From NCBI RefSeq assembly GCF_900113655.1, contig NZ_FOQF01000001.1, forward strand, positions 62,001 to 126,000: a DNA stretch of 64,000 nucleotides, in the 5' to 3' direction. Shown piece after piece: positions 1 through 64,000 of this stretch. Each line of letters opens with the position of its first letter. Positions within the stretch are counted from its first letter, which is position 1. Origin of the DNA: Pseudobutyrivibrio sp. OR37 (GTDB lineage: Bacteria > Bacillota > Clostridia > Lachnospirales > Lachnospiraceae). The notes beneath the pieces are model-generated. The model was not told the origin of the DNA and made no database searches. It worked only from the letters and a program-made list of their open reading frames with translations. The translations under genes were made by a program, and so were the position numbers.

Positions 1-798
1 TAAATCCATAAGCATGTCTGAGATAGTAGCATATCTTCTATCTGGGGACTTCATTGTAGCCTTAAGGATAATCTTTTCAAGTGAAATTGGAAGATCTGGA
101 GCGTATGCGCTAGGCGCAACCATTTCCTCCTGCAAATGCTGAATAGCAATTGCAACTGTATTATCTCCATCGAAAGGAACACGGCCAGTTACCATTTCGT
201 ACATTACGATACCAAGTGAATAAATATCACTCTTACCATCAACAAAACCATTTCTAGCCTGTTCTGGAGAAGAATAGTGAACAGAGCCCATTACATCTGC
301 ATGAATTGTGTTTGAGCTAGCTGCTCTGGCGATACCGAAATCAGTAACCTTAACCTTACCCTCTGTAGAAATAATAATATTCTGAGGCTTGATATCACGG
401 TGAATGATGCCCTTTTGATGAGCTGCCTCAATACCTCTTCCTACCTGAATCGCAATTGAGATAGCTTCCTTGAAATTAAGCTGTCCCTTCTTTTCGATAT
501 ATGTCTTAAGTGTAATGCCCTCAACATATTCCATTACGATGAAATACATTCCATTTTCAGAGCCTACATCATAAATATTAACGATGTTCGGATGCTCCAA
601 GCCTGCTGCTGACTGAGCCTCTGTTCTAAACTTTGCAACAAAGGTTGCGTCCTCAGAAAACTCTGGCTTTAAGATTTTGATTGCAACTTCTCTTCCTAAA
701 ATATGGTCCTTAGCACGGTAAACATCTGACATTCCGCCTGCGCCAATTTTATCAATTACTTCATATCTGTCTGCTATAAATACGCCTTGTGTAATCAT
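1..798 (-). CDS. pknB: Ser/Thr protein kinase PknB/PrkC, N-terminal part (cut by window start)
   Basis: This is a eukaryotic-type Ser/Thr kinase; family members are membrane proteins that phosphorylate cell-wall, division and translation targets. Reading back from 798 gives a protein opening with MITQGVFIADRYEVIDKIG. It has a glycine loop (GAGGMSDV), the VAIK lysine, the catalytic loop HRDIKPQN, DFGIA and the SPEQAR segment, so all catalytic elements are present. About 266 codons are visible; the membrane segment and any PASTA repeats lie outside the window. The start has AAAGGAG about 5 bases upstream. It follows its presumed antagonist, the PP2C phosphatase, by 14 bp, the order typical of Firmicutes. 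The kinase identity is certain; the PknB/PrkC assignment comes from the neighbourhood. Confidence 0.95.
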   Translation of the reverse strand, partial: MITQGVFIADRYEVIDKIGAGGMSDVYRAKDHILGREVAIKILKPEFSEDATFVAKFRTEAQSAAGLEHPNIVNIYDVGSENGMYFIVMEYVEGITLKTYIEKKGQLNFKEAISIAIQVGRGIEAAHQKGIIHRDIKPQNIIISTEGKVKVTDFGIARAASSNTIHADVMGSVHYSSPEQARNGFVDGKSDIYSLGIVMYEMVTGRVPFDGDNTVAIAIQHLQEEMVAPSAYAPDLPISLEKIILKATMKSPDRRYATISDMLMDL

Positions 799-812
799 TT
801 ATTCTCCTTTAA

Positions 813-1532
813 CTACTCGATAATTATGACTGATACATTATCCTTACCGCCATGTGCATTTGCAAGCTCAACTAATCGGTTTGCACGATTTGCAATAGTG
901 TTGTCTGATGTGATAACTGAATAAATTTCATCATCATCCACCATATTGGTAAGTCCATCTGAACAAATAAGAATATGCTCCCCACCATTAATCGCAACAT
1001 CAAAATAATCTGCTACGATAGAGCCTTCTGCTCCAATGGCTCTTGTAATCATATTCTTACGCTTATCATATTTTGCATCTACCTCATCAAGCTCCCCTGT
1101 ACGAACCAGCTCCGCAACAACAGAGTGGTCCTTTGTAACCTGCTTAAGCCTGTCACGTGTTGCAACATATAATCTGCTATCACCAACATTGGCCACATAA
1201 AGATGCCCATCAAAAACTGTAGCCAGTACTAATGTGGTTCCCATACCGGCTTTTGTTGGATCTGTCTGTGATTCAGAATAGATTTTGTTGTTTGCTAGTT
1301 GAATTGCCTTTTCAAAAATCCTAACTGTCTCAAGCTCTGTAGAATTTTTGATTTCATTCACGATAATCTCAACGCATCTTGCGGAAGCATAATCTCCTGC
1401 CAATTCTCCACCCATACCGTCTGCGACTATGTACAGATTTGGCAATTTACCAACTCTTGCATCAGAGGAAAAAACGCTGTCTTGATTAACTCGTCTTTTT
1501 ACTCCGACATCTGTTTTTTCATAGCTTATCAT
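813..1532 (-). CDS. stp: PP2C-type Ser/Thr protein phosphatase (PrpC/Stp)
   Basis: This metal-dependent phosphatase removes phosphate from PknB/PrkC substrates and from the kinase. At 239 residues it has the length of the bacterial stand-alone PP2C family. Metal-binding motifs are visible: NQD near residue 17, ADGMGG near 37-42, GDSRLYV near 117, SDGLTN near 192 and the terminal GGKDN. There is no signal peptide or membrane segment, so it is cytosolic. Its ATG overlaps the rlmN stop by one base (TAATG), indicating translational coupling. The kinase follows 14 bp downstream, so phosphatase and kinase are co-produced. Confidence 0.95.
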   Translation of the reverse strand: MISYEKTDVGVKRRVNQDSVFSSDARVGKLPNLYIVADGMGGELAGDYASARCVEIIVNEIKNSTELETVRIFEKAIQLANNKIYSESQTDPTKAGMGTTLVLATVFDGHLYVANVGDSRLYVATRDRLKQVTKDHSVVAELVRTGELDEVDAKYDKRKNMITRAIGAEGSIVADYFDVAINGGEHILICSDGLTNMVDDDEIYSVITSDNTIANRANRLVELANAHGGKDNVSVIIIE

Positions 1533-2602
1533 TAAATAGTCCCTTTCGAAGCGTCCATGTCTGCATGTCGCTTTCTCAGTTGTCCACAGGCCCCGTCAAT
1601 GTCGCGACCCATTTCCCTTCTAATAGTAGCATTATTCACGTATTTTTCAATCTTTTTTTGGAAGGCGTAAGCCCTATCCATGCTAGGTGAAACGAAGTCT
1701 CTTTCCTTAATTGGATTAACTGGAATCAGATTGACATGACAGTTTAAATGACCTATCAATTGTCCTAATTCTTCTGCATCCACATCCCTATCATTCACAC
1801 CGCCAACAAGGGAATATTCAAAGGTGATTCTTCTACCTGTTTTCTTGAAATAGTATTCGCATGCATCTATTAGTTCGTGTATTTCATATTTATTTGCTAC
1901 TGGCATTAGCTCTTTTCTCTTCTCCTGATTAGGAGCATGTAGAGAAATAGCAAGAGTGATTGTTAAATCCTCATCAGCCAGCTGCTTTATCTTTGGAACA
2001 ATACCGCAGGTGCTAACTGTGATATTTCTTTGAGAAATATTAAGACCATTCTCGTCCGATAATAGTCTAACAAATTTTACGATATTATCATAGTTATCCA
2101 TAGGCTCGCCTGTACCCATAACAACCACATTGGAAACACGCTCACCTGTATCTCTTTGGATAGCATATATTTGACCTAACATCTCTGCTGCTGTAAGATT
2201 TCTTACCCAACCATCAAGTGTGGATGCACAGAAGCGACAGCCCATTTTGCAGCCTACCTGTGAGCTGATACATACGGAATTGCCATGCTTGTAGCTCATC
2301 CATACGCTCTCCACCATTTCACCATCAAATAGCTCAAATAGATATTTTCTGGTTCCATCGATTTTGGAAACCTGCAAATCGATTTTCTTGAGTGGTCTGT
2401 AGTTACAATTTGAAGCAAGCTTATCCTTCAACGACTTTGGAATGTTCTTCATCTCGTCGTAATCAAGTGCAAGATGCTTATGCATCCATTCATAAAGCTG
2501 CTTTGCTCTGAATTTTGGTTCTGAAAGCTCATTTGTAACATAATCCGTCAGCTCTATTAAGTTGAGTGATCTGATATCTACTAATTCTTTTTCATTACAC
2601 AT
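1532..2602 (-). CDS. rlmN: Dual-specificity 23S rRNA/tRNA adenine C2-methyltransferase RlmN
   Basis: This radical SAM enzyme methylates A2503 of 23S rRNA and A37 of some tRNAs. The protein is 356 residues, the usual length. The radical-SAM cluster motif CxxxCxxC is at residues 118-125 (CKMGCRFC), and the conserved C-terminal catalytic cysteine is at about 339 (GACGQLRKRH). The MGTGEP segment follows the cluster motif. The gene overlaps the 3' end of rsmB by 22 bp and the stp start by 1 bp, within a tightly packed rRNA/tRNA-modification and signalling operon. Confidence 0.96.
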   Translation of the reverse strand: MCNEKELVDIRSLNLIELTDYVTNELSEPKFRAKQLYEWMHKHLALDYDEMKNIPKSLKDKLASNCNYRPLKKIDLQVSKIDGTRKYLFELFDGEMVESVWMSYKHGNSVCISSQVGCKMGCRFCASTLDGWVRNLTAAEMLGQIYAIQRDTGERVSNVVVMGTGEPMDNYDNIVKFVRLLSDENGLNISQRNITVSTCGIVPKIKQLADEDLTITLAISLHAPNQEKRKELMPVANKYEIHELIDACEYYFKKTGRRITFEYSLVGGVNDRDVDAEELGQLIGHLNCHVNLIPVNPIKERDFVSPSMDRAYAFQKKIEKYVNNATIRREMGRDIDGACGQLRKRHADMDASKGTI

Positions 2603-3858
2603 ATAAAAAATCCATCATGATTTTTATCAGGCAGTAATTGTTCCTGACTAACTACTGTAAACTCCTTATGTGAATTTAAGAAGTTTTCTACCTGATTATC
2701 ATTTTCATCTTTATTAATTGTACATGTGCTGTAGCAAAGTGTGCCACCAGCTTTTACATATCTACAAACTGTATTTAAAATCTTTTCCTGAAGCTGTACA
2801 AGCTCGTTCAAAGATTCTTCAGTCTGGTTATATTTAATGTCAGGCTTTTTTCTGATTATTCCAAGGCCTGAGCAAGGTAAATCAGCAATTACAACATCAT
2901 ACTGATTTTCGCCGCTTTCGTCAAATTCTGTGGCGTCCCAAATCTGAGCTGTAATGTTTTTTGCTCCGGTACGCATGATATTTTCATTAATAAGCTGAAC
3001 CTTAGCTTCTGTAAGATCTCTTGCTACCACCTTGCCATCTACTGCTATTTCTGCTGCGTGACTTGCCTTGCCACCTGGGGCAGCACAAACATCTATGACA
3101 GAATCTGAAGCTTTAATGCCTGCTCTAAAAGGAACAAGCTGTGAGGAATAATCCTGTATGTAGAAAAGCCCTTGTTTAAATTCCTCAATTCCTGCCACTG
3201 AATCATAGCCTGAAATATATCCTGCGTATGGTAAATCCTCTGATTTTTCAAAGGTGATACCACTAGCCTCAAGTGCTTTTCCTAATGCCACCTCATCAGT
3301 CTTATTTTTATTAATTCTGATACAAAGCTTTTCTGGCTCGAAGAAGCCCTTTAGGATTAATTCTGTCTGTTCCTTGCCATAATCCCTGGTCCATTTATCT
3401 ACAAGCCACTGAGGCATAGAATATTTCACACTATCATCAGAGAAGGTAACGTCAGACTTTGATCTGGAAATGTTACGAAGAACTCCATTTACAAAACCTG
3501 TAAGGCCTGAAAATCCTTTCTTTTTGGCAAGCTTAACATATTCATTGCAAGTGGCTGAATCTGGCACTGAATCCATGTAAAAAATCTCATAAGCTCCCAT
3601 TCGCATAATTGTACGAATCACAGGCTTCATCTTTTTTACCTTTGTTTTAGAAAAGCTGTCGATAATGAAATCCAGCTGAAGCTTTCTTTCCACCGTACCA
3701 TTCACAAGGCGAGTGAGAAAGGCACGCTCATTTTTACCTAAATAAGCGTACTTATCCAAAACAGCCTTTAGATAAATGTGGGAAAACTGACCATGCTCCA
3801 ATATTTCCATTAATGTCTCAAGGCCAACAGCTCTTATATTTAAACTACTCTCTGCCAT
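2581..3858 (-). CDS. rsmB: 16S rRNA (cytosine967-C5)-methyltransferase RsmB
   Basis: This SAM-dependent enzyme makes m5C967 in 16S rRNA. The 425-residue protein has an N-terminal NusB-like helical RNA-binding domain (about residues 1-145) followed by a Rossmann methyltransferase domain. SAM motif I is DVCAAPGGKAS, the PC motif is ADLPCSGLG, and the second catalytic cysteine lies in YSTCTI. It overlaps fmt by 14 bp and rlmN by 22 bp, the conserved fmt-rsmB-rlmN order of Firmicutes. Confidence 0.95.
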   Translation of the reverse strand: MAESSLNIRAVGLETLMEILEHGQFSHIYLKAVLDKYAYLGKNERAFLTRLVNGTVERKLQLDFIIDSFSKTKVKKMKPVIRTIMRMGAYEIFYMDSVPDSATCNEYVKLAKKKGFSGLTGFVNGVLRNISRSKSDVTFSDDSVKYSMPQWLVDKWTRDYGKEQTELILKGFFEPEKLCIRINKNKTDEVALGKALEASGITFEKSEDLPYAGYISGYDSVAGIEEFKQGLFYIQDYSSQLVPFRAGIKASDSVIDVCAAPGGKASHAAEIAVDGKVVARDLTEAKVQLINENIMRTGAKNITAQIWDATEFDESGENQYDVVIADLPCSGLGIIRKKPDIKYNQTEESLNELVQLQEKILNTVCRYVKAGGTLCYSTCTINKDENDNQVENFLNSHKEFTVVSQEQLLPDKNHDGFFICVMKKN

Positions 3859-4780
3859 TTGCTAACCTCGTACCTGTTTCTAGCTGGTAACCTCTAAGGA
3901 AATCCGCTGCAGCCATACGCTTCTTACCCTCAAGCTGAAGCTCCTCAACTGCAAGAGCCTTTGAGCCGCAGGCGATTGTAAAGCCATTTTTATTGACATC
4001 AATAATGGTACCTGGCTCTCCAGACATATCCATAACCTTTGCCTTCCATAGCTTAAGCTGCTTACCATTTACGAAGGTAAATGCTGATGGCCAAGGATTA
4101 AGTCCTCTGATTAATCTTTCGATTTCCTCTGCTGATTTAGTCCAATCAACATTTCCCAAATCCTTATGAATCATACCTACGTGAGTAGCCTCCGCTTCAT
4201 TTTGAGGAATTGGAGTGATTTCTCCTCTATCAAGAGCCTCGATAGTTTTAACAGTAAGCTTACCTCCATCAAGTGCAAGCTTATCAAAAAGACTTCCACC
4301 AGTTTCATCTGCCGCAAGCTCTATCTCTGACTTAAGAAGCATATCTCCATCATCAAGACCTGGTCCCATAAGCATAGTGGTGTTTCCTGATACCTTTTCA
4401 CCATTGATAACAGCCCACTGGATTGGTGCGGCTCCACGATATTTTGGAAGAAGTGAGCCATGAACATTTACACAACCTAAGCGTGGCATATCAAGAATTA
4501 CCTTTGGCAAAATCTGACCAAATGCAGCAACTACAAATACATCTGCCTCATAGCCCTTAAGATATTCCACTGATTCCTCAGCTCTGATTTTAGCAGGCTG
4601 ATATACTGGAAGATCATGCTCCATAGCAAATTCCTTTACAGGAGTAGGCTGAAGCTTACCGCTACGTCCCTTTGGCTTATCAGGCTGGCTGACTACAAGA
4701 ATAATCTCATGACCAGCTTCGTATATTGCCTTTAATGTTTCCACCGCAAAATCCGGTGTACCCATAAAAACTACTTTCAT
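3845..4780 (-). CDS. fmt: Methionyl-tRNA formyltransferase
   Basis: This enzyme formylates initiator Met-tRNA using 10-formyl-tetrahydrofolate. At 311 residues it has the usual length. It shows the N-terminal MKVVFMGTPDFA Rossmann start, the catalytic segment with N and H residues (NVHGSLLPKYRGAAPIQWA), and the C-terminal tRNA-binding domain. Its classic upstream neighbour def is not here but 36 kb away at 40615-41106, in the same orientation. A hairpin at 4813-4862 ends the upstream pilin transcript, so fmt and the genes after it probably need a promoter in the short AT-rich gap 4781-4812. Confidence 0.96.
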   Translation of the reverse strand: MKVVFMGTPDFAVETLKAIYEAGHEIILVVSQPDKPKGRSGKLQPTPVKEFAMEHDLPVYQPAKIRAEESVEYLKGYEADVFVVAAFGQILPKVILDMPRLGCVNVHGSLLPKYRGAAPIQWAVINGEKVSGNTTMLMGPGLDDGDMLLKSEIELAADETGGSLFDKLALDGGKLTVKTIEALDRGEITPIPQNEAEATHVGMIHKDLGNVDWTKSAEEIERLIRGLNPWPSAFTFVNGKQLKLWKAKVMDMSGEPGTIIDVNKNGFTIACGSKALAVEELQLEGKKRMAAADFLRGYQLETGTRLANGRE

Positions 4781-4812
4781 CTATGATAATCCTTTCATTT
4801 AATAACCATAAT

Positions 4813-4862
4813 AAAAACGTCGCAAAACGCTACTTATTAGTGTAACATTTTACGACGTTTTT
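4813..4862 (-). terminator. Intrinsic terminator after the FN3 pilin gene
   Basis: Arms at 4813-4827 and 4848-4862 are complementary except for one mismatch and enclose a 20-base loop. The minus-strand transcript ends in a run of five U. It lies about 40 bases past the stop of the 4903-8316 gene. The plus strand also ends in T5, so it could work in both directions. The long loop lowers confidence. Confidence 0.65.
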
Positions 4863-4902
4863 GTACATTACCCCTATTGTCTGTGAATGGGAACAACGTG
4901 GT

Positions 4903-7900
4903 CTACATGTAGTCCTCACCGCTTCGATGCTTTTTGATTACGAATAGTAAAATAACTGTACCCATTAGTATGATGCCAATTATTGTGAAGATAAGTGTAC
5001 CAATTCCACCTGTGCTTGGAAGTACAAGACCCTGGTAGTTTAGTACTGTAAGGCTTACCATGCTGCTTTCGTTTAATTTTTTGGTGCCTGCTTCATCTCC
5101 TGGTTCGTAGAAGTTCTTTAAGCTACCCTGATAATACTGGGCTGCTTCAGAATCTTCCATTCTGTAAATTGTAAACATTATATCTTCTGCAAGCTCATTG
5201 TAGCCATTAGGTGCTTTTACCTCGGCAAGGATGTAGTTACCTTCTGATAATCCACTAAGGGCTACACCGTTTGCATTAGCTACTGATACAAATTCACCGC
5301 TTTCGATTACCGAATTATTTGCTGTATTATTTATGGCCTTTGTGTATAGGTTAAATACTCTTACAATAGTATCGCCTGCTGCATAAGCAATTCCATCTTC
5401 AGTGGTACCAGACTCCCCATATTCCTCTGTGAGGATATAATAATTGCTGGAAAGTCCTGCCTCTTCAAAGGCTGCCATAGCCTCATCCACGTTTACAACA
5501 TCTGAAGGAGTCTCGGTAGCCTCGCTGCCTACTCTTTTCTTCCAGGTATATGCATCTGAAGCTTCTGCCTTTAAGAAAATGTCTCCTTCTTTGTAAATTC
5601 TAAACTGAGCACCTGCAAGGAAGGTATCCTCCCTGCCGCCATCCTTTTTAATTACCTGAAGACCGTAGGTGTAACCACGAACAGTGTCTTCTGTAGAATC
5701 AACCTCACCTGTACTTTTTTCAAATAAAATCTTGGCAGTGTTGGTGTTATTATCTGAGCCAACCTCTACAGCATTTGTTACTGTGGCTGTGTAATTAAGT
5801 GATACAACAACTTCACTAGGTGATACGCCAGCTGTAGCCTTAAGAGTCTTAAGATATGCCTTTAAAGCACTTACGTTAAAGTTTACAACGATTTCTGTAA
5901 TACCACTTTCGTTCACATTGTGACCAATACTGTAAAGTGTTCCCATTTGTGGAAGTGCATACATACCAACTAAGTCGGCAGAACCATCATAGCTGTAATC
6001 TGCCTCATTATCCTTTGTTATTTCAGTTCCACCGGTAACTGGCGAATCTGAAAATACATAATATGGATATTCCTTTCCAAGCTCGAAAGGTACGTTATCA
6101 TAATGCACATTTGCTGAATCGATACTATAGGTAAGATATGGCTCCGCTTCTGTAAGTGCAAATGAAGAGCTCATGGTATCCACCATCTGCAGAGTATATT
6201 CATTTCCACCAACTGTAGCACGGTCTGCGTACATTGATGGAAGTGTTGCATCTACCTTGAAAAATACTTCATCACCAAAGTTTATTGTATCTGATACATC
6301 GTGTCCGTTAATGCTCTTATCAATAGTTGCAACGATTTCCTTTAAATAAGCAGTAAACTCGTTTATTACATACCAGTCTGTATGTGGTCCATTCTGATAA
6401 GGGATGATGTCGATAACAACTGGTGTATATGACGTTCCACCACTATTAGTGGCAACTATCATATATCTACCAAAATTCATATCGTTGAAATATGCATAGT
6501 AGCTGCCGTCTGCTTCATTTAATGCAGAGGTTACATCATCACCATTTAAAAGCTCGGAAGCTGAAGTATCTCTAACTAAGGTAGCCTCCTTTACCTCTTC
6601 AGTAAGCATATCCTTATAGAACTGATTCTTTAAGGCATCGGTCATGCTATCTATGTTCTTAGGTGCGCTATAGGTATTGTCGCTACCATAGCCAGAAGCT
6701 GATAACCAGGCCAAGACTGCGTCTGTATCCCAGGTCATATCGTCATAGTCTCTATTGTTATCGTTGTAGAACATATCAGCAATCTTATAGATTTTAATCT
6801 TGTCCTCAGAATTATTCAGCACAACTCTAAGATTAGAAACTGCTGAGTCACCCCTTACCTTTTCGATGGTAGACTGCTGCTCTTCATCATATACATTGTT
6901 AAGCTTTTCCTGAGCATAATTTGCATCCTCAAGATAAATTTTGAAAGGCTTAACAATTGAGTAGGTAGAGCTATCCTTTGTAAAGGTAACTTTTGCAAAA
7001 TAGTAGCCTACGTCACGTGGAGCTGTGGTTCCAAGTGATGTGGCGCCTGATTCACTGGTGCTACCATAAGAATTTGTTTTGTAGTAATTAATCTCTCCCA
7101 CACTATAGCCAGTAGCTGCTGTTAAAAAGCTTGCGTTTGTATCTTTTAAGGTAGCTGGAACTGGCTGTCTATTGTAAACGGTATCTTGAGCCTCAAGCTC
7201 ATATTCCATTTCATGATCTTTGTCGTACTCACAGCCATCTATTGTACAGTGAGCCTTGAATCTATTATCTACTGCAGAATATGCAAAGGAATAATTTGAT
7301 TCGCAATTAACAACTACAGAAGATGGTCCCTGTCCTCCATCCTTATCTACCGCTCTAATTCTAGCGTAGTACTGAACACCAGTTGCAAGTCCCTTTACCT
7401 GACATGAATTTGTTGATACTGATTTGTTATTGTAATCACCAACAATCTGTGTAAAGTTCTTATCCTTTGCAATATCAATTCTATAAGAAGCTGCTCCTGT
7501 AACTGCATCCCAGGTAGCATTAAGAGCTGCGCAGCCTTCAAGCTTAAGATTTGTAGGGGCAGCAACTGCAGCTGTTACACCTGTTACAGCATAAACGTTA
7601 ATAACACCTGAGCTAGCTGTATTTTTAATAGTTATACTATTTACAAGTCGGGTTGTATCCAGATTCATAACGCAGCGAGTAAAATATGGTCCGCTTGTAG
7701 TACTTCCGTTAATACCATCTGCAGATACACGCATGAAGGATGCATTTGCATAGCTTGTACTTGAATACCAATCCACAACAGTAAACTTGGAGGTACTTGC
7801 ACTACCTGATGAATAATTGATGGTTGTATTCATTGTAGCAGAGCCACCTGGAATACCACCTGCTGTTACAAGGAAATATACCTTCTGGTAAACACCTACT

Positions 7901-8316
7901 GTATTGAAGGTGAAGGTTGCTGATGAGCCTGGTGAAAGTCTCATATCGTTTTTGGCTTTGTAGTCACCAAGAGTCCAGCTTAAGCCTGAAACGCTACCTG
8001 ATTTATCTGGGACTACTTTATTGGTTGGAAGACCACCTGAAGAACTGTAGCTGGCAGAATAGAAACAGTTACCACCAACACTTAGATTGTTCATCTGATC
8101 TGCCGCTGCCTGATTATTAAGAGTTTCACCGCTATCCATAATTACATCGGCATTAAAACCACTGGCAATTGTCATTGGAATATAGGACACGCTGGCAGCT
8201 TCTACCTTTCCAATTCCACCAAAAAGATTTTCAGATATAGACACAGGAACCATGGCAGTCAAAAATATGGCTGCTAAGGTTCCTGCTAAAATTCTTTTCA
8301 CTAATCTTTTTCCCAT
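4903..8316 (-). CDS. LPXTG pilin/adhesin with fibronectin type III domain (FN3 adhesin)
   Basis: This 1137-residue secreted protein is probably a pilus tip or ancillary adhesin. It has a signal peptide (residues 1-41) and a novel N-terminal domain. An FN3-like module follows at about 250-335 (APTNLKLE to YYARIRAVDKDGG). Then come an MBG-like region (DVGYYFAKVTF), an isopeptide-type pilin domain (TIDKSINGHD), and a Cna-B/SpaA domain (GLQVIKKDG to LAEVKAPNGYN, including the E-box glutamate). The sorting signal is LPSTGG, a hydrophobic stretch and KKHRS, ending in EDYM. The middle and C-terminal layout matches the lectin adhesin at 31289-34918, so the two may be alternative adhesins on one scaffold. 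The gene has its own conserved promoter block at 8367-8400. The start codon is close to an AGGAG, with GGGG further up. Confidence 0.9.
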   Translation of the reverse strand: MGKRLVKRILAGTLAAIFLTAMVPVSISENLFGGIGKVEAASVSYIPMTIASGFNADVIMDSGETLNNQAAADQMNNLSVGGNCFYSASYSSSGGLPTNKVVPDKSGSVSGLSWTLGDYKAKNDMRLSPGSSATFTFNTVGVYQKVYFLVTAGGIPGGSATMNTTINYSSGSASTSKFTVVDWYSSTSYANASFMRVSADGINGSTTSGPYFTRCVMNLDTTRLVNSITIKNTASSGVINVYAVTGVTAAVAAPTNLKLEGCAALNATWDAVTGAASYRIDIAKDKNFTQIVGDYNNKSVSTNSCQVKGLATGVQYYARIRAVDKDGGQGPSSVVVNCESNYSFAYSAVDNRFKAHCTIDGCEYDKDHEMEYELEAQDTVYNRQPVPATLKDTNASFLTAATGYSVGEINYYKTNSYGSTSESGATSLGTTAPRDVGYYFAKVTFTKDSSTYSIVKPFKIYLEDANYAQEKLNNVYDEEQQSTIEKVRGDSAVSNLRVVLNNSEDKIKIYKIADMFYNDNNRDYDDMTWDTDAVLAWLSASGYGSDNTYSAPKNIDSMTDALKNQFYKDMLTEEVKEATLVRDTSASELLNGDDVTSALNEADGSYYAYFNDMNFGRYMIVATNSGGTSYTPVVIDIIPYQNGPHTDWYVINEFTAYLKEIVATIDKSINGHDVSDTINFGDEVFFKVDATLPSMYADRATVGGNEYTLQMVDTMSSSFALTEAEPYLTYSIDSANVHYDNVPFELGKEYPYYVFSDSPVTGGTEITKDNEADYSYDGSADLVGMYALPQMGTLYSIGHNVNESGITEIVVNFNVSALKAYLKTLKATAGVSPSEVVVSLNYTATVTNAVEVGSDNNTNTAKILFEKSTGEVDSTEDTVRGYTYGLQVIKKDGGREDTFLAGAQFRIYKEGDIFLKAEASDAYTWKKRVGSEATETPSDVVNVDEAMAAFEEAGLSSNYYILTEEYGESGTTEDGIAYAAGDTIVRVFNLYTKAINNTANNSVIESGEFVSVANANGVALSGLSEGNYILAEVKAPNGYNELAEDIMFTIYRMEDSEAAQYYQGSLKNFYEPGDEAGTKKLNESSMVSLTVLNYQGLVLPSTGGIGTLIFTIIGIILMGTVILLFVIKKHRSGEDYM

Positions 8317-8366
8317 GGCTCCTACCCCAATTTCAAAAAAAGTAAATATTTCCTATCTTTGAAATC

Positions 8367-8400
8367 ATTATATAGCGCCATTAGTTACAAACTAGTTACA
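8367..8400 (-). promoter_or_regulatory. TGTAAC direct-repeat promoter block A (FN3 adhesin)
   Basis: TGTAAC repeats lie at 8395-8400 and 8384-8389 (11-bp period), then exactly 11 bases, then TATAAT at 8367-8372. There is no recognisable -35 box. The predicted transcript starts about 45 bases before the 8316 start codon. The same 34-bp layout occurs at four other island promoters. Confidence 0.85.
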
Positions 8401-8409
8401 CTGCTTTAT

Positions 8410-9975
8410 TCATTTCTTTTTTCTAACAACGTTCACATCTACGTAACCTGTTATTCCTGCTATGGTCTCCTTTGAAGAATACTGCCAGTAATCCGCCTTG
8501 CCTGTGTAGTTACATTCTGTATTATACTGGGCTACCCATATATTATATTTCTCAAGACTCTGGGCGTAGACCTTGTCGTAATACCAGTTTTTGCTGGCGT
8601 ATACACCACCTGTGTATCCGCTGTTATTTATTGTTTCACAAAAGGCCTCAAGACACCTGGTTCGTGTGGTTTTATCCAAATCATTTGCCCTGCCATTGAC
8701 TGCGTTTTCTGAATCAATATAGATAGGCAATGAAAGCTGATACCCCTGACACATTTGAAGGGCCATAGATGCTTCCTCTATTGCCTCCTGCTCTGTGATG
8801 GCCTGAGTAAAGAAATACACACCTACCTTAATACCGTTTGCAATAGCCCCTTCTATATTCTTCTTAAAATATGGGTCTTCTACCAGCTGACCATTAACAG
8901 AGCCTCTAAAGCCACATCTGATGATTGCAAAATCCACGCCAGAGGCTGCTACCAGCTGCCAGTCAATATCCTTCTGCCATTTAGAAACGTCGATTCCCAT
9001 TTTTCCTATATTTGCAGTAGATATAACACCATCCTCACCAAAATCATAAGGCAAGCCACCGATAATTTGGTGCCCCAAAACAGGATATGAATCAGGACCG
9101 AAATAATAGGTCCTTCCATCTATTGTCTGCCAGCCAGTGGTCTTGACCTGACCGTAGAAAAAGTCGTGACTGGCATAATCAGATACTAGAGCCGGCTTTT
9201 TTCCTTTCTTATCCAAAAATAGCGGATTTCCTGCTTTATCCATAAGCTGATTATCGCCGTAGGACACGTCCTCCACAAATACATTAAAAATCATTTCCTT
9301 TGTGGCAGTCTTACCAGGAGCAGGCTGATAGGTAACGATTACAGAAACCGGTACCTTTCCAGAAAAGTCATCTCCTATGTACATTAAATCCACGCTGGTT
9401 CCTGTGCTTTCCGATAGCTGCAGTACATCAGGCTTGGTACTGTTCCAACCTATAGATTTAATAATACCTGCCTTATCAACGATAGAAGCCTCGATAGATA
9501 TTTTTGAGGATTTCTCAATTCCTGTGTTATACAAATAAACTTCCTTTGGAACAGATACCTTGGAATCACCTATATCCAAAAATCTATGCTCGTTCAACAC
9601 ATAGCTGTCTGGAAAATCGCTTACCTCCACCTGATCCTTCTGTATCTTTTCTCGTTCTCTATAGATACTAGGTAAAAGTGGCGTAGTATTGATATAGGTA
9701 TTCTCTATTTGAGTCTCATTTATAGCAGAATCTTCCTTATCAACATCCACATCATCCACTGTGAAAACTTCAACCTCTATCTGATGAAAGGCCTCTTCAG
9801 CATCCAGTGGAACTATAGCTGCCTCATCCACCACCTCTTCTGCAGCATTCCTAGAAGCTTTATCTGAACCATCCCCACCATTTTTTACTCTGGCGTAAAT
9901 AATAACCCCAATAAACATAAAAACCATTGCTAAAGACAAAGCAATCGCAATGGTTATCGTTTTCTTGTCCTCCAT
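8410..9975 (-). CDS. Membrane-anchored GH25 lysozyme with glucan-binding-like repeat
   Basis: This peptidoglycan muramidase is probably used to open the wall for pilus passage or to remodel it. The 521-residue protein has a short cytosolic start, one membrane segment (about 5-27) and an acidic linker. Ig-like sequence (about 130-235) follows, then a choline/glucan-binding-like repeat (GWQTIDGRTYYFG). The C-terminal GH25 domain begins at MGIDVSKWQ. The catalytic DxE pair is intact (IYIDSEN). It is the last gene of the run that starts with the sortases, 9 bp after a coiled-coil protein gene. A second GH25 gene lies at the other edge of the island (39007-40593). Confidence 0.9.
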   Translation of the reverse strand: MEDKKTITIAIALSLAMVFMFIGVIIYARVKNGGDGSDKASRNAAEEVVDEAAIVPLDAEEAFHQIEVEVFTVDDVDVDKEDSAINETQIENTYINTTPLLPSIYREREKIQKDQVEVSDFPDSYVLNEHRFLDIGDSKVSVPKEVYLYNTGIEKSSKISIEASIVDKAGIIKSIGWNSTKPDVLQLSESTGTSVDLMYIGDDFSGKVPVSVIVTYQPAPGKTATKEMIFNVFVEDVSYGDNQLMDKAGNPLFLDKKGKKPALVSDYASHDFFYGQVKTTGWQTIDGRTYYFGPDSYPVLGHQIIGGLPYDFGEDGVISTANIGKMGIDVSKWQKDIDWQLVAASGVDFAIIRCGFRGSVNGQLVEDPYFKKNIEGAIANGIKVGVYFFTQAITEQEAIEEASMALQMCQGYQLSLPIYIDSENAVNGRANDLDKTTRTRCLEAFCETINNSGYTGGVYASKNWYYDKVYAQSLEKYNIWVAQYNTECNYTGKADYWQYSSKETIAGITGYVDVNVVRKKK

Positions 9976-9984
9976 ACTTCTCCT

Positions 9985-10683
9985 TTAGAATAGTTTGATT
10001 CCCATTGCTGGCAAAATAGTTACTAGCATTACAAGTATTGATACTACGAAAGAAACAATTGCAAATATCAGAACATTGTTCATTCGTTTCTTAAGAGAAT
10101 TAGATTTGTTATCTATACCAAATAGCGCCTGGTTTTGCTTGGCGTTTTCTTCGATAATAACTGCCTGGACATTTCTATATGTTTTTATAGCCTCTATGTT
10201 GGTTTTTTCCATGATATTTTCATACATGGCTCTAAAATCAACATTAAGACGCTCATCAATTACCTCCTTTAGCGCCTTAACCTCGGCTTCCATAGTGTCA
10301 ATTTTTCTAAACTGACGCATTATTAAATCAAGCTGTTCATCATCCAGCTTGGCAAAATCCACCTTTGTAACCTTTGGCTCAGGATACTGAACCGGTGGCA
10401 AAATAATTGGCTTGAATTCAGGAAACTCAATATCCTCAAATTCAGTTTGCATCCCAAGTGAGCGCTCAATTTCATCAAGCTCCTGCAATAGAGAATCTAT
10501 ATCTCTTTCTATGGTATTCTCTAGTGTTAAGTCCTGATTTATTTCAGAAGCAGACTCTTCATTGGCTTCCTGCTCAGGTTCTGCCTTCTGTTCATCTCGT
10601 TCCATTAAAACCTGGTCAACACTGATGATTTCATCAATGTTGAGATCATCCATGTTTTCATCATCGTCATTAAACAGAATCAT
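9985..10683 (-). CDS. Acidic coiled-coil, tail-anchored membrane protein of unknown function
   Basis: I do not recognise a family. The 232-residue protein starts with a very acidic region rich in Asp and Glu (1-80), followed by a proline-containing segment, a predicted coiled coil (about 110-190), and one C-terminal hydrophobic helix (about 203-228) with almost nothing after it. It has no signal peptide, so it should be a tail-anchored protein facing the cytosol. It overlaps the upstream LytS-type kinase gene by 14 bp and has a good GGAGG site, so it is coupled to the kinase. The protein at 28041-28754 has the same layout and also sits beside a LytS-type kinase, which suggests a shared role in signalling or in positioning the pilus machinery. 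That role is inference. Confidence 0.75.
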   Translation of the reverse strand: MILFNDDDENMDDLNIDEIISVDQVLMERDEQKAEPEQEANEESASEINQDLTLENTIERDIDSLLQELDEIERSLGMQTEFEDIEFPEFKPIILPPVQYPEPKVTKVDFAKLDDEQLDLIMRQFRKIDTMEAEVKALKEVIDERLNVDFRAMYENIMEKTNIEAIKTYRNVQAVIIEENAKQNQALFGIDNKSNSLKKRMNNVLIFAIVSFVVSILVMLVTILPAMGIKLF

Positions 10684-11950
10684 CCTTAACCTCCCCCTTC
10701 ATTATCAAATACGTTACAGTAGTACCTACCCCCTCGGTACTTGCTATAGATATCTTAGACTTGTTTACCTCGTATAAACGTTTTCTAATGTCTTGTATAC
10801 CTGCATTGATAACATCTTCCTCAAGCTCCTTTGCGTTGAAGCCCAAGCCATCATCTTTAACTATAATTTTATAACAATCTGGCATTTCACGCACGTATAT
10901 TTTTATAGTTCCTCCTCCAACCTTTTTAGTAACCCCGTGACGAACAGCATTTTCTACTACTGGCTGAAGGGATAATGGAGGAATTAAAAATTCTTCGTTG
11001 TCTATACTGTATTCGATTTTTAAATCTGCAAACCTTAGCTGCTCCAGCCAAAGATAGGTTCTAGTGTGCTCTAATTCATCTGAGAAAGGAATTAAATCCT
11101 GGTCTGTAATAGTATCCAAATTTCGTCTTAGATACTTTGTAAATTTATCAATGGCGTTTTCTGCCACCTCTGGATTCTTCCTAATCAAATATTTGATGTT
11201 AGTTAGAGAATTAAAAATAAAGTGTGGCTGCAATTCAGAGATGATTAAATCTGTCTGCATAATAGTATCATCCATTTTTTGTTCAACCACATGCTGCTCT
11301 CTAGTTACATGAATAGCTATAAACATAATTATATAGCTGATAGTCATAGCAGAATAAAGCATAGAAAGACACTGGCATTTTAATGCTGGAAACAGCACAA
11401 TAAGTGGGAAAGCAATAAACAGATACAATGCCACACATACATTTGCATCTAGCACTCCCGTCATGTGATTGTAGATTATTCTAAACATGATAAATATAAC
11501 CAGCAGGCAGCCAATCAAGACCACCACAAAGAATAGCTGCTCCTGAGTATATACTCCTTCTTTTGAGATTTTGAAAACATATCCATGAAGCATGGAAGAA
11601 ATCCAAAATAGAATCATAATGACGCAGACAGCAAATGGAATGCTTCTGAATAAAGGCCTTCTGCCTCTTTTTCTGGTGATCAGTTTATCTACATACAGAT
11701 TAAAGCCGGAGATACTTACAAAAGTAAAGGAGCCCTGAAGAATAACGGAAATACGAAGTAAAACCAGATTTGATGAGTCATTTGCGAACACAATCGTACC
11801 CATATCTGCAAGCAAAACAAGGGCGTTCATAAGTAAAAGAATTGGGAAGTATTCATTCATCGCATTTCTCTTACCTAATAAAACGCCCACTAGAATTACA
11901 AACGTAATCAATACCGATAATAAATCCAGTCCTACGCCCATCAATTCCAT
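10670..11950 (-). CDS. LytS/YpdA-type sensor histidine kinase (second of two in the island)
   Basis: This is a membrane sensor kinase. The 426-residue protein has about six N-terminal hydrophobic helices (residues 1-200). The His_kinase domain has its phospho-acceptor in ELQPHFIFNSL (about residue 240). An HATPase region follows with VVENAVRHG and DDGLGFN. No response regulator gene adjoins it. The nearest is the SARP-type regulator at 25887-26705, next to the related kinase at 26683-28017. Cross-talk to that regulator is likely but not shown. It lies 4 bp after the sortase-fusion gene and overlaps the next gene by 14 bp. Confidence 0.9.
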   Translation of the reverse strand: MELMGVGLDLLSVLITFVILVGVLLGKRNAMNEYFPILLLMNALVLLADMGTIVFANDSSNLVLLRISVILQGSFTFVSISGFNLYVDKLITRKRGRRPLFRSIPFAVCVIMILFWISSMLHGYVFKISKEGVYTQEQLFFVVVLIGCLLVIFIMFRIIYNHMTGVLDANVCVALYLFIAFPLIVLFPALKCQCLSMLYSAMTISYIIMFIAIHVTREQHVVEQKMDDTIMQTDLIISELQPHFIFNSLTNIKYLIRKNPEVAENAIDKFTKYLRRNLDTITDQDLIPFSDELEHTRTYLWLEQLRFADLKIEYSIDNEEFLIPPLSLQPVVENAVRHGVTKKVGGGTIKIYVREMPDCYKIIVKDDGLGFNAKELEEDVINAGIQDIRKRLYEVNKSKISIASTEGVGTTVTYLIMKGEVKDDSV

Positions 11951-11954
11951 AGCC

Positions 11955-14900
11955 TTACCTCTTCAGATCTAAGCGTACAGTAATTCTCTTTTCTCCCGAA
12001 TAGCTACATGTAAATAAGGTCAAATCCCACTGTCCAGATAGCATCTCATCTATCTGGTCCGGATTAAGATTTTCTATAAGTGTGCTTTCATATTCATACA
12101 CAGTGCCATCTAAGGTTGTAAGCTTTGCAGTAATCACTTCGTCTTTACCAAGTAAATTGAAATCTCCAAACTGGCTGTCATAATTATGGCCTACAATTAC
12201 AAGATTTCCATTTTCTCTTGAGCCATTATAAACACAAGGTGTGGTTTTCATATCAGCATCTGTGTAGGTGGCAAGTACAGGAAGCTTTATTCCAAATCTG
12301 TCTATTTCTATAACACCTATATACTCTCTACCATCTGCAGGAACCATTGCCTTTTCTGGCTGAGGCTCCTCTACTACCTTGAAGGTAGAGGTATCACCCA
12401 CTGAAGTTACCTCTGCCACACTTTCCTCTGTTACCTCTTCATTGTCACCTAAATTTGAATTATCAGTAACCTCTGCCATGCTGGCTATAATTTCATTGTT
12501 GGTTCTTATTCGCTGAATATCGTTATAAACATGAACTGCCCCAAAGCACATACCGCCCACCAGACAGGTCACTGACATAACAGTAATGTATCTTACTATT
12601 TCCTTTCTATCATCCTTGGCTGCCCAAAGAGCTCTGAAAATAAATCCTATTAATCCAACAAATAAAAGCACATATTCCAATCTGAAAACACCTGCCTCTG
12701 GAAGTAAGGCGCTGCCTCTACTCCACTTAATTGTATTTGAGCCGTAATCATATACCATAAAATATGCTGCAGAGGTATCCATGTAAAAGGCACTTAAATC
12801 CATATCATTGCTGCCTGCTGCAACAAGACTGTTATAGTAATCTGTTCCAAGTGCACCAACTGCTGCATCCAAATCGATTTCCTCGGCAGCCATTGTCACA
12901 CCAATTAAAAAGCTTTCCGTCTTAATGAGAGGGCCTTCCACTAAAACAATTGCGCCCTCATCCATATAAAGATTTCTGTTGATACGTGCAGTATCTATTC
13001 CACCATCAGCATTGGCAGTCTCGCTATAGCTTACATTGTTGTGAAGGATGATATTTCCATTTACCTTAAGAGTTGCACCACTTCTAAGATAAGCTCCTGC
13101 TCCAGGGTCTGAGGCTGTAGCTCCAAGAAGAGCCACGTTTCCTACAAGACTAGTGCCCACCTCAGAGGAACCTATAAGTGATAAAGCAGCCCCATCATCG
13201 ACTGTAATCATAGAGCTTACAGCCACCTGGTCTTCTGCAATAAATCCGTTTAAAGAGCAATCGCTAAGAATAAGCTCTCCTCCACCAACTGCAAACATAG
13301 TGCCATCAAAGATTACATCAGCACCACCTCTGGTGAAATTGATGTTGTTTACCTGTACCACAGGACTATAGCCATTTGAATTTGAGGACATGGTATAGGT
13401 CTGTGATATTGCCACGTTTGTAATTGCAGGGTCGTTAATAGAAACGATTGCCTTTGCACCATCGTTGTTTCTACTCATATTTGTTGCAGCCTCGAAGGCT
13501 TCAGCAAAGGTTGAATAGTAAAATTCACTTTCACCTAAAAGCTGTAAGGTTACCTTAAACAACGCATTAGATAAGCCGTAGCCTCTTACCTCATAGCCAC
13601 TGATGGATACTGACATTTCTGCAAGAATCATCTTTTCAGGGCAAACCAGTGTGCCAGCATTTTCGCTGTTAAATAAGTCCTCATATACAAAGAAGCCACC
13701 ATTAACTGTAAGCTTTGAGTCTGTGTCGGCTATATTTCCAGATGAATTAATTAGATAAGCATTGTAAACATCAATATCTGCAAAGCCTGAGCATATTGTT
13801 CCGCTTGAGATATTGTAATAGCCTGATTCAAACTTGATATAATCAGTACCTGCGAAAAGCTTGCCACTTGTACCAGATATACCACCTGGACGATAGTTAT
13901 CCCCACTATAGTTTATTTCTGTTGCAGTGCTGTCCTTTAGGGTAACTCTGCTGCTGGCAAAATCTATATATGCTCCTGAATCCAAGGAGATTTTATGACC
14001 CTTCATATCAATAACAAAGGTGCAATTATTTACAACTGTCATGGAAGACGCGATACTTAATTCATCCTTAATTTCAATTACAGGGATGAAATTGGAATCT
14101 CCGTCATTATGTACCTCATCTGCTACAGCTCTTGCACCGTTTAAGGCCTCTTCAAGGGTAAGGAATTCTGCCTCCTTTGACTCGCCACCTACTGAATAAG
14201 CAATAATAGCAGCATAATCCTCTTCTTTGCCGATACATTCTGCATAATCCTTGGCACATACAGGGCAGTTTAAATCTACCTTTCCCTCTTTACATTTTTT
14301 CTCACAGATACATACCTCTTCAAAAGCGCACTGAGTATAGTCCTTTGCACAAACAGGGCAGGTGCTGTCTACGTCCTCCTCGCTGCAATGTGTCTTGCAG
14401 GTACATTCATCCTTATCTAAAATTGCGCAGTCCTCAAAATTCTTTTTGCAAACTGGACATTCTTCATTAAATTCAGCAGAGGTACAGTGAGTTTCACATA
14501 TACACTTTTTCTCTTCATCATCCTTATTTTCTGTTTCCTCTGTGCCTTCCCCTTCTTTTTCGCCTTCTTCTCCTTCGGTACCAGTGCCAGTACCTTCGCC
14601 TTCTTGTGTAGTGCCACTTCCATCTGAAGCAGTACCACTACCTTCAGCATCACTTTCGCCACCTTCTGTACCTGTGCCGCCAGCACCACCCTCACCCGTG
14701 GTAACAGCTCCATCTGAACCTGCAGCTGTAGTGTCTCCTATAGCGGTATTACCACCCTCACCTGTGGAAGCATCAGCTTCTCCAGCTTGATTTTCAGGTA
14801 CATTATCACCGCCTTCAGCGTCTTGGACAGGGGCGTCCTCTGTAAAAGTAATTCCTTCTTCTGACTGAACCTCAGCCTCGTTCTGTGGTAATTCACCTTC

Positions 14901-15014
14901 ATCTGCAAAGGTACGAACAGTAATAACATTGGAAACTGCAAACAAAAGTAGCATAGAGCCTGTAATACCTATCAATATGTAGTTCATGTATTTTTTCCAG
15001 ACTCTCTTTAACAT
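11955..15014 (-). CDS. Surface protein fused to a C-terminal sortase domain (unusual fusion)
   Basis: This single 1019-residue reading frame combines a surface protein with a sortase. Residues 14-32 are a hydrophobic export/anchor segment. Residues 40-170 are a Gly/Glu/Thr-rich linker. Residues 171-260 hold three repeats of about 31 residues with six Cys each (CxCxxxC, then CPVC, then C). Residues 265-765 look like a beta-solenoid. At 771-775 an LPEAG motif is followed by a hydrophobic helix and KDDRK, like a cell-wall sorting signal. After a second membrane helix and an acidic linker comes a sortase fold with IVGHNYDS (His943) and TLFTCSYS (Cys1003), plus Arg1010 or Arg1014. The catalytic triad appears complete. 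It starts 2 bp after the class-C sortase gene, so the two are coupled. What it anchors, possibly itself, is unknown. Confidence 0.88.
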   Translation of the reverse strand: MLKRVWKKYMNYILIGITGSMLLLFAVSNVITVRTFADEGELPQNEAEVQSEEGITFTEDAPVQDAEGGDNVPENQAGEADASTGEGGNTAIGDTTAAGSDGAVTTGEGGAGGTGTEGGESDAEGSGTASDGSGTTQEGEGTGTGTEGEEGEKEGEGTEETENKDDEEKKCICETHCTSAEFNEECPVCKKNFEDCAILDKDECTCKTHCSEEDVDSTCPVCAKDYTQCAFEEVCICEKKCKEGKVDLNCPVCAKDYAECIGKEEDYAAIIAYSVGGESKEAEFLTLEEALNGARAVADEVHNDGDSNFIPVIEIKDELSIASSMTVVNNCTFVIDMKGHKISLDSGAYIDFASSRVTLKDSTATEINYSGDNYRPGGISGTSGKLFAGTDYIKFESGYYNISSGTICSGFADIDVYNAYLINSSGNIADTDSKLTVNGGFFVYEDLFNSENAGTLVCPEKMILAEMSVSISGYEVRGYGLSNALFKVTLQLLGESEFYYSTFAEAFEAATNMSRNNDGAKAIVSINDPAITNVAISQTYTMSSNSNGYSPVVQVNNINFTRGGADVIFDGTMFAVGGGELILSDCSLNGFIAEDQVAVSSMITVDDGAALSLIGSSEVGTSLVGNVALLGATASDPGAGAYLRSGATLKVNGNIILHNNVSYSETANADGGIDTARINRNLYMDEGAIVLVEGPLIKTESFLIGVTMAAEEIDLDAAVGALGTDYYNSLVAAGSNDMDLSAFYMDTSAAYFMVYDYGSNTIKWSRGSALLPEAGVFRLEYVLLFVGLIGFIFRALWAAKDDRKEIVRYITVMSVTCLVGGMCFGAVHVYNDIQRIRTNNEIIASMAEVTDNSNLGDNEEVTEESVAEVTSVGDTSTFKVVEEPQPEKAMVPADGREYIGVIEIDRFGIKLPVLATYTDADMKTTPCVYNGSRENGNLVIVGHNYDSQFGDFNLLGKDEVITAKLTTLDGTVYEYESTLIENLNPDQIDEMLSGQWDLTLFTCSYSGEKRITVRLDLKR

Positions 15015-15016
15015 GG

Positions 15017-16336
15017 CTACTTTCCTTTCTTGGATTTCTCTACAATATCCTCTCCAATATTAATCTCCTGCTTGAAGTATGGATTCAAATCCTCTGGTGG
15101 AGGCTCTGGCCTTCCTCTTTCCATTACATCTGGAATATCGGCAAAAAACAGGTTGAATTTATTTTTCACACGGTCAAAGACTGACCAGTCCTGATCAACC
15201 TTTTCAAGTACTTTATCGTCCCAAAGTCTACGCTTTGCATCTTCCTCGCCGTAGTCTACGGACTCATCATAGAAATCGAATTCGTCCCAAGGTCTTTCCT
15301 CATCATCCTCTGTAAGCTTATTTTCATGCATTAATGTGTCATCCCAACGTCTTTGCTTTGCCAGTCTGTCTGCCTCTACAGTAACGTTTTCTGTCTCCCA
15401 ATTTGCTCTTGTAGACATTTCTGAAACCTTAATTGCAGCCTTATAAACCTCTTCAATATTGTCATCCCAAGGTCTTAAATAAAGCTTTGGCTTTACCACC
15501 GGTGGGAATATAAGAATTGGCAAGCCAACAAATAGGAAGATGGAACCCATTGTAACTGCTATTACATTTACAATCTGTTCTCTGGTCATACCGTATTTCT
15601 TAGTGTCTGTATGCTCTAGTACTTCTTCAGCTTCATCCTGCTGTATTCTCACTCCTCTAATCATAAGACGATGAGTGTTTTCACCGTATGGAGTACAGGT
15701 AACAAGCGTTACGTAATCCATCTCCGGGTCAATAGCAAGTGGAGACATATCGTTTGGTAGTACTGTAACAATCTGATCTACCTGATAAAAATGCTCCTCG
15801 CCTAAAACAATAATAGAAAATACATCTCCAACCTCTACTCTATCAAGATTTGTAAAAAGTACTGCACTTGGAAGACCTCTGTGTCCTGAAAGACCGCAGT
15901 GAGTACCTTTACCACCGATAGGAAGTGAGGTTCCTTCGATATGACCTACATACTTCTGTAAAACATCCTCTGTTGTTCCGTGATAAACAGGAAGATTTAA
16001 GCCAAGCTTATCAATCTTTAGGTAACACATCATTCCAGTCCCGTCTACATTCAAGGTGTCCTTGTAAACCTGGAGCATTTCATCTGTCATATCTGCGAAA
16101 CGACCTACAGGATTTGACTGAAGCTCTGTGTTGTAGCTTTCTGTCTCTTCAAAGAAAGCCTTTCTAGTCTCTTCATTCATCTGAGCAACAGTTTCATCAT
16201 ACTCGCTGATGGATTTAGAGCTGTTCCTTTGATTGAAGAAATCAGAAATATTAGGGTACAAAAGAATACCTAGTCCTACAACGAAGACTAGTACTAAAAG
16301 CAAATTCATATAATTGAATTTCCTTCCTGCGCCCAT
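15017..16336 (-). CDS. Class C-like (pilin-polymerising) sortase with long cytoplasmic tail
   Basis: This transpeptidase probably links pilin subunits. I place the start at the ATG at 16336 (MGAGRKF), 5 bases after GAGGGA; a TTG 12 bases upstream is a weaker choice. The 439-residue protein has an N-terminal membrane helix (about 8-27), then a sortase domain with SGHRGLP (catalytic His) and TLVTCTPYGENTHR (Cys and Arg). A second membrane helix (about 250-275) follows, as in class C enzymes. Unusually, about 155 residues follow on the cytosolic side. They are very charged and carry four R-x-W-D-(D/E) motifs (encoded near 15217-15475). No lid motif was identified with confidence. Confidence 0.9.
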   Translation of the reverse strand: MGAGRKFNYMNLLLVLVFVVGLGILLYPNISDFFNQRNSSKSISEYDETVAQMNEETRKAFFEETESYNTELQSNPVGRFADMTDEMLQVYKDTLNVDGTGMMCYLKIDKLGLNLPVYHGTTEDVLQKYVGHIEGTSLPIGGKGTHCGLSGHRGLPSAVLFTNLDRVEVGDVFSIIVLGEEHFYQVDQIVTVLPNDMSPLAIDPEMDYVTLVTCTPYGENTHRLMIRGVRIQQDEAEEVLEHTDTKKYGMTREQIVNVIAVTMGSIFLFVGLPILIFPPVVKPKLYLRPWDDNIEEVYKAAIKVSEMSTRANWETENVTVEADRLAKQRRWDDTLMHENKLTEDDEERPWDEFDFYDESVDYGEEDAKRRLWDDKVLEKVDQDWSVFDRVKNKFNLFFADIPDVMERGRPEPPPEDLNPYFKQEINIGEDIVEKSKKGK

Positions 16337-16383
16337 AGTGTCCCTCAATACTTCTGCAAAAAAGCATTTCCTAATATTTAAAA

Positions 16384-16417
16384 ATAGGCAGAAGACAGAT
16401 ACCTGCCTCCTGCCTAT
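16384..16417 (-). terminator. Hairpin terminator after the double-pilin gene
   Basis: Arms 16384-16391 and 16410-16417 pair perfectly over 8 bp. On the minus strand the hairpin is followed by an A/T-rich stretch with UUUUU. It lies just past the stop of the double-pilin gene and before the sortase genes, so sortase expression may depend on read-through. Confidence 0.65.
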
Positions 16418-16429
16418 ATACGTCAGATA

Positions 16430-19400
16430 CTACATGTATGATTCGTTAGATTTTCTTTGCTTTAAAACTATAAGTAGTATTACAGCTGCCATCAGGATGA
16501 TGCCTATGATTGTGAATAATAATGTACCCATACCACCAGTGCTTGGAAGTGTAAGTCCTTGGTAGTTCTTTACATTGATTCCATAAATACCATCTGAGTA
16601 TCCCTGATAGTAATTAATTACTGGATTTCCTTCACCATCTGTTTCTTCAAGTGCTACTGCATCTACGATTGTTAATTCTGGATCATTAATATCCACTTGA
16701 TTTGCTGAATAGAAGATTGCGTCTGTTGTGTAAGCTGCATTCTCTGTAAGGGCGTGCTGCTCGGCACTTAATCTTCTGATTTCAAATCTCATTGCTTCTG
16801 TAAGAGCATTGTAGCCTGTAGGCTGCTTTGTCTCGATTAATACATAAGAAGCTTCCTCTAAACCATCTAGTAATACACCATCTTCTGTATCTACAGAAAT
16901 GATTTTGTTTTCCTTAACTGTCTGATAATCAGCACCTGTTGAATCCTTATCTATCTGATCAGGAAGTGCCATCTGCTTGTAAACTACTACCTTAAAGTGA
17001 TCATAAGGAATACCATCTTCATTAGCCTTTACTGGTACGTATCTGAAGTAGGTATTTAAGCCGCCTTCGAACTCTGCTGATTCTGCTAAATCAAGTGTTG
17101 AAAGTGTTGTTCCTGCATCATCTACAGGAGCTGTTGTTAATTCAGAGGCGTACTCACCATTATTAGCATAAGAATCAAACTTGTAATACTGCCAGGTGTT
17201 ACTTGTAGGCTCTGCTGTAAAGGTTGATTCAGATACGCCTTCAGCTGTTGTATTTGGTACGTATATATAAGCCTCTTTGTAAAGCTTAAATTCTGCACCA
17301 AGCAAATACTTGTTAGCTACTTCACCATCAGTCTTTATTAATCTAAGTGCGTAGGTATAAGCTCTAACTGTATCTTCTACTGGTGTGTAATGTCCTGCGA
17401 TATCGCTTCTATACCAAAGCTTTGCTGTATTGGTATTATTTTCTGTGCCAGGTAAGCAGTTTTCTGTAACAGTTGCATCATATACAAGTGCTACATACTG
17501 ATTGTTTCTTACCCACTTGCCAGATTCGCTGTCAATGTCAACAAACTTTGAGTAATTAAAGGTAATTGCAAAGATTGGTCTGTTTTCAACTCTTGCTACT
17601 GTACCAACTGATGCAACACCAGTTATTTCCTGATAGCTACTAATGATTGATGAATCAGGTACTGCCATAACAGCTGACTCTGAAGAAGCTGAGCCTTCTG
17701 CAAACTTAATTAGCTTACCTTCTTTATCATTGTATACATACCATGTAATTGCCCATGTGCTACCGTTTGGCTTAGCATATTTAACGAAGTAGTTACCTGC
17801 TGTATCCTTGCTGTCTCTGTACCAAATAGTACCAGTCTTTTCTACTGCCTTATACTCTGGTGCAATTAAAGCTGTATAGTAATCAGCTGGTACTTCGGTC
17901 CATGCATCCTGAGAGGATGGGTCATTGCCTGTGTAAATCTTAAGTGTTGTTGGATCTAATCTGAAGGCTGTTGACATATCATCAGTGATGCTGAAGGTGT
18001 AATTTGCATCCCAGTCATAAAGGGAATATGCCTCGCCGTCATCCTTTGTATAAACTACTCCATCTTCGATTGGATAGTACTCTGGTACTTCACCAACTAC
18101 TTCGAAGTTTACTACCTCACCAGTTCTAACTACATCAGACTTGCCCATGTTGATGTACTTTGAAATAGTAACATCAGCGTACTTAAGTGTAGCTTCAAGG
18201 TCACCTGTTAAGTAATAAACACCCATAGGTCCCTGAATTTCAGGAGCTGCTGAAAGAGTAAGTACTGAATATGAACGATTAAGCTCTGGGTTTTCACCCT
18301 TTACTAAGTACATACCGTATTCAACGTCTCTGATTGTTGCGTAGTATTCTTTTGTTGTTGGATTCTGTGATGTAACTATCTGGTTGCTGGCAATTTTGTT
18401 GATAGAGCCTACACCAGATTTGTCCTTTGAATCATAAATCCATGTTAAGAAATCTGTCTGTTGCTTTGCGTCAAGCTGTGTAAACTGTCCTGGGTCTGTA
18501 GGAATATTGTCATTTCCTGTATCAAGACTATAGTTTCCTAAATATGCATATAGGTTTGGAACCCATTCAATATCAGAGAAGGTTTTCTCTTCATCATCGT
18601 AAGAGCAGGTTGCAATCTGGTATACGTTAAGTACATCACCCTCATCTCTAAGATGAACTGTAAATACTGCTTTGCCGTTAGGTACTGCCTTCTGTGCACC
18701 AACGTTTATTCCATCACTGTTACCAAGGCTGATAGTTGTAGCTGCATTAGATGTAAAAGAGAAGCTAAGTGCTAAAGTAAGTGCCATTACTAATGCCATA
18801 AATGTTGCAGCACTGTTTTTTAGCTTTCTGTTTCTTGCAATTACGAATATTATTGCACCACCCATAACTACTATACCTATCAATGTGAATAACAATGTAC
18901 CAATACCACCAGTACTTGGAAGTGTAAGTCCACTGTAGTTCTTTACAGTAAAGTGATATATACCATCTTCATTATCATCAACTGTAAGGTTGCCATCTGC
19001 ATCTTCGTATTCGTCAGACATGAAGCCTGCGTATGAGTTTCCTCTTTCTGTAAACTGCTCGTTAGATAGCTGGTTAATCTCGAAGTAAATAGCTGCATTC
19101 ATCTTGTTGTATCCGCCTGCAGGAGCTACCTTCTCAACCATCAGATACTTGTTAGGGTCAAAGCCTGTAAGTGTAATACCTTCTTCAGTAGCTACTGACT
19201 GTGCATCTGCCCAGAATAATGAGTATGCATCCAAGTGCCAGTGTGCTCCAGAATGTGCTCTACATTCTCCTGCCTCTACCCATCTAGGTACGTAAGTTAC
19301 ATATCCATCTGAGAAGTCTTCATGTGTATCCCATGAAATGCCATTTTCCTGGTCTGTCTTAGCCATTGGATTCATGTAGTCAAGTAAGGCATTTCCACCA

Positions 19401-21604
19401 AAGTTGTCATGTAAATCCTTAAATGTTCCAGATGCATAAATATCTGTGAAATCATATTTGTTTGTAAACTGATCAGCTGTTGCATAGCTACCAACTGCTG
19501 CAAGTGCTTCATTTCTTGCCTGGCCAATTGTAAGCGGATCAGTAAGAGACATCTTCTGTGTCAATTCATAAGTAAGAGCCTTTGCAAGTATTCCTGAATA
19601 TAATCCTCTTGAACCTGCGTATCTTGATGTAAGGTTAGAATCTGTAGGATCAAGTACTGGATATTCTGCATCATCGTAGAAATTAAAGGTGTTATAAATT
19701 GATTCAACAGGTACTGCTGACTGGTTAGCATTAGCTGAACCACCGCAATACTCAACATCATATCTGAAGATATCAAATACAGCGCCCTCCAGATAAGGTG
19801 TCTTTCCTTCTGCAATAGCCTGTGCCTTTTCCTCAGATGAAAGTGCTTCGAATTCATCGTATGCAGTTCCATCAACCTTGACGATGTTTGCACCGTAGGT
19901 CCATGCAACTACTTCATCTTCTGCTGTGCCAATTGTTCCAGTTGTATCTTCTACGTAATAAACTGTTACCTTGTTAGTATTGTTATCATTTCCTAAATAA
20001 GCATCATCATTTACTAATGCATCGTATGTTACAGAGATTTTTGCAGGTACTGTAAAATCGTCGCTCATTGTATATACAGCCTTTTGAACTGGAGTTGCAC
20101 TTTCTCTGATAGGTGTATAGGTATCAGGATTCATCAGCTTCTCGTAGTCAATTACGACACCTATAAGAGATTTTGATGTATCAGCAACTACAAATTTAGA
20201 TGCATTTGTTGATGTAATATAAGCTGCTGGAATCTTATCATCTGTTCCAAGCTTATTGTTAATTGTATTTAAGTCACTTGTATTAAATACATACTTTCCA
20301 TTAGTCTTTGACTTCATCATGAGGTAGCTGTTAAGCTCACCACCATTGTTTGTCCAGACAGTAATCTGATTGTCTGAAACTGGAGAAATGTAAAAATACT
20401 CCTTAGGGTCCTGGCCCTCAGAATATGTTACAGGATAACTAAATCCGATAAGCTGTGCTGTGTATGTTCCAGCTATATCATTTGCTATCTTATTTCCATA
20501 AGCATCACCTGTAAGTGCTGCTGGTACATGGAACTCATTACCATTTGCGTCAAAGAATGTAAGCTTTGCTGATGTAGCTATAAGGGTAAAGCCCTGGCTC
20601 ATATCATCAAATGCGTTAAACTTTGTAAATGTATATTTATTATCAGTCTTAGTATAAAGAGGAACGTCAAAATCAACTGTAAAGTTTACCATCTCGCCTT
20701 CACGGATGATGTCGTTATCACCACCGTTGATTTTCTTAACGATGTTGATTGACTCATTCTTTAAGGTAGCGGTCTTTGTGTTATCGATATACCAATGTCC
20801 TGAAGGACCAGTCTGCTCTGGTACAAGATCAACTACTACTGGCTGATATCCCTGGCCAGTTGCTCTTGCTGGATTAGATGCGTCTACGAAATATAAACCA
20901 AAGCTCAGACCAGTAATATCATAAGCCATGTTCCAAGAGTCTCCTGAGACACCTGTTCCGATAATATTTGCTGGCTCATATAAGCTTAAATTCTGAGAAG
21001 AACCAAGGAGTTCATAGTTAGGAGTTGTACCATCTGCTACTGCTGTTCCGTTAATTCCACCTGCAGGAGTAAGTCTACCGATAGCAGTTGAGCTCTTTTC
21101 AACAGCATTTGCATATTGGCTCTTCATAGCATTTACAAGCTTGATGAGCTTCTTTTCACGTTCTGCCTTTGCTGCTTTCTCAGCTGCTACTCTTGCTGCC
21201 TCTGAAAGGTTCTGGTCAACGGTGTATGCTCCAAGTGCATTTGGTGTAGCATATTCTGGGTCACCAGAAAATGTTGCACTGTTTGCAATAAACTCAGCAA
21301 CTGGAGCTTCCCACTGAAGATCAAGGGATGTAATTCCATTCTCAGTGTTCGCAGAAGGATTAAGAGTCACAAGATTATACAGAGTAAAACTATCATTTGC
21401 TCTCTTAACTGTAAGAGTAAATCCAGTAGTATCTGTTGTATCAGGTGCTACAGAAACTTCTGTGTGATCAAAGGCCTGATTGCTTACGCTTGTACTTCTT
21501 TTGATAAGTGTAGTATTGCTATCAGCACTAACTACCAGTACAGAACTAAAGCAAAGTACTAAAAGAGTAAGTAATGCAGCTAATCGCTTTCCTTTTCCTT
21601 TCAT
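16430..21604 (-). CDS. Tandem double pilin: two complete LPXTG pilins in one polypeptide
   Basis: This is one uninterrupted frame of 1724 residues. The first unit has a signal peptide (1-27), isopeptide-type pilin domains (NIVKKINGGD) and a Cna-B region. It ends in LPSTGG (895-900), a hydrophobic helix and the basic RNRKLKN. Without a stop it runs into a second signal-peptide-like helix (about 931-955, ending SFTSNAA). The second unit has TISKYINMGK, a Cna-B domain with E-box (LIETKQPTGYN), LPSTGG (1686-1691), a helix and KQRKSNESYM. The internal Met936 has no Shine-Dalgarno site and no basic start, so separate translation is unlikely. Signal peptidase and sortase could cut the product into two pilins. 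It is probably the main shaft gene. The true start has AAGGAGG; promoter block B lies at 21681-21714. Confidence 0.9.
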   Translation of the reverse strand: MKGKGKRLAALLTLLVLCFSSVLVVSADSNTTLIKRSTSVSNQAFDHTEVSVAPDTTDTTGFTLTVKRANDSFTLYNLVTLNPSANTENGITSLDLQWEAPVAEFIANSATFSGDPEYATPNALGAYTVDQNLSEAARVAAEKAAKAEREKKLIKLVNAMKSQYANAVEKSSTAIGRLTPAGGINGTAVADGTTPNYELLGSSQNLSLYEPANIIGTGVSGDSWNMAYDITGLSFGLYFVDASNPARATGQGYQPVVVDLVPEQTGPSGHWYIDNTKTATLKNESINIVKKINGGDNDIIREGEMVNFTVDFDVPLYTKTDNKYTFTKFNAFDDMSQGFTLIATSAKLTFFDANGNEFHVPAALTGDAYGNKIANDIAGTYTAQLIGFSYPVTYSEGQDPKEYFYISPVSDNQITVWTNNGGELNSYLMMKSKTNGKYVFNTSDLNTINNKLGTDDKIPAAYITSTNASKFVVADTSKSLIGVVIDYEKLMNPDTYTPIRESATPVQKAVYTMSDDFTVPAKISVTYDALVNDDAYLGNDNNTNKVTVYYVEDTTGTIGTAEDEVVAWTYGANIVKVDGTAYDEFEALSSEEKAQAIAEGKTPYLEGAVFDIFRYDVEYCGGSANANQSAVPVESIYNTFNFYDDAEYPVLDPTDSNLTSRYAGSRGLYSGILAKALTYELTQKMSLTDPLTIGQARNEALAAVGSYATADQFTNKYDFTDIYASGTFKDLHDNFGGNALLDYMNPMAKTDQENGISWDTHEDFSDGYVTYVPRWVEAGECRAHSGAHWHLDAYSLFWADAQSVATEEGITLTGFDPNKYLMVEKVAPAGGYNKMNAAIYFEINQLSNEQFTERGNSYAGFMSDEYEDADGNLTVDDNEDGIYHFTVKNYSGLTLPSTGGIGTLLFTLIGIVVMGGAIIFVIARNRKLKNSAATFMALVMALTLALSFSFTSNAATTISLGNSDGINVGAQKAVPNGKAVFTVHLRDEGDVLNVYQIATCSYDDEEKTFSDIEWVPNLYAYLGNYSLDTGNDNIPTDPGQFTQLDAKQQTDFLTWIYDSKDKSGVGSINKIASNQIVTSQNPTTKEYYATIRDVEYGMYLVKGENPELNRSYSVLTLSAAPEIQGPMGVYYLTGDLEATLKYADVTISKYINMGKSDVVRTGEVVNFEVVGEVPEYYPIEDGVVYTKDDGEAYSLYDWDANYTFSITDDMSTAFRLDPTTLKIYTGNDPSSQDAWTEVPADYYTALIAPEYKAVEKTGTIWYRDSKDTAGNYFVKYAKPNGSTWAITWYVYNDKEGKLIKFAEGSASSESAVMAVPDSSIISSYQEITGVASVGTVARVENRPIFAITFNYSKFVDIDSESGKWVRNNQYVALVYDATVTENCLPGTENNTNTAKLWYRSDIAGHYTPVEDTVRAYTYALRLIKTDGEVANKYLLGAEFKLYKEAYIYVPNTTAEGVSESTFTAEPTSNTWQYYKFDSYANNGEYASELTTAPVDDAGTTLSTLDLAESAEFEGGLNTYFRYVPVKANEDGIPYDHFKVVVYKQMALPDQIDKDSTGADYQTVKENKIISVDTEDGVLLDGLEEASYVLIETKQPTGYNALTEAMRFEIRRLSAEQHALTENAAYTTDAIFYSANQVDINDPELTIVDAVALEETDGEGNPVINYYQGYSDGIYGINVKNYQGLTLPSTGGMGTLLFTIIGIILMAAVILLIVLKQRKSNESYM

Positions 21605-21680
21605 GATTTTTTCCTCCTTATCTGACGTATATCGAATTTTTCTTTTGTATAAAGAGACAAAATTCTTTTCTATATGCCAT

Positions 21681-21714
21681 ATAATAAACCGTTACTAGTT
21701 ACAAACTAGTTACA
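21681..21714 (-). promoter_or_regulatory. TGTAAC direct-repeat promoter block B (double pilin)
   Basis: TGTAAC repeats lie at 21709-21714 and 21698-21703 (11-bp period), then 11 bases, then TATTAT at 21681-21686. An extra GTAAC half site lies at 21691-21695. There is no -35 box. The 5' leader would be about 70 bases. Confidence 0.85.
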
Positions 21715-21752
21715 AAGAAAAAATATTTTAAAACTATTTTTGTAACACCCTC

Positions 21753-23666
21753 TCACACCTTGAAAATACTGAACTTGTGATATTTTCTATATACCTGTGC
21801 TATTCCAAGTGCAGCAAAAAGTGTAACAAGTATTCCAAGTGCTCTGTCAGTTTCTAATCCATCCTCACCAGTTGCTGGCAAATAGACGGTTTTATAATCA
21901 AGCCAAACTAAATCAAATACGCAATTACCTTCCATGTATTTTTCATCCTGCCAGTCATTTGCTTCAATCAAAAATGACAATTCAGATAAGGCATAGCCAG
22001 GTACATGCTCCGTTTGAACAATCAAATATTCTCCAGTAATAATTCCACCAATAGCTATTTGACCTTCATCATTTACATTTAAAGATGCATATTCTTTATA
22101 TTCATAGGTTACATTTAATTCCTTGTCATAAATCAGCTGCACTATATCCTTGTTTTCTGCTGCAACCTGGGCGACAGCTTCATCAATATCGCCGGAATAT
22201 GTATTTGATTTCTTATATAAGGTAAATTTATCATCCACCATTCTAGGTGCTGTGGCTAAAATCTCCTCACTACTCTTTTGATAAGAATCCGCATATCCCA
22301 TACATGAAGTGATTCTGATTCCATAAGCTGCTGCACGGGATGAGGTTTTAATATTTGCTCGCAGGTTTCTATCAAGAGGGCTAACAGAATAGCTTAAGCT
22401 GGTATAAATGTCGTACCAGCCATCTGCTGTACTGTATTGATTCTTTTTAGCACTTATACTTGTTTTTAAGGTTGATATATCCACTGCTGTATCAAGAGAT
22501 ACAACAACTACAGACACTCCCCTGGTTTTATAGATAAGCTTAGACTTATCCTCGGTGGTGCCGCCTATTTCATCTGTGCTTATAATTTCAGAGTCTTCGC
22601 CTTCTGCAGGCTCCTCTACTACCTCCTCAGAGGCCTCTTCACTATCCTCGGGGCTTATCTCTTCTGCTGTGGAGGTGCCAAGTCCCTTACCGATTTTTTG
22701 TAAATGAGTTTCCTCTATTTCATATTCTGTCTGATATGCGCTGTTATATGCCTCTAAGGCAAGCTCCTTTGTGCCATCAGGTCCCACCAGATGATTGCCG
22801 TCCAATTCATAGTAGTAATCCTGTGCTCCAAAGAAGATAAAATTATCATTGTAATCCTTATACATGGATACGTTGCTGTAGGTCATTACTGTATAGGCTG
22901 ATTCCAGAAGAGCTTCCTCCCCCTCTTCTGTAACTGAAAGAAGATTTGCACTATCCTCCACATAATCCATACCATTTGGAATAACGTATGAAATGGTGAG
23001 GACACGTTTTCCATCAGAATACATGTCGTTATAGCTTGGCATTTTTAGTACTGAATCCACTGTTACCTGATCGTCATATTCTGTCATTGGAACAGTTTCA
23101 TTTACAAAGCCTCTATCCTTGGTGGTATTTTTAATAGTGGACTCCACTGATGGGAGGCTATATTTATCCTCAGTATAGACAATACTTTTTTCTTTGCCAG
23201 GTCCTAAAACAAACCACTCTATATCGTAAACTCTGGATTTTCCCTTTGGTAAAACGATATAAATGCCTGGCTCAATCTCTACTGTATTTCCAACACCTAC
23301 CTGATATTCAAAGGATTGACCTTGAAGATTTGCTACACCTGTTGATGTATTTTTAAGACCGTCAAGGAGCAGCTCACAAAATTCCTTTGAATCCTTTGCT
23401 TTCATTTTTTGCAGTCCACTTGGACTTAAATCTGCATAGAATTTACCTGTTCTATTGTCTGTCATCCAGGTGGTAACGGCAGAAGCCCATGTGTAGGATG
23501 AGCCCGAATCGTCATAATTACAGATTCGATAAATCTCAACCACGTCTCCAACCTCCAACCCTTCAAATACAATAGTGGATGTTGCTGCAGCATATGAAAC
23601 TGTACCTGTAAGCATTGTCAGGATAATGGTAAGCATTATCAGCAATGCCCCTGTCATCTTTTTCAT
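21753..23666 (-). CDS. LPATG-anchored minor pilin / surface protein
   Basis: The 637-residue protein has a signal peptide (1-28, ending SYAA) and SpaA-type sequence near the start (LEVGDVVEIYRICNYDD, resembling the first domain of the other pilins). An acidic Glu/Ser-rich insert follows at about 330-370. The C-terminal Cna-B-like segment includes GEYLIVQTEHVPGYA. The sorting signal is LPATGE, a hydrophobic helix and a basic YRKYHK. The motif and tail differ from the LPSTGG genes, so it may be a base or ancillary pilin handled by another sortase; that is inference. It starts 12 bp after the upstream fibre gene and has a GAGGTGA site, so both are in the transcript from promoter block C. No hairpin was seen after its stop. 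Confidence 0.85.
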   Translation of the reverse strand: MKKMTGALLIMLTIILTMLTGTVSYAAATSTIVFEGLEVGDVVEIYRICNYDDSGSSYTWASAVTTWMTDNRTGKFYADLSPSGLQKMKAKDSKEFCELLLDGLKNTSTGVANLQGQSFEYQVGVGNTVEIEPGIYIVLPKGKSRVYDIEWFVLGPGKEKSIVYTEDKYSLPSVESTIKNTTKDRGFVNETVPMTEYDDQVTVDSVLKMPSYNDMYSDGKRVLTISYVIPNGMDYVEDSANLLSVTEEGEEALLESAYTVMTYSNVSMYKDYNDNFIFFGAQDYYYELDGNHLVGPDGTKELALEAYNSAYQTEYEIEETHLQKIGKGLGTSTAEEISPEDSEEASEEVVEEPAEGEDSEIISTDEIGGTTEDKSKLIYKTRGVSVVVVSLDTAVDISTLKTSISAKKNQYSTADGWYDIYTSLSYSVSPLDRNLRANIKTSSRAAAYGIRITSCMGYADSYQKSSEEILATAPRMVDDKFTLYKKSNTYSGDIDEAVAQVAAENKDIVQLIYDKELNVTYEYKEYASLNVNDEGQIAIGGIITGEYLIVQTEHVPGYALSELSFLIEANDWQDEKYMEGNCVFDLVWLDYKTVYLPATGEDGLETDRALGILVTLFAALGIAQVYRKYHKFSIFKV

Positions 23667-23678
23667 AAGATTGTCACC

Positions 23679-25817
23679 TCAGCTAACAAATACCCTCCAG
23701 GTTAATGGACCATGTCCCTCAGGTAAAGTAAATATGATTACATTTTGGTTAATTAAGATTGCCCTTTGATTATCTACGTTCAAATCTGTTTCAGCCTCTT
23801 GCTCTGGCATAGATGTAAAATAACTAGTAACACCAATTACTCTTTTTGACTCATCAATAAATACAGCCTGAACATTTGTCACAAGAGATTCTCTAATATC
23901 TGTATCCAAATTAAGTGATAAACATCCAACCTCTTCAAAGTTGCCAGTAAATACAGTGCAATGCGCCTCACCTATGTCAGATGCCACAATTTCAACAGTG
24001 TATTTACATATATTTGGATTAGTAGTCTTTGGCCTTGCAAATGTCCAACTATCGCCAGGATTGATAACAATAGATTTTGTTGTATCCATGTGATTCCAGC
24101 CTAGCGACTCACTACCACCTTCCTCTGCCAGATTTATGAAATAATAGTAGTAAAGCTGAACCAAATAAGCTTTATTAGCATTTTCATTGTTTGTTATTAC
24201 GATATATTCTGCATTTTCATCATTTGCCGAATCTAATCTTTCGTAGGTTATATCAGCTGTATCCATTCTATATGCCACAAGTCCTGTCTCTGAGGCCTGT
24301 GATTTATATAATGAATTTGGAAGAGGCGTTTCAATGATTGCATTTCGTGATGCCTCCTTGATTTTTTCGTCAGCTATTTCCTGTGCTCTGTTCTCTACTG
24401 TTTCAACATAATTCTCTGCCTGCTCTAGTCTATCTTCGTATTCCTGATTCTTATCAGTCAGCTTTCTAATAGATTCCTTTAAATCCTTTATGCTATTGTT
24501 AAGGCTTGATATGGTACTATTTTGCTCGCCCACCTTTTTTTCAAGCTCCTTCGCCCGTTTTTCATAAGCAGAGGATGAAGATGTATTTGTCTTTGTTGAA
24601 TTTTGCGCTGCAGTTTGATTATTAGTCTTGTTGGTTGTGCTTTGTGTAGTGTTCTGGGTTTGCGTTGTGGTTGTCTGCTGGCTTGCGGTATGTTGAGTAG
24701 CTGTTTGCTGTGTAGTGGTTGAGGATGTGGATGAGCTTGTGCTTGAGCTACTACTACTACGGCTACCACCTGATGAAGAGGAGCCGCCTGATGAGGATCT
24801 TGTTGCAGAGCCACTGCTTACAGCAGCGCTTTCCGTAGCTTGCTCTGGGGCTTTCTCCTCACCAAAGGATTGCTCGCCACCCTGATCTACACTTACTACT
24901 GAACCATCTGGGTCATTTACCTCAAGGGCCATTGTTGTATTGTTATGAAGATTAGTTACTAAATCTCCATTTAATACAGAAATTGAGGATTCCTCAGCAC
25001 CCTCCTCCATATACAAATCTGCTGAACCATATAATTGCATACTAAGCGGAACAGTGCTCTTTACAACAGAACCAGTAGCACCAGCCTGAAGATTTACATT
25101 TAACTTTTCTGCACCTGCTCCTGAAAGGGATAGATTTGTTTTACTGTAAATATCCAGTGTATCTATGGTTCCTCCCTCAACACTTACAGAAGAAATGGAA
25201 TCATCTGCTTCTAATGACAAGGCTTTTACATTTCCATATATTTCAATTGCAAGGGTAGAACCGTAGGCAATATTTGAAATAGATTCTACTGATGCATCAG
25301 ACTCAACAATCACATGACTGGCACCTGCAGACAGCACAATGTTGTTGCCACTAGCGTGCTCCACCCAGGTATTGGCAGAAATTTGCATAATGTTGATAGT
25401 ATTAAAATTGGCATAGTTATCCACCTCTGTGTAAGGTGCATCTATATTTAAAGCCAGATTAGCATAATCACCCTGGGCTATCTCTATTGACTGTTCATCT
25501 TCTGTCTGAATAGTGATGGCTCCAATAGAATCATCGGTTTCCGATGCTGTCAGCTTTTCAATAAGTTCTTCCTGGGTAGTAACGATGATACTTCCATCTT
25601 CACCGTAATTATCTGTAACAGTATATGTGTCAACAACCTCTTCGGTAGTAGTGGTTCCAATAGGAATACCAAGGCCTTTATGTCTAATCGCAATAATAGC
25701 CAGAACAGTAGCCAAAACTACAACTGCACTTACCACCAGGGCAATAATTATGGACTTTTTTTCATCTTTTTCGAAGGTAATCGCATGCTTACTCTTCACA
25801 ATTTTGTTTTTTGCCAT
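23679..25817 (-). CDS. Membrane-anchored extracellular fibre protein with Ser/Thr/Gln stalk and coiled coil
   Basis: I do not recognise a named family. The 712-residue protein has a short basic cytosolic end, one membrane helix (about 24-46), then a repetitive beta-rich region (about 75-310) that reads like a beta-solenoid. A low-complexity Ser/Gly then Ser/Thr/Gln/Asn stalk (about 325-420) and a coiled coil (about 425-500) follow. A compact C-terminal domain (about 505-712) has two Cys in CTVF and VGCLS. There is no LPXTG signal, so it stays anchored by its N-terminus, unlike the pilins it is transcribed with. It could be a wall-spanning platform or an anchor for the pilus base. A GGGGA site precedes the start by 6 bases; promoter block C lies just upstream. 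Confidence 0.75.
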   Translation of the reverse strand: MAKNKIVKSKHAITFEKDEKKSIIIALVVSAVVVLATVLAIIAIRHKGLGIPIGTTTTEEVVDTYTVTDNYGEDGSIIVTTQEELIEKLTASETDDSIGAITIQTEDEQSIEIAQGDYANLALNIDAPYTEVDNYANFNTINIMQISANTWVEHASGNNIVLSAGASHVIVESDASVESISNIAYGSTLAIEIYGNVKALSLEADDSISSVSVEGGTIDTLDIYSKTNLSLSGAGAEKLNVNLQAGATGSVVKSTVPLSMQLYGSADLYMEEGAEESSISVLNGDLVTNLHNNTTMALEVNDPDGSVVSVDQGGEQSFGEEKAPEQATESAAVSSGSATRSSSGGSSSSGGSRSSSSSSTSSSTSSTTTQQTATQHTASQQTTTTQTQNTTQSTTNKTNNQTAAQNSTKTNTSSSSAYEKRAKELEKKVGEQNSTISSLNNSIKDLKESIRKLTDKNQEYEDRLEQAENYVETVENRAQEIADEKIKEASRNAIIETPLPNSLYKSQASETGLVAYRMDTADITYERLDSANDENAEYIVITNNENANKAYLVQLYYYYFINLAEEGGSESLGWNHMDTTKSIVINPGDSWTFARPKTTNPNICKYTVEIVASDIGEAHCTVFTGNFEEVGCLSLNLDTDIRESLVTNVQAVFIDESKRVIGVTSYFTSMPEQEAETDLNVDNQRAILINQNVIIFTLPEGHGPLTWRVFVS

Positions 25818-25852
25818 AAAAAATCCCCATAGACTACTTCCATGTTACTAGG

Positions 25853-25886
25853 ATTGTAATCTACAGGGTGTTACAAACTCGTTACA
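25853..25886 (-). promoter_or_regulatory. TGTAAC direct-repeat promoter block C (fibre protein and LPATG pilin)
   Basis: TGTAAC repeats lie at 25881-25886 and 25870-25875 (11-bp period), then 11 bases, then TACAAT at 25853-25858. The block directly abuts the stop codon of the response regulator gene at 25887, so the regulator gene is followed at once by one of its presumed targets. Confidence 0.85.
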
Positions 25887-26705
25887 TCATGTCATATCTA
25901 AAAGTACCCCCAAGGTTACCTCTGCCCAAGGATACTGGGTCATATACTCTTCCGCGAATGAGTTCTTAGCCTGTTCATCTCCATTTAGATATTTCAAGTA
26001 ATCGCAGGACATTATGCTAACATCTACACTGTAGCAGTCCATATCATTTCGAAGGAAATTAGAAATTCCAATATCTTCCATGCTCTTTCGTATATCGTTG
26101 GCAAGCACCCTTATGTAGCCCTTCTTTTCTTCGTTGTCCTCCTCTTCTTCCCATAAAGCGCTTCTGAGCTCCCCTGTAGATATCATGGCTCCTTTTCTAT
26201 CAATAAGGTAAGCTACCATTTCCTTTGATTTCTTCCTTGCGAAATGTACTGGTGTATTATTGTGGAATATCTCGAAATTGCCAAAGCATCTAACCTCAAG
26301 GGGCTTTCCTGTATCCACCTGGGCGGCCTGGGCGCCAGCCCTACTACGATTCTTCAGGATTCTATCAATGGCAGCTGTCATATCCTCCTTGGAAACCGGC
26401 TTTAAAATAAAAGCCTTGGCCTCAGTCTTCCAGGCATCCAGACTATAGTGAGCATAGCCTGTTGCAAAAACAATGTCTGCATCAGGATTAATTTCATGTA
26501 GCTGCTCCGCCAGCTTAAGTCCATTCATACCTGGCATATCAACATCTGAAAACACCACATCAGCCTTGTGGAGCTTCATCTGCTCAATTGCATCGTAAGG
26601 ATCGTGAGCTTTGAAAATGGCCGCATTATCCCCCACAATTTCCTTAAGGGTATCAACCATACCTTCCACAATTATTTTTTCATCATCCACCACTAGATAC
26701 TTCAT
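25887..26705 (-). CDS. Response regulator: receiver domain plus SARP/OmpR-like winged helix
   Basis: This is probably the master activator of the pilus island. I choose the ATG at 26705 (MKYLVVDDEK) because it follows AGAGGA by 8 bases and matches receiver-domain starts; an earlier in-frame ATG is not supported. In this 272-residue form the receiver has D7-D8, phospho-acceptor D54 (SDVDMPGMNG), ATG near 83 and the LKP lysine near 104. Residues about 135-225 form a winged helix of the SARP type (VRCFGNFEIF, then KSKEMVAYLIDRKG, STGELRSALW, YIRVLANDIRKSME). LytS-type kinases usually pair with LytTR regulators, so this pairing is unusual. It overlaps the kinase gene by 23 bp. The five 11-bp direct-repeat promoter blocks fit SARP-type binding. 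Confidence 0.92.
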   Translation of the reverse strand: MKYLVVDDEKIIVEGMVDTLKEIVGDNAAIFKAHDPYDAIEQMKLHKADVVFSDVDMPGMNGLKLAEQLHEINPDADIVFATGYAHYSLDAWKTEAKAFILKPVSKEDMTAAIDRILKNRSRAGAQAAQVDTGKPLEVRCFGNFEIFHNNTPVHFARKKSKEMVAYLIDRKGAMISTGELRSALWEEEEDNEEKKGYIRVLANDIRKSMEDIGISNFLRNDMDCYSVDVSIMSCDYLKYLNGDEQAKNSFAEEYMTQYPWAEVTLGVLLDMT

Positions 26706-28017
26706 TCTTTTTCCTCTTTGGTACATGCACAATGGCACGACAGCCCTGACCTGGCTGCGAAATAACCTCCAAGCTACCCTTTATCATGAATTTTAATCTA
26801 CTATCGGTGTTTTTTAGTCCTACGTGATTCTTGCCATCGCTCTTTAATTCCTCAGAATCAAAGCCGATTCCATTATCCGCAACCTCTACCAGGAACTCAT
26901 CATTATTTTCATATACGTGAATGCTTACCTTTCCACCTTCAAGCTTTCTAGCCACACCATGTCTTACGGAATTTTCCACCAGTGACTCTACAGAAAGAGG
27001 TGGAACGGAAAAGCCTGTAGCTTCAACGTTTATGTCCACCTGCAGCCTATCCTCATACCTTAGCTTTTGCATATACACGTAATGATTTATAATCTCCATC
27101 TCCTCTGTAATCGGAATACATACATCCAAATCATAAGCATCAATGTAAGATCTTAAAAAAGAAGATAAATGACTGACAGCTTTAGCTGCCTCCTCCGGAT
27201 TTTGCTTGCATAAAAACTGAATTACATTTAAGTTGTTATAAATAAAATGAGGCTGAATCTGAGTCCATAACATTGTGTTCTTGAACTCGTTATTAATACG
27301 CTCCTTTTCCATGATTTCCTCAGCCTGCTTTAGCATTCTCTGATTCTTTTCAATCTCGTAAAACATGTACATCATAACAAGAGCGATGCTGATAGCTATA
27401 TTTATAACTGAAGACACCTGTCCTGTTATAACCATGAAAATGGCACTACCTACAGGAAAGGATAAATATACCATCAATGACACTCTCTGGAGTCTACTAA
27501 AAAACGATCTATGGTAAAACACAATGGCTAATATTAACACGAAGCAGGAGAACACTGGCACCAGTGCAAGATAATAAACATCACCTCTATGATATACATT
27601 GTTCTCGTCAAAATAATAAATTACGTGCTTAAACTGATCAAAAATCAGCGCCAAAATAGAAAAGCACATTATAAAATATGCGATGTAAATAAAGATAGGA
27701 TTGAATCTACCGCCATTGTTTGTAACTATAGCCCGAAGAAATGCTATAAAATATATTTCCAGCAAATACAGAGTAAAATACAATATAAAATTAGACAGCC
27801 TAAGAATAGTAAGACTTATTGCCCCAGGCTCCCCGTTATAGGTAACAGCAAAAATATCGCAAGCCAAAATAACCGCATTAAGCAATAGCATATTTCCAAG
27901 CTGTACATTTTCTCTTTGTTCAACTCTTTTTCCTCTGTCAGTGGAAAAGGCGGCAACTAAACAAAAGATTGCCCCCCATATTTCCAATGCAGCTACTCCC
28001 ATAGCTCCTTGTGGCAC
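26683..28017 (-). CDS. LytS/YpdA-type sensor histidine kinase (partner of the SARP-type regulator)
   Basis: This is a 444-residue membrane kinase. About six to seven hydrophobic helices lie within residues 1-215. The phospho-acceptor region is QIQPHFIYNNLN (about 253) and the HATPase region has LVENSVRHG, DNGIGFD and HVGLKN. The start is a GTG at 28017, 6 bases after AGAGGAG; the ATG five codons later is too close to a ribosome site. The gene lies between the charged-repeat protein gene (23 bp upstream) and the regulator gene (23-bp overlap), so all three are one unit. No ligand-binding domain is recognisable; the membrane helices may sense the signal. Confidence 0.92.
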   Translation of the reverse strand: MPQGAMGVAALEIWGAIFCLVAAFSTDRGKRVEQRENVQLGNMLLLNAVILACDIFAVTYNGEPGAISLTILRLSNFILYFTLYLLEIYFIAFLRAIVTNNGGRFNPIFIYIAYFIMCFSILALIFDQFKHVIYYFDENNVYHRGDVYYLALVPVFSCFVLILAIVFYHRSFFSRLQRVSLMVYLSFPVGSAIFMVITGQVSSVINIAISIALVMMYMFYEIEKNQRMLKQAEEIMEKERINNEFKNTMLWTQIQPHFIYNNLNVIQFLCKQNPEEAAKAVSHLSSFLRSYIDAYDLDVCIPITEEMEIINHYVYMQKLRYEDRLQVDINVEATGFSVPPLSVESLVENSVRHGVARKLEGGKVSIHVYENNDEFLVEVADNGIGFDSEELKSDGKNHVGLKNTDSRLKFMIKGSLEVISQPGQGCRAIVHVPKRKKNEVSSGG

Positions 28018-28040
28018 TTAGGACTCCTCTCTATCGCCCA

Positions 28041-28754
28041 TTAATGTGTATTGAGCAGTGTAAGTATAAAGAAACACATAAGGGCTAGTAACACTACTAT
28101 TCCAATAGAATTTGCAATTAAAAACGTGTTATTGGTTGCAATCTTCTGCAAAACATCCCCGATAGTCTTAGAGCCAAACTTCTCGGCCAAGGTTTCCTTC
28201 ATTCCCTCTGTGGCAGCTTCCATTTGCTCCTTCATTGGATCTGAATAATCCAGATTGCTCTGTAAGGTTTTTAATCTCTCTTCTATGGCATCACACTTAG
28301 CCTCCACTGGTAAATTCAATTCGTCCAAATCATCTCTAAGTGTAGCTTGAATCTTTTTTATGTTTGCGCCCATGCCTTCATCCATGCCATCTAGTTTTTC
28401 TGACATGCTAGCAATAGTCTTTGTAATGTTGGCTAGAAGCTCCTGATTAGATTTATCTGCCTGTCTAATCATTGTCTTTAAGTCTGCATTTTCCTGGCGT
28501 CTGCTGTCTAATGCATCCTTTAAGGCATAGACCTCTCTTCTTAAGCGCTCCACTTCCTCTCTAATCTGGTTGTCATCATTATAATCTTCATATCTATCGT
28601 CTCTACGATAATCTTCACGCCTGTCATCTCTATGATAATCGTCATGCCTATCGTCTCTACGATAATCCTCCCGTCTGTCGTCCCGCCTGTCATCCCTTCT
28701 ATCATCTCTTCTGTCGTCTCTTCTATTATCTCTATCTCTTCTATCGTCGTACAT
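28041..28754 (-). CDS. Arg/Asp-repeat, coiled-coil, tail-anchored membrane protein
   Basis: No family is recognised. The start is chosen at 28754 (MYDDRRDRD), 7 bases after GGGGGT. The 237-residue product begins with about 60 residues built almost only from R, D, Y, H and E in RRDD/RxDD repeats. A coiled coil follows (about 65-200). One C-terminal hydrophobic helix (about 212-234) ends the protein, so it is tail-anchored with the charged part in the cytosol. It leads the kinase-regulator operon. A second tail-anchored coiled-coil protein (9985-10683) accompanies the other LytS-type kinase. A scaffold or kinase-modulator role is possible but unproven. The repeated DNA (28565-28750) is prone to slippage. 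Confidence 0.8.
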   Translation of the reverse strand: MYDDRRDRDNRRDDRRDDRRDDRRDDRREDYRRDDRHDDYHRDDRREDYRRDDRYEDYNDDNQIREEVERLRREVYALKDALDSRRQENADLKTMIRQADKSNQELLANITKTIASMSEKLDGMDEGMGANIKKIQATLRDDLDELNLPVEAKCDAIEERLKTLQSNLDYSDPMKEQMEAATEGMKETLAEKFGSKTIGDVLQKIATNNTFLIANSIGIVVLLALMCFFILTLLNTH

Positions 28755-28815
28755 TTTATTTACCCCCTGGCTATACATTGGCAATAAAACTCATTTGCTA
28801 GACTACGTTTATTAA

Positions 28816-28824
28816 ATATTAGCA
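28816..28824 (-). promoter_or_regulatory. Possible extended -10 promoter for the regulator operon
   Basis: TGC followed by TAATAT lies about 60 bases before the 28754 start codon. No good -35 box and no TGTAAC repeats were found here, so the regulator operon is not obviously under its own control. Confidence 0.4.
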
Positions 28825-28873
28825 TGATTTTTTGGCGATTTTGTTTATCAAATGTGAATTTTTTTGCACAAAT

Positions 28874-28902
28874 AAGGCCTTCCCGATGTTCGGGAAGACC
28901 TT
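28874..28902 (-). terminator. Hairpin terminator after the 28915-31134 pilin gene
   Basis: A GC-rich stem (AAGG.CTTCCCGA against TCGGGAAG.CCTT) has a 3-base loop and begins about 12 bases after the pilin stop codon. A modest U-rich tail follows on the minus strand. Confidence 0.75.
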
Positions 28903-28914
28903 CAAATAACTATT

Positions 28915-31134
28915 TTACATATATGAGCTTGGGTCTAAATTACGCTGCCTTAGGATTAAAAGTAGTAATGAGGATGACATGATAACCATTCCAAGGATTG
29001 TGAAAATAAGAATACCAATGCCTCCTGTGCTTGGGAGTGTAAGTCCTCTGTAGTTGAGCACCTTAAGCACTGCAATACCATTTTCAATTAACTGCTTGTT
29101 TGAATCATAGCTATCAAAGAAACCACATAAGCTTCCGTTAAACTCAAGCTGTGCTGTTTCATCATCGATTCGACTAATGGTAAATAAAATATCCTCTGCT
29201 AATGAGTTGTAGCCACTAGGAGCCTTTGTCTCCATAAGGATATAGTTTCCAGCATCAAGTCCTTTTACAAGGATACCTGTATCTGAAGCTACAGATGTAA
29301 GACTACCCTCAAATGGTGTCTCTTCATTAATGGCACCTGCTGTATATTTTACAAATACTCTTGCAACCACTGCATTTTTCTCATAAGCCACACCACTTGT
29401 TGTTACTCCTGCATCTTCCATGGTTTGTGTATATACGTAATAATTACTTTCAGGACCTTTACTATTAATATCCTCTTCAATTTCCTCAAAGGAAAGCTCT
29501 AAGGTGTCGGCAGCACTTCCATTCATATCTGCCTGCCAGATAAACTGCTTGTTGTCCTCAATATAAGTATTCACTTCCTTGTATAGATTAAACTGGGCGC
29601 CTGCTAAAGCTTCCTGGCTGTTTCCATCCAGCTTGATGAGCTGCATACCATAAGTATAAGCTCTTACTGTATCTGAAATACCTGATGTTCCTTCGTATAC
29701 AATTGTTGCTGTGTTATAGTTTCCTTCTGAATTGACCTCTATCTTATCAGTAACAATGGCCTTGTAGGACAATGTTACAATTGCAGTATCATAGGTTCTA
29801 CCATCTGTGTCATCCTTAATCATCTGCTTTAACACACCAACATTAATGTTAAGCTTGATATAGGTGCATTCTACGCCATCAGCATTTTCCTTGGTTCTAA
29901 TTTCGTCTAGTGTGTAGACTGGTGCTGATTTTTTAATTGCATAATAGCTGTGGCCTGCTTCATAACCATCCAGTAAAGCAAGTGAAGTGCAATTAGTTGT
30001 GTAATCACTAATATTTCCATCTGTAAGCTCATAGTAATCTTCTCCTTCCGTTAATCCTGTTTTATCATAGGTTTCATCTGCTATTTCATAGTAATCAAAA
30101 GGTATTGTTGGAAAGTCCTCTTTAACGGATCCTTCCATAGAACCTGTAGTTGTAAAGCTAACATCTAATTCGTTGGATACCCCATCATTATTTGCATCGT
30201 AGATGGTAAAGGCTGGGCTCATGTAATCCTCGATGTACATTGAATATGCCTGGTCCATTGCTCTTGTGTAGGTTACTCTATCCTTGTAAAGAGTTGGTAA
30301 AGTAATATCTACATCGAAATCTACAACCTCGCCTATTCTTACATCATCTGCCTGCTTACCATTTATTTTCTTATCGATGGTGGCATCTGCTGATTTAAGC
30401 TCGGCAAAATAAACTGAATCTACGTAATAATTTCCCTCTGGTCCATTAATCTTTGGTGTTAAATCCTTTACCACTGGGGTAAATCTCTTAGCATCTGCTG
30501 TAACCATAACAGCATAGATACCAAGCTCAAGATCAGAAAATGTAACTTCCAGATTTTCTACATCCTCTACTGTTACACTATCCTTATAAGGTGTTAATTT
30601 GCCCTGGTAAACTGTATTTTCATCTTCCACACTAGAAGAAGAACCATACTCGATAACATTGAGTGGTCCACTTGAATCTCTGTTATAAAGTAAGTATTTA
30701 TAAAACTCTGTCCAGGTAGACTGGCTGGCAGATGCAAGATTCTTAGGTGATGCATAGGCTGTTTTAATAGTTCCATTTGAAGAATAATTATCGTATGCCT
30801 GCAGCCAATCAGAAACCTGTGTTACCCAATAAGGATCAGAATATTTTTTTGTAACTGTGTCGTAATTTACTGAAGCTATTTTATAAATAGTAACCTTCTC
30901 TCCTACTGAGGTTGTCTTTACTACTAAAGAGGTTGTAGCATTTTCGCTATCTACCTTAATGTTTGATGCAGCAGCTGTTCCAGAGGTATTTTCTCTGTTA
31001 TTTAAAGAATCCACATCAAAATCTGCTGCCAGGGAATTAATTGCCATAGCAGGCAAAAGTGACATCATTAGCAGAAATACAAATATGAGACTGAGAAGTC
31101 TTTTTTTCATTGTTTTAGTATTTACCTTCTTCAT
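28915..31134 (-). CDS. LPXTG pilin with isopeptide and Cna-B domains
   Basis: The start is taken at 31134 (MKKVNTKTMKK) because GGAAGGTGA lies 6 bases upstream; an in-frame ATG five codons earlier lies in that site. The 739-residue protein has a signal peptide (about 1-37) and an N-terminal pilin domain that starts with DVDSLNNREN, like the other pilins. It has an isopeptide-type domain (TIDKKINGKQ) and a Cna-B domain (GMQLIKLDGNS to LMETKAPSGYN with E-box). The sorting signal is LPSTGG, a hydrophobic helix and LRQRN, ending SSYM. It lacks the extra lectin or FN3 head of its larger relatives, so it could be another shaft or base pilin. It forms a single-gene transcript between promoter block D and a hairpin at 28874. 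Confidence 0.9.
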   Translation of the reverse strand: MKKVNTKTMKKRLLSLIFVFLLMMSLLPAMAINSLAADFDVDSLNNRENTSGTAAASNIKVDSENATTSLVVKTTSVGEKVTIYKIASVNYDTVTKKYSDPYWVTQVSDWLQAYDNYSSNGTIKTAYASPKNLASASQSTWTEFYKYLLYNRDSSGPLNVIEYGSSSSVEDENTVYQGKLTPYKDSVTVEDVENLEVTFSDLELGIYAVMVTADAKRFTPVVKDLTPKINGPEGNYYVDSVYFAELKSADATIDKKINGKQADDVRIGEVVDFDVDITLPTLYKDRVTYTRAMDQAYSMYIEDYMSPAFTIYDANNDGVSNELDVSFTTTGSMEGSVKEDFPTIPFDYYEIADETYDKTGLTEGEDYYELTDGNISDYTTNCTSLALLDGYEAGHSYYAIKKSAPVYTLDEIRTKENADGVECTYIKLNINVGVLKQMIKDDTDGRTYDTAIVTLSYKAIVTDKIEVNSEGNYNTATIVYEGTSGISDTVRAYTYGMQLIKLDGNSQEALAGAQFNLYKEVNTYIEDNKQFIWQADMNGSAADTLELSFEEIEEDINSKGPESNYYVYTQTMEDAGVTTSGVAYEKNAVVARVFVKYTAGAINEETPFEGSLTSVASDTGILVKGLDAGNYILMETKAPSGYNSLAEDILFTISRIDDETAQLEFNGSLCGFFDSYDSNKQLIENGIAVLKVLNYRGLTLPSTGGIGILIFTILGMVIMSSSLLLLILRQRNLDPSSYM

Positions 31135-31185
31135 AATGTCACCTTCCATCTCTACAAAACAGGACTGTATCCTTATGATGGTTAC

Positions 31186-31219
31186 ATTTTACCCCCACCC
31201 ATGTTACAAAGCTGTTACA
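31186..31219 (-). promoter_or_regulatory. TGTAAC direct-repeat promoter block D (28915-31134 pilin)
   Basis: TGTAAC repeats lie at 31214-31219 and 31203-31208 (11-bp period), then 11 bases, then TAAAAT at 31186-31191. A further TGTAAC-like copy at 31181-31186 lies two turns downstream and overlaps the -10 box. The spacer between repeats (AGCTT) differs most from the consensus TAGTT. Confidence 0.82.
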
Positions 31220-31243
31220 CATGAATTTGTAATTTTTTGTAAT

Positions 31244-31276
31244 AAAAAAACACCCGAAGGTCAATGCCTTCGGGTG
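31244..31276 (-). terminator. Strong intrinsic terminator after the lectin adhesin gene
   Basis: A perfect 10-bp GC-rich stem (31251-31260 with 31267-31276) and a 6-base loop are followed on the minus strand by seven U. It lies 12 bases past the 31289 stop. Confidence 0.92.
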
Positions 31277-31288
31277 TAGGTTACTAAT

Positions 31289-34200
31289 TTAGAAGTTATC
31301 TTCCATTCGTCTTCTGTTTAACATAATCAGGATTACTGTACCCATCAGTACTGTACCAATGATTACGAATAACAGGATACCAATTCCACCAGTACTTGGA
31401 AGTGTAAGTCCCTGGTAGTTGTATACATCAATGGAGATGCACGCATTCTGGTTGATTACTGCTGTTTCTGGATTAGTAGCATCATAATCATCTGACATTT
31501 CTCTGAACCATACCAAAGATTTGTCTGTAGTCTTTAGCTGCTCTTCATCCTCTGTAAGTCTATTAATTTCGAAGTAAATATCTTCTGCTAATTCGTTGTA
31601 TCCACTAGGTGCCTTAGTCTCTACTAAGATATATTTGCCATCTGCAAGACCGTGAGCTGTAATACCTTTGTCATTGCCCACAGATACCAATGTATCAAAT
31701 TCACCAGTGCTTCCCTGTGTGAATACTCCGTTGTCCATTACAACCTTCTTGAAGTATCTATCAGAGGCATCTCCTTCTCCTGGAAGTACATAATAATTCT
31801 CATGATCAGCCTCGATTACTTCTATTTCTTCTGGACTTAAGTTGCCAAGAACTTCCTTGTAAAGCTTGAACTGTGCACCTGCAAGGTATGCTCTTTCGCT
31901 GGCACTACCATCAATCTTGATGATATTTAAGCCATAGGTGTATGCATAAACTGCGTCATGCATTTCTGTCATTGAACCACCAGAAGAATCCTTCTCATAG
32001 TATACGTATGCAATATTGCTGTTTGCATTAGTATTAATCTTTGCATCTGCGTCAAGATATGCATAGTATACAAGTCTAAAGCCAAGTGGCTCTCTTTGCT
32101 CTGTTGTCTTTAAGTTATACTTCCAAGCTCTAAGTGCTGGCTCATCAAAATCAATTCTAATCTTAAGAGAGCCATCCTCTTGATTTTCAACTATGAAATC
32201 ATTAAAGATTCTTACGTTTTCTCTTCTATTATAGTAATTGCCTACCAAATCAGAATTCTTTGTAATAATGTTTGTGTAATCAATCTGGTCGCCAGCCTTA
32301 TCCATTGTAAGTCCGTTAGAACCTGACACTGGAGATGCTGTAAACTTGTATGGGCTACTTGTAGGAATACCATTCTGAGTAATAAGCTCTGGCTTCATCT
32401 CTCCCTCATCCTCATACAAGTAGTATAGCTTAAGATCATGGTCACCACCTTCTAATAAAGTGAAGCCGTTAGCCATAATATCCTCGAAGTACAGCTGATA
32501 GCCGCTACCTTCACCTGAAGTAAGTCTATCCTTGTATTCAGGAAGCTGGAAGTCAATTCTAAATTCGATTGGATCATCTGTATTGTTGATTTCGGCAATA
32601 TCTTCCTTGGCATCATTAATATACTTGTCAATTGTAGGTTCAACTTCCTTGATGTATACAGTAAACATATCCTGTACAAAGAAGTTGCCCTGTGGACCAG
32701 ACTGCTGTGGATATACAGCTGCAACTGTAACTGCATAGCTACTTGAACCAGCCTTTGCCAATATTGCATAAATACCATAGTTGATATTATCAAACTTAAC
32801 AGCGTATCTTGTTGCGCCATCAGCGCTTGATGCAACCTCTGCACCTTCTGCATCCACGTAAACGTCAGCCATTGAGTTGTATTGGCTAGGTGAATTATTA
32901 ACTACCAAATCTTGTAACAAACCTGTGGCATTTCCTTCAGAATCTACAATTACACCGCCTTTATTCTGAAGCATATCCTTGTAAAAGGCTGAAATAGTAC
33001 TTGAAGATGCCTTTCCATTTGCCAGGTCGTAAGGCGTTGCAGCCGATTTTGAATAACCAGAAGTACTAATCCATTCCTGCACCTCTGGTACCCAGGCAAT
33101 CTTGTTCAAGGTATTCTCAGAATCGTTCCATGGCATCTCAGCAATCTTGTACATTGAAAGGGTATCTGAAGATGTTGCAAGAACAACCTGTAAATCAGAA
33201 TATGCTGTACTTGATGTTACCTTACGCTGATAGGGAACCTCTTCCTTTGAATACTGCTTATTATTTAATGAATCCACTGCATAATCTGCATCTGGATCAT
33301 AAATCTTAAATGTAGATACAGCCTTTGCTGTTACTGTATTTGATGCAAGCTTCGTATTCTTAACACTTACATCTACCTCTGCATAATAATATCCAATATC
33401 TGTTGGAGGGCCAGCTAATTGCTGTCCACCACTATAAATACCTGCTCCATCAACCTTAAAATATTTAATTGGAGAAATTGTTGTATTTGCTGCACCTGCT
33501 GCAGACTTAATGGCAATATCGCCATCTATGGTTGCACTATTATAAACCTTTCCATCATAAGGCACATCAGCGGTCTTAATATTCATATCAATAGTTACAC
33601 CAAGTGTAGATTCGTTTGTTGCGAAATATGAACACTTAGGGTCAGCTGCTGAACAGAACATCTTAATTGTATCTGAACCTGCTGGAGAATATAAATTCCA
33701 AATGTGACTTAGAGGCTGAGTTGTTGTCTTAAATTCAAAGTTAGTCTTTGCCTTCTGGCCTGCTTCTGTTAATCCTGTTACAGCATCACCATATTCTACG
33801 AAGAAACCTGTAGATGTATAATCTGTAACACTTGAAGAACCATATTGAGCCATGTTAGTAGAGCTAATATCATTCCATGAATAACCGGATGCCTTATAAT
33901 ATGGTGATGAAGAATTAATCTTTCCACTTCTGGCACCGGTAGACCAACCTGTACCAATCTTAAGTGTTGTCATAGCAAACTCAACGTTAGAGTTGTTTGG
34001 CTCACCACTATTCCAGTTGTTATACATTCCATTGCTGTCGGCTGTTCTCATAAGAGCGTCTGTACCCTTAACAGCATTTAAGAACTTACCACCATTAACA
34101 TTGACATCAGGACCACATGACCAATACCAGTAACCAATAGCATTATCCGATGCTCCTGATGGTTCAGTAAATGTCTTGTAATAAGGAATACCATTCTTTG

Positions 34201-34918
34201 TATCAGATGCACCATGATTCATTCTGGTACCACCCATCCAACCGATTTCGTTAGATGTCTGATAAATGAAGAAATCTTCCTGTATACTAGATACTGTTAC
34301 AAGATAGCCCTGCAAACCTTCATACTGCATATCAAGTGCTGTGTAATATGAATATTCCCAAGAACCATATTGCCATGTCTTTCCTGTTCCATCAGCTTTA
34401 CCTGCTGCGCCACCAAGCTTATGATCAAACTTGATAAACTGATAATAATGGCCTGTATCTTCTGAATAGAAGGTCATGTATCTAACTATATCTCTACCAA
34501 TAGAGAAGTTAATTTTCTGAGAAGAGTTTTGGCAATTTAAAAATTTAATTTTTCTAATATAAGCAGCAATATCAACCAGATTCTTACCTTCTGGGATATT
34601 GATAACATAAGTACCATCTGTACTAAGCTTTGTCTCGTAAGTAAAGCCTGCCATATTAGTAGGAAGAACAGCCTTCTCACCATTAGTTCTTACAGAAGTA
34701 AAGTTAATAACAATACTTTTGTAAAGATTAGCGCCAGTACCCAGACAGTTACTATAGGTCATTGTTCCTGATACAGCATCATAGGAAGGCTGACCTACAT
34801 CAATCTTATCTGCTACTGCAGCATAGGTTGGAACTGATGGCACTACCATAGCTGCCACCATCAAGATTGTTACCAATAATGATAAAAATCTCTGTTTGAA
34901 TGTTTTTCCTTTTGCCAT
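31289..34918 (-). CDS. LPXTG pilin-type adhesin with C-type lectin-like domain
   Basis: This is a probable pilus tip adhesin that binds sugars. I choose the start at 34918 (MAKGKTFKQR), 6 bases after GGAGG. An earlier ATG at 34993 lies inside the promoter -10 box and cannot be used. The 1209-residue protein has a signal peptide (1-33), a beta domain, then a C-type lectin-like domain at about 147-380. That domain carries the calcium and sugar motifs WNSGEPNN (E306-P307-N308) and WND (348-350). An MBG-like module (IGYYYAEVDV), an isopeptide-type domain (TIDKYINDAK) and a Cna-B domain (GLNIIKIDG to LVETKAPSGYN) follow. The sorting signal is LPSTGG, a helix and NRRRMEDNF. EPN in C-type lectins usually means mannose-type specificity; applying this here is inference. 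Confidence 0.92.
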   Translation of the reverse strand: MAKGKTFKQRFLSLLVTILMVAAMVVPSVPTYAAVADKIDVGQPSYDAVSGTMTYSNCLGTGANLYKSIVINFTSVRTNGEKAVLPTNMAGFTYETKLSTDGTYVINIPEGKNLVDIAAYIRKIKFLNCQNSSQKINFSIGRDIVRYMTFYSEDTGHYYQFIKFDHKLGGAAGKADGTGKTWQYGSWEYSYYTALDMQYEGLQGYLVTVSSIQEDFFIYQTSNEIGWMGGTRMNHGASDTKNGIPYYKTFTEPSGASDNAIGYWYWSCGPDVNVNGGKFLNAVKGTDALMRTADSNGMYNNWNSGEPNNSNVEFAMTTLKIGTGWSTGARSGKINSSSPYYKASGYSWNDISSTNMAQYGSSSVTDYTSTGFFVEYGDAVTGLTEAGQKAKTNFEFKTTTQPLSHIWNLYSPAGSDTIKMFCSAADPKCSYFATNESTLGVTIDMNIKTADVPYDGKVYNSATIDGDIAIKSAAGAANTTISPIKYFKVDGAGIYSGGQQLAGPPTDIGYYYAEVDVSVKNTKLASNTVTAKAVSTFKIYDPDADYAVDSLNNKQYSKEEVPYQRKVTSSTAYSDLQVVLATSSDTLSMYKIAEMPWNDSENTLNKIAWVPEVQEWISTSGYSKSAATPYDLANGKASSSTISAFYKDMLQNKGGVIVDSEGNATGLLQDLVVNNSPSQYNSMADVYVDAEGAEVASSADGATRYAVKFDNINYGIYAILAKAGSSSYAVTVAAVYPQQSGPQGNFFVQDMFTVYIKEVEPTIDKYINDAKEDIAEINNTDDPIEFRIDFQLPEYKDRLTSGEGSGYQLYFEDIMANGFTLLEGGDHDLKLYYLYEDEGEMKPELITQNGIPTSSPYKFTASPVSGSNGLTMDKAGDQIDYTNIITKNSDLVGNYYNRRENVRIFNDFIVENQEDGSLKIRIDFDEPALRAWKYNLKTTEQREPLGFRLVYYAYLDADAKINTNANSNIAYVYYEKDSSGGSMTEMHDAVYAYTYGLNIIKIDGSASERAYLAGAQFKLYKEVLGNLSPEEIEVIEADHENYYVLPGEGDASDRYFKKVVMDNGVFTQGSTGEFDTLVSVGNDKGITAHGLADGKYILVETKAPSGYNELAEDIYFEINRLTEDEEQLKTTDKSLVWFREMSDDYDATNPETAVINQNACISIDVYNYQGLTLPSTGGIGILLFVIIGTVLMGTVILIMLNRRRMEDNF

Positions 34919-34991
34919 AAAAAACCTCCAATCACTTCTCTCTAGTATTAAACACGTAAATGTATTAACCCACTTTGGATTCTGTAATGCC

Positions 34992-35025
34992 ATTCTATAA
35001 TCCCCCCTGTTACAAACTAGTTACA
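34992..35025 (-). promoter_or_regulatory. TGTAAC direct-repeat promoter block E (lectin adhesin)
   Basis: TGTAAC repeats lie at 35020-35025 and 35009-35014 (11-bp period), then 11 bases, then TAGAAT at 34992-34997. The predicted leader is about 67 bases, ending at the 34918 start codon. Confidence 0.85.
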
Positions 35026-35061
35026 CTTTGAAAAAATTTTTCAGATTATATTTTTTTACAT

Positions 35062-35103
35062 AAAAAAAGTAAAACCAAAGGTTGTATTCCTTCAGTTTTA
35101 CTT
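35062..35103 (-). terminator. Intrinsic terminator after the zinc-ribbon gene pair
   Basis: Arms at 35067-35081 and 35089-35103 pair at 13 of 15 positions. Seven U follow on the minus strand, about 27 bases past the 35131 stop. Confidence 0.8.
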
Positions 35104-35130
35104 AAATCATTAATTGTAATATTAGCTCAA

Positions 35131-35808
35131 CTAATCAGTATCTAATGAATTCAGTATTTTTTTACTACATCTAGTCGTTACCTCTATATAATAATTATAA
35201 TCAGCAGTTGTCATAGATTCAGTCTTATATGAATCAACTTTTGATAAATATTCATTATACTTTGAAAGAAAATCGTAATAATCTGTAAGTAACCCAATAT
35301 CAGTCGGATTATTATTGTATTCTTTCATAAACACAATATATTCATCAATAAATGATTCATAGGAATCAAGAAACTCCTTCAATTCTGGTGTGACATTTTT
35401 ATAGTCATTTGAAACATTAATATTACTTGCAGAGTCCCTAGTATTATTATTTTGAGGCGTAATAACCGTATGTACCAAAAGGCAAATCATACATACACCA
35501 ATTACTATGGTAACGATAGGAAAACCTTTTAACTTACACTTTTTTATAATCGATACAATAGCTATAACAAATGCAAGTAAACACAAAATTAAAAAAAGAA
35601 ATACATTATCTATAAAAAATGCTGCCACAAGTATTAATAAAGAAAATATGCCTAATAATGTATAGACTTTATTTGTTTCTTCCATACCATTCTTTTTGAC
35701 ATTCTCTTTTCTGGTAGATGAAATACTATAATTTATCTGATTTCCACAATTGTGGCAAAAAACAGCATCATCCATAACATAGGCACCGCAATTAGAACAA
35801 TAAGCCAT
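35131..35808 (-). CDS. Zinc-ribbon membrane protein of unknown function
   Basis: The start is chosen at 35808 (MAYCSNCG), 6 bases after GAGAGGAG. The 225-residue protein begins with a zinc ribbon (CxxC at 4-7 and CxxC near 19-22). Two closely spaced hydrophobic hairpins follow (about 48-85 and 90-118). A C-terminal helical region (about 145-225) is rich in Tyr, Asp and Ser. The N-terminal ribbon should be cytosolic. It follows another zinc-ribbon gene by 50 bp and ends at a clear terminator. Many Lachnospiraceae carry such proteins; no function is assigned. Confidence 0.75.
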   Translation of the reverse strand: MAYCSNCGAYVMDDAVFCHNCGNQINYSISSTRKENVKKNGMEETNKVYTLLGIFSLLILVAAFFIDNVFLFLILCLLAFVIAIVSIIKKCKLKGFPIVTIVIGVCMICLLVHTVITPQNNNTRDSASNINVSNDYKNVTPELKEFLDSYESFIDEYIVFMKEYNNNPTDIGLLTDYYDFLSKYNEYLSKVDSYKTESMTTADYNYYIEVTTRCSKKILNSLDTD

Positions 35809-35858
35809 AGTAGACTCCTCTCTCATCATTTATTAAGGCTAGCAATATATTATTCTAT

Positions 35859-37205
35859 CTAAAAACTTTCTATCATCGTTCCAAATGTAATATCTGTTGT
35901 ATAAATATAGTTAAAAAAAACATCTTGACTCTTATCTACTTTTTTATAATTAAATGTGAGCTTTGATGGCGTAACTGTTATTGAAGCATTATTATCCAAT
36001 TCAATTTTCCCCTGTTTCTCCACATTTATATTGCTAGTCAGGCTATAGAGATCTTTTTCAACAAGCTCTCCAACAACAGAATATTCCGTGTATATAGGAA
36101 TATCACCTTTCATCATTAAAATCACTGAATTATCAGCTTTTAACGAGCATCTAATATCTATTGATAAATCACCTTCATTAAAATCATGGTACCACCAATA
36201 ACTTGAATAGCTACCATCTTGAGTAGCTTTCATTTTCCCACTAGTACATATCCACGTTCCGCATACTTTTGCCCAATCCTTATTGTTTTCAAGTAACATT
36301 TTTATATCTGAAGCTTTTACATCTTCATATTGGCTATTATCTGGCACATTTTCTATTAACTTAATAGCATGATTTAAATTTCCTAATTCAATCTCTTCTT
36401 TTGAATAGGCAACAGAAATACTATTTATATAATCATTTACATCTTTATAATCAGTTATCTCTAAAAGCTCATCAAGCGCTTCCTCAAAATTTTTTGAGTT
36501 AACCTGTGTTATAGCATAATTATATACAGCCTCTTTATATTGCTCATCACCATCTAAAATATTTCTCGCACTACCAAGTTTGTTTTTAGCAAAAGCATAA
36601 TTAGATTTTTTAAGAGCATCCATACCAAGGCAGTATTGCACATAATCATTTTCATTAAGCATTTCATAGATTATTCTTGCATTATCATAATCACCTTTAT
36701 TTACCAACATATCACAAATCTGCATTGCCTTATCATAACTGTCACTATAACCAACTGCATTAGCGTAATTACTAGCAGCATTAATGGCAGCTTCATCGTT
36801 ATTTTCTTCATATAGACTCTGACCTTTTGAATAATAAAATGCTTTAATCGCGACATCCAATTTATCTGCTGCATCCTTATATGTACCAGCTCTTTTATAA
36901 CATTTAATAGCTTTACTATATGACTCATTAGAAAAGGCCTTTTCCGCAATATTATATTGAGTATTTGGATTAAAATAATATACCGTTCCAATTATGCAAA
37001 TAAAGATTACCAACATTACTATAGGCAAATACTTTTTAATTACTATCAATATGCTTTTCATATTATGTATAGTTGACTGTTCCTTATCGATTTTAAGTTC
37101 TTGTTCTTCAGATTGCTGACTTCTTAATACTACCGGATATCCACATTTATAACATCTCTCTACATCTGGAGATAACTCTGCCCCACATTTAATACAAAAT
37201 GCCAT
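35859..37205 (-). CDS. Zinc-ribbon, TPR-like membrane protein of unknown function
   Basis: The 448-residue protein has an N-terminal zinc ribbon (CIKCG at 4-8 and CYKCG near 18-22) and one membrane helix (about 60-80). An extracellular series of helical TPR/Sel1-like repeats (about 95-300) contains recurring YKDAxxY-type and A-x-x-x-Y patterns. A beta-rich C-terminal domain (about 315-448) starts near KVCGTWICTSG and may bind a ligand. The start has GGAGAAGG upstream. The promoter region is shared with the divergent ribbon-helix-helix gene at 37325 and holds its likely operators. Function is unknown. Confidence 0.75.
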   Translation of the reverse strand: MAFCIKCGAELSPDVERCYKCGYPVVLRSQQSEEQELKIDKEQSTIHNMKSILIVIKKYLPIVMLVIFICIIGTVYYFNPNTQYNIAEKAFSNESYSKAIKCYKRAGTYKDAADKLDVAIKAFYYSKGQSLYEENNDEAAINAASNYANAVGYSDSYDKAMQICDMLVNKGDYDNARIIYEMLNENDYVQYCLGMDALKKSNYAFAKNKLGSARNILDGDEQYKEAVYNYAITQVNSKNFEEALDELLEITDYKDVNDYINSISVAYSKEEIELGNLNHAIKLIENVPDNSQYEDVKASDIKMLLENNKDWAKVCGTWICTSGKMKATQDGSYSSYWWYHDFNEGDLSIDIRCSLKADNSVILMMKGDIPIYTEYSVVGELVEKDLYSLTSNINVEKQGKIELDNNASITVTPSKLTFNYKKVDKSQDVFFNYIYTTDITFGTMIESF

Positions 37206-37237
37206 ATCAACCTTCTCCTTCCCTTAAAACAATTTTT

Positions 37238-37297
37238 ATGTACTTGTTTTAAGTACATTTTAATCATAGCAGACTAATGTGAACTTAATATGTACTT
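37238..37297. promoter_or_regulatory. Palindromic ATGTACTT operator cluster between divergent genes
   Basis: A perfect inverted repeat, ATGTACTT-GTTTT-AAGTACAT, lies at 37238-37258, and a third ATGTACTT lies at 37290-37297 beside a TATAAA-like -10 of the plus-strand gene. The cluster separates the ribbon-helix-helix gene from the divergent zinc-ribbon gene. Such proteins usually bind short palindromes or tandem half sites near their own promoters. Confidence 0.65.
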
Positions 37298-37324
37298 ATA
37301 AAATCAAATTGATGAGGGGTACAC

Positions 37325-37483
37325 ATGAAAAAAGAAAAAGATAAACATTTAGGTTTAAGAATTGATTCAGAAACACATGATAAATTAAAGGATTTAGCTG
37401 AATATGAAGGCCGCTCTATTAATGGAGAAGTTTTATATTTAATTAGACAAGCAATAAAAAAATATGAAATTGAAAATAATTAA
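37325..37483 (+). CDS. Small Arc-type ribbon-helix-helix DNA-binding protein
   Basis: This is a 52-residue protein preceded by GAGGGG at 6 bases. After a basic start (MKKEKDKH) it reads LGLRIDSETHDKLKDLAEYE, the beta-strand and first helix of an Arc/MetJ-type fold, then a GRSINGEV turn and a second helix (LYLIRQAIKKYE). It is the only plus-strand gene inside the accessory island. It probably represses itself and the divergent 35859-37205 gene through the ATGTACTT sites. It could also be an orphan antitoxin; no toxin gene lies next to it on the same strand. Confidence 0.85.
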   Translation: MKKEKDKHLGLRIDSETHDKLKDLAEYEGRSINGEVLYLIRQAIKKYEIENN

Positions 37484-37539
37484 TCTCAGTTGAATAACTA
37501 TTAATTCTCTAAACGAATTTAATTTTATATAAACAGTGC

Positions 37540-37575
37540 AAAAAAGTCTCTCCAAAATCATGTTAAGGAGAGACT
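37540..37575 (-). terminator. Intrinsic terminator after the P-loop protein gene
   Basis: A perfect 9-bp stem (AGTCTCTCC with GGAGAGACT) has a 13-base loop and is followed by a U run on the minus strand. It lies 6 bases past the 37581 stop. Confidence 0.88.
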
Positions 37576-37580
37576 CATTC

Positions 37581-38534
37581 TTACTGTATCTGTTCAGGCA
37601 ATACATGCTTTATCTTCTCTAAAGCTTTTTTACCCAAATAGTTTTTATTCAATTGTGTTTTAGAATATTTATAAATAGTTTGCTGCGATAAATTAATTAA
37701 ATATTTGTTGTAATATTCTTCCCAGCTAGCGAACTCTTTGCTATCAGCATAATTATATGTTTGATTTATAATTTCATTTGGGACATCCAATAATTCTGAC
37801 TTAAGTATAATATACTCAAATGACTCCGGTGCATAAATCACACACTTACATTCATTTAAAGATAGATATCCCATTATCTTACCTATTTCAGGACCAAATG
37901 CAGCTCCATCTACAATCACAAGAAGCTTCTTGTCTTTATGTTCTCTTATACTTTCGTATATGTTGCTTTTTCCATTTGAAGAAATGCACTTATCAAAGAT
38001 ATGAGAAAAGCACTGATATCCTGAATTAGAATCCTCTGTAATCACAAGCTCAGGATTTACATTCTGAATAGGATTTAAATTATAAAGCCTATACATTTCA
38101 TTATAAACTTTTTTATAAGCTTTATATTTGGATGTTGAAGATACATTAACAAGACCATAAATCTCATCAACACTATATGGTAACTGGCTCAAATCATCAC
38201 GAGTAACTATCACAAAATAGTTATCAGAGCCTCTTACCAACTCAGCAAATCTCTTAGTTTTAATAAAATCTGCTGTTTCATCTATAAATACTATAGTTTG
38301 AGACAATGCAGATAGTCTCAACTCCCATGCAACATTAGTTAATACTGAACATTTTTTTTCACACTTTAAACTGATACCTGAAGAAGCTCCATTAGCTTCA
38401 TACTCACTGACTAATCTAATTAATTCAGTCTTACCGGTTGCACTATTTCCCTTAAGGATGGTAATGTTCCGATTAACTTCTAAAAAATAATGAACTTTGT
38501 TGTTATAAATTTCAATATCGTATTTTCCTACCAT
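37581..38534 (-). CDS. P-loop ATPase-like protein paired with DUF4869 protein
   Basis: The function is unknown. The 317-residue protein has a Walker A motif at 29-36 (GNSATGKT) and a Walker B-like TIVFIDET (about 80-88), inside an ABC/AAA-type N-terminal domain. A second alpha/beta region with KLLVIVDGAAFG (about 205-216) resembles a TOPRIM-like or receiver-like strand. There is no signal peptide. It follows the DUF4869-like gene by 11 bp and ends in a strong terminator, so the two genes form a pair. The layout recalls two-gene accessory or defence modules, but no toxin or nuclease motif is visible. Confidence 0.7.
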   Translation of the reverse strand: MVGKYDIEIYNNKVHYFLEVNRNITILKGNSATGKTELIRLVSEYEANGASSGISLKCEKKCSVLTNVAWELRLSALSQTIVFIDETADFIKTKRFAELVRGSDNYFVIVTRDDLSQLPYSVDEIYGLVNVSSTSKYKAYKKVYNEMYRLYNLNPIQNVNPELVITEDSNSGYQCFSHIFDKCISSNGKSNIYESIREHKDKKLLVIVDGAAFGPEIGKIMGYLSLNECKCVIYAPESFEYIILKSELLDVPNEIINQTYNYADSKEFASWEEYYNKYLINLSQQTIYKYSKTQLNKNYLGKKALEKIKHVLPEQIQ

Positions 38535-38545
38535 ATCTCCATTCC

Positions 38546-38995
38546 TTAAATCAATTTATTATCAAGTACTTCTATAACTAGTTCCTTTTGTGAATGAACT
38601 AATTTTCTAGTATTAACAATTTCTACTTCAAAAGAAGCATCTCCAAAATCCATTAGATATCCTAATCGAATCATAATATCTTTATTTTCGGCAATTTTCA
38701 AAATCCATTTTGCGCAATTGTCTCCACACGCAGAAGCATTAAAGACATGTGAATCATCATTATTCATAAGAATGAGTGTTTTTACACCACCTGATAATCT
38801 TTCAACAGGAATAGAACCAAGAAATGGACTATCAATCAGCCTAGGTCCCATAACTTTTGATCCATCAATATCCTTAATCATTTCAACTGATATTTTATCA
38901 ACGATCCATTCATCTTCGTATGTATTGTTAAAATAGACATCAGGATTAAATATATAGTTATCTGCTTCAAATTCTCCAAAATAGATTTTCAGCAT
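38546..38995 (-). CDS. DUF4869-like protein
   Basis: The 149-residue cytosolic protein starts MLKIYFGEFEADNYIF and carries the segments VYFNNTYEDEWI, GPRLIDSPFLG and LSGGVKTLILM, which match my memory of the DUF4869 family of Firmicutes. It has a clean GGAGG site. It lies 11 bp after the GH25 gene stop and 11 bp before the P-loop protein gene, which it probably partners. No catalytic motif is evident, although the GDNCAKWILKIAE segment with two Cys nearby is notable. Confidence 0.7.
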   Translation of the reverse strand: MLKIYFGEFEADNYIFNPDVYFNNTYEDEWIVDKISVEMIKDIDGSKVMGPRLIDSPFLGSIPVERLSGGVKTLILMNNDDSHVFNASACGDNCAKWILKIAENKDIMIRLGYLMDFGDASFEVEIVNTRKLVHSQKELVIEVLDNKLI

Positions 38996-39006
38996 AATTC
39001 CTCCAT

Positions 39007-40593
39007 TTATTCAACTACCTTAATAAAACTGCTAACGCAATATAAAACCTGTCCGTTGTATTCTACTCTAGACCAGCCCAAATCATTATTGATACCAGTG
39101 CGTACTGCTGTCTGCCCATTATGAAGAGTTACAACTACGGCTGAATCAGTATCTGTAACACTTGGTTTAGAGCGAAGATTTACCATTTCCTTAGCGGTAA
39201 TAGTTTCGTTTACATCTGTAAACTTTGTCTTTATGCCTGATGCTGCTGGTGCTGGTGCAGCATCTGGAGTTTCGGGCTGCTGCGTAGCTTCTGTCTGAGC
39301 TGGAGCAGAGGTATCTGTTGTAAGATAGCTGGATACTGCATAGTAGGTTACGCCATCTAAAACTACTCTTGACCAACCGCTATTGCTCACACCAGTTCTA
39401 GTGGCAACCACTCCATTTAAAAGTGTTGTCTTTACTGTGCTATCTGCTCCCTGGCTTGGCTTATCTCTAAGATTTGTTTTACTCTTTGCTGTAACAGCCT
39501 CATTCACATCTGTAAATTTCATCAAGGCTTCCACATCAGCGGATGCTACCTCTCTAGCAGATGTATCCTTTGCACTTTCAGTTCCGTTATAACCAAAGTA
39601 TGCAATATTAACATCTACCTTGCCCTTGATACCTGCAACACTACCCTGATTAGAATACTGCCACATATCATACTTAAAGCCTGCCTGAGGTCCCTGGGCT
39701 ATATTAGAGGTGTCCTGATTATACCAAGCCATCCAAATCTTAAACTTTGAACCAAGAGTGGAAGTGTTCCATTTTGCATCATTTGCCATTTCATTTTTTG
39801 AAGCATAAAAGATAGGTGTGTATCCCTTTTTATATATTTCATTAAGAAAGGCTACAGCAAAATTAGATCTATCATCCTTTGAAAGACTATACTGACGACT
39901 GCTGCTGTTTTCAAAGCCCTCACAGTTATAACCAACTGGATATGTAATGGCATACTTGCTGATATAATTAGCTACCCAATCTGCCTCTTCAACAGCTTCT
40001 GTGGATGTAACAGCAGTAGAGAAAAAGTAAGCACCAACCTTGATTCCATTTTTCTCTGCTTCCTGCATATTGTATTTAGCATTAGTATCTGCCTTGATTT
40101 CACCGGTTACAGAATCTCTGTAGCCTACACGAACCATGGCAAAATTAATACCAGTGCTAGCCACCTGTGCCCAGTCAATAGTGCCCTGAAACTTTGAAAC
40201 ATCTATTCCATAGGTAAGATTTCCATTTTCTCCTACATTGCTAGCGCTAACAATATCTTCTACATTTATCGCTGCGCCTGATTCTTTTTGAACTGTACTT
40301 TCTGGATCTGTAGTATCTTCTGAAGTGCCTTCTTCGTCTGGATAGATAACTTCAATTTTAACATCTGAGTCCGGGTCTTCCTCAGAAGGAGCCTCCACAT
40401 TTTGTGCAACCTCTGCAGGCTCATCCTTCTTTGAAATCTTAACCAGCACTACTGCACCAATAATCAATACCACTGCAACCACTCCGCAAATGGATGCAAT
40501 TAATATTCTTTTTCTTTGTAACTCTCTTTTCTTTCTGTTTCTGCTGCTAACCTGTACCAGAGTTCTATCTAGCTTTTCATAATCATTATTCAT
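39007..40593 (-). CDS. Membrane-anchored GH25-family lysozyme with two SH3b domains
   Basis: This is a cell-wall hydrolase of 528 residues. It has a basic N-terminus, one membrane helix (about 29-50), an acidic linker, a GH25 domain at about 120-345 (YGIDVSKFQGTIDW onward), and two bacterial SH3 domains (about 355-430 and 455-525), each with a LRxKPS motif. The usual catalytic DxE at the end of strand 4 reads NCE (VGYNCEGFE): the glutamate remains and the Asp is Asn. Activity may be altered, or another Asp may serve. It starts 21 bp after def and may share its transcript. It marks the right edge of the accessory island. Confidence 0.88.
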   Translation of the reverse strand: MNNDYEKLDRTLVQVSSRNRKKRELQRKRILIASICGVVAVVLIIGAVVLVKISKKDEPAEVAQNVEAPSEEDPDSDVKIEVIYPDEEGTSEDTTDPESTVQKESGAAINVEDIVSASNVGENGNLTYGIDVSKFQGTIDWAQVASTGINFAMVRVGYRDSVTGEIKADTNAKYNMQEAEKNGIKVGAYFFSTAVTSTEAVEEADWVANYISKYAITYPVGYNCEGFENSSSRQYSLSKDDRSNFAVAFLNEIYKKGYTPIFYASKNEMANDAKWNTSTLGSKFKIWMAWYNQDTSNIAQGPQAGFKYDMWQYSNQGSVAGIKGKVDVNIAYFGYNGTESAKDTSAREVASADVEALMKFTDVNEAVTAKSKTNLRDKPSQGADSTVKTTLLNGVVATRTGVSNSGWSRVVLDGVTYYAVSSYLTTDTSAPAQTEATQQPETPDAAPAPAASGIKTKFTDVNETITAKEMVNLRSKPSVTDTDSAVVVTLHNGQTAVRTGINNDLGWSRVEYNGQVLYCVSSFIKVVE

Positions 40594-40614
40594 TACAAAA
40601 TATCTCCAGGATAA

Positions 40615-41106
40615 TTAGTCTTCCTCTTCATATTCTTCCATGAGATCTTCTACATTATAAAGCTCACCCTCTACCTTTTCTGTGTAAATGTGGCCATCAA
40701 GATGATCAATCTCATGTAAAAGAGCACGAGCCATAAGGCCTTCACCTTCAACGATGTACTCTTCCATGTCTTCATTTAAAGCCTTTACTTTTGCATAGTT
40801 AGGACGTGTAACCATTCCTGTTTTACCTGGTACTGAAAGGCAACCCTCATTTCCTGTCTGCTCGCCAGATGTTTCAAGTACCTCTGGATTAATAAGTGTA
40901 ACAGGGCCCTCGCCTACATCGATAACACAGATACGACGAAGAACGCCTACCTGAGGAGCTGCAAGACCAACACCATCTGCATCATACATTGTGTCGTACA
41001 TATCCTCGATTAAAGTCTTAAGACGTGGTGTAAGCTCCTTAACTGGCTTGCACACCTTAAGTAATACATCATCTTTTCCATACTCTCTAATTTCTAAAAG
41101 TGCCAT
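40615..41106 (-). CDS. def: Peptide deformylase
   Basis: This metalloenzyme removes the formyl group from new proteins. At 163 residues it is of type 1 length. All three family motifs are present: GVGLAAPQVG, EGCLSVPG and HEIDHLDG (HExxH metal site). It lies 18 bp after priA, the usual Firmicutes order. Its usual downstream partner fmt is displaced by 36 kb of accessory genes. Confidence 0.97.
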   Translation of the reverse strand: MALLEIREYGKDDVLLKVCKPVKELTPRLKTLIEDMYDTMYDADGVGLAAPQVGVLRRICVIDVGEGPVTLINPEVLETSGEQTGNEGCLSVPGKTGMVTRPNYAKVKALNEDMEEYIVEGEGLMARALLHEIDHLDGHIYTEKVEGELYNVEDLMEEYEEED

Positions 41107-41124
41107 AATAATTCCTTTCTATTA

Positions 41125-43356
41125 TTAAATAGTTGATATTGGATCAAAATCAAACCAAGTGGTTGTATTTCGATATTGTTTTTGTTCTAATAAAAATCTA
41201 TCGATTTCATCCTTAACCTTTACTAGTCTATCATATTCATCGGCTTTAACATAGATTACTCTGCGATAAACATCCTTTAATTTTCCGATATATGCATCCT
41301 CTGGGCCCATTACAATAATTTGAGGGTCCGCCTGCTTGATTAAAGCTGCCAAAATATCTGCCTGTGCCACTGCATCCTGCTGCTTTTCGCTGCTCACCTG
41401 AATTCCAAGGATATGAGAACAAGGTGGATACTGAAGCAATCTGCGATATGCATATTCCTGTTTGAAAAAACTATCGTAATCCTGATTAGCAGATGAAACT
41501 ACAGCATAATTTTCAGGCTGATATGTCTGGATTACTGCAACGCCAGGCTCACTTCCACGGCCTGCTCTACCAACCGCCTGGGTGAGAAGCTGGAAGGTGC
41601 GCTCACCACTGTGAAAATCAGACTCGTTCAGGGAAATATCTGCAGCTATTATACCAACAAGTGTAACGTTGGCAAAGTCATGACCTTTTACAATCATCTG
41701 TGTGCCGATAAGCACATCAGCTTCATGATTGACGAAGGCTGATAAAATCTCTTCATGCCCATTTTTGCCAGATGTGGTATCCGCATCCATTCGAAGAACT
41801 CTGGCTTCTGGGAAGGATTCCTTAACAATCTCCTCTAAACGCTGGGTGCCCGCCTTAAAGCTTCCTATGTATTTGCTACCGCAGCTAGGACATGTTTTTA
41901 CTGTCTTTGTTGTAAAACCACAATAGTGACATTTCATTATGCCGCCCGCATGTAGATGTAAGGCAACGTCACAATGTGGACATTTTAATACCTTACCGCA
42001 GGCTCTGCAGGAAACAAAGCCCATTAGTCCTCTTCTATTTAAAAACAGCATTATCTGCTGATGCTTTGCCAATCTATCTGCCATCAGCTCCTTTAAGCGC
42101 CTGCTTATCATGGAACGATTTCCAGATTGAAGCTCTGCTCTAAGATCTACAATCTCGCAGGCAGCCATATCCTGCCCCATAGCTCGCCCCGTAAGAGTGA
42201 TTAGCTGATACTCTCCTGATTTTGCCCTTGAATATGCCTCAAGACTAGGAGTGGCTGAACCTAAAATAACTGTGGCTCCTGTAAGCCCTGCGCGATAAAC
42301 TGCTGTTTCTCTGGCATGATATCTAGGAACTACTTCGGATTTGTAGCTAGGCTCATGCTCCTCATCAATAATAATAAGCCCTAGATTAGCAAAAGGTGTA
42401 AACAGTGCTGAACGTGGGCCTACCATAATACTAATATCGCCAGCTTTAGCTCTTTCAAATTGGTCGAAGCGCTCTCCTGGGGACATTCTACTGTTTAGAA
42501 TGGAAACTGAATCACCAAACCTGGTGTAAAATCTCATTACAGTCTGATAGGTGAGGGCAATCTCTGGTATAAGCACGATTACCTGCTTCCCCATGCTAAT
42601 TACATGCTCCATAACATCCATGTAGACTTCCGTTTTACCTGAGCCTGTAACACCATGTATCAGATATGTTTTGTGGCGACCAGTATCAATATCCGCTTTG
42701 ATTTGTTCTGCAGCAGCCTCCTGCTCCTCATTAAGAACCACTCGCTTTTTATCGGAAGTGGCCTGCATGTGAGGATTTCTAAAGGCTCTTACTGAATCTA
42801 TTTTTATTATGCCTTTAGATTCAAGGTCTTTGATGTTGGCGCTTGGAATCTTAAGCTTTTTGGTGGCAAGCTCCCAATCAAGCATATCAACCTCAAGCAA
42901 TTCCTTCAAAAGACGTTCCTTACCGACGGCGTGCCTTTTGTTGGTGAGAAGCTCGTTAAGCTCGATTCTGGCATCCTCCACAGACACAGCAAGCCTAATT
43001 TCCTTTTTAAGCTTTTCATTTTCGCGCTTTTTGATAGGAATGACAGTCTTCAAAGCCTGATTCATGGTGCTACCGTAGTTGCGCTTTAGAAATGCGGCCA
43101 AAGAAATAAGCTGAGACTCTATAGCGATACTATCCTTTACAACCCTCGCAATAGGCTTCAGCTTTGTAACATCAAACTGTGGCTTGTCATGAAGCCCAAC
43201 AACATAACCAGTAATGGCACGATTGCCATTACCAAATGGAATGACCACCTGAACGCCTTCATTAACCACTTCCTCAAGTTCTGACGGAACAATATATTCA
43301 AATGTCTTATCTAATCTCTCATGAGAAATATCAATAATAATATCTGCGTATTTCAT
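41125..43356 (-). CDS. priA: Primosomal replication-restart helicase PriA
   Basis: This is a 3'-to-5' DNA helicase that reloads the replisome at stalled forks. I use the ATG at 43356 (MKYADIIID), which matches the family start, giving 743 residues; a longer frame to 43461 would pass through the promoter. It has Walker A GVTGSGKTE, the DEEH box, and eight zinc-binding Cys in four pairs (CRAC, CPHC, CHYC, CPSC). No Shine-Dalgarno site precedes the start. A good promoter places transcription only about 6 bases upstream, so the mRNA appears nearly leaderless. Confidence 0.95.
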   Translation of the reverse strand: MKYADIIIDISHERLDKTFEYIVPSELEEVVNEGVQVVIPFGNGNRAITGYVVGLHDKPQFDVTKLKPIARVVKDSIAIESQLISLAAFLKRNYGSTMNQALKTVIPIKKRENEKLKKEIRLAVSVEDARIELNELLTNKRHAVGKERLLKELLEVDMLDWELATKKLKIPSANIKDLESKGIIKIDSVRAFRNPHMQATSDKKRVVLNEEQEAAAEQIKADIDTGRHKTYLIHGVTGSGKTEVYMDVMEHVISMGKQVIVLIPEIALTYQTVMRFYTRFGDSVSILNSRMSPGERFDQFERAKAGDISIMVGPRSALFTPFANLGLIIIDEEHEPSYKSEVVPRYHARETAVYRAGLTGATVILGSATPSLEAYSRAKSGEYQLITLTGRAMGQDMAACEIVDLRAELQSGNRSMISRRLKELMADRLAKHQQIMLFLNRRGLMGFVSCRACGKVLKCPHCDVALHLHAGGIMKCHYCGFTTKTVKTCPSCGSKYIGSFKAGTQRLEEIVKESFPEARVLRMDADTTSGKNGHEEILSAFVNHEADVLIGTQMIVKGHDFANVTLVGIIAADISLNESDFHSGERTFQLLTQAVGRAGRGSEPGVAVIQTYQPENYAVVSSANQDYDSFFKQEYAYRRLLQYPPCSHILGIQVSSEKQQDAVAQADILAALIKQADPQIIVMGPEDAYIGKLKDVYRRVIYVKADEYDRLVKVKDEIDRFLLEQKQYRNTTTWFDFDPISTI

Positions 43357-43368
43357 GAAAAATATTTT

Positions 43369-43397
43369 ATCATAAAAGGCTTTCTTTTTGTATTCAA
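43369..43397 (-). promoter_or_regulatory. priA promoter giving a nearly leaderless mRNA
   Basis: TTGAAT (43392-43397), 17 bases and TATGAT (43369-43374) form a good sigma-A type promoter. The priA ATG follows the -10 box by only 12 bases. Confidence 0.75.
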
Positions 43398-43399
43398 TG

Positions 43400-43408
43400 T
43401 GGTAAAAT
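43400..43408 (+). promoter_or_regulatory. Possible extended -10 promoter for pyrBI
   Basis: TGG followed by TAAAAT lies about 45 bases before the pyrB start. The -35 region is weak. No attenuator hairpin or PyrR-binding leader fits in this short space. Confidence 0.5.
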
Positions 43409-43452
43409 GAATTGAATTTTGAATAATTTATCTTTATCTGGGAGGATAATCT

Positions 43453-44367
43453 ATGCGACATCTTATGAGCCCTCTAGACTTTTCTAGAGAGGAACTAGAG
43501 CAGCTGATGGACCTGGCAGATGATATTAAAAATCATCCGGATAATTATTCCGAAAAATGCCACGGCAAAAAGCTAGCTACTTGTTTCTACGAACCTAGTA
43601 CCCGAACACGACTTTCATTTGAAGCTGCCATGCTTAATCTTGGTGGTTCGGTTCTTGGTTTCTCATCCGCTGATTCTTCATCAGCATCCAAAGGCGAAAG
43701 TGTTTCTGATACTATTCGTGTCATTTCTTCTTACGCAGACATCTGCGCTATGCGTCATCCAAAAGAAGGCGCTCCGCTCGTTGCTTCTGAGCGTTCACGT
43801 ATTCCAGTTATTAACGCCGGTGATGGCGGTCATCAACATCCCACTCAAACACTTACAGATTTATTTACTATCCGCTCTTTACGTGGTGAAATCAAAGATC
43901 TTACTATCGGACTTTGTGGTGATTTAAAGTTTGGTCGTACTGTACATTCTTTGATTAATGCCCTCGTGCGCTATCCTGGAATTAAATTTGTGCTTATCTC
44001 ACCTGAGGAGCTAAAGGTTCCAGAATACATCCGTGAGGATGTACTTGAAAAAAATGGATATGAATATAAGGAAGTAGATTCATTAGATGATGTTATGGGA
44101 GACCTTGATATCCTTTACATGACTCGCGTTCAGAGAGAGCGTTTCTTCAACGAGGAAGACTACATCCGCTTAAAGGATTTCTTCATCCTCACACCTGAAA
44201 AAATGCAGCTCGCCAAGAAGGACATGATGGTTCTCCATCCTCTGCCTCGCGTCAACGAAATCTCCGTAGACGTAGACGATGACCCAAGAGCCATGTACTT
44301 CACCCAAGCCCAAAACGGCGTCTACATCCGTATGGCGTTAATCCTAACGCTACTTGAACTTGTATAG
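43453..44367 (+). CDS. pyrB: Aspartate carbamoyltransferase catalytic chain
   Basis: This enzyme joins carbamoyl phosphate and aspartate in pyrimidine synthesis. At 304 residues it has the usual length. The carbamoyl-phosphate site STRTRLSFE and the HPTQTLTDL segment are clear. A GGGAGGA site precedes the ATG. The first bases are divergent from and close to the priA promoter. The regulatory chain gene follows 47 bp downstream, so the enzyme is probably an allosteric PyrB6-PyrI6 type holoenzyme. Confidence 0.96.
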
Positions 44368-44414
44368 ATAGCCTGTCTGCGTAACAGGCGAGAGAAAACC
44401 AAGGAGGAAATGAC

Positions 44415-44852
44415 ATGCTTAATATAAGTGGAATACATGAAGGATTTGTGTTGGATCATATTAAAGCCGGCGAGTCCATGACAATTTATCGCGACCTACA
44501 TTTAGACAACCTGGGTTGTGACTGCACCATCGCTATGATCATGAATGCTAAATCCAACAAAATGGGTCGCAAAGATATTATAAAAATAGAGTGTCCAATC
44601 GAACGAGTAGATTTGGACATATTAGGCTTCATTGATCACAACATCACATGCAATATTATCAAAAACGATATGATAGTTGAAAAGAGACAATTGAAGCTTC
44701 CAAAGGAAATTAAAAACGTCATTAAATGTAAAAATCCACGATGCATAAGCACCGTGGAACAAGAACTAGATCAAATTTTCATTCTTACAGATGAATTCAA
44801 CGAAGTATATCGTTGTAAATACTGTGAAGAGAAATATATTGGCGTAAAATAA
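44415..44852 (+). CDS. pyrI: Aspartate carbamoyltransferase regulatory chain
   Basis: The 145-residue protein has the N-terminal nucleotide-binding domain (effector site for CTP/ATP in the family). The C-terminal zinc domain has four Cys, as CKNPRC and CKYC, which contacts PyrB. AAGGAGGAAAT precedes the ATG. The gene ends 3 bases before the convergent sensor kinase gene stop, and no terminator fits between them. Confidence 0.94.
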   Translation: MLNISGIHEGFVLDHIKAGESMTIYRDLHLDNLGCDCTIAMIMNAKSNKMGRKDIIKIECPIERVDLDILGFIDHNITCNIIKNDMIVEKRQLKLPKEIKNVIKCKNPRCISTVEQELDQIFILTDEFNEVYRCKYCEEKYIGVK

Positions 44853-44855
44853 ATA

Positions 44856-46499
44856 CTACTCTTCGTAGAGATTCAGCGGTAATTCAAACCAGAAGGTGGC
44901 ACCTTGGCCTTGTTTAGAGGAAACTCCATATTTGGCGCCATGTAATTCTAATACGTTTTTAACAATAGACAGTCCTAAGCCTGTGCCGGAAATGGCACGC
45001 TTATGGGCTGTTTTATCTTTGTAATATCTGTCCCAAACATAAGGAATATCTTCCTGCTTAACACCTTCACCAGTGTCCTTGACCTCTATCCTAAGAGTGT
45101 CATCCAACACCCTTTGAATAACAGTAACCTTTTTGTCTTCGCCGGTGTAGTTAATAGCATTGTTTACAAGATTGTAGAGAACCTGATACATCTTCTGCTC
45201 ATCTGCATATACCATGATTTCGTCATCATATATGAAGTCGATGGTGTAGCCCTCAACCTCACGCAGCTTGTTGTAGCGCTCCAATACATGTCTAATGCTT
45301 TCAGTGATATTGTACTCCTCTGGCTGAATGGTGATAGTGCCAGCCTTTAGCTTTGAAATATCAAGCATATCATTTACAAGACTGGTAAGACGTTCTGTCT
45401 CATCGATAATTACCTGTACATTTTCAGGAGTGTTCTCACCAGGGATATCTCGCATAACCTCGGCATAGCCCTTTATCATGGTAAGTGGGGTGCGCAAATC
45501 GTGAGACACATTTGCTATAAGCTCCTTTTGGAAGCTGTCCGTTTTGCCAAGCTCCGTAGCTGTATAGTTTAGAGTATCGGAAAGTTCAGATACCTCCATA
45601 TAATCTCTAGAATTAAATTTTACAGAATAATCACCATCTGCCAGCCTCTTGGCACCATCGTTTATTCTGATTATTGAACGAGAAATAGTCTTTGATAAGG
45701 TTGCTGCAAGGAAAAAAGCAATCACAATCATTATGGCAGAAATAAATCTGAGCTGAACCTTAAGGGTGTAGACAGTAGCATCTACAGGCGTAAGGACAGA
45801 ATTAATCATGATGACCTCTTCCTGCCCGTCCACATCAATGATATGCACATAAATAACAGATTCAGCCAAATCATTTCCTATGTTCTGCCTAAAGACCTCT
45901 TCCTTTTTCTCCTCAGGGATTGTATATGCGATTTTGCCCTGTGCCTTACTATCTTCTATCTCATCAGCTTCAGCTTCATCAGAATCAGTTTCAGATTCTT
46001 CCGTATCTGCTTTGCCATTCTCTGAGTCAGGTTGCTCTATATTTTCAGGAGGTAATGGCTCTCCGCTTTCACCAATTAAAAAACGTTCCTTAGCCACCTT
46101 TCTTTGCATCTCATTACCCTTAAATTCAATGACAGCCTCACCACCGTTGGCAACAGCCTGCTCATAAAATAGGCCAAACATAAACTGTGGCAGAGAGGAC
46201 ATTTGAGAATTAGAAATGTACTCTGCATTGTAAAGAGCCACACCATTTTTATCTGTAATATAGATTCCAAGGTTATTAGATGCTGCTATTTTTTCAATGT
46301 CGTCAGTAGGATTATCAGAGGAATATAAAAGATTCTCTACATCATTTAAAACAGCCTCTGTTTCCTTACGTTTTATGTTTTTATAGAAATCATCCAGATA
46401 AACAATCTGAAAAAACCATAGTACTCCAAGCAGTACTATGGCAAAAATCAAGAATATTGAAAATGTCTTCCACTTTACACTAACTCTACTTTTTTTCAA
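44856..46499 (-). CDS. HAMP-type sensor histidine kinase
   Basis: This membrane sensor has 547 residues. Two membrane helices (about 12-31 and 250-270) flank an extracellular sensor domain. That domain contains a long acidic insert rich in Glu, Asp and Ser (about 150-195). HAMP follows, then HisKA with the phospho-acceptor in VSHDLRTPL and an HATPase domain with NLVNNAINYTG, DTGEGV and GTGLGLSIV. It is 16 bp after its OmpR-family regulator. The acidic insert may bind cations or cationic peptides; this is inference. Confidence 0.93.
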   Translation of the reverse strand: MKKSRVSVKWKTFSIFLIFAIVLLGVLWFFQIVYLDDFYKNIKRKETEAVLNDVENLLYSSDNPTDDIEKIAASNNLGIYITDKNGVALYNAEYISNSQMSSLPQFMFGLFYEQAVANGGEAVIEFKGNEMQRKVAKERFLIGESGEPLPPENIEQPDSENGKADTEESETDSDEAEADEIEDSKAQGKIAYTIPEEKKEEVFRQNIGNDLAESVIYVHIIDVDGQEEVIMINSVLTPVDATVYTLKVQLRFISAIMIVIAFFLAATLSKTISRSIIRINDGAKRLADGDYSVKFNSRDYMEVSELSDTLNYTATELGKTDSFQKELIANVSHDLRTPLTMIKGYAEVMRDIPGENTPENVQVIIDETERLTSLVNDMLDISKLKAGTITIQPEEYNITESIRHVLERYNKLREVEGYTIDFIYDDEIMVYADEQKMYQVLYNLVNNAINYTGEDKKVTVIQRVLDDTLRIEVKDTGEGVKQEDIPYVWDRYYKDKTAHKRAISGTGLGLSIVKNVLELHGAKYGVSSKQGQGATFWFELPLNLYEE

Positions 46500-46515
46500 T
46501 TACTTCCTCCAAATA

Positions 46516-47187
46516 TTAGGCCTCAAACCTATATCCAACGCCTCGAAGTGTAACCAAAAGCTTTCTGTAATCTCCAAGGCTATTTCTAAGAAGCTTGATA
46601 TGAGTATCAAGAGTTCTATCGTCTCCATAATAATCATATCCCCAAACCTCTGTAATAAGCTTTTCGCGTTCTAAGGCAATGTTTCTATTTCTAACCAGAT
46701 AGAAAAGAAGCTCGTACTCCTTTGGTGACATGTCTACTCGCTCTCCATCAATAGAAACTGTGCGGGCGGTAAAATTAATCTCAAGGCCTTCGTATCTGAA
46801 TATTTCTGCGCTTCCAACCTCCGACTTGCTTCTGTTTGTAACAACATTTACGCGCATCATAAGCTCCTTAGGTGAAAATGGCTTAACCACGTAATCGTCA
46901 ACACCAGCTTCAAATCCATGAATTCTATCGTATTCCTCTCCTCTGGCAGAAAGCATGATCACAGGAATATCCTTTATCTTTTTAATCTCACTGCAAGCCG
47001 AGAAGCCATCAAGCTCAGGCATCATTACATCCATGATGATAACATCAAAGTCACCATTAGCCTTTACCTTTTCGATGGCATCCATACCGTCGCAGGCCTC
47101 GGATACCTCGTAGCCTTCGAATTCACCATATTTACGAATTATTGAACGAATCTTTTCCTCATCATCAACTACTAAAATCTTCTTCAT
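46516..47187 (-). CDS. OmpR/PhoB-family response regulator
   Basis: The 223-residue protein has a receiver domain (DDEEKIR, phospho-acceptor in IIMDVMMPELDG, the LSA threonine/serine position, VKPFSPKEL) and a C-terminal winged helix (TARTVSIDGERVDMSPKEYELL to DTHIKLLRNSLGDY). It has GGAGG 7 bases upstream and a promoter at 47216-47245. It is the partner of the kinase that follows 16 bp downstream. The target genes are not visible. Confidence 0.95.
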   Translation of the reverse strand: MKKILVVDDEEKIRSIIRKYGEFEGYEVSEACDGMDAIEKVKANGDFDVIIMDVMMPELDGFSACSEIKKIKDIPVIMLSARGEEYDRIHGFEAGVDDYVVKPFSPKELMMRVNVVTNRSKSEVGSAEIFRYEGLEINFTARTVSIDGERVDMSPKEYELLFYLVRNRNIALEREKLITEVWGYDYYGDDRTLDTHIKLLRNSLGDYRKLLVTLRGVGYRFEA

Positions 47188-47215
47188 ATCAACCTCCGAT
47201 TGCGAATTCTCCTCT

Positions 47216-47245
47216 ATAGTATTTTATCTTACACCCCAATGTGAA
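47216..47245 (-). promoter_or_regulatory. Promoter of the OmpR-type two-component operon
   Basis: TTCACA (47240-47245), an 18-base spacer and TACTAT (47216-47221) lie about 30 bases before the regulator start codon. Confidence 0.6.
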
Positions 47246-47270
47246 TTCTACGTGATGCTCAGCTCACGCT

Positions 47271-47621
47271 TTACTGAATAAATTTCTTTTTTGCCTTGTG
47301 AAGATTGTAAGAGAACAATACATATATAACTACAAAGGCAACCAAAAAAACTGCATTTACTGGACGTGGGAAGGGAACTCTTCCTGTATCATTCAATAAT
47401 CCCTGAATTCCAAACAGGATACAAAAGCCTCCAAAAATTGCTGTTTTTGGCATTAAATCCTTAGACAAAGCTTTAACATCTGAGCACTTAAGCAGCTCCT
47501 CCGAAGTAATGAGCATAGGGTCTACTTCCTGCTTTTTAAAGCATTTGATTCCAATGAACACCAAGTATATCCCCATTATTCCAATGATGACGTCAAAAAT
47601 AGTCATAAAGCTCATATCCAT
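47271..47621 (-). CDS. Small integral membrane protein of unknown function
   Basis: The start is chosen at 47621 (MDMSFMTIF), about 8 bases after GGAGGA. The 116-residue protein has three hydrophobic helices (about 8-25, 58-75 and 83-103), with a soluble loop of about 30 residues between the first two and a basic C-terminal end (HKAKKKF). No family is recognised. It stands alone between the two-component operon and the divergent cheY-like operon. Confidence 0.7.
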   Translation of the reverse strand: MDMSFMTIFDVIIGIMGIYLVFIGIKCFKKQEVDPMLITSEELLKCSDVKALSKDLMPKTAIFGGFCILFGIQGLLNDTGRVPFPRPVNAVFLVAFVVIYVLFSYNLHKAKKKFIQ

Positions 47622-47770
47622 AACAAAATCCTCCAATTAATAAAACATTTTCTAAACACGAATAATTATACCTATTCTCCCCTTTATTTTCCACACCTAA
47701 GGTAGATTTATGAATCTTTGAGTTCTCATTCAATTCGCTATTTTTTAACATTTATATCTGTTAATTTCAT

Positions 47771-47799
47771 TTGAATAATACCTTTGTATATTGTATTAT
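47771..47799 (+). promoter_or_regulatory. Promoter of the cheY-like operon
   Basis: TTGAAT (47771-47776), exactly 17 bases and TATTAT (47794-47799) lie 26 bases before the start codon, with AGGAGG between. Confidence 0.78.
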
Positions 47800-47825
47800 A
47801 AATATTAAATAGGAGGTTTAGGCGT

Positions 47826-48206
47826 ATGGATATTACAGGCAAAAAAATACTAGTGTGCGATGATTCTGTACTTGCTAGAAAACAGCTAATGGATGCTGTT
47901 AAAGAGATTTCCAATGGTGCCGTTTTTATCGAAGGCAAAAACGGAGCCGAAGCGGTGGAGCTATACAAATCAGAAAAACCTGACCTGGTATTTATGGACA
48001 TAGTAATGCCAGAAAAAGATGGTAATACCGCTCTATCTGAGATTAGAGAATTCGATAAAGATGCCCTTATCATTATCGTTTCTTCTGTAGGTACTCAGGA
48101 TCAATTGAAAAAAGCCATTCAACTTGGAGCAAAGGATTTTATCCAAAAGCCATTTGAAAAGAATCAGATTCAGGAAATAATTGAACTTCGTCTTGGAGGA
48201 AAATAA
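47826..48206 (+). CDS. CheY-like single-domain response regulator
   Basis: The 126-residue protein is a stand-alone receiver: CDDS acidic pocket (residues 11-14), phospho-acceptor in VFMDIVMPEKDG, SSVG and the KPF lysine. AGGAGG lies 9 bases upstream. It is followed 3 bp later by a protein with a CheX-like C-terminus, its probable phosphatase. With no flagellar genes in the window, it may serve motility or c-di-GMP-linked behaviour; this is uncertain. Confidence 0.92.
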   Translation: MDITGKKILVCDDSVLARKQLMDAVKEISNGAVFIEGKNGAEAVELYKSEKPDLVFMDIVMPEKDGNTALSEIREFDKDALIIIVSSVGTQDQLKKAIQLGAKDFIQKPFEKNQIQEIIELRLGGK

Positions 48207-48209
48207 TAT

Positions 48210-49091
48210 ATGTATACACAGTTCTTGGGCAATTATTTGCTTCAAAAAGGAATTGTAAATCAAGAGCAGCTTTTCAAGGCAATGGCTCGCCTATCTCAAA
48301 CTCATATCAAGTTAGGTACAATTGCCATCAAAGAAGGGCTTATGACAGCTAAAGAAGTGGACGAATGTCTTTATGTTCAATCCAGAGAAGACAAACGTTT
48401 TGGCGAAATTGCTGTGGAGCGCGGTTATCTGACAGACGATCAGGTAAACGATTTACTTTCTATGCAAACACCAGACTATATTCTTCTTGGCCAGAACCTG
48501 GTTGAGGATGAAGTCTTTACTTATGAAGATCTAGAAAGAATTCTATTTGATTACAAAAATGATACAGAGCTTTATGACTTAAGCCTTGATGTCGAAAACC
48601 AAGAGGCTATTGCGGCAATCATTAAGAGGTTCTTCTTATTAGCTGAAATGCCTGTAAACGAAACGAATGTCATGTATCTAGAGCTTATGTTCAACAGCTT
48701 AATCCGATTTGTAGGCGAGGATTTTTCACCACTCACTCCAATGGTCTTAGATGAATTTCCAATTACCTTTGGTGTGTCACAAGCCATTTCTAACGACAGA
48801 GCCTACATCACTCACATTGACTGCGATAGAGAAACAGCCATTGCATTTGCGTCAAGATATGCCAATGAAGAATTCTCGGATTTCGATGAATATGTCATTG
48901 CCGCCCTTGAGGATTTCCTCAATCTGCACAATGGACTCTTCATCGTCAATGTATCCAACAATACATCAGAAACTATAGCTTTAGCTCCTCCTGAAATTAC
49001 CATGGAGGGTGTACTTAGTGGACCAAACAAATGCGTAGACTTTCCAGTAGCCTACTCCTTTGGTACAATCCACCTAATTATCTGCTATTGA
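48210..49091 (+). CDS. Four MshEN-like repeats fused to a CheX-like phosphatase domain
   Basis: The 293-residue protein starts with four repeats at about residues 5-30, 34-57, 63-86 and 92-115. Each reads roughly (R/K/F)(L/F)G-x-x-(L/I)-x-x-x-G-(L/I)-x4-L/V-x3-L-x2-Q, the pattern of the MshEN/GspE-N domain that binds c-di-GMP in type II/IV secretion ATPases. The last repeat is degenerate. The C-terminal part (about 150-293) resembles CheX. Its active-site helix is ALEDFLNLHNG, with D235 and N238 in the places of the usual ExxN. It follows the CheY-like gene by 3 bp. A phosphatase for that regulator, tuned by c-di-GMP, is the natural hypothesis. Confidence in the CheX assignment is moderate. 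Confidence 0.75.
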   Translation: MYTQFLGNYLLQKGIVNQEQLFKAMARLSQTHIKLGTIAIKEGLMTAKEVDECLYVQSREDKRFGEIAVERGYLTDDQVNDLLSMQTPDYILLGQNLVEDEVFTYEDLERILFDYKNDTELYDLSLDVENQEAIAAIIKRFFLLAEMPVNETNVMYLELMFNSLIRFVGEDFSPLTPMVLDEFPITFGVSQAISNDRAYITHIDCDRETAIAFASRYANEEFSDFDEYVIAALEDFLNLHNGLFIVNVSNNTSETIALAPPEITMEGVLSGPNKCVDFPVAYSFGTIHLIICY

Positions 49092-49103
49092 CCACAATGC
49101 TAA

Positions 49104-49389
49104 GAGAGCCAGTGAGTTACGCTCTCAAGCCTAAGATATTGCACCGCTTCGCATAGAAAGCTACGCTTGTGCAACACTTAGAGCTTGATAGCTACTCACT
49201 GGCTCATTTACTTGCAATAAACATTAAATTAAGCGGCTACTCAACCTTGGCGAGCGCGAGGAAGAGGGCCCCATGTAGTTAAGGAGGGACCCCGAAGGGG
49301 AGGTTCCCTTGACTGCAATGGGAGATGGCTTCCGGGAGCATGGAGTACTTGGAAGCCGCGAAACTTGAGAGCGTAACTCACTGGCTCTC
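49104..49389. repeat. 286-bp element with perfect 26-bp terminal inverted repeats
   Basis: The ends 49104-49129 and 49364-49389 are exact reverse complements over 26 bp. A third, imperfect copy (49181-49205) lets the left half fold into its own 100-base hairpin, with an inner TTGCAC/GTGCAA stem. The right half is GC-rich and can form another long stem around GGGACC/GGTTCCC. No coding frame of note is present. It fills the gap between the convergent 48210 gene and thrC. It may be a MITE-like element, a structured RNA or a two-way terminator. No clear target duplication was seen. Confidence 0.8.
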
Positions 49390-49406
49390 ACAGTTTGGTG
49401 TTAGAT

Positions 49407-50897
49407 TTATACGCTGAGGAAGCGTTTTACTTCGGCGCACATGTCTTCCACTTCGATTACGGTGTCGTGGCGAACTGGTGCTGAACGAATTTCCTCGATG
49501 GCATTTGGTACATCAACCTGCGCTAGTTCTGAGAGCTTATCTACAAGTACGAAGTCTTCTTCGTTTTCGTAGGCTGAGTCGATAGCGCCCATGACAGCTC
49601 TTGTGAATTTGAATGGGCTGGCTGTTGATGCGATAACTGTTGTCTTGTCGTCACCTGTGGCAGCCTTGTATTTACCAAATACGCTTGATGCAACTCCTGT
49701 GTGAGTGTCAATTACGTAGCCTGTATCTTCGTAAAGCTTTTTGATAGCATCTCCTGTCTCGTCCTCTGATGCATAGTTTCCATAGAAGCTATCAAGTCTT
49801 GCCTTCATATCTGCAGTGATTTCGTATTTGCCTGTAGTCTTAAGGCTTTCCATAAGTTCGCTGTTCTTTGCAGCATCATCTCCAGCAATGTGATAAATCA
49901 ATCTCTCAAGGTTGCTTGAAATAAGAATATCCATTGATGGCGAATTTGTAAGGATGAATTCTCTGTTCTTGTCGTATTCGCCTGTTGTAAAGAAATCATA
50001 GAGTACCTTGTTTTCGTTAGAAGCACAGATAAGCTTTTCAACTGGAAGCCCCATGTTCTTTGCATAGTAAGCAGCAAGGATATTACCAAAGTTTCCTGTA
50101 GGAACAACTACATTGATTGTTTCACCATCTGTAATCTTCTCTTCAGCCAAAAGTCTTGAGTAGGCATATACATAGTAAGCAATCTGTGGTACAAGGCGGC
50201 CGATATTGATAGAATTAGCAGATGAGAACTGGTAGCCAGCTCCATCTAATTCAGCGGCAAGTGCCTTGTCGTTAAACATCTTTTTAACACCAGTCTGAGC
50301 CTGATCAAAGTTTCCATTGATTCCAACTACATGAGTGTTATCACCCTTTTGTGTAACCATTTGGCGCTCCTGAATAGCAGAAACACCATTCTTTGGATAA
50401 AATACAACGATTTTAGTACCTTCAACATCTGCAAAGCCTGCAAGTGCAGCCTTTCCTGTATCACCAGATGTTGCAGTAAGTATTACGATATCGTTTTTAA
50501 TATTATTTTTACGAGCGGAAGTAATCATAAGATGTGGCAAAATTGAAAGTGCCATATCCTTAAAAGCAATTGTTGCACCATGAAAGAGCTCTAGGTAATA
50601 AGCCCCGTCTGCATATACTAAAGGAGCGATTTCTTCAGTATCAAACTTGCTATCATAAGCACTATTAATACAATGCTTTAACTCATCTTCTGTAAAATCT
50701 GTAAGGAAAAGCTTAAGTACCTCATAAGCCACCTGCTGATAAGTCATTTCTGAAAGCTCTTTTAAAGACTTATCAAGCTTTGGAACAGCTGTAGGCACAA
50801 ACAATCCGCCATCATCTGCAAGTCCCTTCAAGATAGCCTGTGAAGCTGTAATCTCTTTTTTATTAATATCTCTTGTACTAACGTAATTGATTCCCAT
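49407..50897 (-). CDS. thrC: Threonine synthase
   Basis: This PLP enzyme converts O-phosphohomoserine to threonine. The 496-residue protein has the DDGGLFVP start region, the PLP lysine in HGATIAFKDMA, the TATSGDTGKAAL phosphate-binding loop and VPTGNFGN. It is the longer, plant/yeast-like class found in Clostridia. A 12-base sequence upstream (50946-50957) also occurs in the nfnA promoter. Confidence 0.95.
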   Translation of the reverse strand: MGINYVSTRDINKKEITASQAILKGLADDGGLFVPTAVPKLDKSLKELSEMTYQQVAYEVLKLFLTDFTEDELKHCINSAYDSKFDTEEIAPLVYADGAYYLELFHGATIAFKDMALSILPHLMITSARKNNIKNDIVILTATSGDTGKAALAGFADVEGTKIVVFYPKNGVSAIQERQMVTQKGDNTHVVGINGNFDQAQTGVKKMFNDKALAAELDGAGYQFSSANSINIGRLVPQIAYYVYAYSRLLAEEKITDGETINVVVPTGNFGNILAAYYAKNMGLPVEKLICASNENKVLYDFFTTGEYDKNREFILTNSPSMDILISSNLERLIYHIAGDDAAKNSELMESLKTTGKYEITADMKARLDSFYGNYASEDETGDAIKKLYEDTGYVIDTHTGVASSVFGKYKAATGDDKTTVIASTASPFKFTRAVMGAIDSAYENEEDFVLVDKLSELAQVDVPNAIEEIRSAPVRHDTVIEVEDMCAEVKRFLSV

Positions 50898-50990
50898 GAT
50901 TCTTCCTCTCTGCTTTATTTATTCTTTCCAAATACATTAACACACTAAAGCGTTAAAATCTAGTGGATATCTACACAATTTTGCGTAAAA

Positions 50991-53876
50991 CTACTCTACT
51001 GCTTTCAGCGATTCTGTCATACTGATTTCCTCTAGCTTCTTTCCCATCAATAAATCGATGATAAATGTAAAGGCAACTGTCAGCACAAAGGCTGCGCAGT
51101 AGCTAAATAATGTTACACGAACATCGAAGGTAATCAAATCAACCACTATCTCACTCATAATAAAAGCATGCAAAAACTTTCCAAGGACAAGGCCTACCAC
51201 AGCTCCCATTATAGATAAAATGATGTTTTCTCTAAATACATAGGACCTGGTTTCTTCCTTGTAAAATCCTAACACCTTTACAGTGGCAATCTCTCTTACT
51301 CGCTCTGCAATATTGATATTAGTAAGATTGAAAACAACCACTGCAGAAAGTGCCATGGCACATCCAATTACAAGATAGACGATAATGTTCAGGCTTTCCA
51401 TCATGCTGTCTACTCTATCTAACATATCAACAGTTGCAGATACAACAGAAATGTCACTTTCATTCATAAGCTTTGCGCCTATCTCATGAGGGTCTTCACC
51501 TTCCTTAGCATTTAAATAGACATTTTTCTTTTCTGGCAGTGTGCCTATAGTATTTTCATAGCCTGTCTTTGTAAGATAAATATAGTTGTAAATAAAGTTT
51601 TCATTAATGGCCGCCACCTTAAGCTTTGTCTTTTCCATATCCTCAGAAGAAATGGTGATGGTATCTCCAACCTTTATTCCATATCTATCACTTAGGCCTT
51701 GATTTACAATAGTTTCTCCATCCTTTAAATCAGCAAAAGTAATATGATTGCCCTTTTCATCATGCATATCGTAAAATTTATCCAGCATTGCATCATTATC
51801 ATATACATTCAAATATACGTTTTTAGTATATTTGCCAGCCTTCATGTCCACTGATGTGTGATAATAAAGAAGATAATCCTCTGTGGTATAGCCCATTTCT
51901 TCTAATAATGGCACCTGACTATCTTCACCATCCTTTAGGGTAATATCCATGTCATATTTTGAAATGTTGGTAAACTGATTCACTGCAATATCTGCAATAG
52001 AATCATAAATGCCAAAGCCTGCCACAAGAAGTGCTGTACAACCACCGATGCCAAGAACCATCATAAAGAGTCTTCCCTTATAGCGGAAAATATTTCTAAG
52101 ACTTACCTTCTTAAGGAATTTCAGTCTGCTCCAGAAAAAGGTTATATATTCCAGGAAGATTCTTTTGCCTGCCTTTGGTGCCTTTGGGCGCATTAGTGAT
52201 GCTGCCATTTCGTGCATCTCGTAGCGGCAGGATAAAATGGTAACACCAACGGAACAGATGAATGCAACTATAAAGCTGATAATTAACATAGCAGGACTAA
52301 AGTAATAGCTGATTTCCGAGGTATTGTACATCATCTGATATGCAAACCAGATGGCCTTTGGAAAGGCAATTGTACCTGCTATAAAGCCCAGTGTTGCACC
52401 AAGCAGTGATGCGGAGCCTGAATAAAGTACAAACTTACCCATTATACTTGTGCTGCTATAGCCTAATGCCTTAAGCACACCTATTTGTGTTCTTTGGTCT
52501 TCCACCATTCTGTTCATAGTGGTCATGCACACAAGTGCTGCAACAAGGAAGAAGAATATCGGAAATACGTTAGCAATAGCTCCAACTATAGTAGAATCAC
52601 TTTCAAAGCAGATATATCCTACATTAGAATCTCTACCTAAAAGATAGGTGCTGGCTTTTTCAACATCTGCTATCTCATCCTCAGCGTCAGCTATCTCCTT
52701 TTCTGCGTCAGCTATCTTGCTATTAAACTCCTCAAGACCGTCCTCATATCCAGCCTTGCCATCCTCATATTCCTTCAGTCCCTTGCTATATTCCTTTCTT
52801 GCGGTTTCAAGGCCCGACTGAAGCGTATAAAGATTTGCGGAATACTGCTGATAGGTTGCAACCAAGGTCTGATATTGCACTTCATCATAGTATTCTGAGC
52901 CTACTGCCTTTAATTGATCCATTTGATTGATGTTTTCAAGCATCTCATCAAGAGCCTTTTTTAAATCTGCTTCCTTGGCTTCATAATCGCTGATCTGCTT
53001 TTTAGCATCATTTAGCTTTGTCTTTGCATCATCTAATTCCTTTTTTGCATCAGCAAGCTCACCACCCTTTTCCTCTTTATTTTCGGCAAGCTCCTTTTTT
53101 GCATCATCTAGTTCAGCAGTAGCCTCTGCAATAATCCTATCGTATCTATTATTTGCCGCAGCATCCAAGGCTGTCTGAACCATGTCCTCTTTTTCATCAA
53201 TTAAAGCTTTGTATTCATCAGAATAAAGCTCTAGGTCACTGTCTAATTTAACGTAGCAATCTGTATAAACCTCAGAATCAAAGCCGCCCTCATTGATGTA
53301 CATAAAGCCATCTAACACACCACTACCCAAAGCTGTAGCGCCGCGCTCGTACTGAATAAACAAAGGGGACTTCACAAGTCCAACTATCTTATATTCCTTA
53401 TATTTAAAATGGTCGCTATCCTCAGTCTCATTGCTTGAGGATATGGTGACAATACTTCCAATTGATGTACTGTCAAACAAATATGAATCTGCCAGACACT
53501 CATCATCCTCTTTTGGAAGCCTGCCCTCTACAACCACTATTTTATTGATTTTGTCAGGGATACTAATTGCCTTTATGGCATGAGACATTTCGTTGTAATC
53601 CGCCAAAATGTCAAAGGAAATAGAAGGCTCTATATCACGAGCCTCAATATGATTCTTTAGATAATCAATATCTTCCTTTTCAAAACCAAGGGATGATATT
53701 AGGCGATAGTCGAAAAAAACCTGCTCTTTTAGATATTCATGCATGGAAGTACGCATGGCAGGATCTGTAACCTTTAAACCCGCAAAAAATCCAACGCCCA
53801 AACCTATAATAAGAAGGAGCGCTAGAAATCGACCAAAGGTCTCTTTTATTTCTCTTAATAATGAAACCAATAACAT
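50991..53876 (-). CDS. ABC exporter permease, FtsX/MacB-like, with coiled-coil insert
   Basis: The start is placed at 53876 (MLLVSLLREIKETFG), just after the ATPase gene stop. The 961-residue permease has an N-terminal helix, a large extracellular domain with a long Ala/Glu/Lys/Asp coiled coil (about 250-430), an FtsX module of three helices (about 445-580), a second extracellular domain and a second FtsX module (about 820-955). This is the layout of two-repeat permeases in peptide or lipid efflux and cell-envelope stress systems. It works with the 53881-54582 ATPase. The substrate is unknown. Confidence 0.88.
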   Translation of the reverse strand: MLLVSLLREIKETFGRFLALLLIIGLGVGFFAGLKVTDPAMRTSMHEYLKEQVFFDYRLISSLGFEKEDIDYLKNHIEARDIEPSISFDILADYNEMSHAIKAISIPDKINKIVVVEGRLPKEDDECLADSYLFDSTSIGSIVTISSSNETEDSDHFKYKEYKIVGLVKSPLFIQYERGATALGSGVLDGFMYINEGGFDSEVYTDCYVKLDSDLELYSDEYKALIDEKEDMVQTALDAAANNRYDRIIAEATAELDDAKKELAENKEEKGGELADAKKELDDAKTKLNDAKKQISDYEAKEADLKKALDEMLENINQMDQLKAVGSEYYDEVQYQTLVATYQQYSANLYTLQSGLETARKEYSKGLKEYEDGKAGYEDGLEEFNSKIADAEKEIADAEDEIADVEKASTYLLGRDSNVGYICFESDSTIVGAIANVFPIFFFLVAALVCMTTMNRMVEDQRTQIGVLKALGYSSTSIMGKFVLYSGSASLLGATLGFIAGTIAFPKAIWFAYQMMYNTSEISYYFSPAMLIISFIVAFICSVGVTILSCRYEMHEMAASLMRPKAPKAGKRIFLEYITFFWSRLKFLKKVSLRNIFRYKGRLFMMVLGIGGCTALLVAGFGIYDSIADIAVNQFTNISKYDMDITLKDGEDSQVPLLEEMGYTTEDYLLYYHTSVDMKAGKYTKNVYLNVYDNDAMLDKFYDMHDEKGNHITFADLKDGETIVNQGLSDRYGIKVGDTITISSEDMEKTKLKVAAINENFIYNYIYLTKTGYENTIGTLPEKKNVYLNAKEGEDPHEIGAKLMNESDISVVSATVDMLDRVDSMMESLNIIVYLVIGCAMALSAVVVFNLTNINIAERVREIATVKVLGFYKEETRSYVFRENIILSIMGAVVGLVLGKFLHAFIMSEIVVDLITFDVRVTLFSYCAAFVLTVAFTFIIDLLMGKKLEEISMTESLKAVE

Positions 53877-53880
53877 ACAT

Positions 53881-54582
53881 TCACCACTCAATCTCATCAA
53901 CGCTCTTAGGATTTTCATTCATCCTAATACTTGATACCGTACCCGACTTTACTGTTATTACCCTGTCGGCCATGGCAGTTAGTGCGTGATTATGAGTAAT
54001 AACTACTACCGTTTTATGATTCTTCTTGCAGGTCTCCTGCAATAGCTTAAGAACTGCTCTACCTGTTTCATCATCAAGTGCACCTGTTGGCTCATCACAC
54101 AAAAGCAGCTTTGGATTTTTAGCCAAAGCCCTGGCTATCGCTACACGCTGTTGCTCTCCACCAGATAGCTGCGCTGGGAAGTTGTTCATTCTATCCTTCA
54201 GCCCCACTGATGTAAGAATTTCCTCTGCCCCAATTGGGTCCTTACAAATTTGAGCTGCCAGCTCCACATTTTCCTTTGCTGTTAGATTTCCAACCAGATT
54301 GTAAAACTGAAAAACAAAGCCAACATCATATCGTCTATAGCTGGTTAAATCTCTTGGACTATAGCCGGAAATATCTCTATCCGCCAAATATACACCACCT
54401 GAGGTAAGGGTATCCATCCCACCAAGTATATTTAAAATGGTAGTCTTGCCTGCTCCAGATGCTCCGACTATAATGCAAAACTCACCCTCTTCAATTTCAA
54501 AATTTACATCCTTTAAAGCTTCTATCTTCACGTCACCAGTTTTGTAAACTTTTCCAACATTTTTAAATTCAACAAAAGCCAT
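53881..54582 (-). CDS. ABC transporter ATP-binding protein (MacB/LolD type)
   Basis: The start is chosen at 54582 (MAFVEFKNV), 6 bases after GGAGGG; longer frames lack a site. The 233-residue protein has Walker [10 protein letters not shown], the Q loop, the signature LSGGEQQR, Walker [13 protein letters not shown] and the H loop VITHN. The permease gene begins 4 bases after its stop. It powers the FtsX-type exporter. Confidence 0.95.
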
Positions 54583-54651
54583 AGGATTCCCTCCATGAAA
54601 AAATACCGGATTGTGAGAAGATAATAGCATGAATTTGTGACACAAATAAGA

Positions 54652-54677
54652 AAATCCACCCAGACCTGGGTGGATTT
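54652..54677 (-). terminator. Intrinsic terminator after nfnB
   Basis: A perfect 11-bp stem (54652-54662 with 54667-54677) with a tight loop is followed by UUUUCUUAUU on the minus strand. It separates nfnAB from the ABC exporter genes. Confidence 0.88.
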
Positions 54678-54690
54678 CGCATAGATTATA

Positions 54691-56076
54691 TTACTTATTC
54701 TTAAAATATTCATCGATAGCTGCAGCTGCTGTCTTTCCAGCACCCATAGCAAGGATTACTGTTGCGGCACCTGTTACAGCATCACCACCAGCGTAAACGC
54801 CAGTCTTTGTTGTAGCGCCATCCTCTGTTGCAATTAAGCAGCCCTTCTTGTTTGTTTCTAGACCTGCTGTTGTGCTAGAGATAAGTGGGTTTGGTGATGT
54901 ACCAAGGGACATGATTACTGTATCGCATTCGATTTCGTATTCACTGCCTGGAATTTCAACTGGTCTGCGACGGCCTGAAGCATCTGGCTCGCCAAGCTCC
55001 ATCTTGATAATCTTGCATCCGCGAACGCTTCCCTCTTCGTTAACAAGAATCTCAACTGGATTCTGGAGAAGATCAAAGATAACGCCCTCTTCCTTAGCGT
55101 GATGAACTTCTTCTGCTCTTGCAGGAAGCTCTGCCTCAGAACGACGGTAAACAACATGTACCTCTGCCCCAAGACGAAGTGCTGTACGGGCAGCATCCAT
55201 AGCAACGTTACCACCACCAACAACTACTACCTTTTTGCCGCGAGCGATTGGTGTATCGTAGCCTTCCTTGAATGCCTTCATAAGATTGTTTCTTGTAAGG
55301 AATTCGTTTGCAGAGAATACACCGTTTGCCTGCTCACCAGGAATATGCATAAACATTGGAAGTCCAGCACCTGAGCCGATAAATACAGCTTCGAAGCCTT
55401 CCTTCTCAATAAGCTCGTCAATTGTGATTGAACGACCGATGATTACGTTCTTTTCGAACTTAACGCCAAGTCCCTTAACGTTTTCTACTTCAGCCTTAAC
55501 TACCTTGTCCTTTGGAAGACGGAATTCTGGAATACCATAAACAAGTACGCCGCCCATCTCATGAAGGGCTTCAAATACTGTAACGTCATAGCCAAGCTTA
55601 GCAAGGTCTCCAGCTGCTGTAAGACCTGAAGGACCTGAACCAATAACAGCCACCTTGTGTCCGTTAGGAGTAGATGTGTTCTTTGGCTTGATTCCGTTTT
55701 CTCTAGCCCAGTCAGCTACGAATCTTTCAAGCTTACCGATAGCAACAGCTTCGCCCTTGATACCACGGATACATTTACCTTCGCACTGTGACTCCTGTGG
55801 GCAAACACGTCCGCAAACTGCTGGAAGTGCTGAAGACTCAGAGATAATCTCGTAAGCCTTTTCAAAATTGCGTTCCTTAACCTGTTCGATAAATGCAGGA
55901 ATATTAATAGAAACTGGGCAACCGCCTACGCACATAGGGTTCTTACAGTTAAGACAACGTGCAGCCTCAGCAACTGCCTCTTCCTCTGTATATCCTAAGC
56001 ATACCTCATCAAAATTTGTAGCACGAACCTTTGGGTCCTGCTCTGAAATAGGTACTCTAACCATCATATCTGCCAT
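54691..56076 (-). CDS. nfnB: NADPH-dependent oxidoreductase large subunit NfnB (GltD/GltA-like)
   Basis: In bifurcating NfnAB this subunit holds FAD and two [4Fe-4S] clusters and handles NADP(H). The 461-residue protein has two N-terminal cluster motifs (CLNCKNPMCVGGCP and CGRVCPQESQCEGKC), then two dinucleotide folds (VIGSGPSGLTAA and VVGGGNVAMDAART). It is often annotated as glutamate synthase small subunit. The adjacent NfnA gene and the lack of a large glutamate synthase gene favour NfnB. Its ATG overlaps the nfnA stop (TAATG), with GGAGGTGA upstream. Confidence 0.92.
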   Translation of the reverse strand: MADMMVRVPISEQDPKVRATNFDEVCLGYTEEEAVAEAARCLNCKNPMCVGGCPVSINIPAFIEQVKERNFEKAYEIISESSALPAVCGRVCPQESQCEGKCIRGIKGEAVAIGKLERFVADWARENGIKPKNTSTPNGHKVAVIGSGPSGLTAAGDLAKLGYDVTVFEALHEMGGVLVYGIPEFRLPKDKVVKAEVENVKGLGVKFEKNVIIGRSITIDELIEKEGFEAVFIGSGAGLPMFMHIPGEQANGVFSANEFLTRNNLMKAFKEGYDTPIARGKKVVVVGGGNVAMDAARTALRLGAEVHVVYRRSEAELPARAEEVHHAKEEGVIFDLLQNPVEILVNEEGSVRGCKIIKMELGEPDASGRRRPVEIPGSEYEIECDTVIMSLGTSPNPLISSTTAGLETNKKGCLIATEDGATTKTGVYAGGDAVTGAATVILAMGAGKTAAAAIDEYFKNK

Positions 56077-56966
56077 TACTCGTCACCTCCACAATTTCCG
56101 CATCCACCGTGGTGTGTATCGCCCTCCTGAAGCTTAAGAAGTGCTCTACCTTCCTCAGTTTTATACTGCTTACTTCTAGCCATAGCCTGATCAAAATCAA
56201 CAAGGTGACCATCAAACTCTGGACCATCTACACATGCAAACTTAACCTCGTCACCAACGACAAGACGGCAAGCTCCACACATACCTGTACCATCAACCAT
56301 GATAGGGTTCATTGATACAACTGTAGGAATGCCAAGCTCCTTTGTAAGAAGACAAACGAATTTCATCATAATCATAGGACCGATTGCTACGCAGTGGTCA
56401 AATCTCTTACCCTCGTCCCAAAGCGCCTGAAGCTGCTGACAACCATTTCCATGGAAACCATAGCTTCCATCATCTGTAGCAAGATATAGCTCTGTAGCAA
56501 CCTGTCTCATTTCCTCTTCATAGAAAAGGATGTCCTTTGAACGTGCACCAATAATAACTGTAGTATTAATTCCGTGTTCCTTAAGCCACTTTACCTGTGG
56601 ATATACAGGAGCTGTACCTACACCACCTGCAATAAATACGATGTTCTTCTTTTTTGTTTCCTCAAGGTTCTCTTCGATGCAAAGCTCTGAAGGCTGACCT
56701 AAAGGACCAACAAAATCATCGAAAGCATCACCAGCATTAAGAGCTGCCATTCTTTCTGTAGAAGCACCAACAGTCTGGAATACTATTGTGACTGTTCCTT
56801 CATTTCTATCATAGTCACAGATAGTAAGAGGAATACGCTCTCCCTCTTCATCGATTTTTACAATGATAAACTGTCCTGGTAAACAACCTGCAGCGACGCG
56901 AGGTGCCTTAACTACCATTAGGAAAATCTTATCAGAAAGCTTTTCCTTCTTTAAGATTGGATACAT
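56076..56966 (-). CDS. nfnA: NADH-dependent ferredoxin:NADP+ oxidoreductase subunit NfnA
   Basis: This 296-residue subunit binds FAD, NAD(H) and one [2Fe-2S] cluster. It resembles dihydroorotate dehydrogenase electron-transfer subunits. The FAD region is LPGQFIIVKIDEEGERIPLTICDYD, the NAD region is FIAGGVGTAPVYPQ, and the cluster Cys lie in GMCGACRLVV and FACVDGPEF. A further GGCGNCGG motif ends the protein. With NfnB it couples NADH, NADPH and ferredoxin pools in anaerobes. A strong promoter lies at 57003-57031. Confidence 0.92.
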   Translation of the reverse strand: MYPILKKEKLSDKIFLMVVKAPRVAAGCLPGQFIIVKIDEEGERIPLTICDYDRNEGTVTIVFQTVGASTERMAALNAGDAFDDFVGPLGQPSELCIEENLEETKKKNIVFIAGGVGTAPVYPQVKWLKEHGINTTVIIGARSKDILFYEEEMRQVATELYLATDDGSYGFHGNGCQQLQALWDEGKRFDHCVAIGPMIMMKFVCLLTKELGIPTVVSMNPIMVDGTGMCGACRLVVGDEVKFACVDGPEFDGHLVDFDQAMARSKQYKTEEGRALLKLQEGDTHHGGCGNCGGDE

Positions 56967-57002
56967 AAATTTAGACTCCTTCCCTATTCATCTTAATGAA
57001 AT

Positions 57003-57034
57003 ATTATATCCGTTCGCTTTAGTTCTGTAAAGCG
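57003..57034 (-). promoter_or_regulatory. nfnAB promoter with palindrome over the -35 box
   Basis: TTTACA (57026-57031), 17 bases and TATAAT (57003-57008) make a near-consensus promoter. A perfect 7-bp inverted repeat, CGCTTTA-N6-TAAAGCG (57015-57034), overlaps the -35 box and could be a repressor site. It does not match the Rex consensus. Confidence 0.82.
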
Positions 57035-57071
57035 TTAAATTGTATAGCAATTGTTTTTTAATATAAATCAA

Positions 57072-57101
57072 GCCGCTAGTAGTGAAACCGTAACTAGCGG
57101 C
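57072..57101 (-). terminator. Hairpin terminator after the CobW-family gene pair
   Basis: A perfect 9-bp stem (GCCGCTAGT with ACTAGCGGC) has a 12-base loop and starts 12 bases past the 57114 stop. The U tract is weak. Confidence 0.68.
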
Positions 57102-57113
57102 GTAGATTATAGA

Positions 57114-58070
57114 TTAACTAAAATATACAAGCTCATCTTCTGGCTTTTCTGTAGGCTCAACTGCTATTGGATAAAGAACCGGACCCTTACCCTTATATTC
57201 CTTAGCAAACTCAACCTTAATCTGAGCTGTAATATCTATCCAACTTCTGTGCTCTAATGATGAAGCCTTGTCCCATTTACATTTCATGCCAAGGAACTGA
57301 ATGTCCTCAACACAACATGTCATTGCAAATCTACCTGGAACGAATACATCTCGTCTAAGCTTTCCATCGTTAGGATTGTACACAAGACCTGTGAAGTGAA
57401 TCTTCTTGCCATCATACTTCTTAGGTGTCTCCATGCAATCCATAAACCAAAGTGCGTAATCAGCATCTGTGATTTCAATGATATCAGCATCAAGGTCAAA
57501 TGGAAGCTCCTCTGGAGAATCATCGATAGAACCGTCTGCTCTTTCGTAAACGATTTGAGCTGGTCTGTTCATAGCCTTAATCTGACCGCGGAACTTTGTC
57601 TTTGGTGTTGCATCTGTACATCTGTTGAAGATAACAACCTCTGCCTTGAAAAGCTGCTCCATCATGATGGTACGCATATTGTTAAGGTAGTTTTCAAATG
57701 TAGTTGCATCAACAGTAGCAAGTGACTGAGCTGGAACCCATCCCTCTGGAAGTGGCTCATCATAAATATGATCCACGCCCCATGTACCGTTGTACTCAAG
57801 GAAGATAACATCTGGGTCATATTCCTTCTGAAGCTTGTTAAGGTTTTCAAGATTGAAATCCTCTTCGTTTTCAATCATGGTAACCTTAGCGTTAATAGTC
57901 TTAAGCTTTTCGATGTCGTATTCAACATCACCGTCCTCACAAGCGATGATGAGGATTTTGTCATCACCACCCTGTGTGAAGTCGTTTTCAAATAATGTCT
58001 CCTGGATAAGAGTAGTCTTACCACTATCCATAAATCCAGTGAAGACGTAAACTGGTATATCCTTTGCCAT
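57114..58070 (-). CDS. CobW-family GTPase with YcgQ/DUF1980-like C-terminal domain
   Basis: The 318-residue protein begins with a G3E-family GTPase domain (GFMDSGKTT at 12-20, then IFLEYNGTWG and a base-recognition-like FNRCTDA). It lacks the CxCC metal motif of typical CobW/ZNG1 chaperones. The last about 100 residues (FTGLVYNPNDG, then PGRFAMTCCVEDIQFLG, WIDITAQ, and a terminal EPEDELVYF) resemble the C-terminal part of YcgQ/TIGR03943 proteins, including the paired Cys. This would be a fusion of a GTPase with a metal-permease accessory domain. It follows the other CobW gene by 17 bp. A role in zinc or other metal delivery is inferred. Confidence 0.82.
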   Translation of the reverse strand: MAKDIPVYVFTGFMDSGKTTLIQETLFENDFTQGGDDKILIIACEDGDVEYDIEKLKTINAKVTMIENEEDFNLENLNKLQKEYDPDVIFLEYNGTWGVDHIYDEPLPEGWVPAQSLATVDATTFENYLNNMRTIMMEQLFKAEVVIFNRCTDATPKTKFRGQIKAMNRPAQIVYERADGSIDDSPEELPFDLDADIIEITDADYALWFMDCMETPKKYDGKKIHFTGLVYNPNDGKLRRDVFVPGRFAMTCCVEDIQFLGMKCKWDKASSLEHRSWIDITAQIKVEFAKEYKGKGPVLYPIAVEPTEKPEDELVYFS

Positions 58071-58087
58071 AAATTAAAACCTCTATA

Positions 58088-59233
58088 TTACTCTAAGCCA
58101 AAAATCTCTTCAATCTTGTGCTCATCAATGTCAGCACCGATAACTACAAGACGTCCTGTGTAATCAGGCTCGCCTGTTCTAAGCTCGTACTCACCGTCAA
58201 CAAAGTCGAAGTAAATCCATCCGCCGTTAACATCCTCAACCATACCCTTTGAACGGATGATTGTACCGTAGTCATTTGTGTTAGCGAAGGCCTTCATAGC
58301 CTTTTCGATAGTAGCCTTTTCGAACTTGTGAGGTGTTTCCTTGCCCCATGTAGTAAATACATCATCTGCATGATGGTGATGATGATGCTCATGGTCGTGG
58401 CAACCGCAAGTGCAGTTCTCATCATGCTCATGGTGATGGTGTTCATGCTCATGCTCCTCATGGTCATGGTCGTGATGATGCTCGTGCTCATGCTCCTCGT
58501 GATCATGGTCGTGATGATGATGCTCGTGCTCATGCTCCTCGTGGTCATGGTCGTGGTGATGATGCTCGTGCTCATGCTCTTCCTCTTCACGCTCGTGAGC
58601 TTCCTCAGCAAGGTGCTTCATATCTGAAGCAAGGTTATCCTGTCCTTCCATTACAGAAAGAAGCTTCTCACCTGTGATTTCATCCCAAGGTGTTGTAATG
58701 ATAGCAGCCTTTGGATTAAGCTTCTGAATCTGCTTAACGCAGAACTCAAGCTGATCCTCAGTAGCTGTCTGTGAACGTGATAATACTACTGTTGTAGCAA
58801 ATTCAATCTGGTTGTTAAAGAACTCACCAAAAGCCTTCATCTGCTTAGAAGCCTTAAGTGCATTAACAACTGTAACAAGACCTGTAAGCTTAACATCAGC
58901 AGATTCCTCAAGCTTGATAACAGATGTCATAACATCTGAAAGCTTACCAACGCCTGATGGCTCGATAAGAATTCTGTCTGGGCTGAACTTCTCAAGTACC
59001 TCATGAAGATTCTTGTCGAAATCTCCAACAAGTGAACAGCAAATGCAGCCTGAGTTCATTTCTGAAATAGTGATACCAGCGTCCTTAAGGAAACCGCCAT
59101 CGATACCTACTTCACCAAATTCGTTTTCAATAAGAACTACCTTCTCACCCTTGTATGCTTCTTCAAGCATCTTCTTGATGTATGTAGTCTTACCTGCGCC
59201 TAAAAAACCTGAAATTATATCAATCTTTGTCAT
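58088..59233 (-). CDS. CobW/ZNG1-type metallochaperone GTPase with His-rich loop
   Basis: The 381-residue protein has Walker A GFLGAGKTT (9-17), the metal-binding GCICC motif (62-66), the EPSGVGK switch, and the SRSQT guanine-binding-like segment. A very His-rich insert (about 213-290) is followed by the CobW C-terminal domain. The insert contains four repeats of about 14 residues made of H, E and D, plus CTCGCHDH. Such loops bind zinc, nickel or cobalt in the family. The gene is cotranscribed with the second CobW-family gene. The -10 region carries an inverted repeat that could be a metal-sensor operator. Confidence 0.93.
   Translation of the reverse strand: MTKIDIISGFLGAGKTTYIKKMLEEAYKGEKVVLIENEFGEVGIDGGFLKDAGITISEMNSGCICCSLVGDFDKNLHEVLEKFSPDRILIEPSGVGKLSDVMTSVIKLEESADVKLTGLVTVVNALKASKQMKAFGEFFNNQIEFATTVVLSRSQTATEDQLEFCVKQIQKLNPKAAIITTPWDEITGEKLLSVMEGQDNLASDMKHLAEEAHEREEEEHEHEHHHHDHDHEEHEHEHHHHDHDHEEHEHEHHHDHDHEEHEHEHHHHEHDENCTCGCHDHEHHHHHHADDVFTTWGKETPHKFEKATIEKAMKAFANTNDYGTIIRSKGMVEDVNGGWIYFDFVDGEYELRTGEPDYTGRLVVIGADIDEHKIEEIFGLE
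58418..58582 (-). repeat. Tandem 42-bp-type repeats coding the His/Glu/Asp-rich loop
   Basis: Four imperfect tandem units of 39-45 bp encode EEHEHEHHHHDHDH-like segments. The third unit is one codon shorter. Copy number probably varies by slippage. Confidence 0.85.
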
Positions 59234-59289
59234 AATGTAACCTTCCTTCCAAAGAAAAATTTATTATCTAAACAACAGTTAATTTTAAC

Positions 59290-59322
59290 ACACTATTATA
59301 AAAAGTGCTACATTAATAGTGT
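59290..59322 (-). promoter_or_regulatory. TATAAT -10 box inside an inverted repeat upstream of the CobW operon
   Basis: ACACTATTA (59290-59298) and TAATAGTGT (59314-59322) are exact inverted repeats with a 15-base gap. TATAAT at 59295-59300 (minus strand) overlaps the arm nearer the gene. It could be an operator for a metal-responsive repressor. A weak terminator for the upstream ABC-F gene is the alternative. Confidence 0.5.
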
Positions 59323-59361
59323 ATAAATTGTACGCAATTAAATTTATCTTTTAATGCAAAT

Positions 59362-60927
59362 TTATAGTACTTTTGTAGTCCACTGACTTACATCCCACAC
59401 GTCTGTTGCCAAGCCCTCGTAAAACTCTGGCTCATGGCAAACCATAAGTATTGAACCGTTGTATTCCTTAAGGGCACGCTTTAGCTCGTCCTTGGCATCT
59501 ACATCCAAATGGTTGGTAGGCTCATCAAGAAGAAGTAAATTAGTCTCTCTGTTTAAAAGCTTACATAGTCGAACCTTAGCCTGCTCGCCACCGGAAAGTA
59601 CACGGCATAAGCTTTCGATGTGCTTTGTTGTAAGACCACACTTTGCAAGGGCGGCACGAACCTCGCTTTGATTATAAGAAGGGAATTCGTTCCATATTTC
59701 CTCTATACAGGTTGTGGAAATATGCTGGTCCATCTCCTGCTCAAAGTATCCGATTTCAAGGAACTCGCCCTGATAAACTGTTCCAGAAATTGGTGGAATC
59801 AAACCTAAAATACTCTTTAACAGAGTAGTCTTTCCAATACCGTTTGCTCCCGTAAGAACAATCTTCTGCTTTCTTTCCATTTCAAGATTAAGCGGTTTTG
59901 ATAATGGCTCATTTTTATCGTAACCAATTACCAAATCCTTTGTTGAGAAAATAACACGGCTAGGAGTTCTTGCCTCTTTAAAGTAAAACTCTGGCTTTGG
60001 CTTTTCTGCAGCAAGCTCAATCTTATCCATCTTATCAAGCTTCTTCTGACGTGACATAGCCATGTTACGTGTAGCCACGTTTGCCTTGTTTCTTGCCACA
60101 AAATCCTTAAGCTCAGCAATTTCCTTTTGCTGTTTATTGTAAGCAGCCTCCAGCTGAGCCTGCTTCATTGCATATACTTCCTGGAATTTATCGTAGTCGC
60201 CCACATATCTTTCCAGCTTTTTGTTATCCATGTGGTAAATCAGATTGATAACAGAATTCAAAAATGGCACATCGTGCGAAATAAGGATAAAGGCGTTCTC
60301 GTAATCATTCAAATATCTCTTAAGCCATTCAATATGCTCCACATCCAAATAGTTTGTAGGCTCGTCCAAAAGAAGGATGTCTGGCTTTTCCAATAAAAGC
60401 TTTGCCATCAAAACCTTGGTACGCTGTCCACCTGAAAGCTCTGTAACATCTCTGTCCAAGCCTAAATCAAGTACACCTAAAGCTCTGGCTACTTCCTCAA
60501 CCTTGGAATCTATCATATAAAAGTCATGCATTGTAAGAAGGTCTGCAATAGTGCCTGCCTCCTCCATGCGCTTGTTCATTTCATTGTCATCTGTAATATC
60601 ACCAAGACTAGCGTAGATATCATTCATCTCCGCCTCCATCTCATATAGGAAATCAAAGGCTGAACGAAGTACGTCACCGATAGTCATTCCCTTTTCAAGT
60701 ACGGTGTGCTGGTCAAGGTATCCTACACGAACCTTTTTTGACCACTCAATCTTGCCCTCGTCTGGCTGAAGCTTTCCTGTAATGATATTCATAAAGGTAG
60801 ATTTACCTTCGCCGTTTGCGCCTACCAGGCCGATGTGCTCCCCCTTAAGCAATCTGAAGGATACATCCTCAAAAATAGCTCTATCGCCAAATCCATGTGA
60901 TAAATGCTCTACGTTTAAAATACTCAT
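59362..60927 (-). CDS. ABC-F family ATPase (ribosome-associated type)
   Basis: The 521-residue protein has two ABC domains and no membrane segment. It has Walker A GANGEGKST and GANGIGKTT, signatures LSGGQRTK and LSGGEQAK, Walker B LLLDEPTNYLD and LLLDEPTNHLD, and the basic helical linker (about 240-315) typical of ABC-F proteins. These act on the ribosome E site in translation control or antibiotic protection. The sequence fits the YbiT/EttA-like housekeeping group better than a resistance gene, with no antibiotic specificity deducible. Confidence 0.93.
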   Translation of the reverse strand: MSILNVEHLSHGFGDRAIFEDVSFRLLKGEHIGLVGANGEGKSTFMNIITGKLQPDEGKIEWSKKVRVGYLDQHTVLEKGMTIGDVLRSAFDFLYEMEAEMNDIYASLGDITDDNEMNKRMEEAGTIADLLTMHDFYMIDSKVEEVARALGVLDLGLDRDVTELSGGQRTKVLMAKLLLEKPDILLLDEPTNYLDVEHIEWLKRYLNDYENAFILISHDVPFLNSVINLIYHMDNKKLERYVGDYDKFQEVYAMKQAQLEAAYNKQQKEIAELKDFVARNKANVATRNMAMSRQKKLDKMDKIELAAEKPKPEFYFKEARTPSRVIFSTKDLVIGYDKNEPLSKPLNLEMERKQKIVLTGANGIGKTTLLKSILGLIPPISGTVYQGEFLEIGYFEQEMDQHISTTCIEEIWNEFPSYNQSEVRAALAKCGLTTKHIESLCRVLSGGEQAKVRLCKLLNRETNLLLLDEPTNHLDVDAKDELKRALKEYNGSILMVCHEPEFYEGLATDVWDVSQWTTKVL

Positions 60928-61027
60928 AATCTATTAATCCATTTCTTAAATTTATTCAGCAACTTGCTTATTCTAACAAAAATTTCCAAAAGATAACACC
61001 CATATTTTATAAGACACAGATTGTTCA

Positions 61028-61057
61028 TTGGAGATAATTCCTTAAGCGCAATATAAT
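61028..61057 (+). promoter_or_regulatory. Promoter of the EAL-domain gene
   Basis: TTGGAG (61028-61033), an 18-base spacer and a perfect TATAAT (61052-61057) lie about 34 bases before the 61091 start codon. Confidence 0.6.
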
Positions 61058-61090
61058 TGAATATGGGAGATGTTATTTTGGAGACTATGT

Positions 61091-62980
61091 ATGTGGGATT
61101 ACAGTTTTGCTATACCTAGCATTTTAATATTAGGAATACTTCTACTCAATTATTTTGCCTTGCAAAGATTGCCTATCAAAAAAAATAAGACCTTCGTGGG
61201 CTTATTACTAATTGAGACTGTTGTTATTTCCTCTGATATCATAGGCAGCTGGGCTTGTGAGAATTATTTTGATTTGCCAATTTCTACTGTCTACGTATCT
61301 AATATGATATTCTTTGTCTTCTTTTTACTAAGAGGATTTTTCTTCTTTGTTCTAACTTGCAATATTTTAGAGCTAAACCCAATAGAAAACCTTGTCAAAA
61401 CTGTTACATGTAACATACCACTTGTTTTCAGTATATTAGTTGTCCTGTCCACGCCTTGGACAAAAGCTATTTTTTTAGTTAATGAAGATGGATATGCAAG
61501 AGGATATGCATATCATTTAATCACCTTCACCTTCCTTTACTACATTCTTTTTTCTATAATAATGGTATTTTCACTGAGGAAATATTATAAACGTCTTAGA
61601 GAACTTTACGGGACCATTCTGTATCTCACTATTCTTTTAATTGGGCTCGCATTTAGAATCTTTTTACCTAAATATCTTTTAATGGATACCTTCTGCATAA
61701 TGGCCATATTGACGATTAATATTATATTCATGAATCCTGACTTTTACATTGATAGGCAAACACGTCTGTTCAACAGAGATGGTATTCGCTTGTACCTAGA
61801 TGAAAAGTACTCGAAAAAGCATTCAATATTTGCATTTGTAATAGACCATTATGCAGAAACAACGGAAATATATGGTCATAAGCAGATGGATGCTGGTTTA
61901 TTGTTAATTGGAAATTATTTAAGATGGAAATTTGGAAATACACTAATTTTTTACTGTCGTTCAGGTAGATTCGTTTTTGTTGTAAACAATAATAGCGAGG
62001 TTGATACTATCATCGACACACTGATGGAACGATTCAAGAGACCTTGGATTTCAGATGATGTAGAGCTATATCTTAATATCAGCTTTGCAAAAATCAAATG
62101 CGATTATCAGGGTTATACCTCTGACAGTATTTTAAATGTTATCGTTAATGCGCTAGAAATAGCCAGCAGCAATAACGAAAAAACCATAATTGACATTGAT
62201 GACAGAGCATTCATTGAAAACCATGAAACTATCCTTATTAAAAGAGCTTTAGAAAGAGCAACTGAAGATCATAGTGTCGCAATCTTCCTACAGCCCATTG
62301 TAGATGCTAAAACCCATGGACTAGTTGGTGCAGAAAGCCTTTGTAGAATTTTTAATTCATCAGGTGAACTGATACCTCCTGATAAATTTATACCTATCGC
62401 AGAAAACAATGGCCGAATCTACCAATTAGGTGAGCAGGTTTTTGAAAAGACCTGTGCTTTCATTAGAGACAACGACCTTGAGTCTTTCGGATTAAAATGG
62501 ATTAATGTAAATCTGTCTACTGCCCAGTTTATGAAAAAGGATTTAGCAGAATCCTTTGAAAGGCTGATAAATGAATACCATATTTCACATGAGAAAATAC
62601 ATTTGGAAATCACAGAGGCTTCTATCACAGATGAATTAATAATGAAAGACCAGATAGAAAAGCTTAAGCAAAAAGGCTTTGAATTATCATTAGATGATTA
62701 TGGAACAGGATATTCCAACGCAAGCCGTTTAAAACACTTCCCATTCCACAATGTTAAAATTGATATGAGTCTGATTTGGGACTATTGTAATGAACCAGAT
62801 ATCATTCTTCCTACTTTAGTGGAAACCTTTAAACGCTCTGGCTACACCATAACTGCTGAAGGCATTGAAACTGAAGAAATGGCAAATGCCATGACTCAGA
62901 TTGGTTGTAATTATCTACAGGGAATGCATTTTTCTCTTCCACTGCCAGTTGATGAATTCATTGCAAGATATAAAAAATAG
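61091..62980 (+). CDS. Membrane c-di-GMP phosphodiesterase: degenerate GGDEF plus EAL
   Basis: The start is chosen at 61091 (MWDYSFAIP) because GGAG lies 7 bases upstream. The 629-residue protein has about seven to eight membrane helices (1-220). A GGDEF-like domain (about 225-370) follows, whose active-site motif is replaced by CRSGRFVFV, so it should not make c-di-GMP. The EAL domain (about 385-629) keeps its main catalytic residues: ESL in place of EAL, NVNLS, LEITE, DDYGTGYS, KID, AEGIET and LQG. It probably degrades c-di-GMP, with the broken GGDEF as a nucleotide sensor. It may connect to the MshEN-like protein at 48210; that is inference. Confidence 0.92.
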   Translation: MWDYSFAIPSILILGILLLNYFALQRLPIKKNKTFVGLLLIETVVISSDIIGSWACENYFDLPISTVYVSNMIFFVFFLLRGFFFFVLTCNILELNPIENLVKTVTCNIPLVFSILVVLSTPWTKAIFLVNEDGYARGYAYHLITFTFLYYILFSIIMVFSLRKYYKRLRELYGTILYLTILLIGLAFRIFLPKYLLMDTFCIMAILTINIIFMNPDFYIDRQTRLFNRDGIRLYLDEKYSKKHSIFAFVIDHYAETTEIYGHKQMDAGLLLIGNYLRWKFGNTLIFYCRSGRFVFVVNNNSEVDTIIDTLMERFKRPWISDDVELYLNISFAKIKCDYQGYTSDSILNVIVNALEIASSNNEKTIIDIDDRAFIENHETILIKRALERATEDHSVAIFLQPIVDAKTHGLVGAESLCRIFNSSGELIPPDKFIPIAENNGRIYQLGEQVFEKTCAFIRDNDLESFGLKWINVNLSTAQFMKKDLAESFERLINEYHISHEKIHLEITEASITDELIMKDQIEKLKQKGFELSLDDYGTGYSNASRLKHFPFHNVKIDMSLIWDYCNEPDIILPTLVETFKRSGYTITAEGIETEEMANAMTQIGCNYLQGMHFSLPLPVDEFIARYKK

Positions 62981-63041
62981 GCTCCTAAAGTGCTAATGTA
63001 ATTAAGTTAAGACCAAAATTAAGAATAACCCTCAAAGTCGA

Positions 63042-63097
63042 AAGACCTTGTCAAGTCACTAACTTAACGTCATTGCAGGATTACCAGGGTCTTTTTT
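63042..63097 (+). terminator. Terminator, possibly part of a structured leader of the lipoprotein gene
   Basis: AAGACCTTG (63042-63050) pairs with CAGGGTCTT (63085-63093), with one G-U pair, and is followed by a run of T. The 34-base loop contains its own small hairpin. An upstream TTAAGTTA (63003-63010) can pair with TAACTTAA inside the loop (63059-63066), an alternative fold that would break the terminator. It may simply end the EAL transcript. Confidence 0.6.
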
Positions 63098-63167
63098 ACT
63101 GTAATGTCCTATATAGTATGTAGAAGATAAGATTCGCGATGGTCATAATTAATTTGGAGGATTAAAG

Positions 63168-64000
63168 ATGAGAAAGAGCTTGTTGCTAATATTAGTCACG
63201 CTACTTTTGACAGCCTGTGGTACTACAAGTGCAATAGAAATAGATGACAGCTCTTCGCAAAACAAAACTGAGGCTAAAGGAACTGATAACGTCTATGAAT
63301 TTAGAGACCCGCAAACCAATAATAGACTTGGTGATCTAATCCTAAATGACGATAATACTATAGAAATTATTGTCGATAATTCAGATGTTACTTATGTTGG
63401 TTATGTTGAACCTTATGACTTTTCTCAGAATTATCATATAGTGGCGGCAAAGCCACACACAAATTGGACTCAGATTGCAGAAGGTAAAGACGACAACATT
63501 TATTTCATCGATTGTGATGCTATTATTTGTGACTATGCTGAAGATGGTAGCGAATGTTTCTTTTCTACACTTATTGAAAGCGGACCTACATCTGAAGACC
63601 CAACAACGCCTTGTCTATTTAAAGAAGGTAAAATAATCGTTGGTGGACAAGCAAACGTAAATCCTGATGAAAATAAACCGAAAGGATACTTTGCTAGATA
63701 TATCACTATTATTGATGAGAATAATAATGAGCTTTGCAAAATGGCTCAAGTTCATAATTCGGATGGATACATTATTAGTGGCGACTTAAAATTAGATGAT
63801 ATTTCTCTTTCAAAAGGTGATGCTATCTTTTATTCAAAAGACAGACACATATATGGCCCATATGAGAACACATTAACCTTTATGGTTATGGCTGATGATG
63901 AAGAAAAAGATATAGAACTTACGTTAGCTTGTGTTGACCCTGACAATGGTCTTTATAAGATTAAATCGCATAGTCTTACAACTGCTAATGACGTAGCAAA
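63168..64000 (+). CDS. Lipoprotein of unknown function (cut by window end)
   Basis: An open frame of 277 codons runs off the window. TTTGGAGG lies 8 bases before the ATG. The start is a lipoprotein signal: MRKS, a hydrophobic stretch and the lipobox LTAC (Cys at 17), followed by a Ser/Thr/Glu-rich linker (about 20-42). The rest is beta-rich with Asp/Asn turns and several Cys pairs (for example FIDCDAIICDY), looking like an extracytoplasmic binding domain. No family is recognised. Confidence 0.85.
   Translation, partial: MRKSLLLILVTLLLTACGTTSAIEIDDSSSQNKTEAKGTDNVYEFRDPQTNNRLGDLILNDDNTIEIIVDNSDVTYVGYVEPYDFSQNYHIVAAKPHTNWTQIAEGKDDNIYFIDCDAIICDYAEDGSECFFSTLIESGPTSEDPTTPCLFKEGKIIVGGQANVNPDENKPKGYFARYITIIDENNNELCKMAQVHNSDGYIISGDLKLDDISLSKGDAIFYSKDRHIYGPYENTLTFMVMADDEEKDIELTLACVDPDNGLYKIKSHSLTTANDVA

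Follow-up and report, generated by a model that had tools for sequence, protein, structure and literature searches.

Five identically spaced promoter blocks in a pilus island of Pseudobutyrivibrio sp. OR37 and their probable control by the island response regulator

The window analysed here is a stretch of 64,000 nt from Pseudobutyrivibrio sp. OR37 (NZ_FOQF01000001.1, positions 62,001-126,000; assembly GCF_900113655.1), and all coordinates below refer to it. It carries an island of surface protein genes in five units, all on the minus strand and each headed by a candidate operator-promoter block, which was located by pattern scan and compared across species. Unit E begins with block E (34992-35025, -10 hexamer TAGAAT; the orthologous site was compared in 6 genomes) and contains gene E (31289-34918), encoding a secreted surface protein with a SpaA domain and LPSTG. 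A terminator-like hairpin of 11 pairs with a T run (31250-31277) separates it from unit D, in which block D (31186-31219, TAAAAT) is followed by gene D for a pilin-like protein with SpaA and LPSTG (28915-31134), a coiled-coil protein with a C-terminal transmembrane stretch (28041-28784), a sensor histidine kinase with PF06580 and HATPase domains (26683-28017) and the response regulator P0001 (25887-26738). Block C (25853-25886, TACAAT) lies directly 3' of the regulator stop codon and precedes gene C (23679-25817), whose product is N-terminally membrane-anchored with a coiled coil, and an LPATG surface protein gene (21753-23666). Behind block B (21681-21714, TATTAT) follow gene B for a 1724-aa surface protein with SpaA and LPSTG (16430-21604), a class C (pilus) sortase (15017-16348), a large protein with a C-terminal sortase domain (11955-15014), a second sensor kinase, of the type found in unit D, with no regulator of its own adjoining (10670-11950), an acidic coiled-coil/transmembrane protein (9985-10683) and, as the last gene of unit B, a family 25 glycoside hydrolase of the lysozyme type (8410-9975). 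Block A (8367-8400, TATAAT) heads gene A (4903-8316), encoding a surface protein with SpaA, fn3 and LPSTG. A full-length relative of gene A was present in the island stretches of two related genomes with five sites each (G008 and G010) and was not found in those of two with four sites each (G009 and G022). The two coiled-coil proteins beside the kinases showed no similarity to each other.

Gene starts were placed at the ATG after a ribosome-site-like purine stretch; the start at 34993 in the open reading frame list overlaps the -10 of block E and is not the true start of gene E. From the end of the -10 to the ATG, the distances are 50, 76, 35, 51 and 73 nt for blocks A to E, and the 25-70 bases given in the initial annotation should be replaced by these values. 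The same annotation placed each block before a surface protein gene. This holds for the four blocks that precede genes for LPXTG proteins, but block C precedes the gene of a membrane-anchored protein without sorting signal, the LPATG protein being encoded by the second gene after the block.

The identical geometry of the five blocks, their coordinates and their -10 hexamers were found to be correct as first described. The exact pattern TGTAAC-N5-TGTAAC-N11-TANNAT has 5 matches in the 3.56-Mb genome, every one of them inside the window, and a spread over many unrelated genes was thus not found. Chance origin was ruled out by the shuffles (expectation in the window 0.00, with at least 5 matches in 0 of 100) and by the reversed pattern, which had 0 matches in the genome. 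When two mismatches and TANNNT were allowed, 18 extra matches were obtained vs 8 with the reversed control; seven of the 18 were exact TGTGAC-N5-TGTGAC sites, a second code, and the other 11 were scattered and near background. A scan of viral contigs gave 42 contigs with a single match each and none with two, and since two never occurred on one contig, these matches look like background.

In this genome the sites are therefore confined to the island. In the scan of relatives that the initial annotation had proposed, which covered 29 Pseudobutyrivibrio genomes, sites and island regulator were both present in exactly 7 and both absent in 22 (Fisher 6e-7), and the regulators of the 7 site-bearing genomes were 73-100% identical. 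The suggestion of one dedicated regulon is supported by this joint presence (7/7) and absence (22/22), by the island confinement and by the SARP-type regulator. The hexamers and the spacing are constrained: over the 27 sites compared across species, identity was 1.00 in the hexamers (partly a selection effect, because the sites were first found by the exact pattern), 0.94 in N5, 0.65 in N11 and 0.57-0.59 in the flanks. N11 always kept its length, between species too, although its sequence varied, and a search for degenerate island sites with 2 mismatches and spacers of 10-12 allowed gave none at spacer 11.

The regulator P0001 has a receiver (Pfam Response_reg, E 8.5e-21) followed by a winged helix and a short helical tail. 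Its Trans_reg_C match (E 0.0011, 19.5 bits) is below the curated cut-off of 26.2, and this domain was matched in 21/31 family members at E<=1. A structure model of the C-terminal domain (residues 148-283, pLDDT 83.5) overlays AfsR and EmbR at Z 12.0-13.3, with full-length alignments to EmbR (Z 13.3, 133 aligned, 2.6 A) and AfsR (Z 12.9, 131 aligned, 2.8 A). Four SARP chains align to the entire model, helical tail included, while OmpR-type domains match only residues 1 to about 94, at Z <=10.3. Full-length P0001 matched the folds of DrrB, PrrA, CosR and VanR. No Pfam bacterial transcriptional activator domain was found in P0001, nor among the 25 of 32 families listed for 31 members, and at most a short version of about 40 residues can be present. 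Judged from the model, the island response regulator is thus a receiver joined to a SARP-type DNA-binding domain. LytTR regulators are the usual partners of PF06580 kinases; P0001 showed no LytTR domain among its Pfam matches with E values of up to 5.

Based on these results, blocks A-E are best read as operator-promoters bound by the island response regulator, to which we give a probability of about 0.86; binding, activation, phosphorylation and autoregulation are predicted from sequence, model and analogy. They are most likely sites of an already known kind, the operators of one regulator of the SARP/PhoB type. Each TGTAAC half-site would be occupied by one copy of the winged helix of the regulator, with the two copies adjacent and separated by one turn of the DNA helix. 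From there they may stand in for the absent -35 box and keep RNA polymerase at the -10, the way AfsR works at the afs box. The adjoining kinase would phosphorylate the regulator, and the second kinase perhaps too. Since block D heads the unit that contains kinase and regulator, the loop would probably be self-reinforcing and the whole pilus switched on together.

An alternative is that the sites are those of another chromosomal regulator of the OmpR family, of WalR/VicR type or otherwise, whose control of the island would be incidental. TGTAAC-N5-TGTAAC fits exactly the WalR/VicR consensus TGTWAH-N5-TGTWAH as given in the excerpt of PMC4168254; moreover, WalR regulates cell-wall genes, a lysozyme-type hydrolase closes unit B, and YycF/VicR domains are among the fold-search matches of the P0001 DNA-binding domain. 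However, according to the same excerpt, neither letters nor strand nor promoter distance is constant among WalR sites, whereas the island sites keep strict letters, without the W and H variation, at a fixed distance. A full-length WalK was also missing: in all 19 genus genomes searched, of 29, the best match to the WalK profile covered the kinase core only (profile start at least 356), while in other families the profile was matched from position 1-3 in 9 of 11 genomes. The sites were found only together with the island and its regulator. The letters fit WalR but the regulon logic does not, and we rejected this explanation as unlikely.

Promoter anatomy bears on the likewise unlikely possibility that the regulator acts as a repressor, or that the sites serve two regulators in combination. 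The box covers the region bound by RNA polymerase, direct repeats near a -10 can repress, and the island has two kinases. However, the claim that all blocks lack a -35 box was confirmed, since at 15-19 nt spacing no hexamer matches TTGACA at more than 1-2 of 6 positions in any of the five, and such promoters would make a repressor unnecessary. An extended -10 (TGN) was absent from all five blocks and was rejected as a substitute for the -35. The repeat has a period of 11 and lies 9 nt from the -10 when counted from a 9-bp core, or 11 nt from the hexamer; if the -10 begins at -12, the box is centred at -29.5, the position of the activator AfsR in the excerpt of PMC10936776. In a standard sigma-70 scan, promoter-like matches were not above shuffles (31 vs 53.6; 56 vs 62.4). 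Terminator-like matches were slightly above them (14 vs 10.8; 13 vs 8.5) without clear excess, and therefore only individual hairpins are cited.

Retention by descent from one ancestral promoter, without a common regulator, would agree with the partly related surface genes (SpaA, LPSTG and matches of gene A to genes D and E at 31-36%) but is highly improbable and was rejected. The hexamers are perfect while mean pairwise identity among the five promoters is only 0.30 in the 40 bp upstream, 0.27 in N11 and 0.35 in the 60 bp downstream (0.70 in N5), which rules out recent copying of a single promoter, and N11 changes in sequence and never in length, across species too.

The proposed control of blocks A-E by the island regulator can also be viewed against its relatives, in which this spacing seems to serve other genes through different letters. 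An 11-bp-period repeat with a -10 just after the own gene was found for 29 of 116 regulator relatives, compared with 16 of 1043 control gene stops, and other periods gave 0-5 loci; the chosen threshold yielded no adjacent site for the remaining 87. The half-site letters usually differ from TGTAAC, and an extended -10 is present at several sites of other regulators. In Mantel analysis, similarity of the recognition helix predicts similarity of the half-sites; the receiver domain was still predictive after accounting for the helix (r 0.21), which means that shared ancestry accounts for some of the signal. At residue 213 of this helix, the TGTAAC regulators have Ala and the TGTGAC regulators Arg or Lys. 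In the helix-class tests, which were post hoc as the classes were defined from the same data, 16 of 34 helix-positive loci lacked the expected site. In the wider family, 13 genomes had the exact TGTAAC pattern and 5 of them lacked a regulator of the P0001 family at E<=1e-30, so other proteins may use TGTAAC there, or these are chance matches. We consider it somewhat probable that a widespread clostridial receiver-SARP family keeps one invariant promoter frame while helix and wing diversify, each regulator having a private alphabet whose letters are readable from the recognition helix. This frame would consist of the half-site, the 11-bp period and a distance of about 9 nt to the -10, and it would often lie immediately behind the regulator gene; the alphabets include TGTAAC, TGTGAC, TGTTGC, TGTTGGAC, TTGCAAC, TGTTGTCC and others.

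If the island regulator binds as proposed, a complete pilus would be under one switch with an operator recognisable by eye, and pilus regulons of poorly tractable clostridia from rumen and gut could be predicted from their sequence. A set of dozens of related regulators sharing one frame but differing in letters would provide a natural test of how the OmpR-type helix chooses letters, a long-standing question, and mutually insulated promoters could serve as tools. Private alphabets, if real, would mean many insulated regulons per genome, and their natural diversity would form a data set on the recognition code of the OmpR-type helix.

No account of the motif for Pseudobutyrivibrio, and none of clostridial receiver-SARP regulons, came up in a literature search at listing level. 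The initial annotation knew of no description of the motif; its letters nevertheless fall within the WalR/VicR consensus (excerpt of PMC4168254) and its geometry is the SARP rule, stated in the excerpt of PMC10936776 as direct repeats at a distance of 11 or 22 bp, of which the 3' one lies some 8 bp from the -10. The PhoB pho box of E. coli, with consensus CTGTCATA-W-A-W-CTGTCACA in the excerpt of PMC4168254, is likewise an 11-bp direct repeat starting with TGT. The PhoB domain overlays the P0001 model at Z 9.7, but the letters differ and PhoB is without the extra helical tail. The enterobacterial PhoP box is also a hexamer-N5-hexamer upstream of the -10, with the letters TGTTTA, and belongs to an unrelated regulon. 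The proposed SARP/OmpR-like site type is supported by the 11-bp-period direct repeats just upstream of the -10 and by the SARP-type domain of the regulator. Like AfsR with its 22-bp box centred at -29.5 (excerpt of PMC10936776) and like EmbR, the island system combines 11-bp direct repeats by the -10, a weak or missing -35 and an OmpR-type DNA-binding domain with helices packed on it. It differs from the SARPs of actinomycetes in its clostridial host, its pilus gene targets and its half-site letters, in the fusion of the domain to a phosphoryl-receiver, and in its tail, where only roughly the first three of the helices that follow the winged helix are present, compared with seven in AfsR.

The pattern TGTAAC-N5-TGTAAC-N11-TANNAT recovers five 34-bp blocks on the minus strand of the window, at the coordinates and with the geometry proposed in the initial annotation (A, 8367-8400; B, 21681-21714; C, 25853-25886; D, 31186-31219; E, 34992-35025). 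No other exact match exists in the whole genome of 3,558,369 bases, and the pattern read backwards gives none; the observation is correct and strong. The blocks were also said to have no -35 box, and this was confirmed: hexamers 15-19 nt before the -10 agree with TTGACA at 1-2 of 6 positions at best, and a TG before the -10 is likewise absent at all five. The -10 lies 50, 76, 35, 51, and 73 nt (A to E) upstream of a start codon preceded by a purine-rich ribosome site. The automatic ORF start of gene E, at window 34993, coincides in part with the -10 box; translation really begins some 73 nt beyond the -10. In front of blocks D and E, several genomes repeatedly show the word TTACA, a half-site turned round, at 10-40 bp from the box.

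All genes of the island are on the minus strand. Unit E comprises a SpaA and LPSTG surface protein of the 1200-aa class; unit D a SpaA/LPSTG pilin, a coiled-coil membrane protein, a kinase (PF06580), and the response regulator P0001 (25887-26738); unit C a membrane-anchored coiled-coil protein and an LPATG protein; unit B a 1724-aa SpaA/LPSTG protein, a class C sortase, a second sortase-domain protein, a second kinase, a coiled-coil membrane protein, and a family 25 hydrolase; and unit A a SpaA/LPSTG protein. A block therefore precedes every apparent unit, that of the regulator included, and the units presumably correspond to real transcripts. Terminator-like hairpins are found at 35103-35067, 31277-31250, 16417-16384, and 4861-4814. 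The strong one at 16384-16417 separates the gene of the 1724-aa surface protein from those of the sortases, and could set the ratio of pilin to sortase. The island has two PF06580 kinases (10670-11950 and 26683-28017), each with a coiled-coil membrane protein nearby, versus one regulator. In another genus, the TGTAAC site behind the regulator is followed, as the next long gene, by a relative of the second kinase (35%; L118:10822-12093).

The receiver domain of P0001 was recognized (E 8.5e-21), and its match to Trans_reg_C was weak. The Pfam activator domain did not match P0001, and it was absent from the families listed, 25 of 32, for 31 relatives. In the full model (pLDDT 79.6) the nearest structures were OmpR/PhoB regulators. 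The C-terminal part modelled by itself (pLDDT 83.5, pTM 0.80) most resembled EmbR and AfsR, along its entire length (Z 12.0-13.3, 131-135 aligned), and alignment with OmpR-type domains was confined to the first ~94 residues (Z 10.3 and less). In AfsR the winged helix is followed by seven helices, of which the first three pack against it (PMC10936776); the P0001 model has three at this place. P0001 is here termed a short-tailed receiver-SARP regulator.

Counterparts of P0001 lie on contigs of P. ruminis AD2017 (88% identity) and P. xylanivorans DSM 14809 (80%). Exact sites, 31 in total, occur in 7 of the 29 Pseudobutyrivibrio genomes searched, and the regulator is present at 73-100% identity in the same seven; no other match in the genus exceeds 42% (Fisher, 6e-7). 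Among 99 relatives searched, one further genome, of another genus, had the pattern, and had it twice; one copy lies some 2 kb downstream of a regulator 36% identical to P0001. Across the bacterial family the pattern was found in 13 of 397 genomes (20 matches; reversed control 1); a P0001-family regulator (E<=1e-30) was present in 8 of these 13 and absent from 5, versus 98 of the 384 others with one. In alignments of orthologous units, which covered 27 of the 31 sites (omitting three of G023 and one of G026), identity was 1.00 for both hexamers, 0.94 for N5, 0.65 for N11, and 0.79 for the two free -10 bases, with flanks at 0.59 upstream and 0.57 downstream; the length of N11 was constant. The hexamer value is biased by the exact-pattern search, but when the islands were scanned with two mismatches and spacers of 10-12 allowed, degenerate sites at spacer 11 were not seen. 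A full-length gene A is present in island stretches with five sites (G008, G010) and missing from those with four (G009, G022).

P0001-type regulators (E<=1e-30) are present in 106 of the 397 genomes, and the DNA around 115 listed places, excluding the weaker tail of the list, was sampled. When any identical hexamer pair before TANNAT was counted, with letters not chosen, pairs peaked at period 11 for spacers 9-11 (35, 38, and 34), compared with 25, 23, and 19 at period 12; 18, 14, and 19 at period 9; and 9, 6, and 8 at period 10. Periods that are multiples of three were generally raised. Within -30 to +150 of the stop codon, a site with 7 or more of 9 matches lay directly behind 29 of 116 regulator genes, versus 16 of 1043 other gene ends of the same loci (Fisher, 6e-20); at 9 of 9 the counts were 8 and 0, and other periods within 7-16 gave 0-5 at the 7-of-9 level. 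Adjacency and period counts together argue, at the level of sequence, that the promoter frame is a property of the regulator family. The genes behind such sites are not always pili. In the 10 of 30 first genes scanned, flagellin, a surface beta-galactosidase, repeat-rich or Ig-like surface proteins, and two GGDEF proteins were found, one gene having a weak match only and one no match. In L194:110-1927 a flagellin gene directly follows a TTGCAAC direct-repeat promoter behind a family regulator.

The letters in the frame vary. The own genome carries a second family regulator (27% identity) with three TGTGAC-N5-TGTGAC-N11-TANNNT sites in its neighbourhood, and seven exact (C61:873, 5867, 6951; C75:44478, 46254; C39:14185; C37:1518; loci L085, L218-L224) and four one-mismatch sites genome-wide, against a control of 0. 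This set resembles a second regulon with the island geometry, near the second regulator and SpoIIE-type phosphatases; a HATPase_c_2 protein and lipoprotein-like proteins are also in the neighbourhood. Other family regulators are accompanied by TGTTGC, TGTAGC, TGTGGC, TGTCAC, TGTTGGAC, TTGCAAC, TGTTGTCC, TGTAAGG, and more. The adjacency rule supplied 29 regulator-site pairs, and 7 more were added by hand. Across these 36 pairs, half-site similarity was predicted by that of the recognition helix after correction for receiver similarity (partial r 0.25; 2 of 5000 permutations reached this value); receiver similarity, corrected for the helix, still gave r 0.21. Leaving the linker aside, the effector domain of 31 aligned regulators varied most in helix 3 (0.26 mean pairwise identity) and the wing (0.21); its first strands and helix reached 0.53, and its tail 0.48. 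Residue 213 is Ala, Ala, Met, and Val in four TGTAAC regulators versus Arg, Arg, and Lys in three TGTGAC regulators. Five helix classes, defined post hoc, were each associated with their own half-site (Fisher, 3e-5 to 1e-3), and the expected site was missing at 16 of 34 helix-positive loci. A general code, with one frame and changing letters, is probable from these comparisons. Three TGTAAT direct-repeat promoters in a 20-kb stretch around a family regulator (L133:8320, 11603, 15971) are a candidate for a further private regulon. In G030, the half-site near each of two regulators (L072, L083) resembles that expected for the helix of the other, a hint of cross-regulation between paralogues.

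The TGTAAC letters fall within the WalR consensus TGTWAH-N5-TGTWAH (PMC4168254), and the motif can therefore be called undescribed only in a narrower sense. WalR is an unlikely binder: the sites go with the island, and no full-length WalK was found in the 19 Pseudobutyrivibrio genomes searched. The novelty lies in combining a clostridial receiver-SARP regulator, a complete pilus island behind a single exact operator, and a fixed frame with changing letters throughout the family, for which no earlier report was found in the literature searched. SARP proteins recognize direct repeats lying 11 or 22 bp apart, the 3' one at 8 bp from the -10; the centre of the 22-bp afs box is at -29.5, and two SARP protomers bind next to each other, engaging sigma region 4 and the core enzyme (PMC10936776). 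Taking the start of the -10 as -12, the 22-bp box of the island is also centred at -29.5. From this site rule and the shared centre we infer the same class of activation, in which P0001 would activate the blocks in the SARP manner, driven by phosphorylation of its receiver; positive feedback is likely, since both the kinase gene and the regulator gene lie downstream of block D. The proposed mechanism is of a known kind, and the regulator is unusual.
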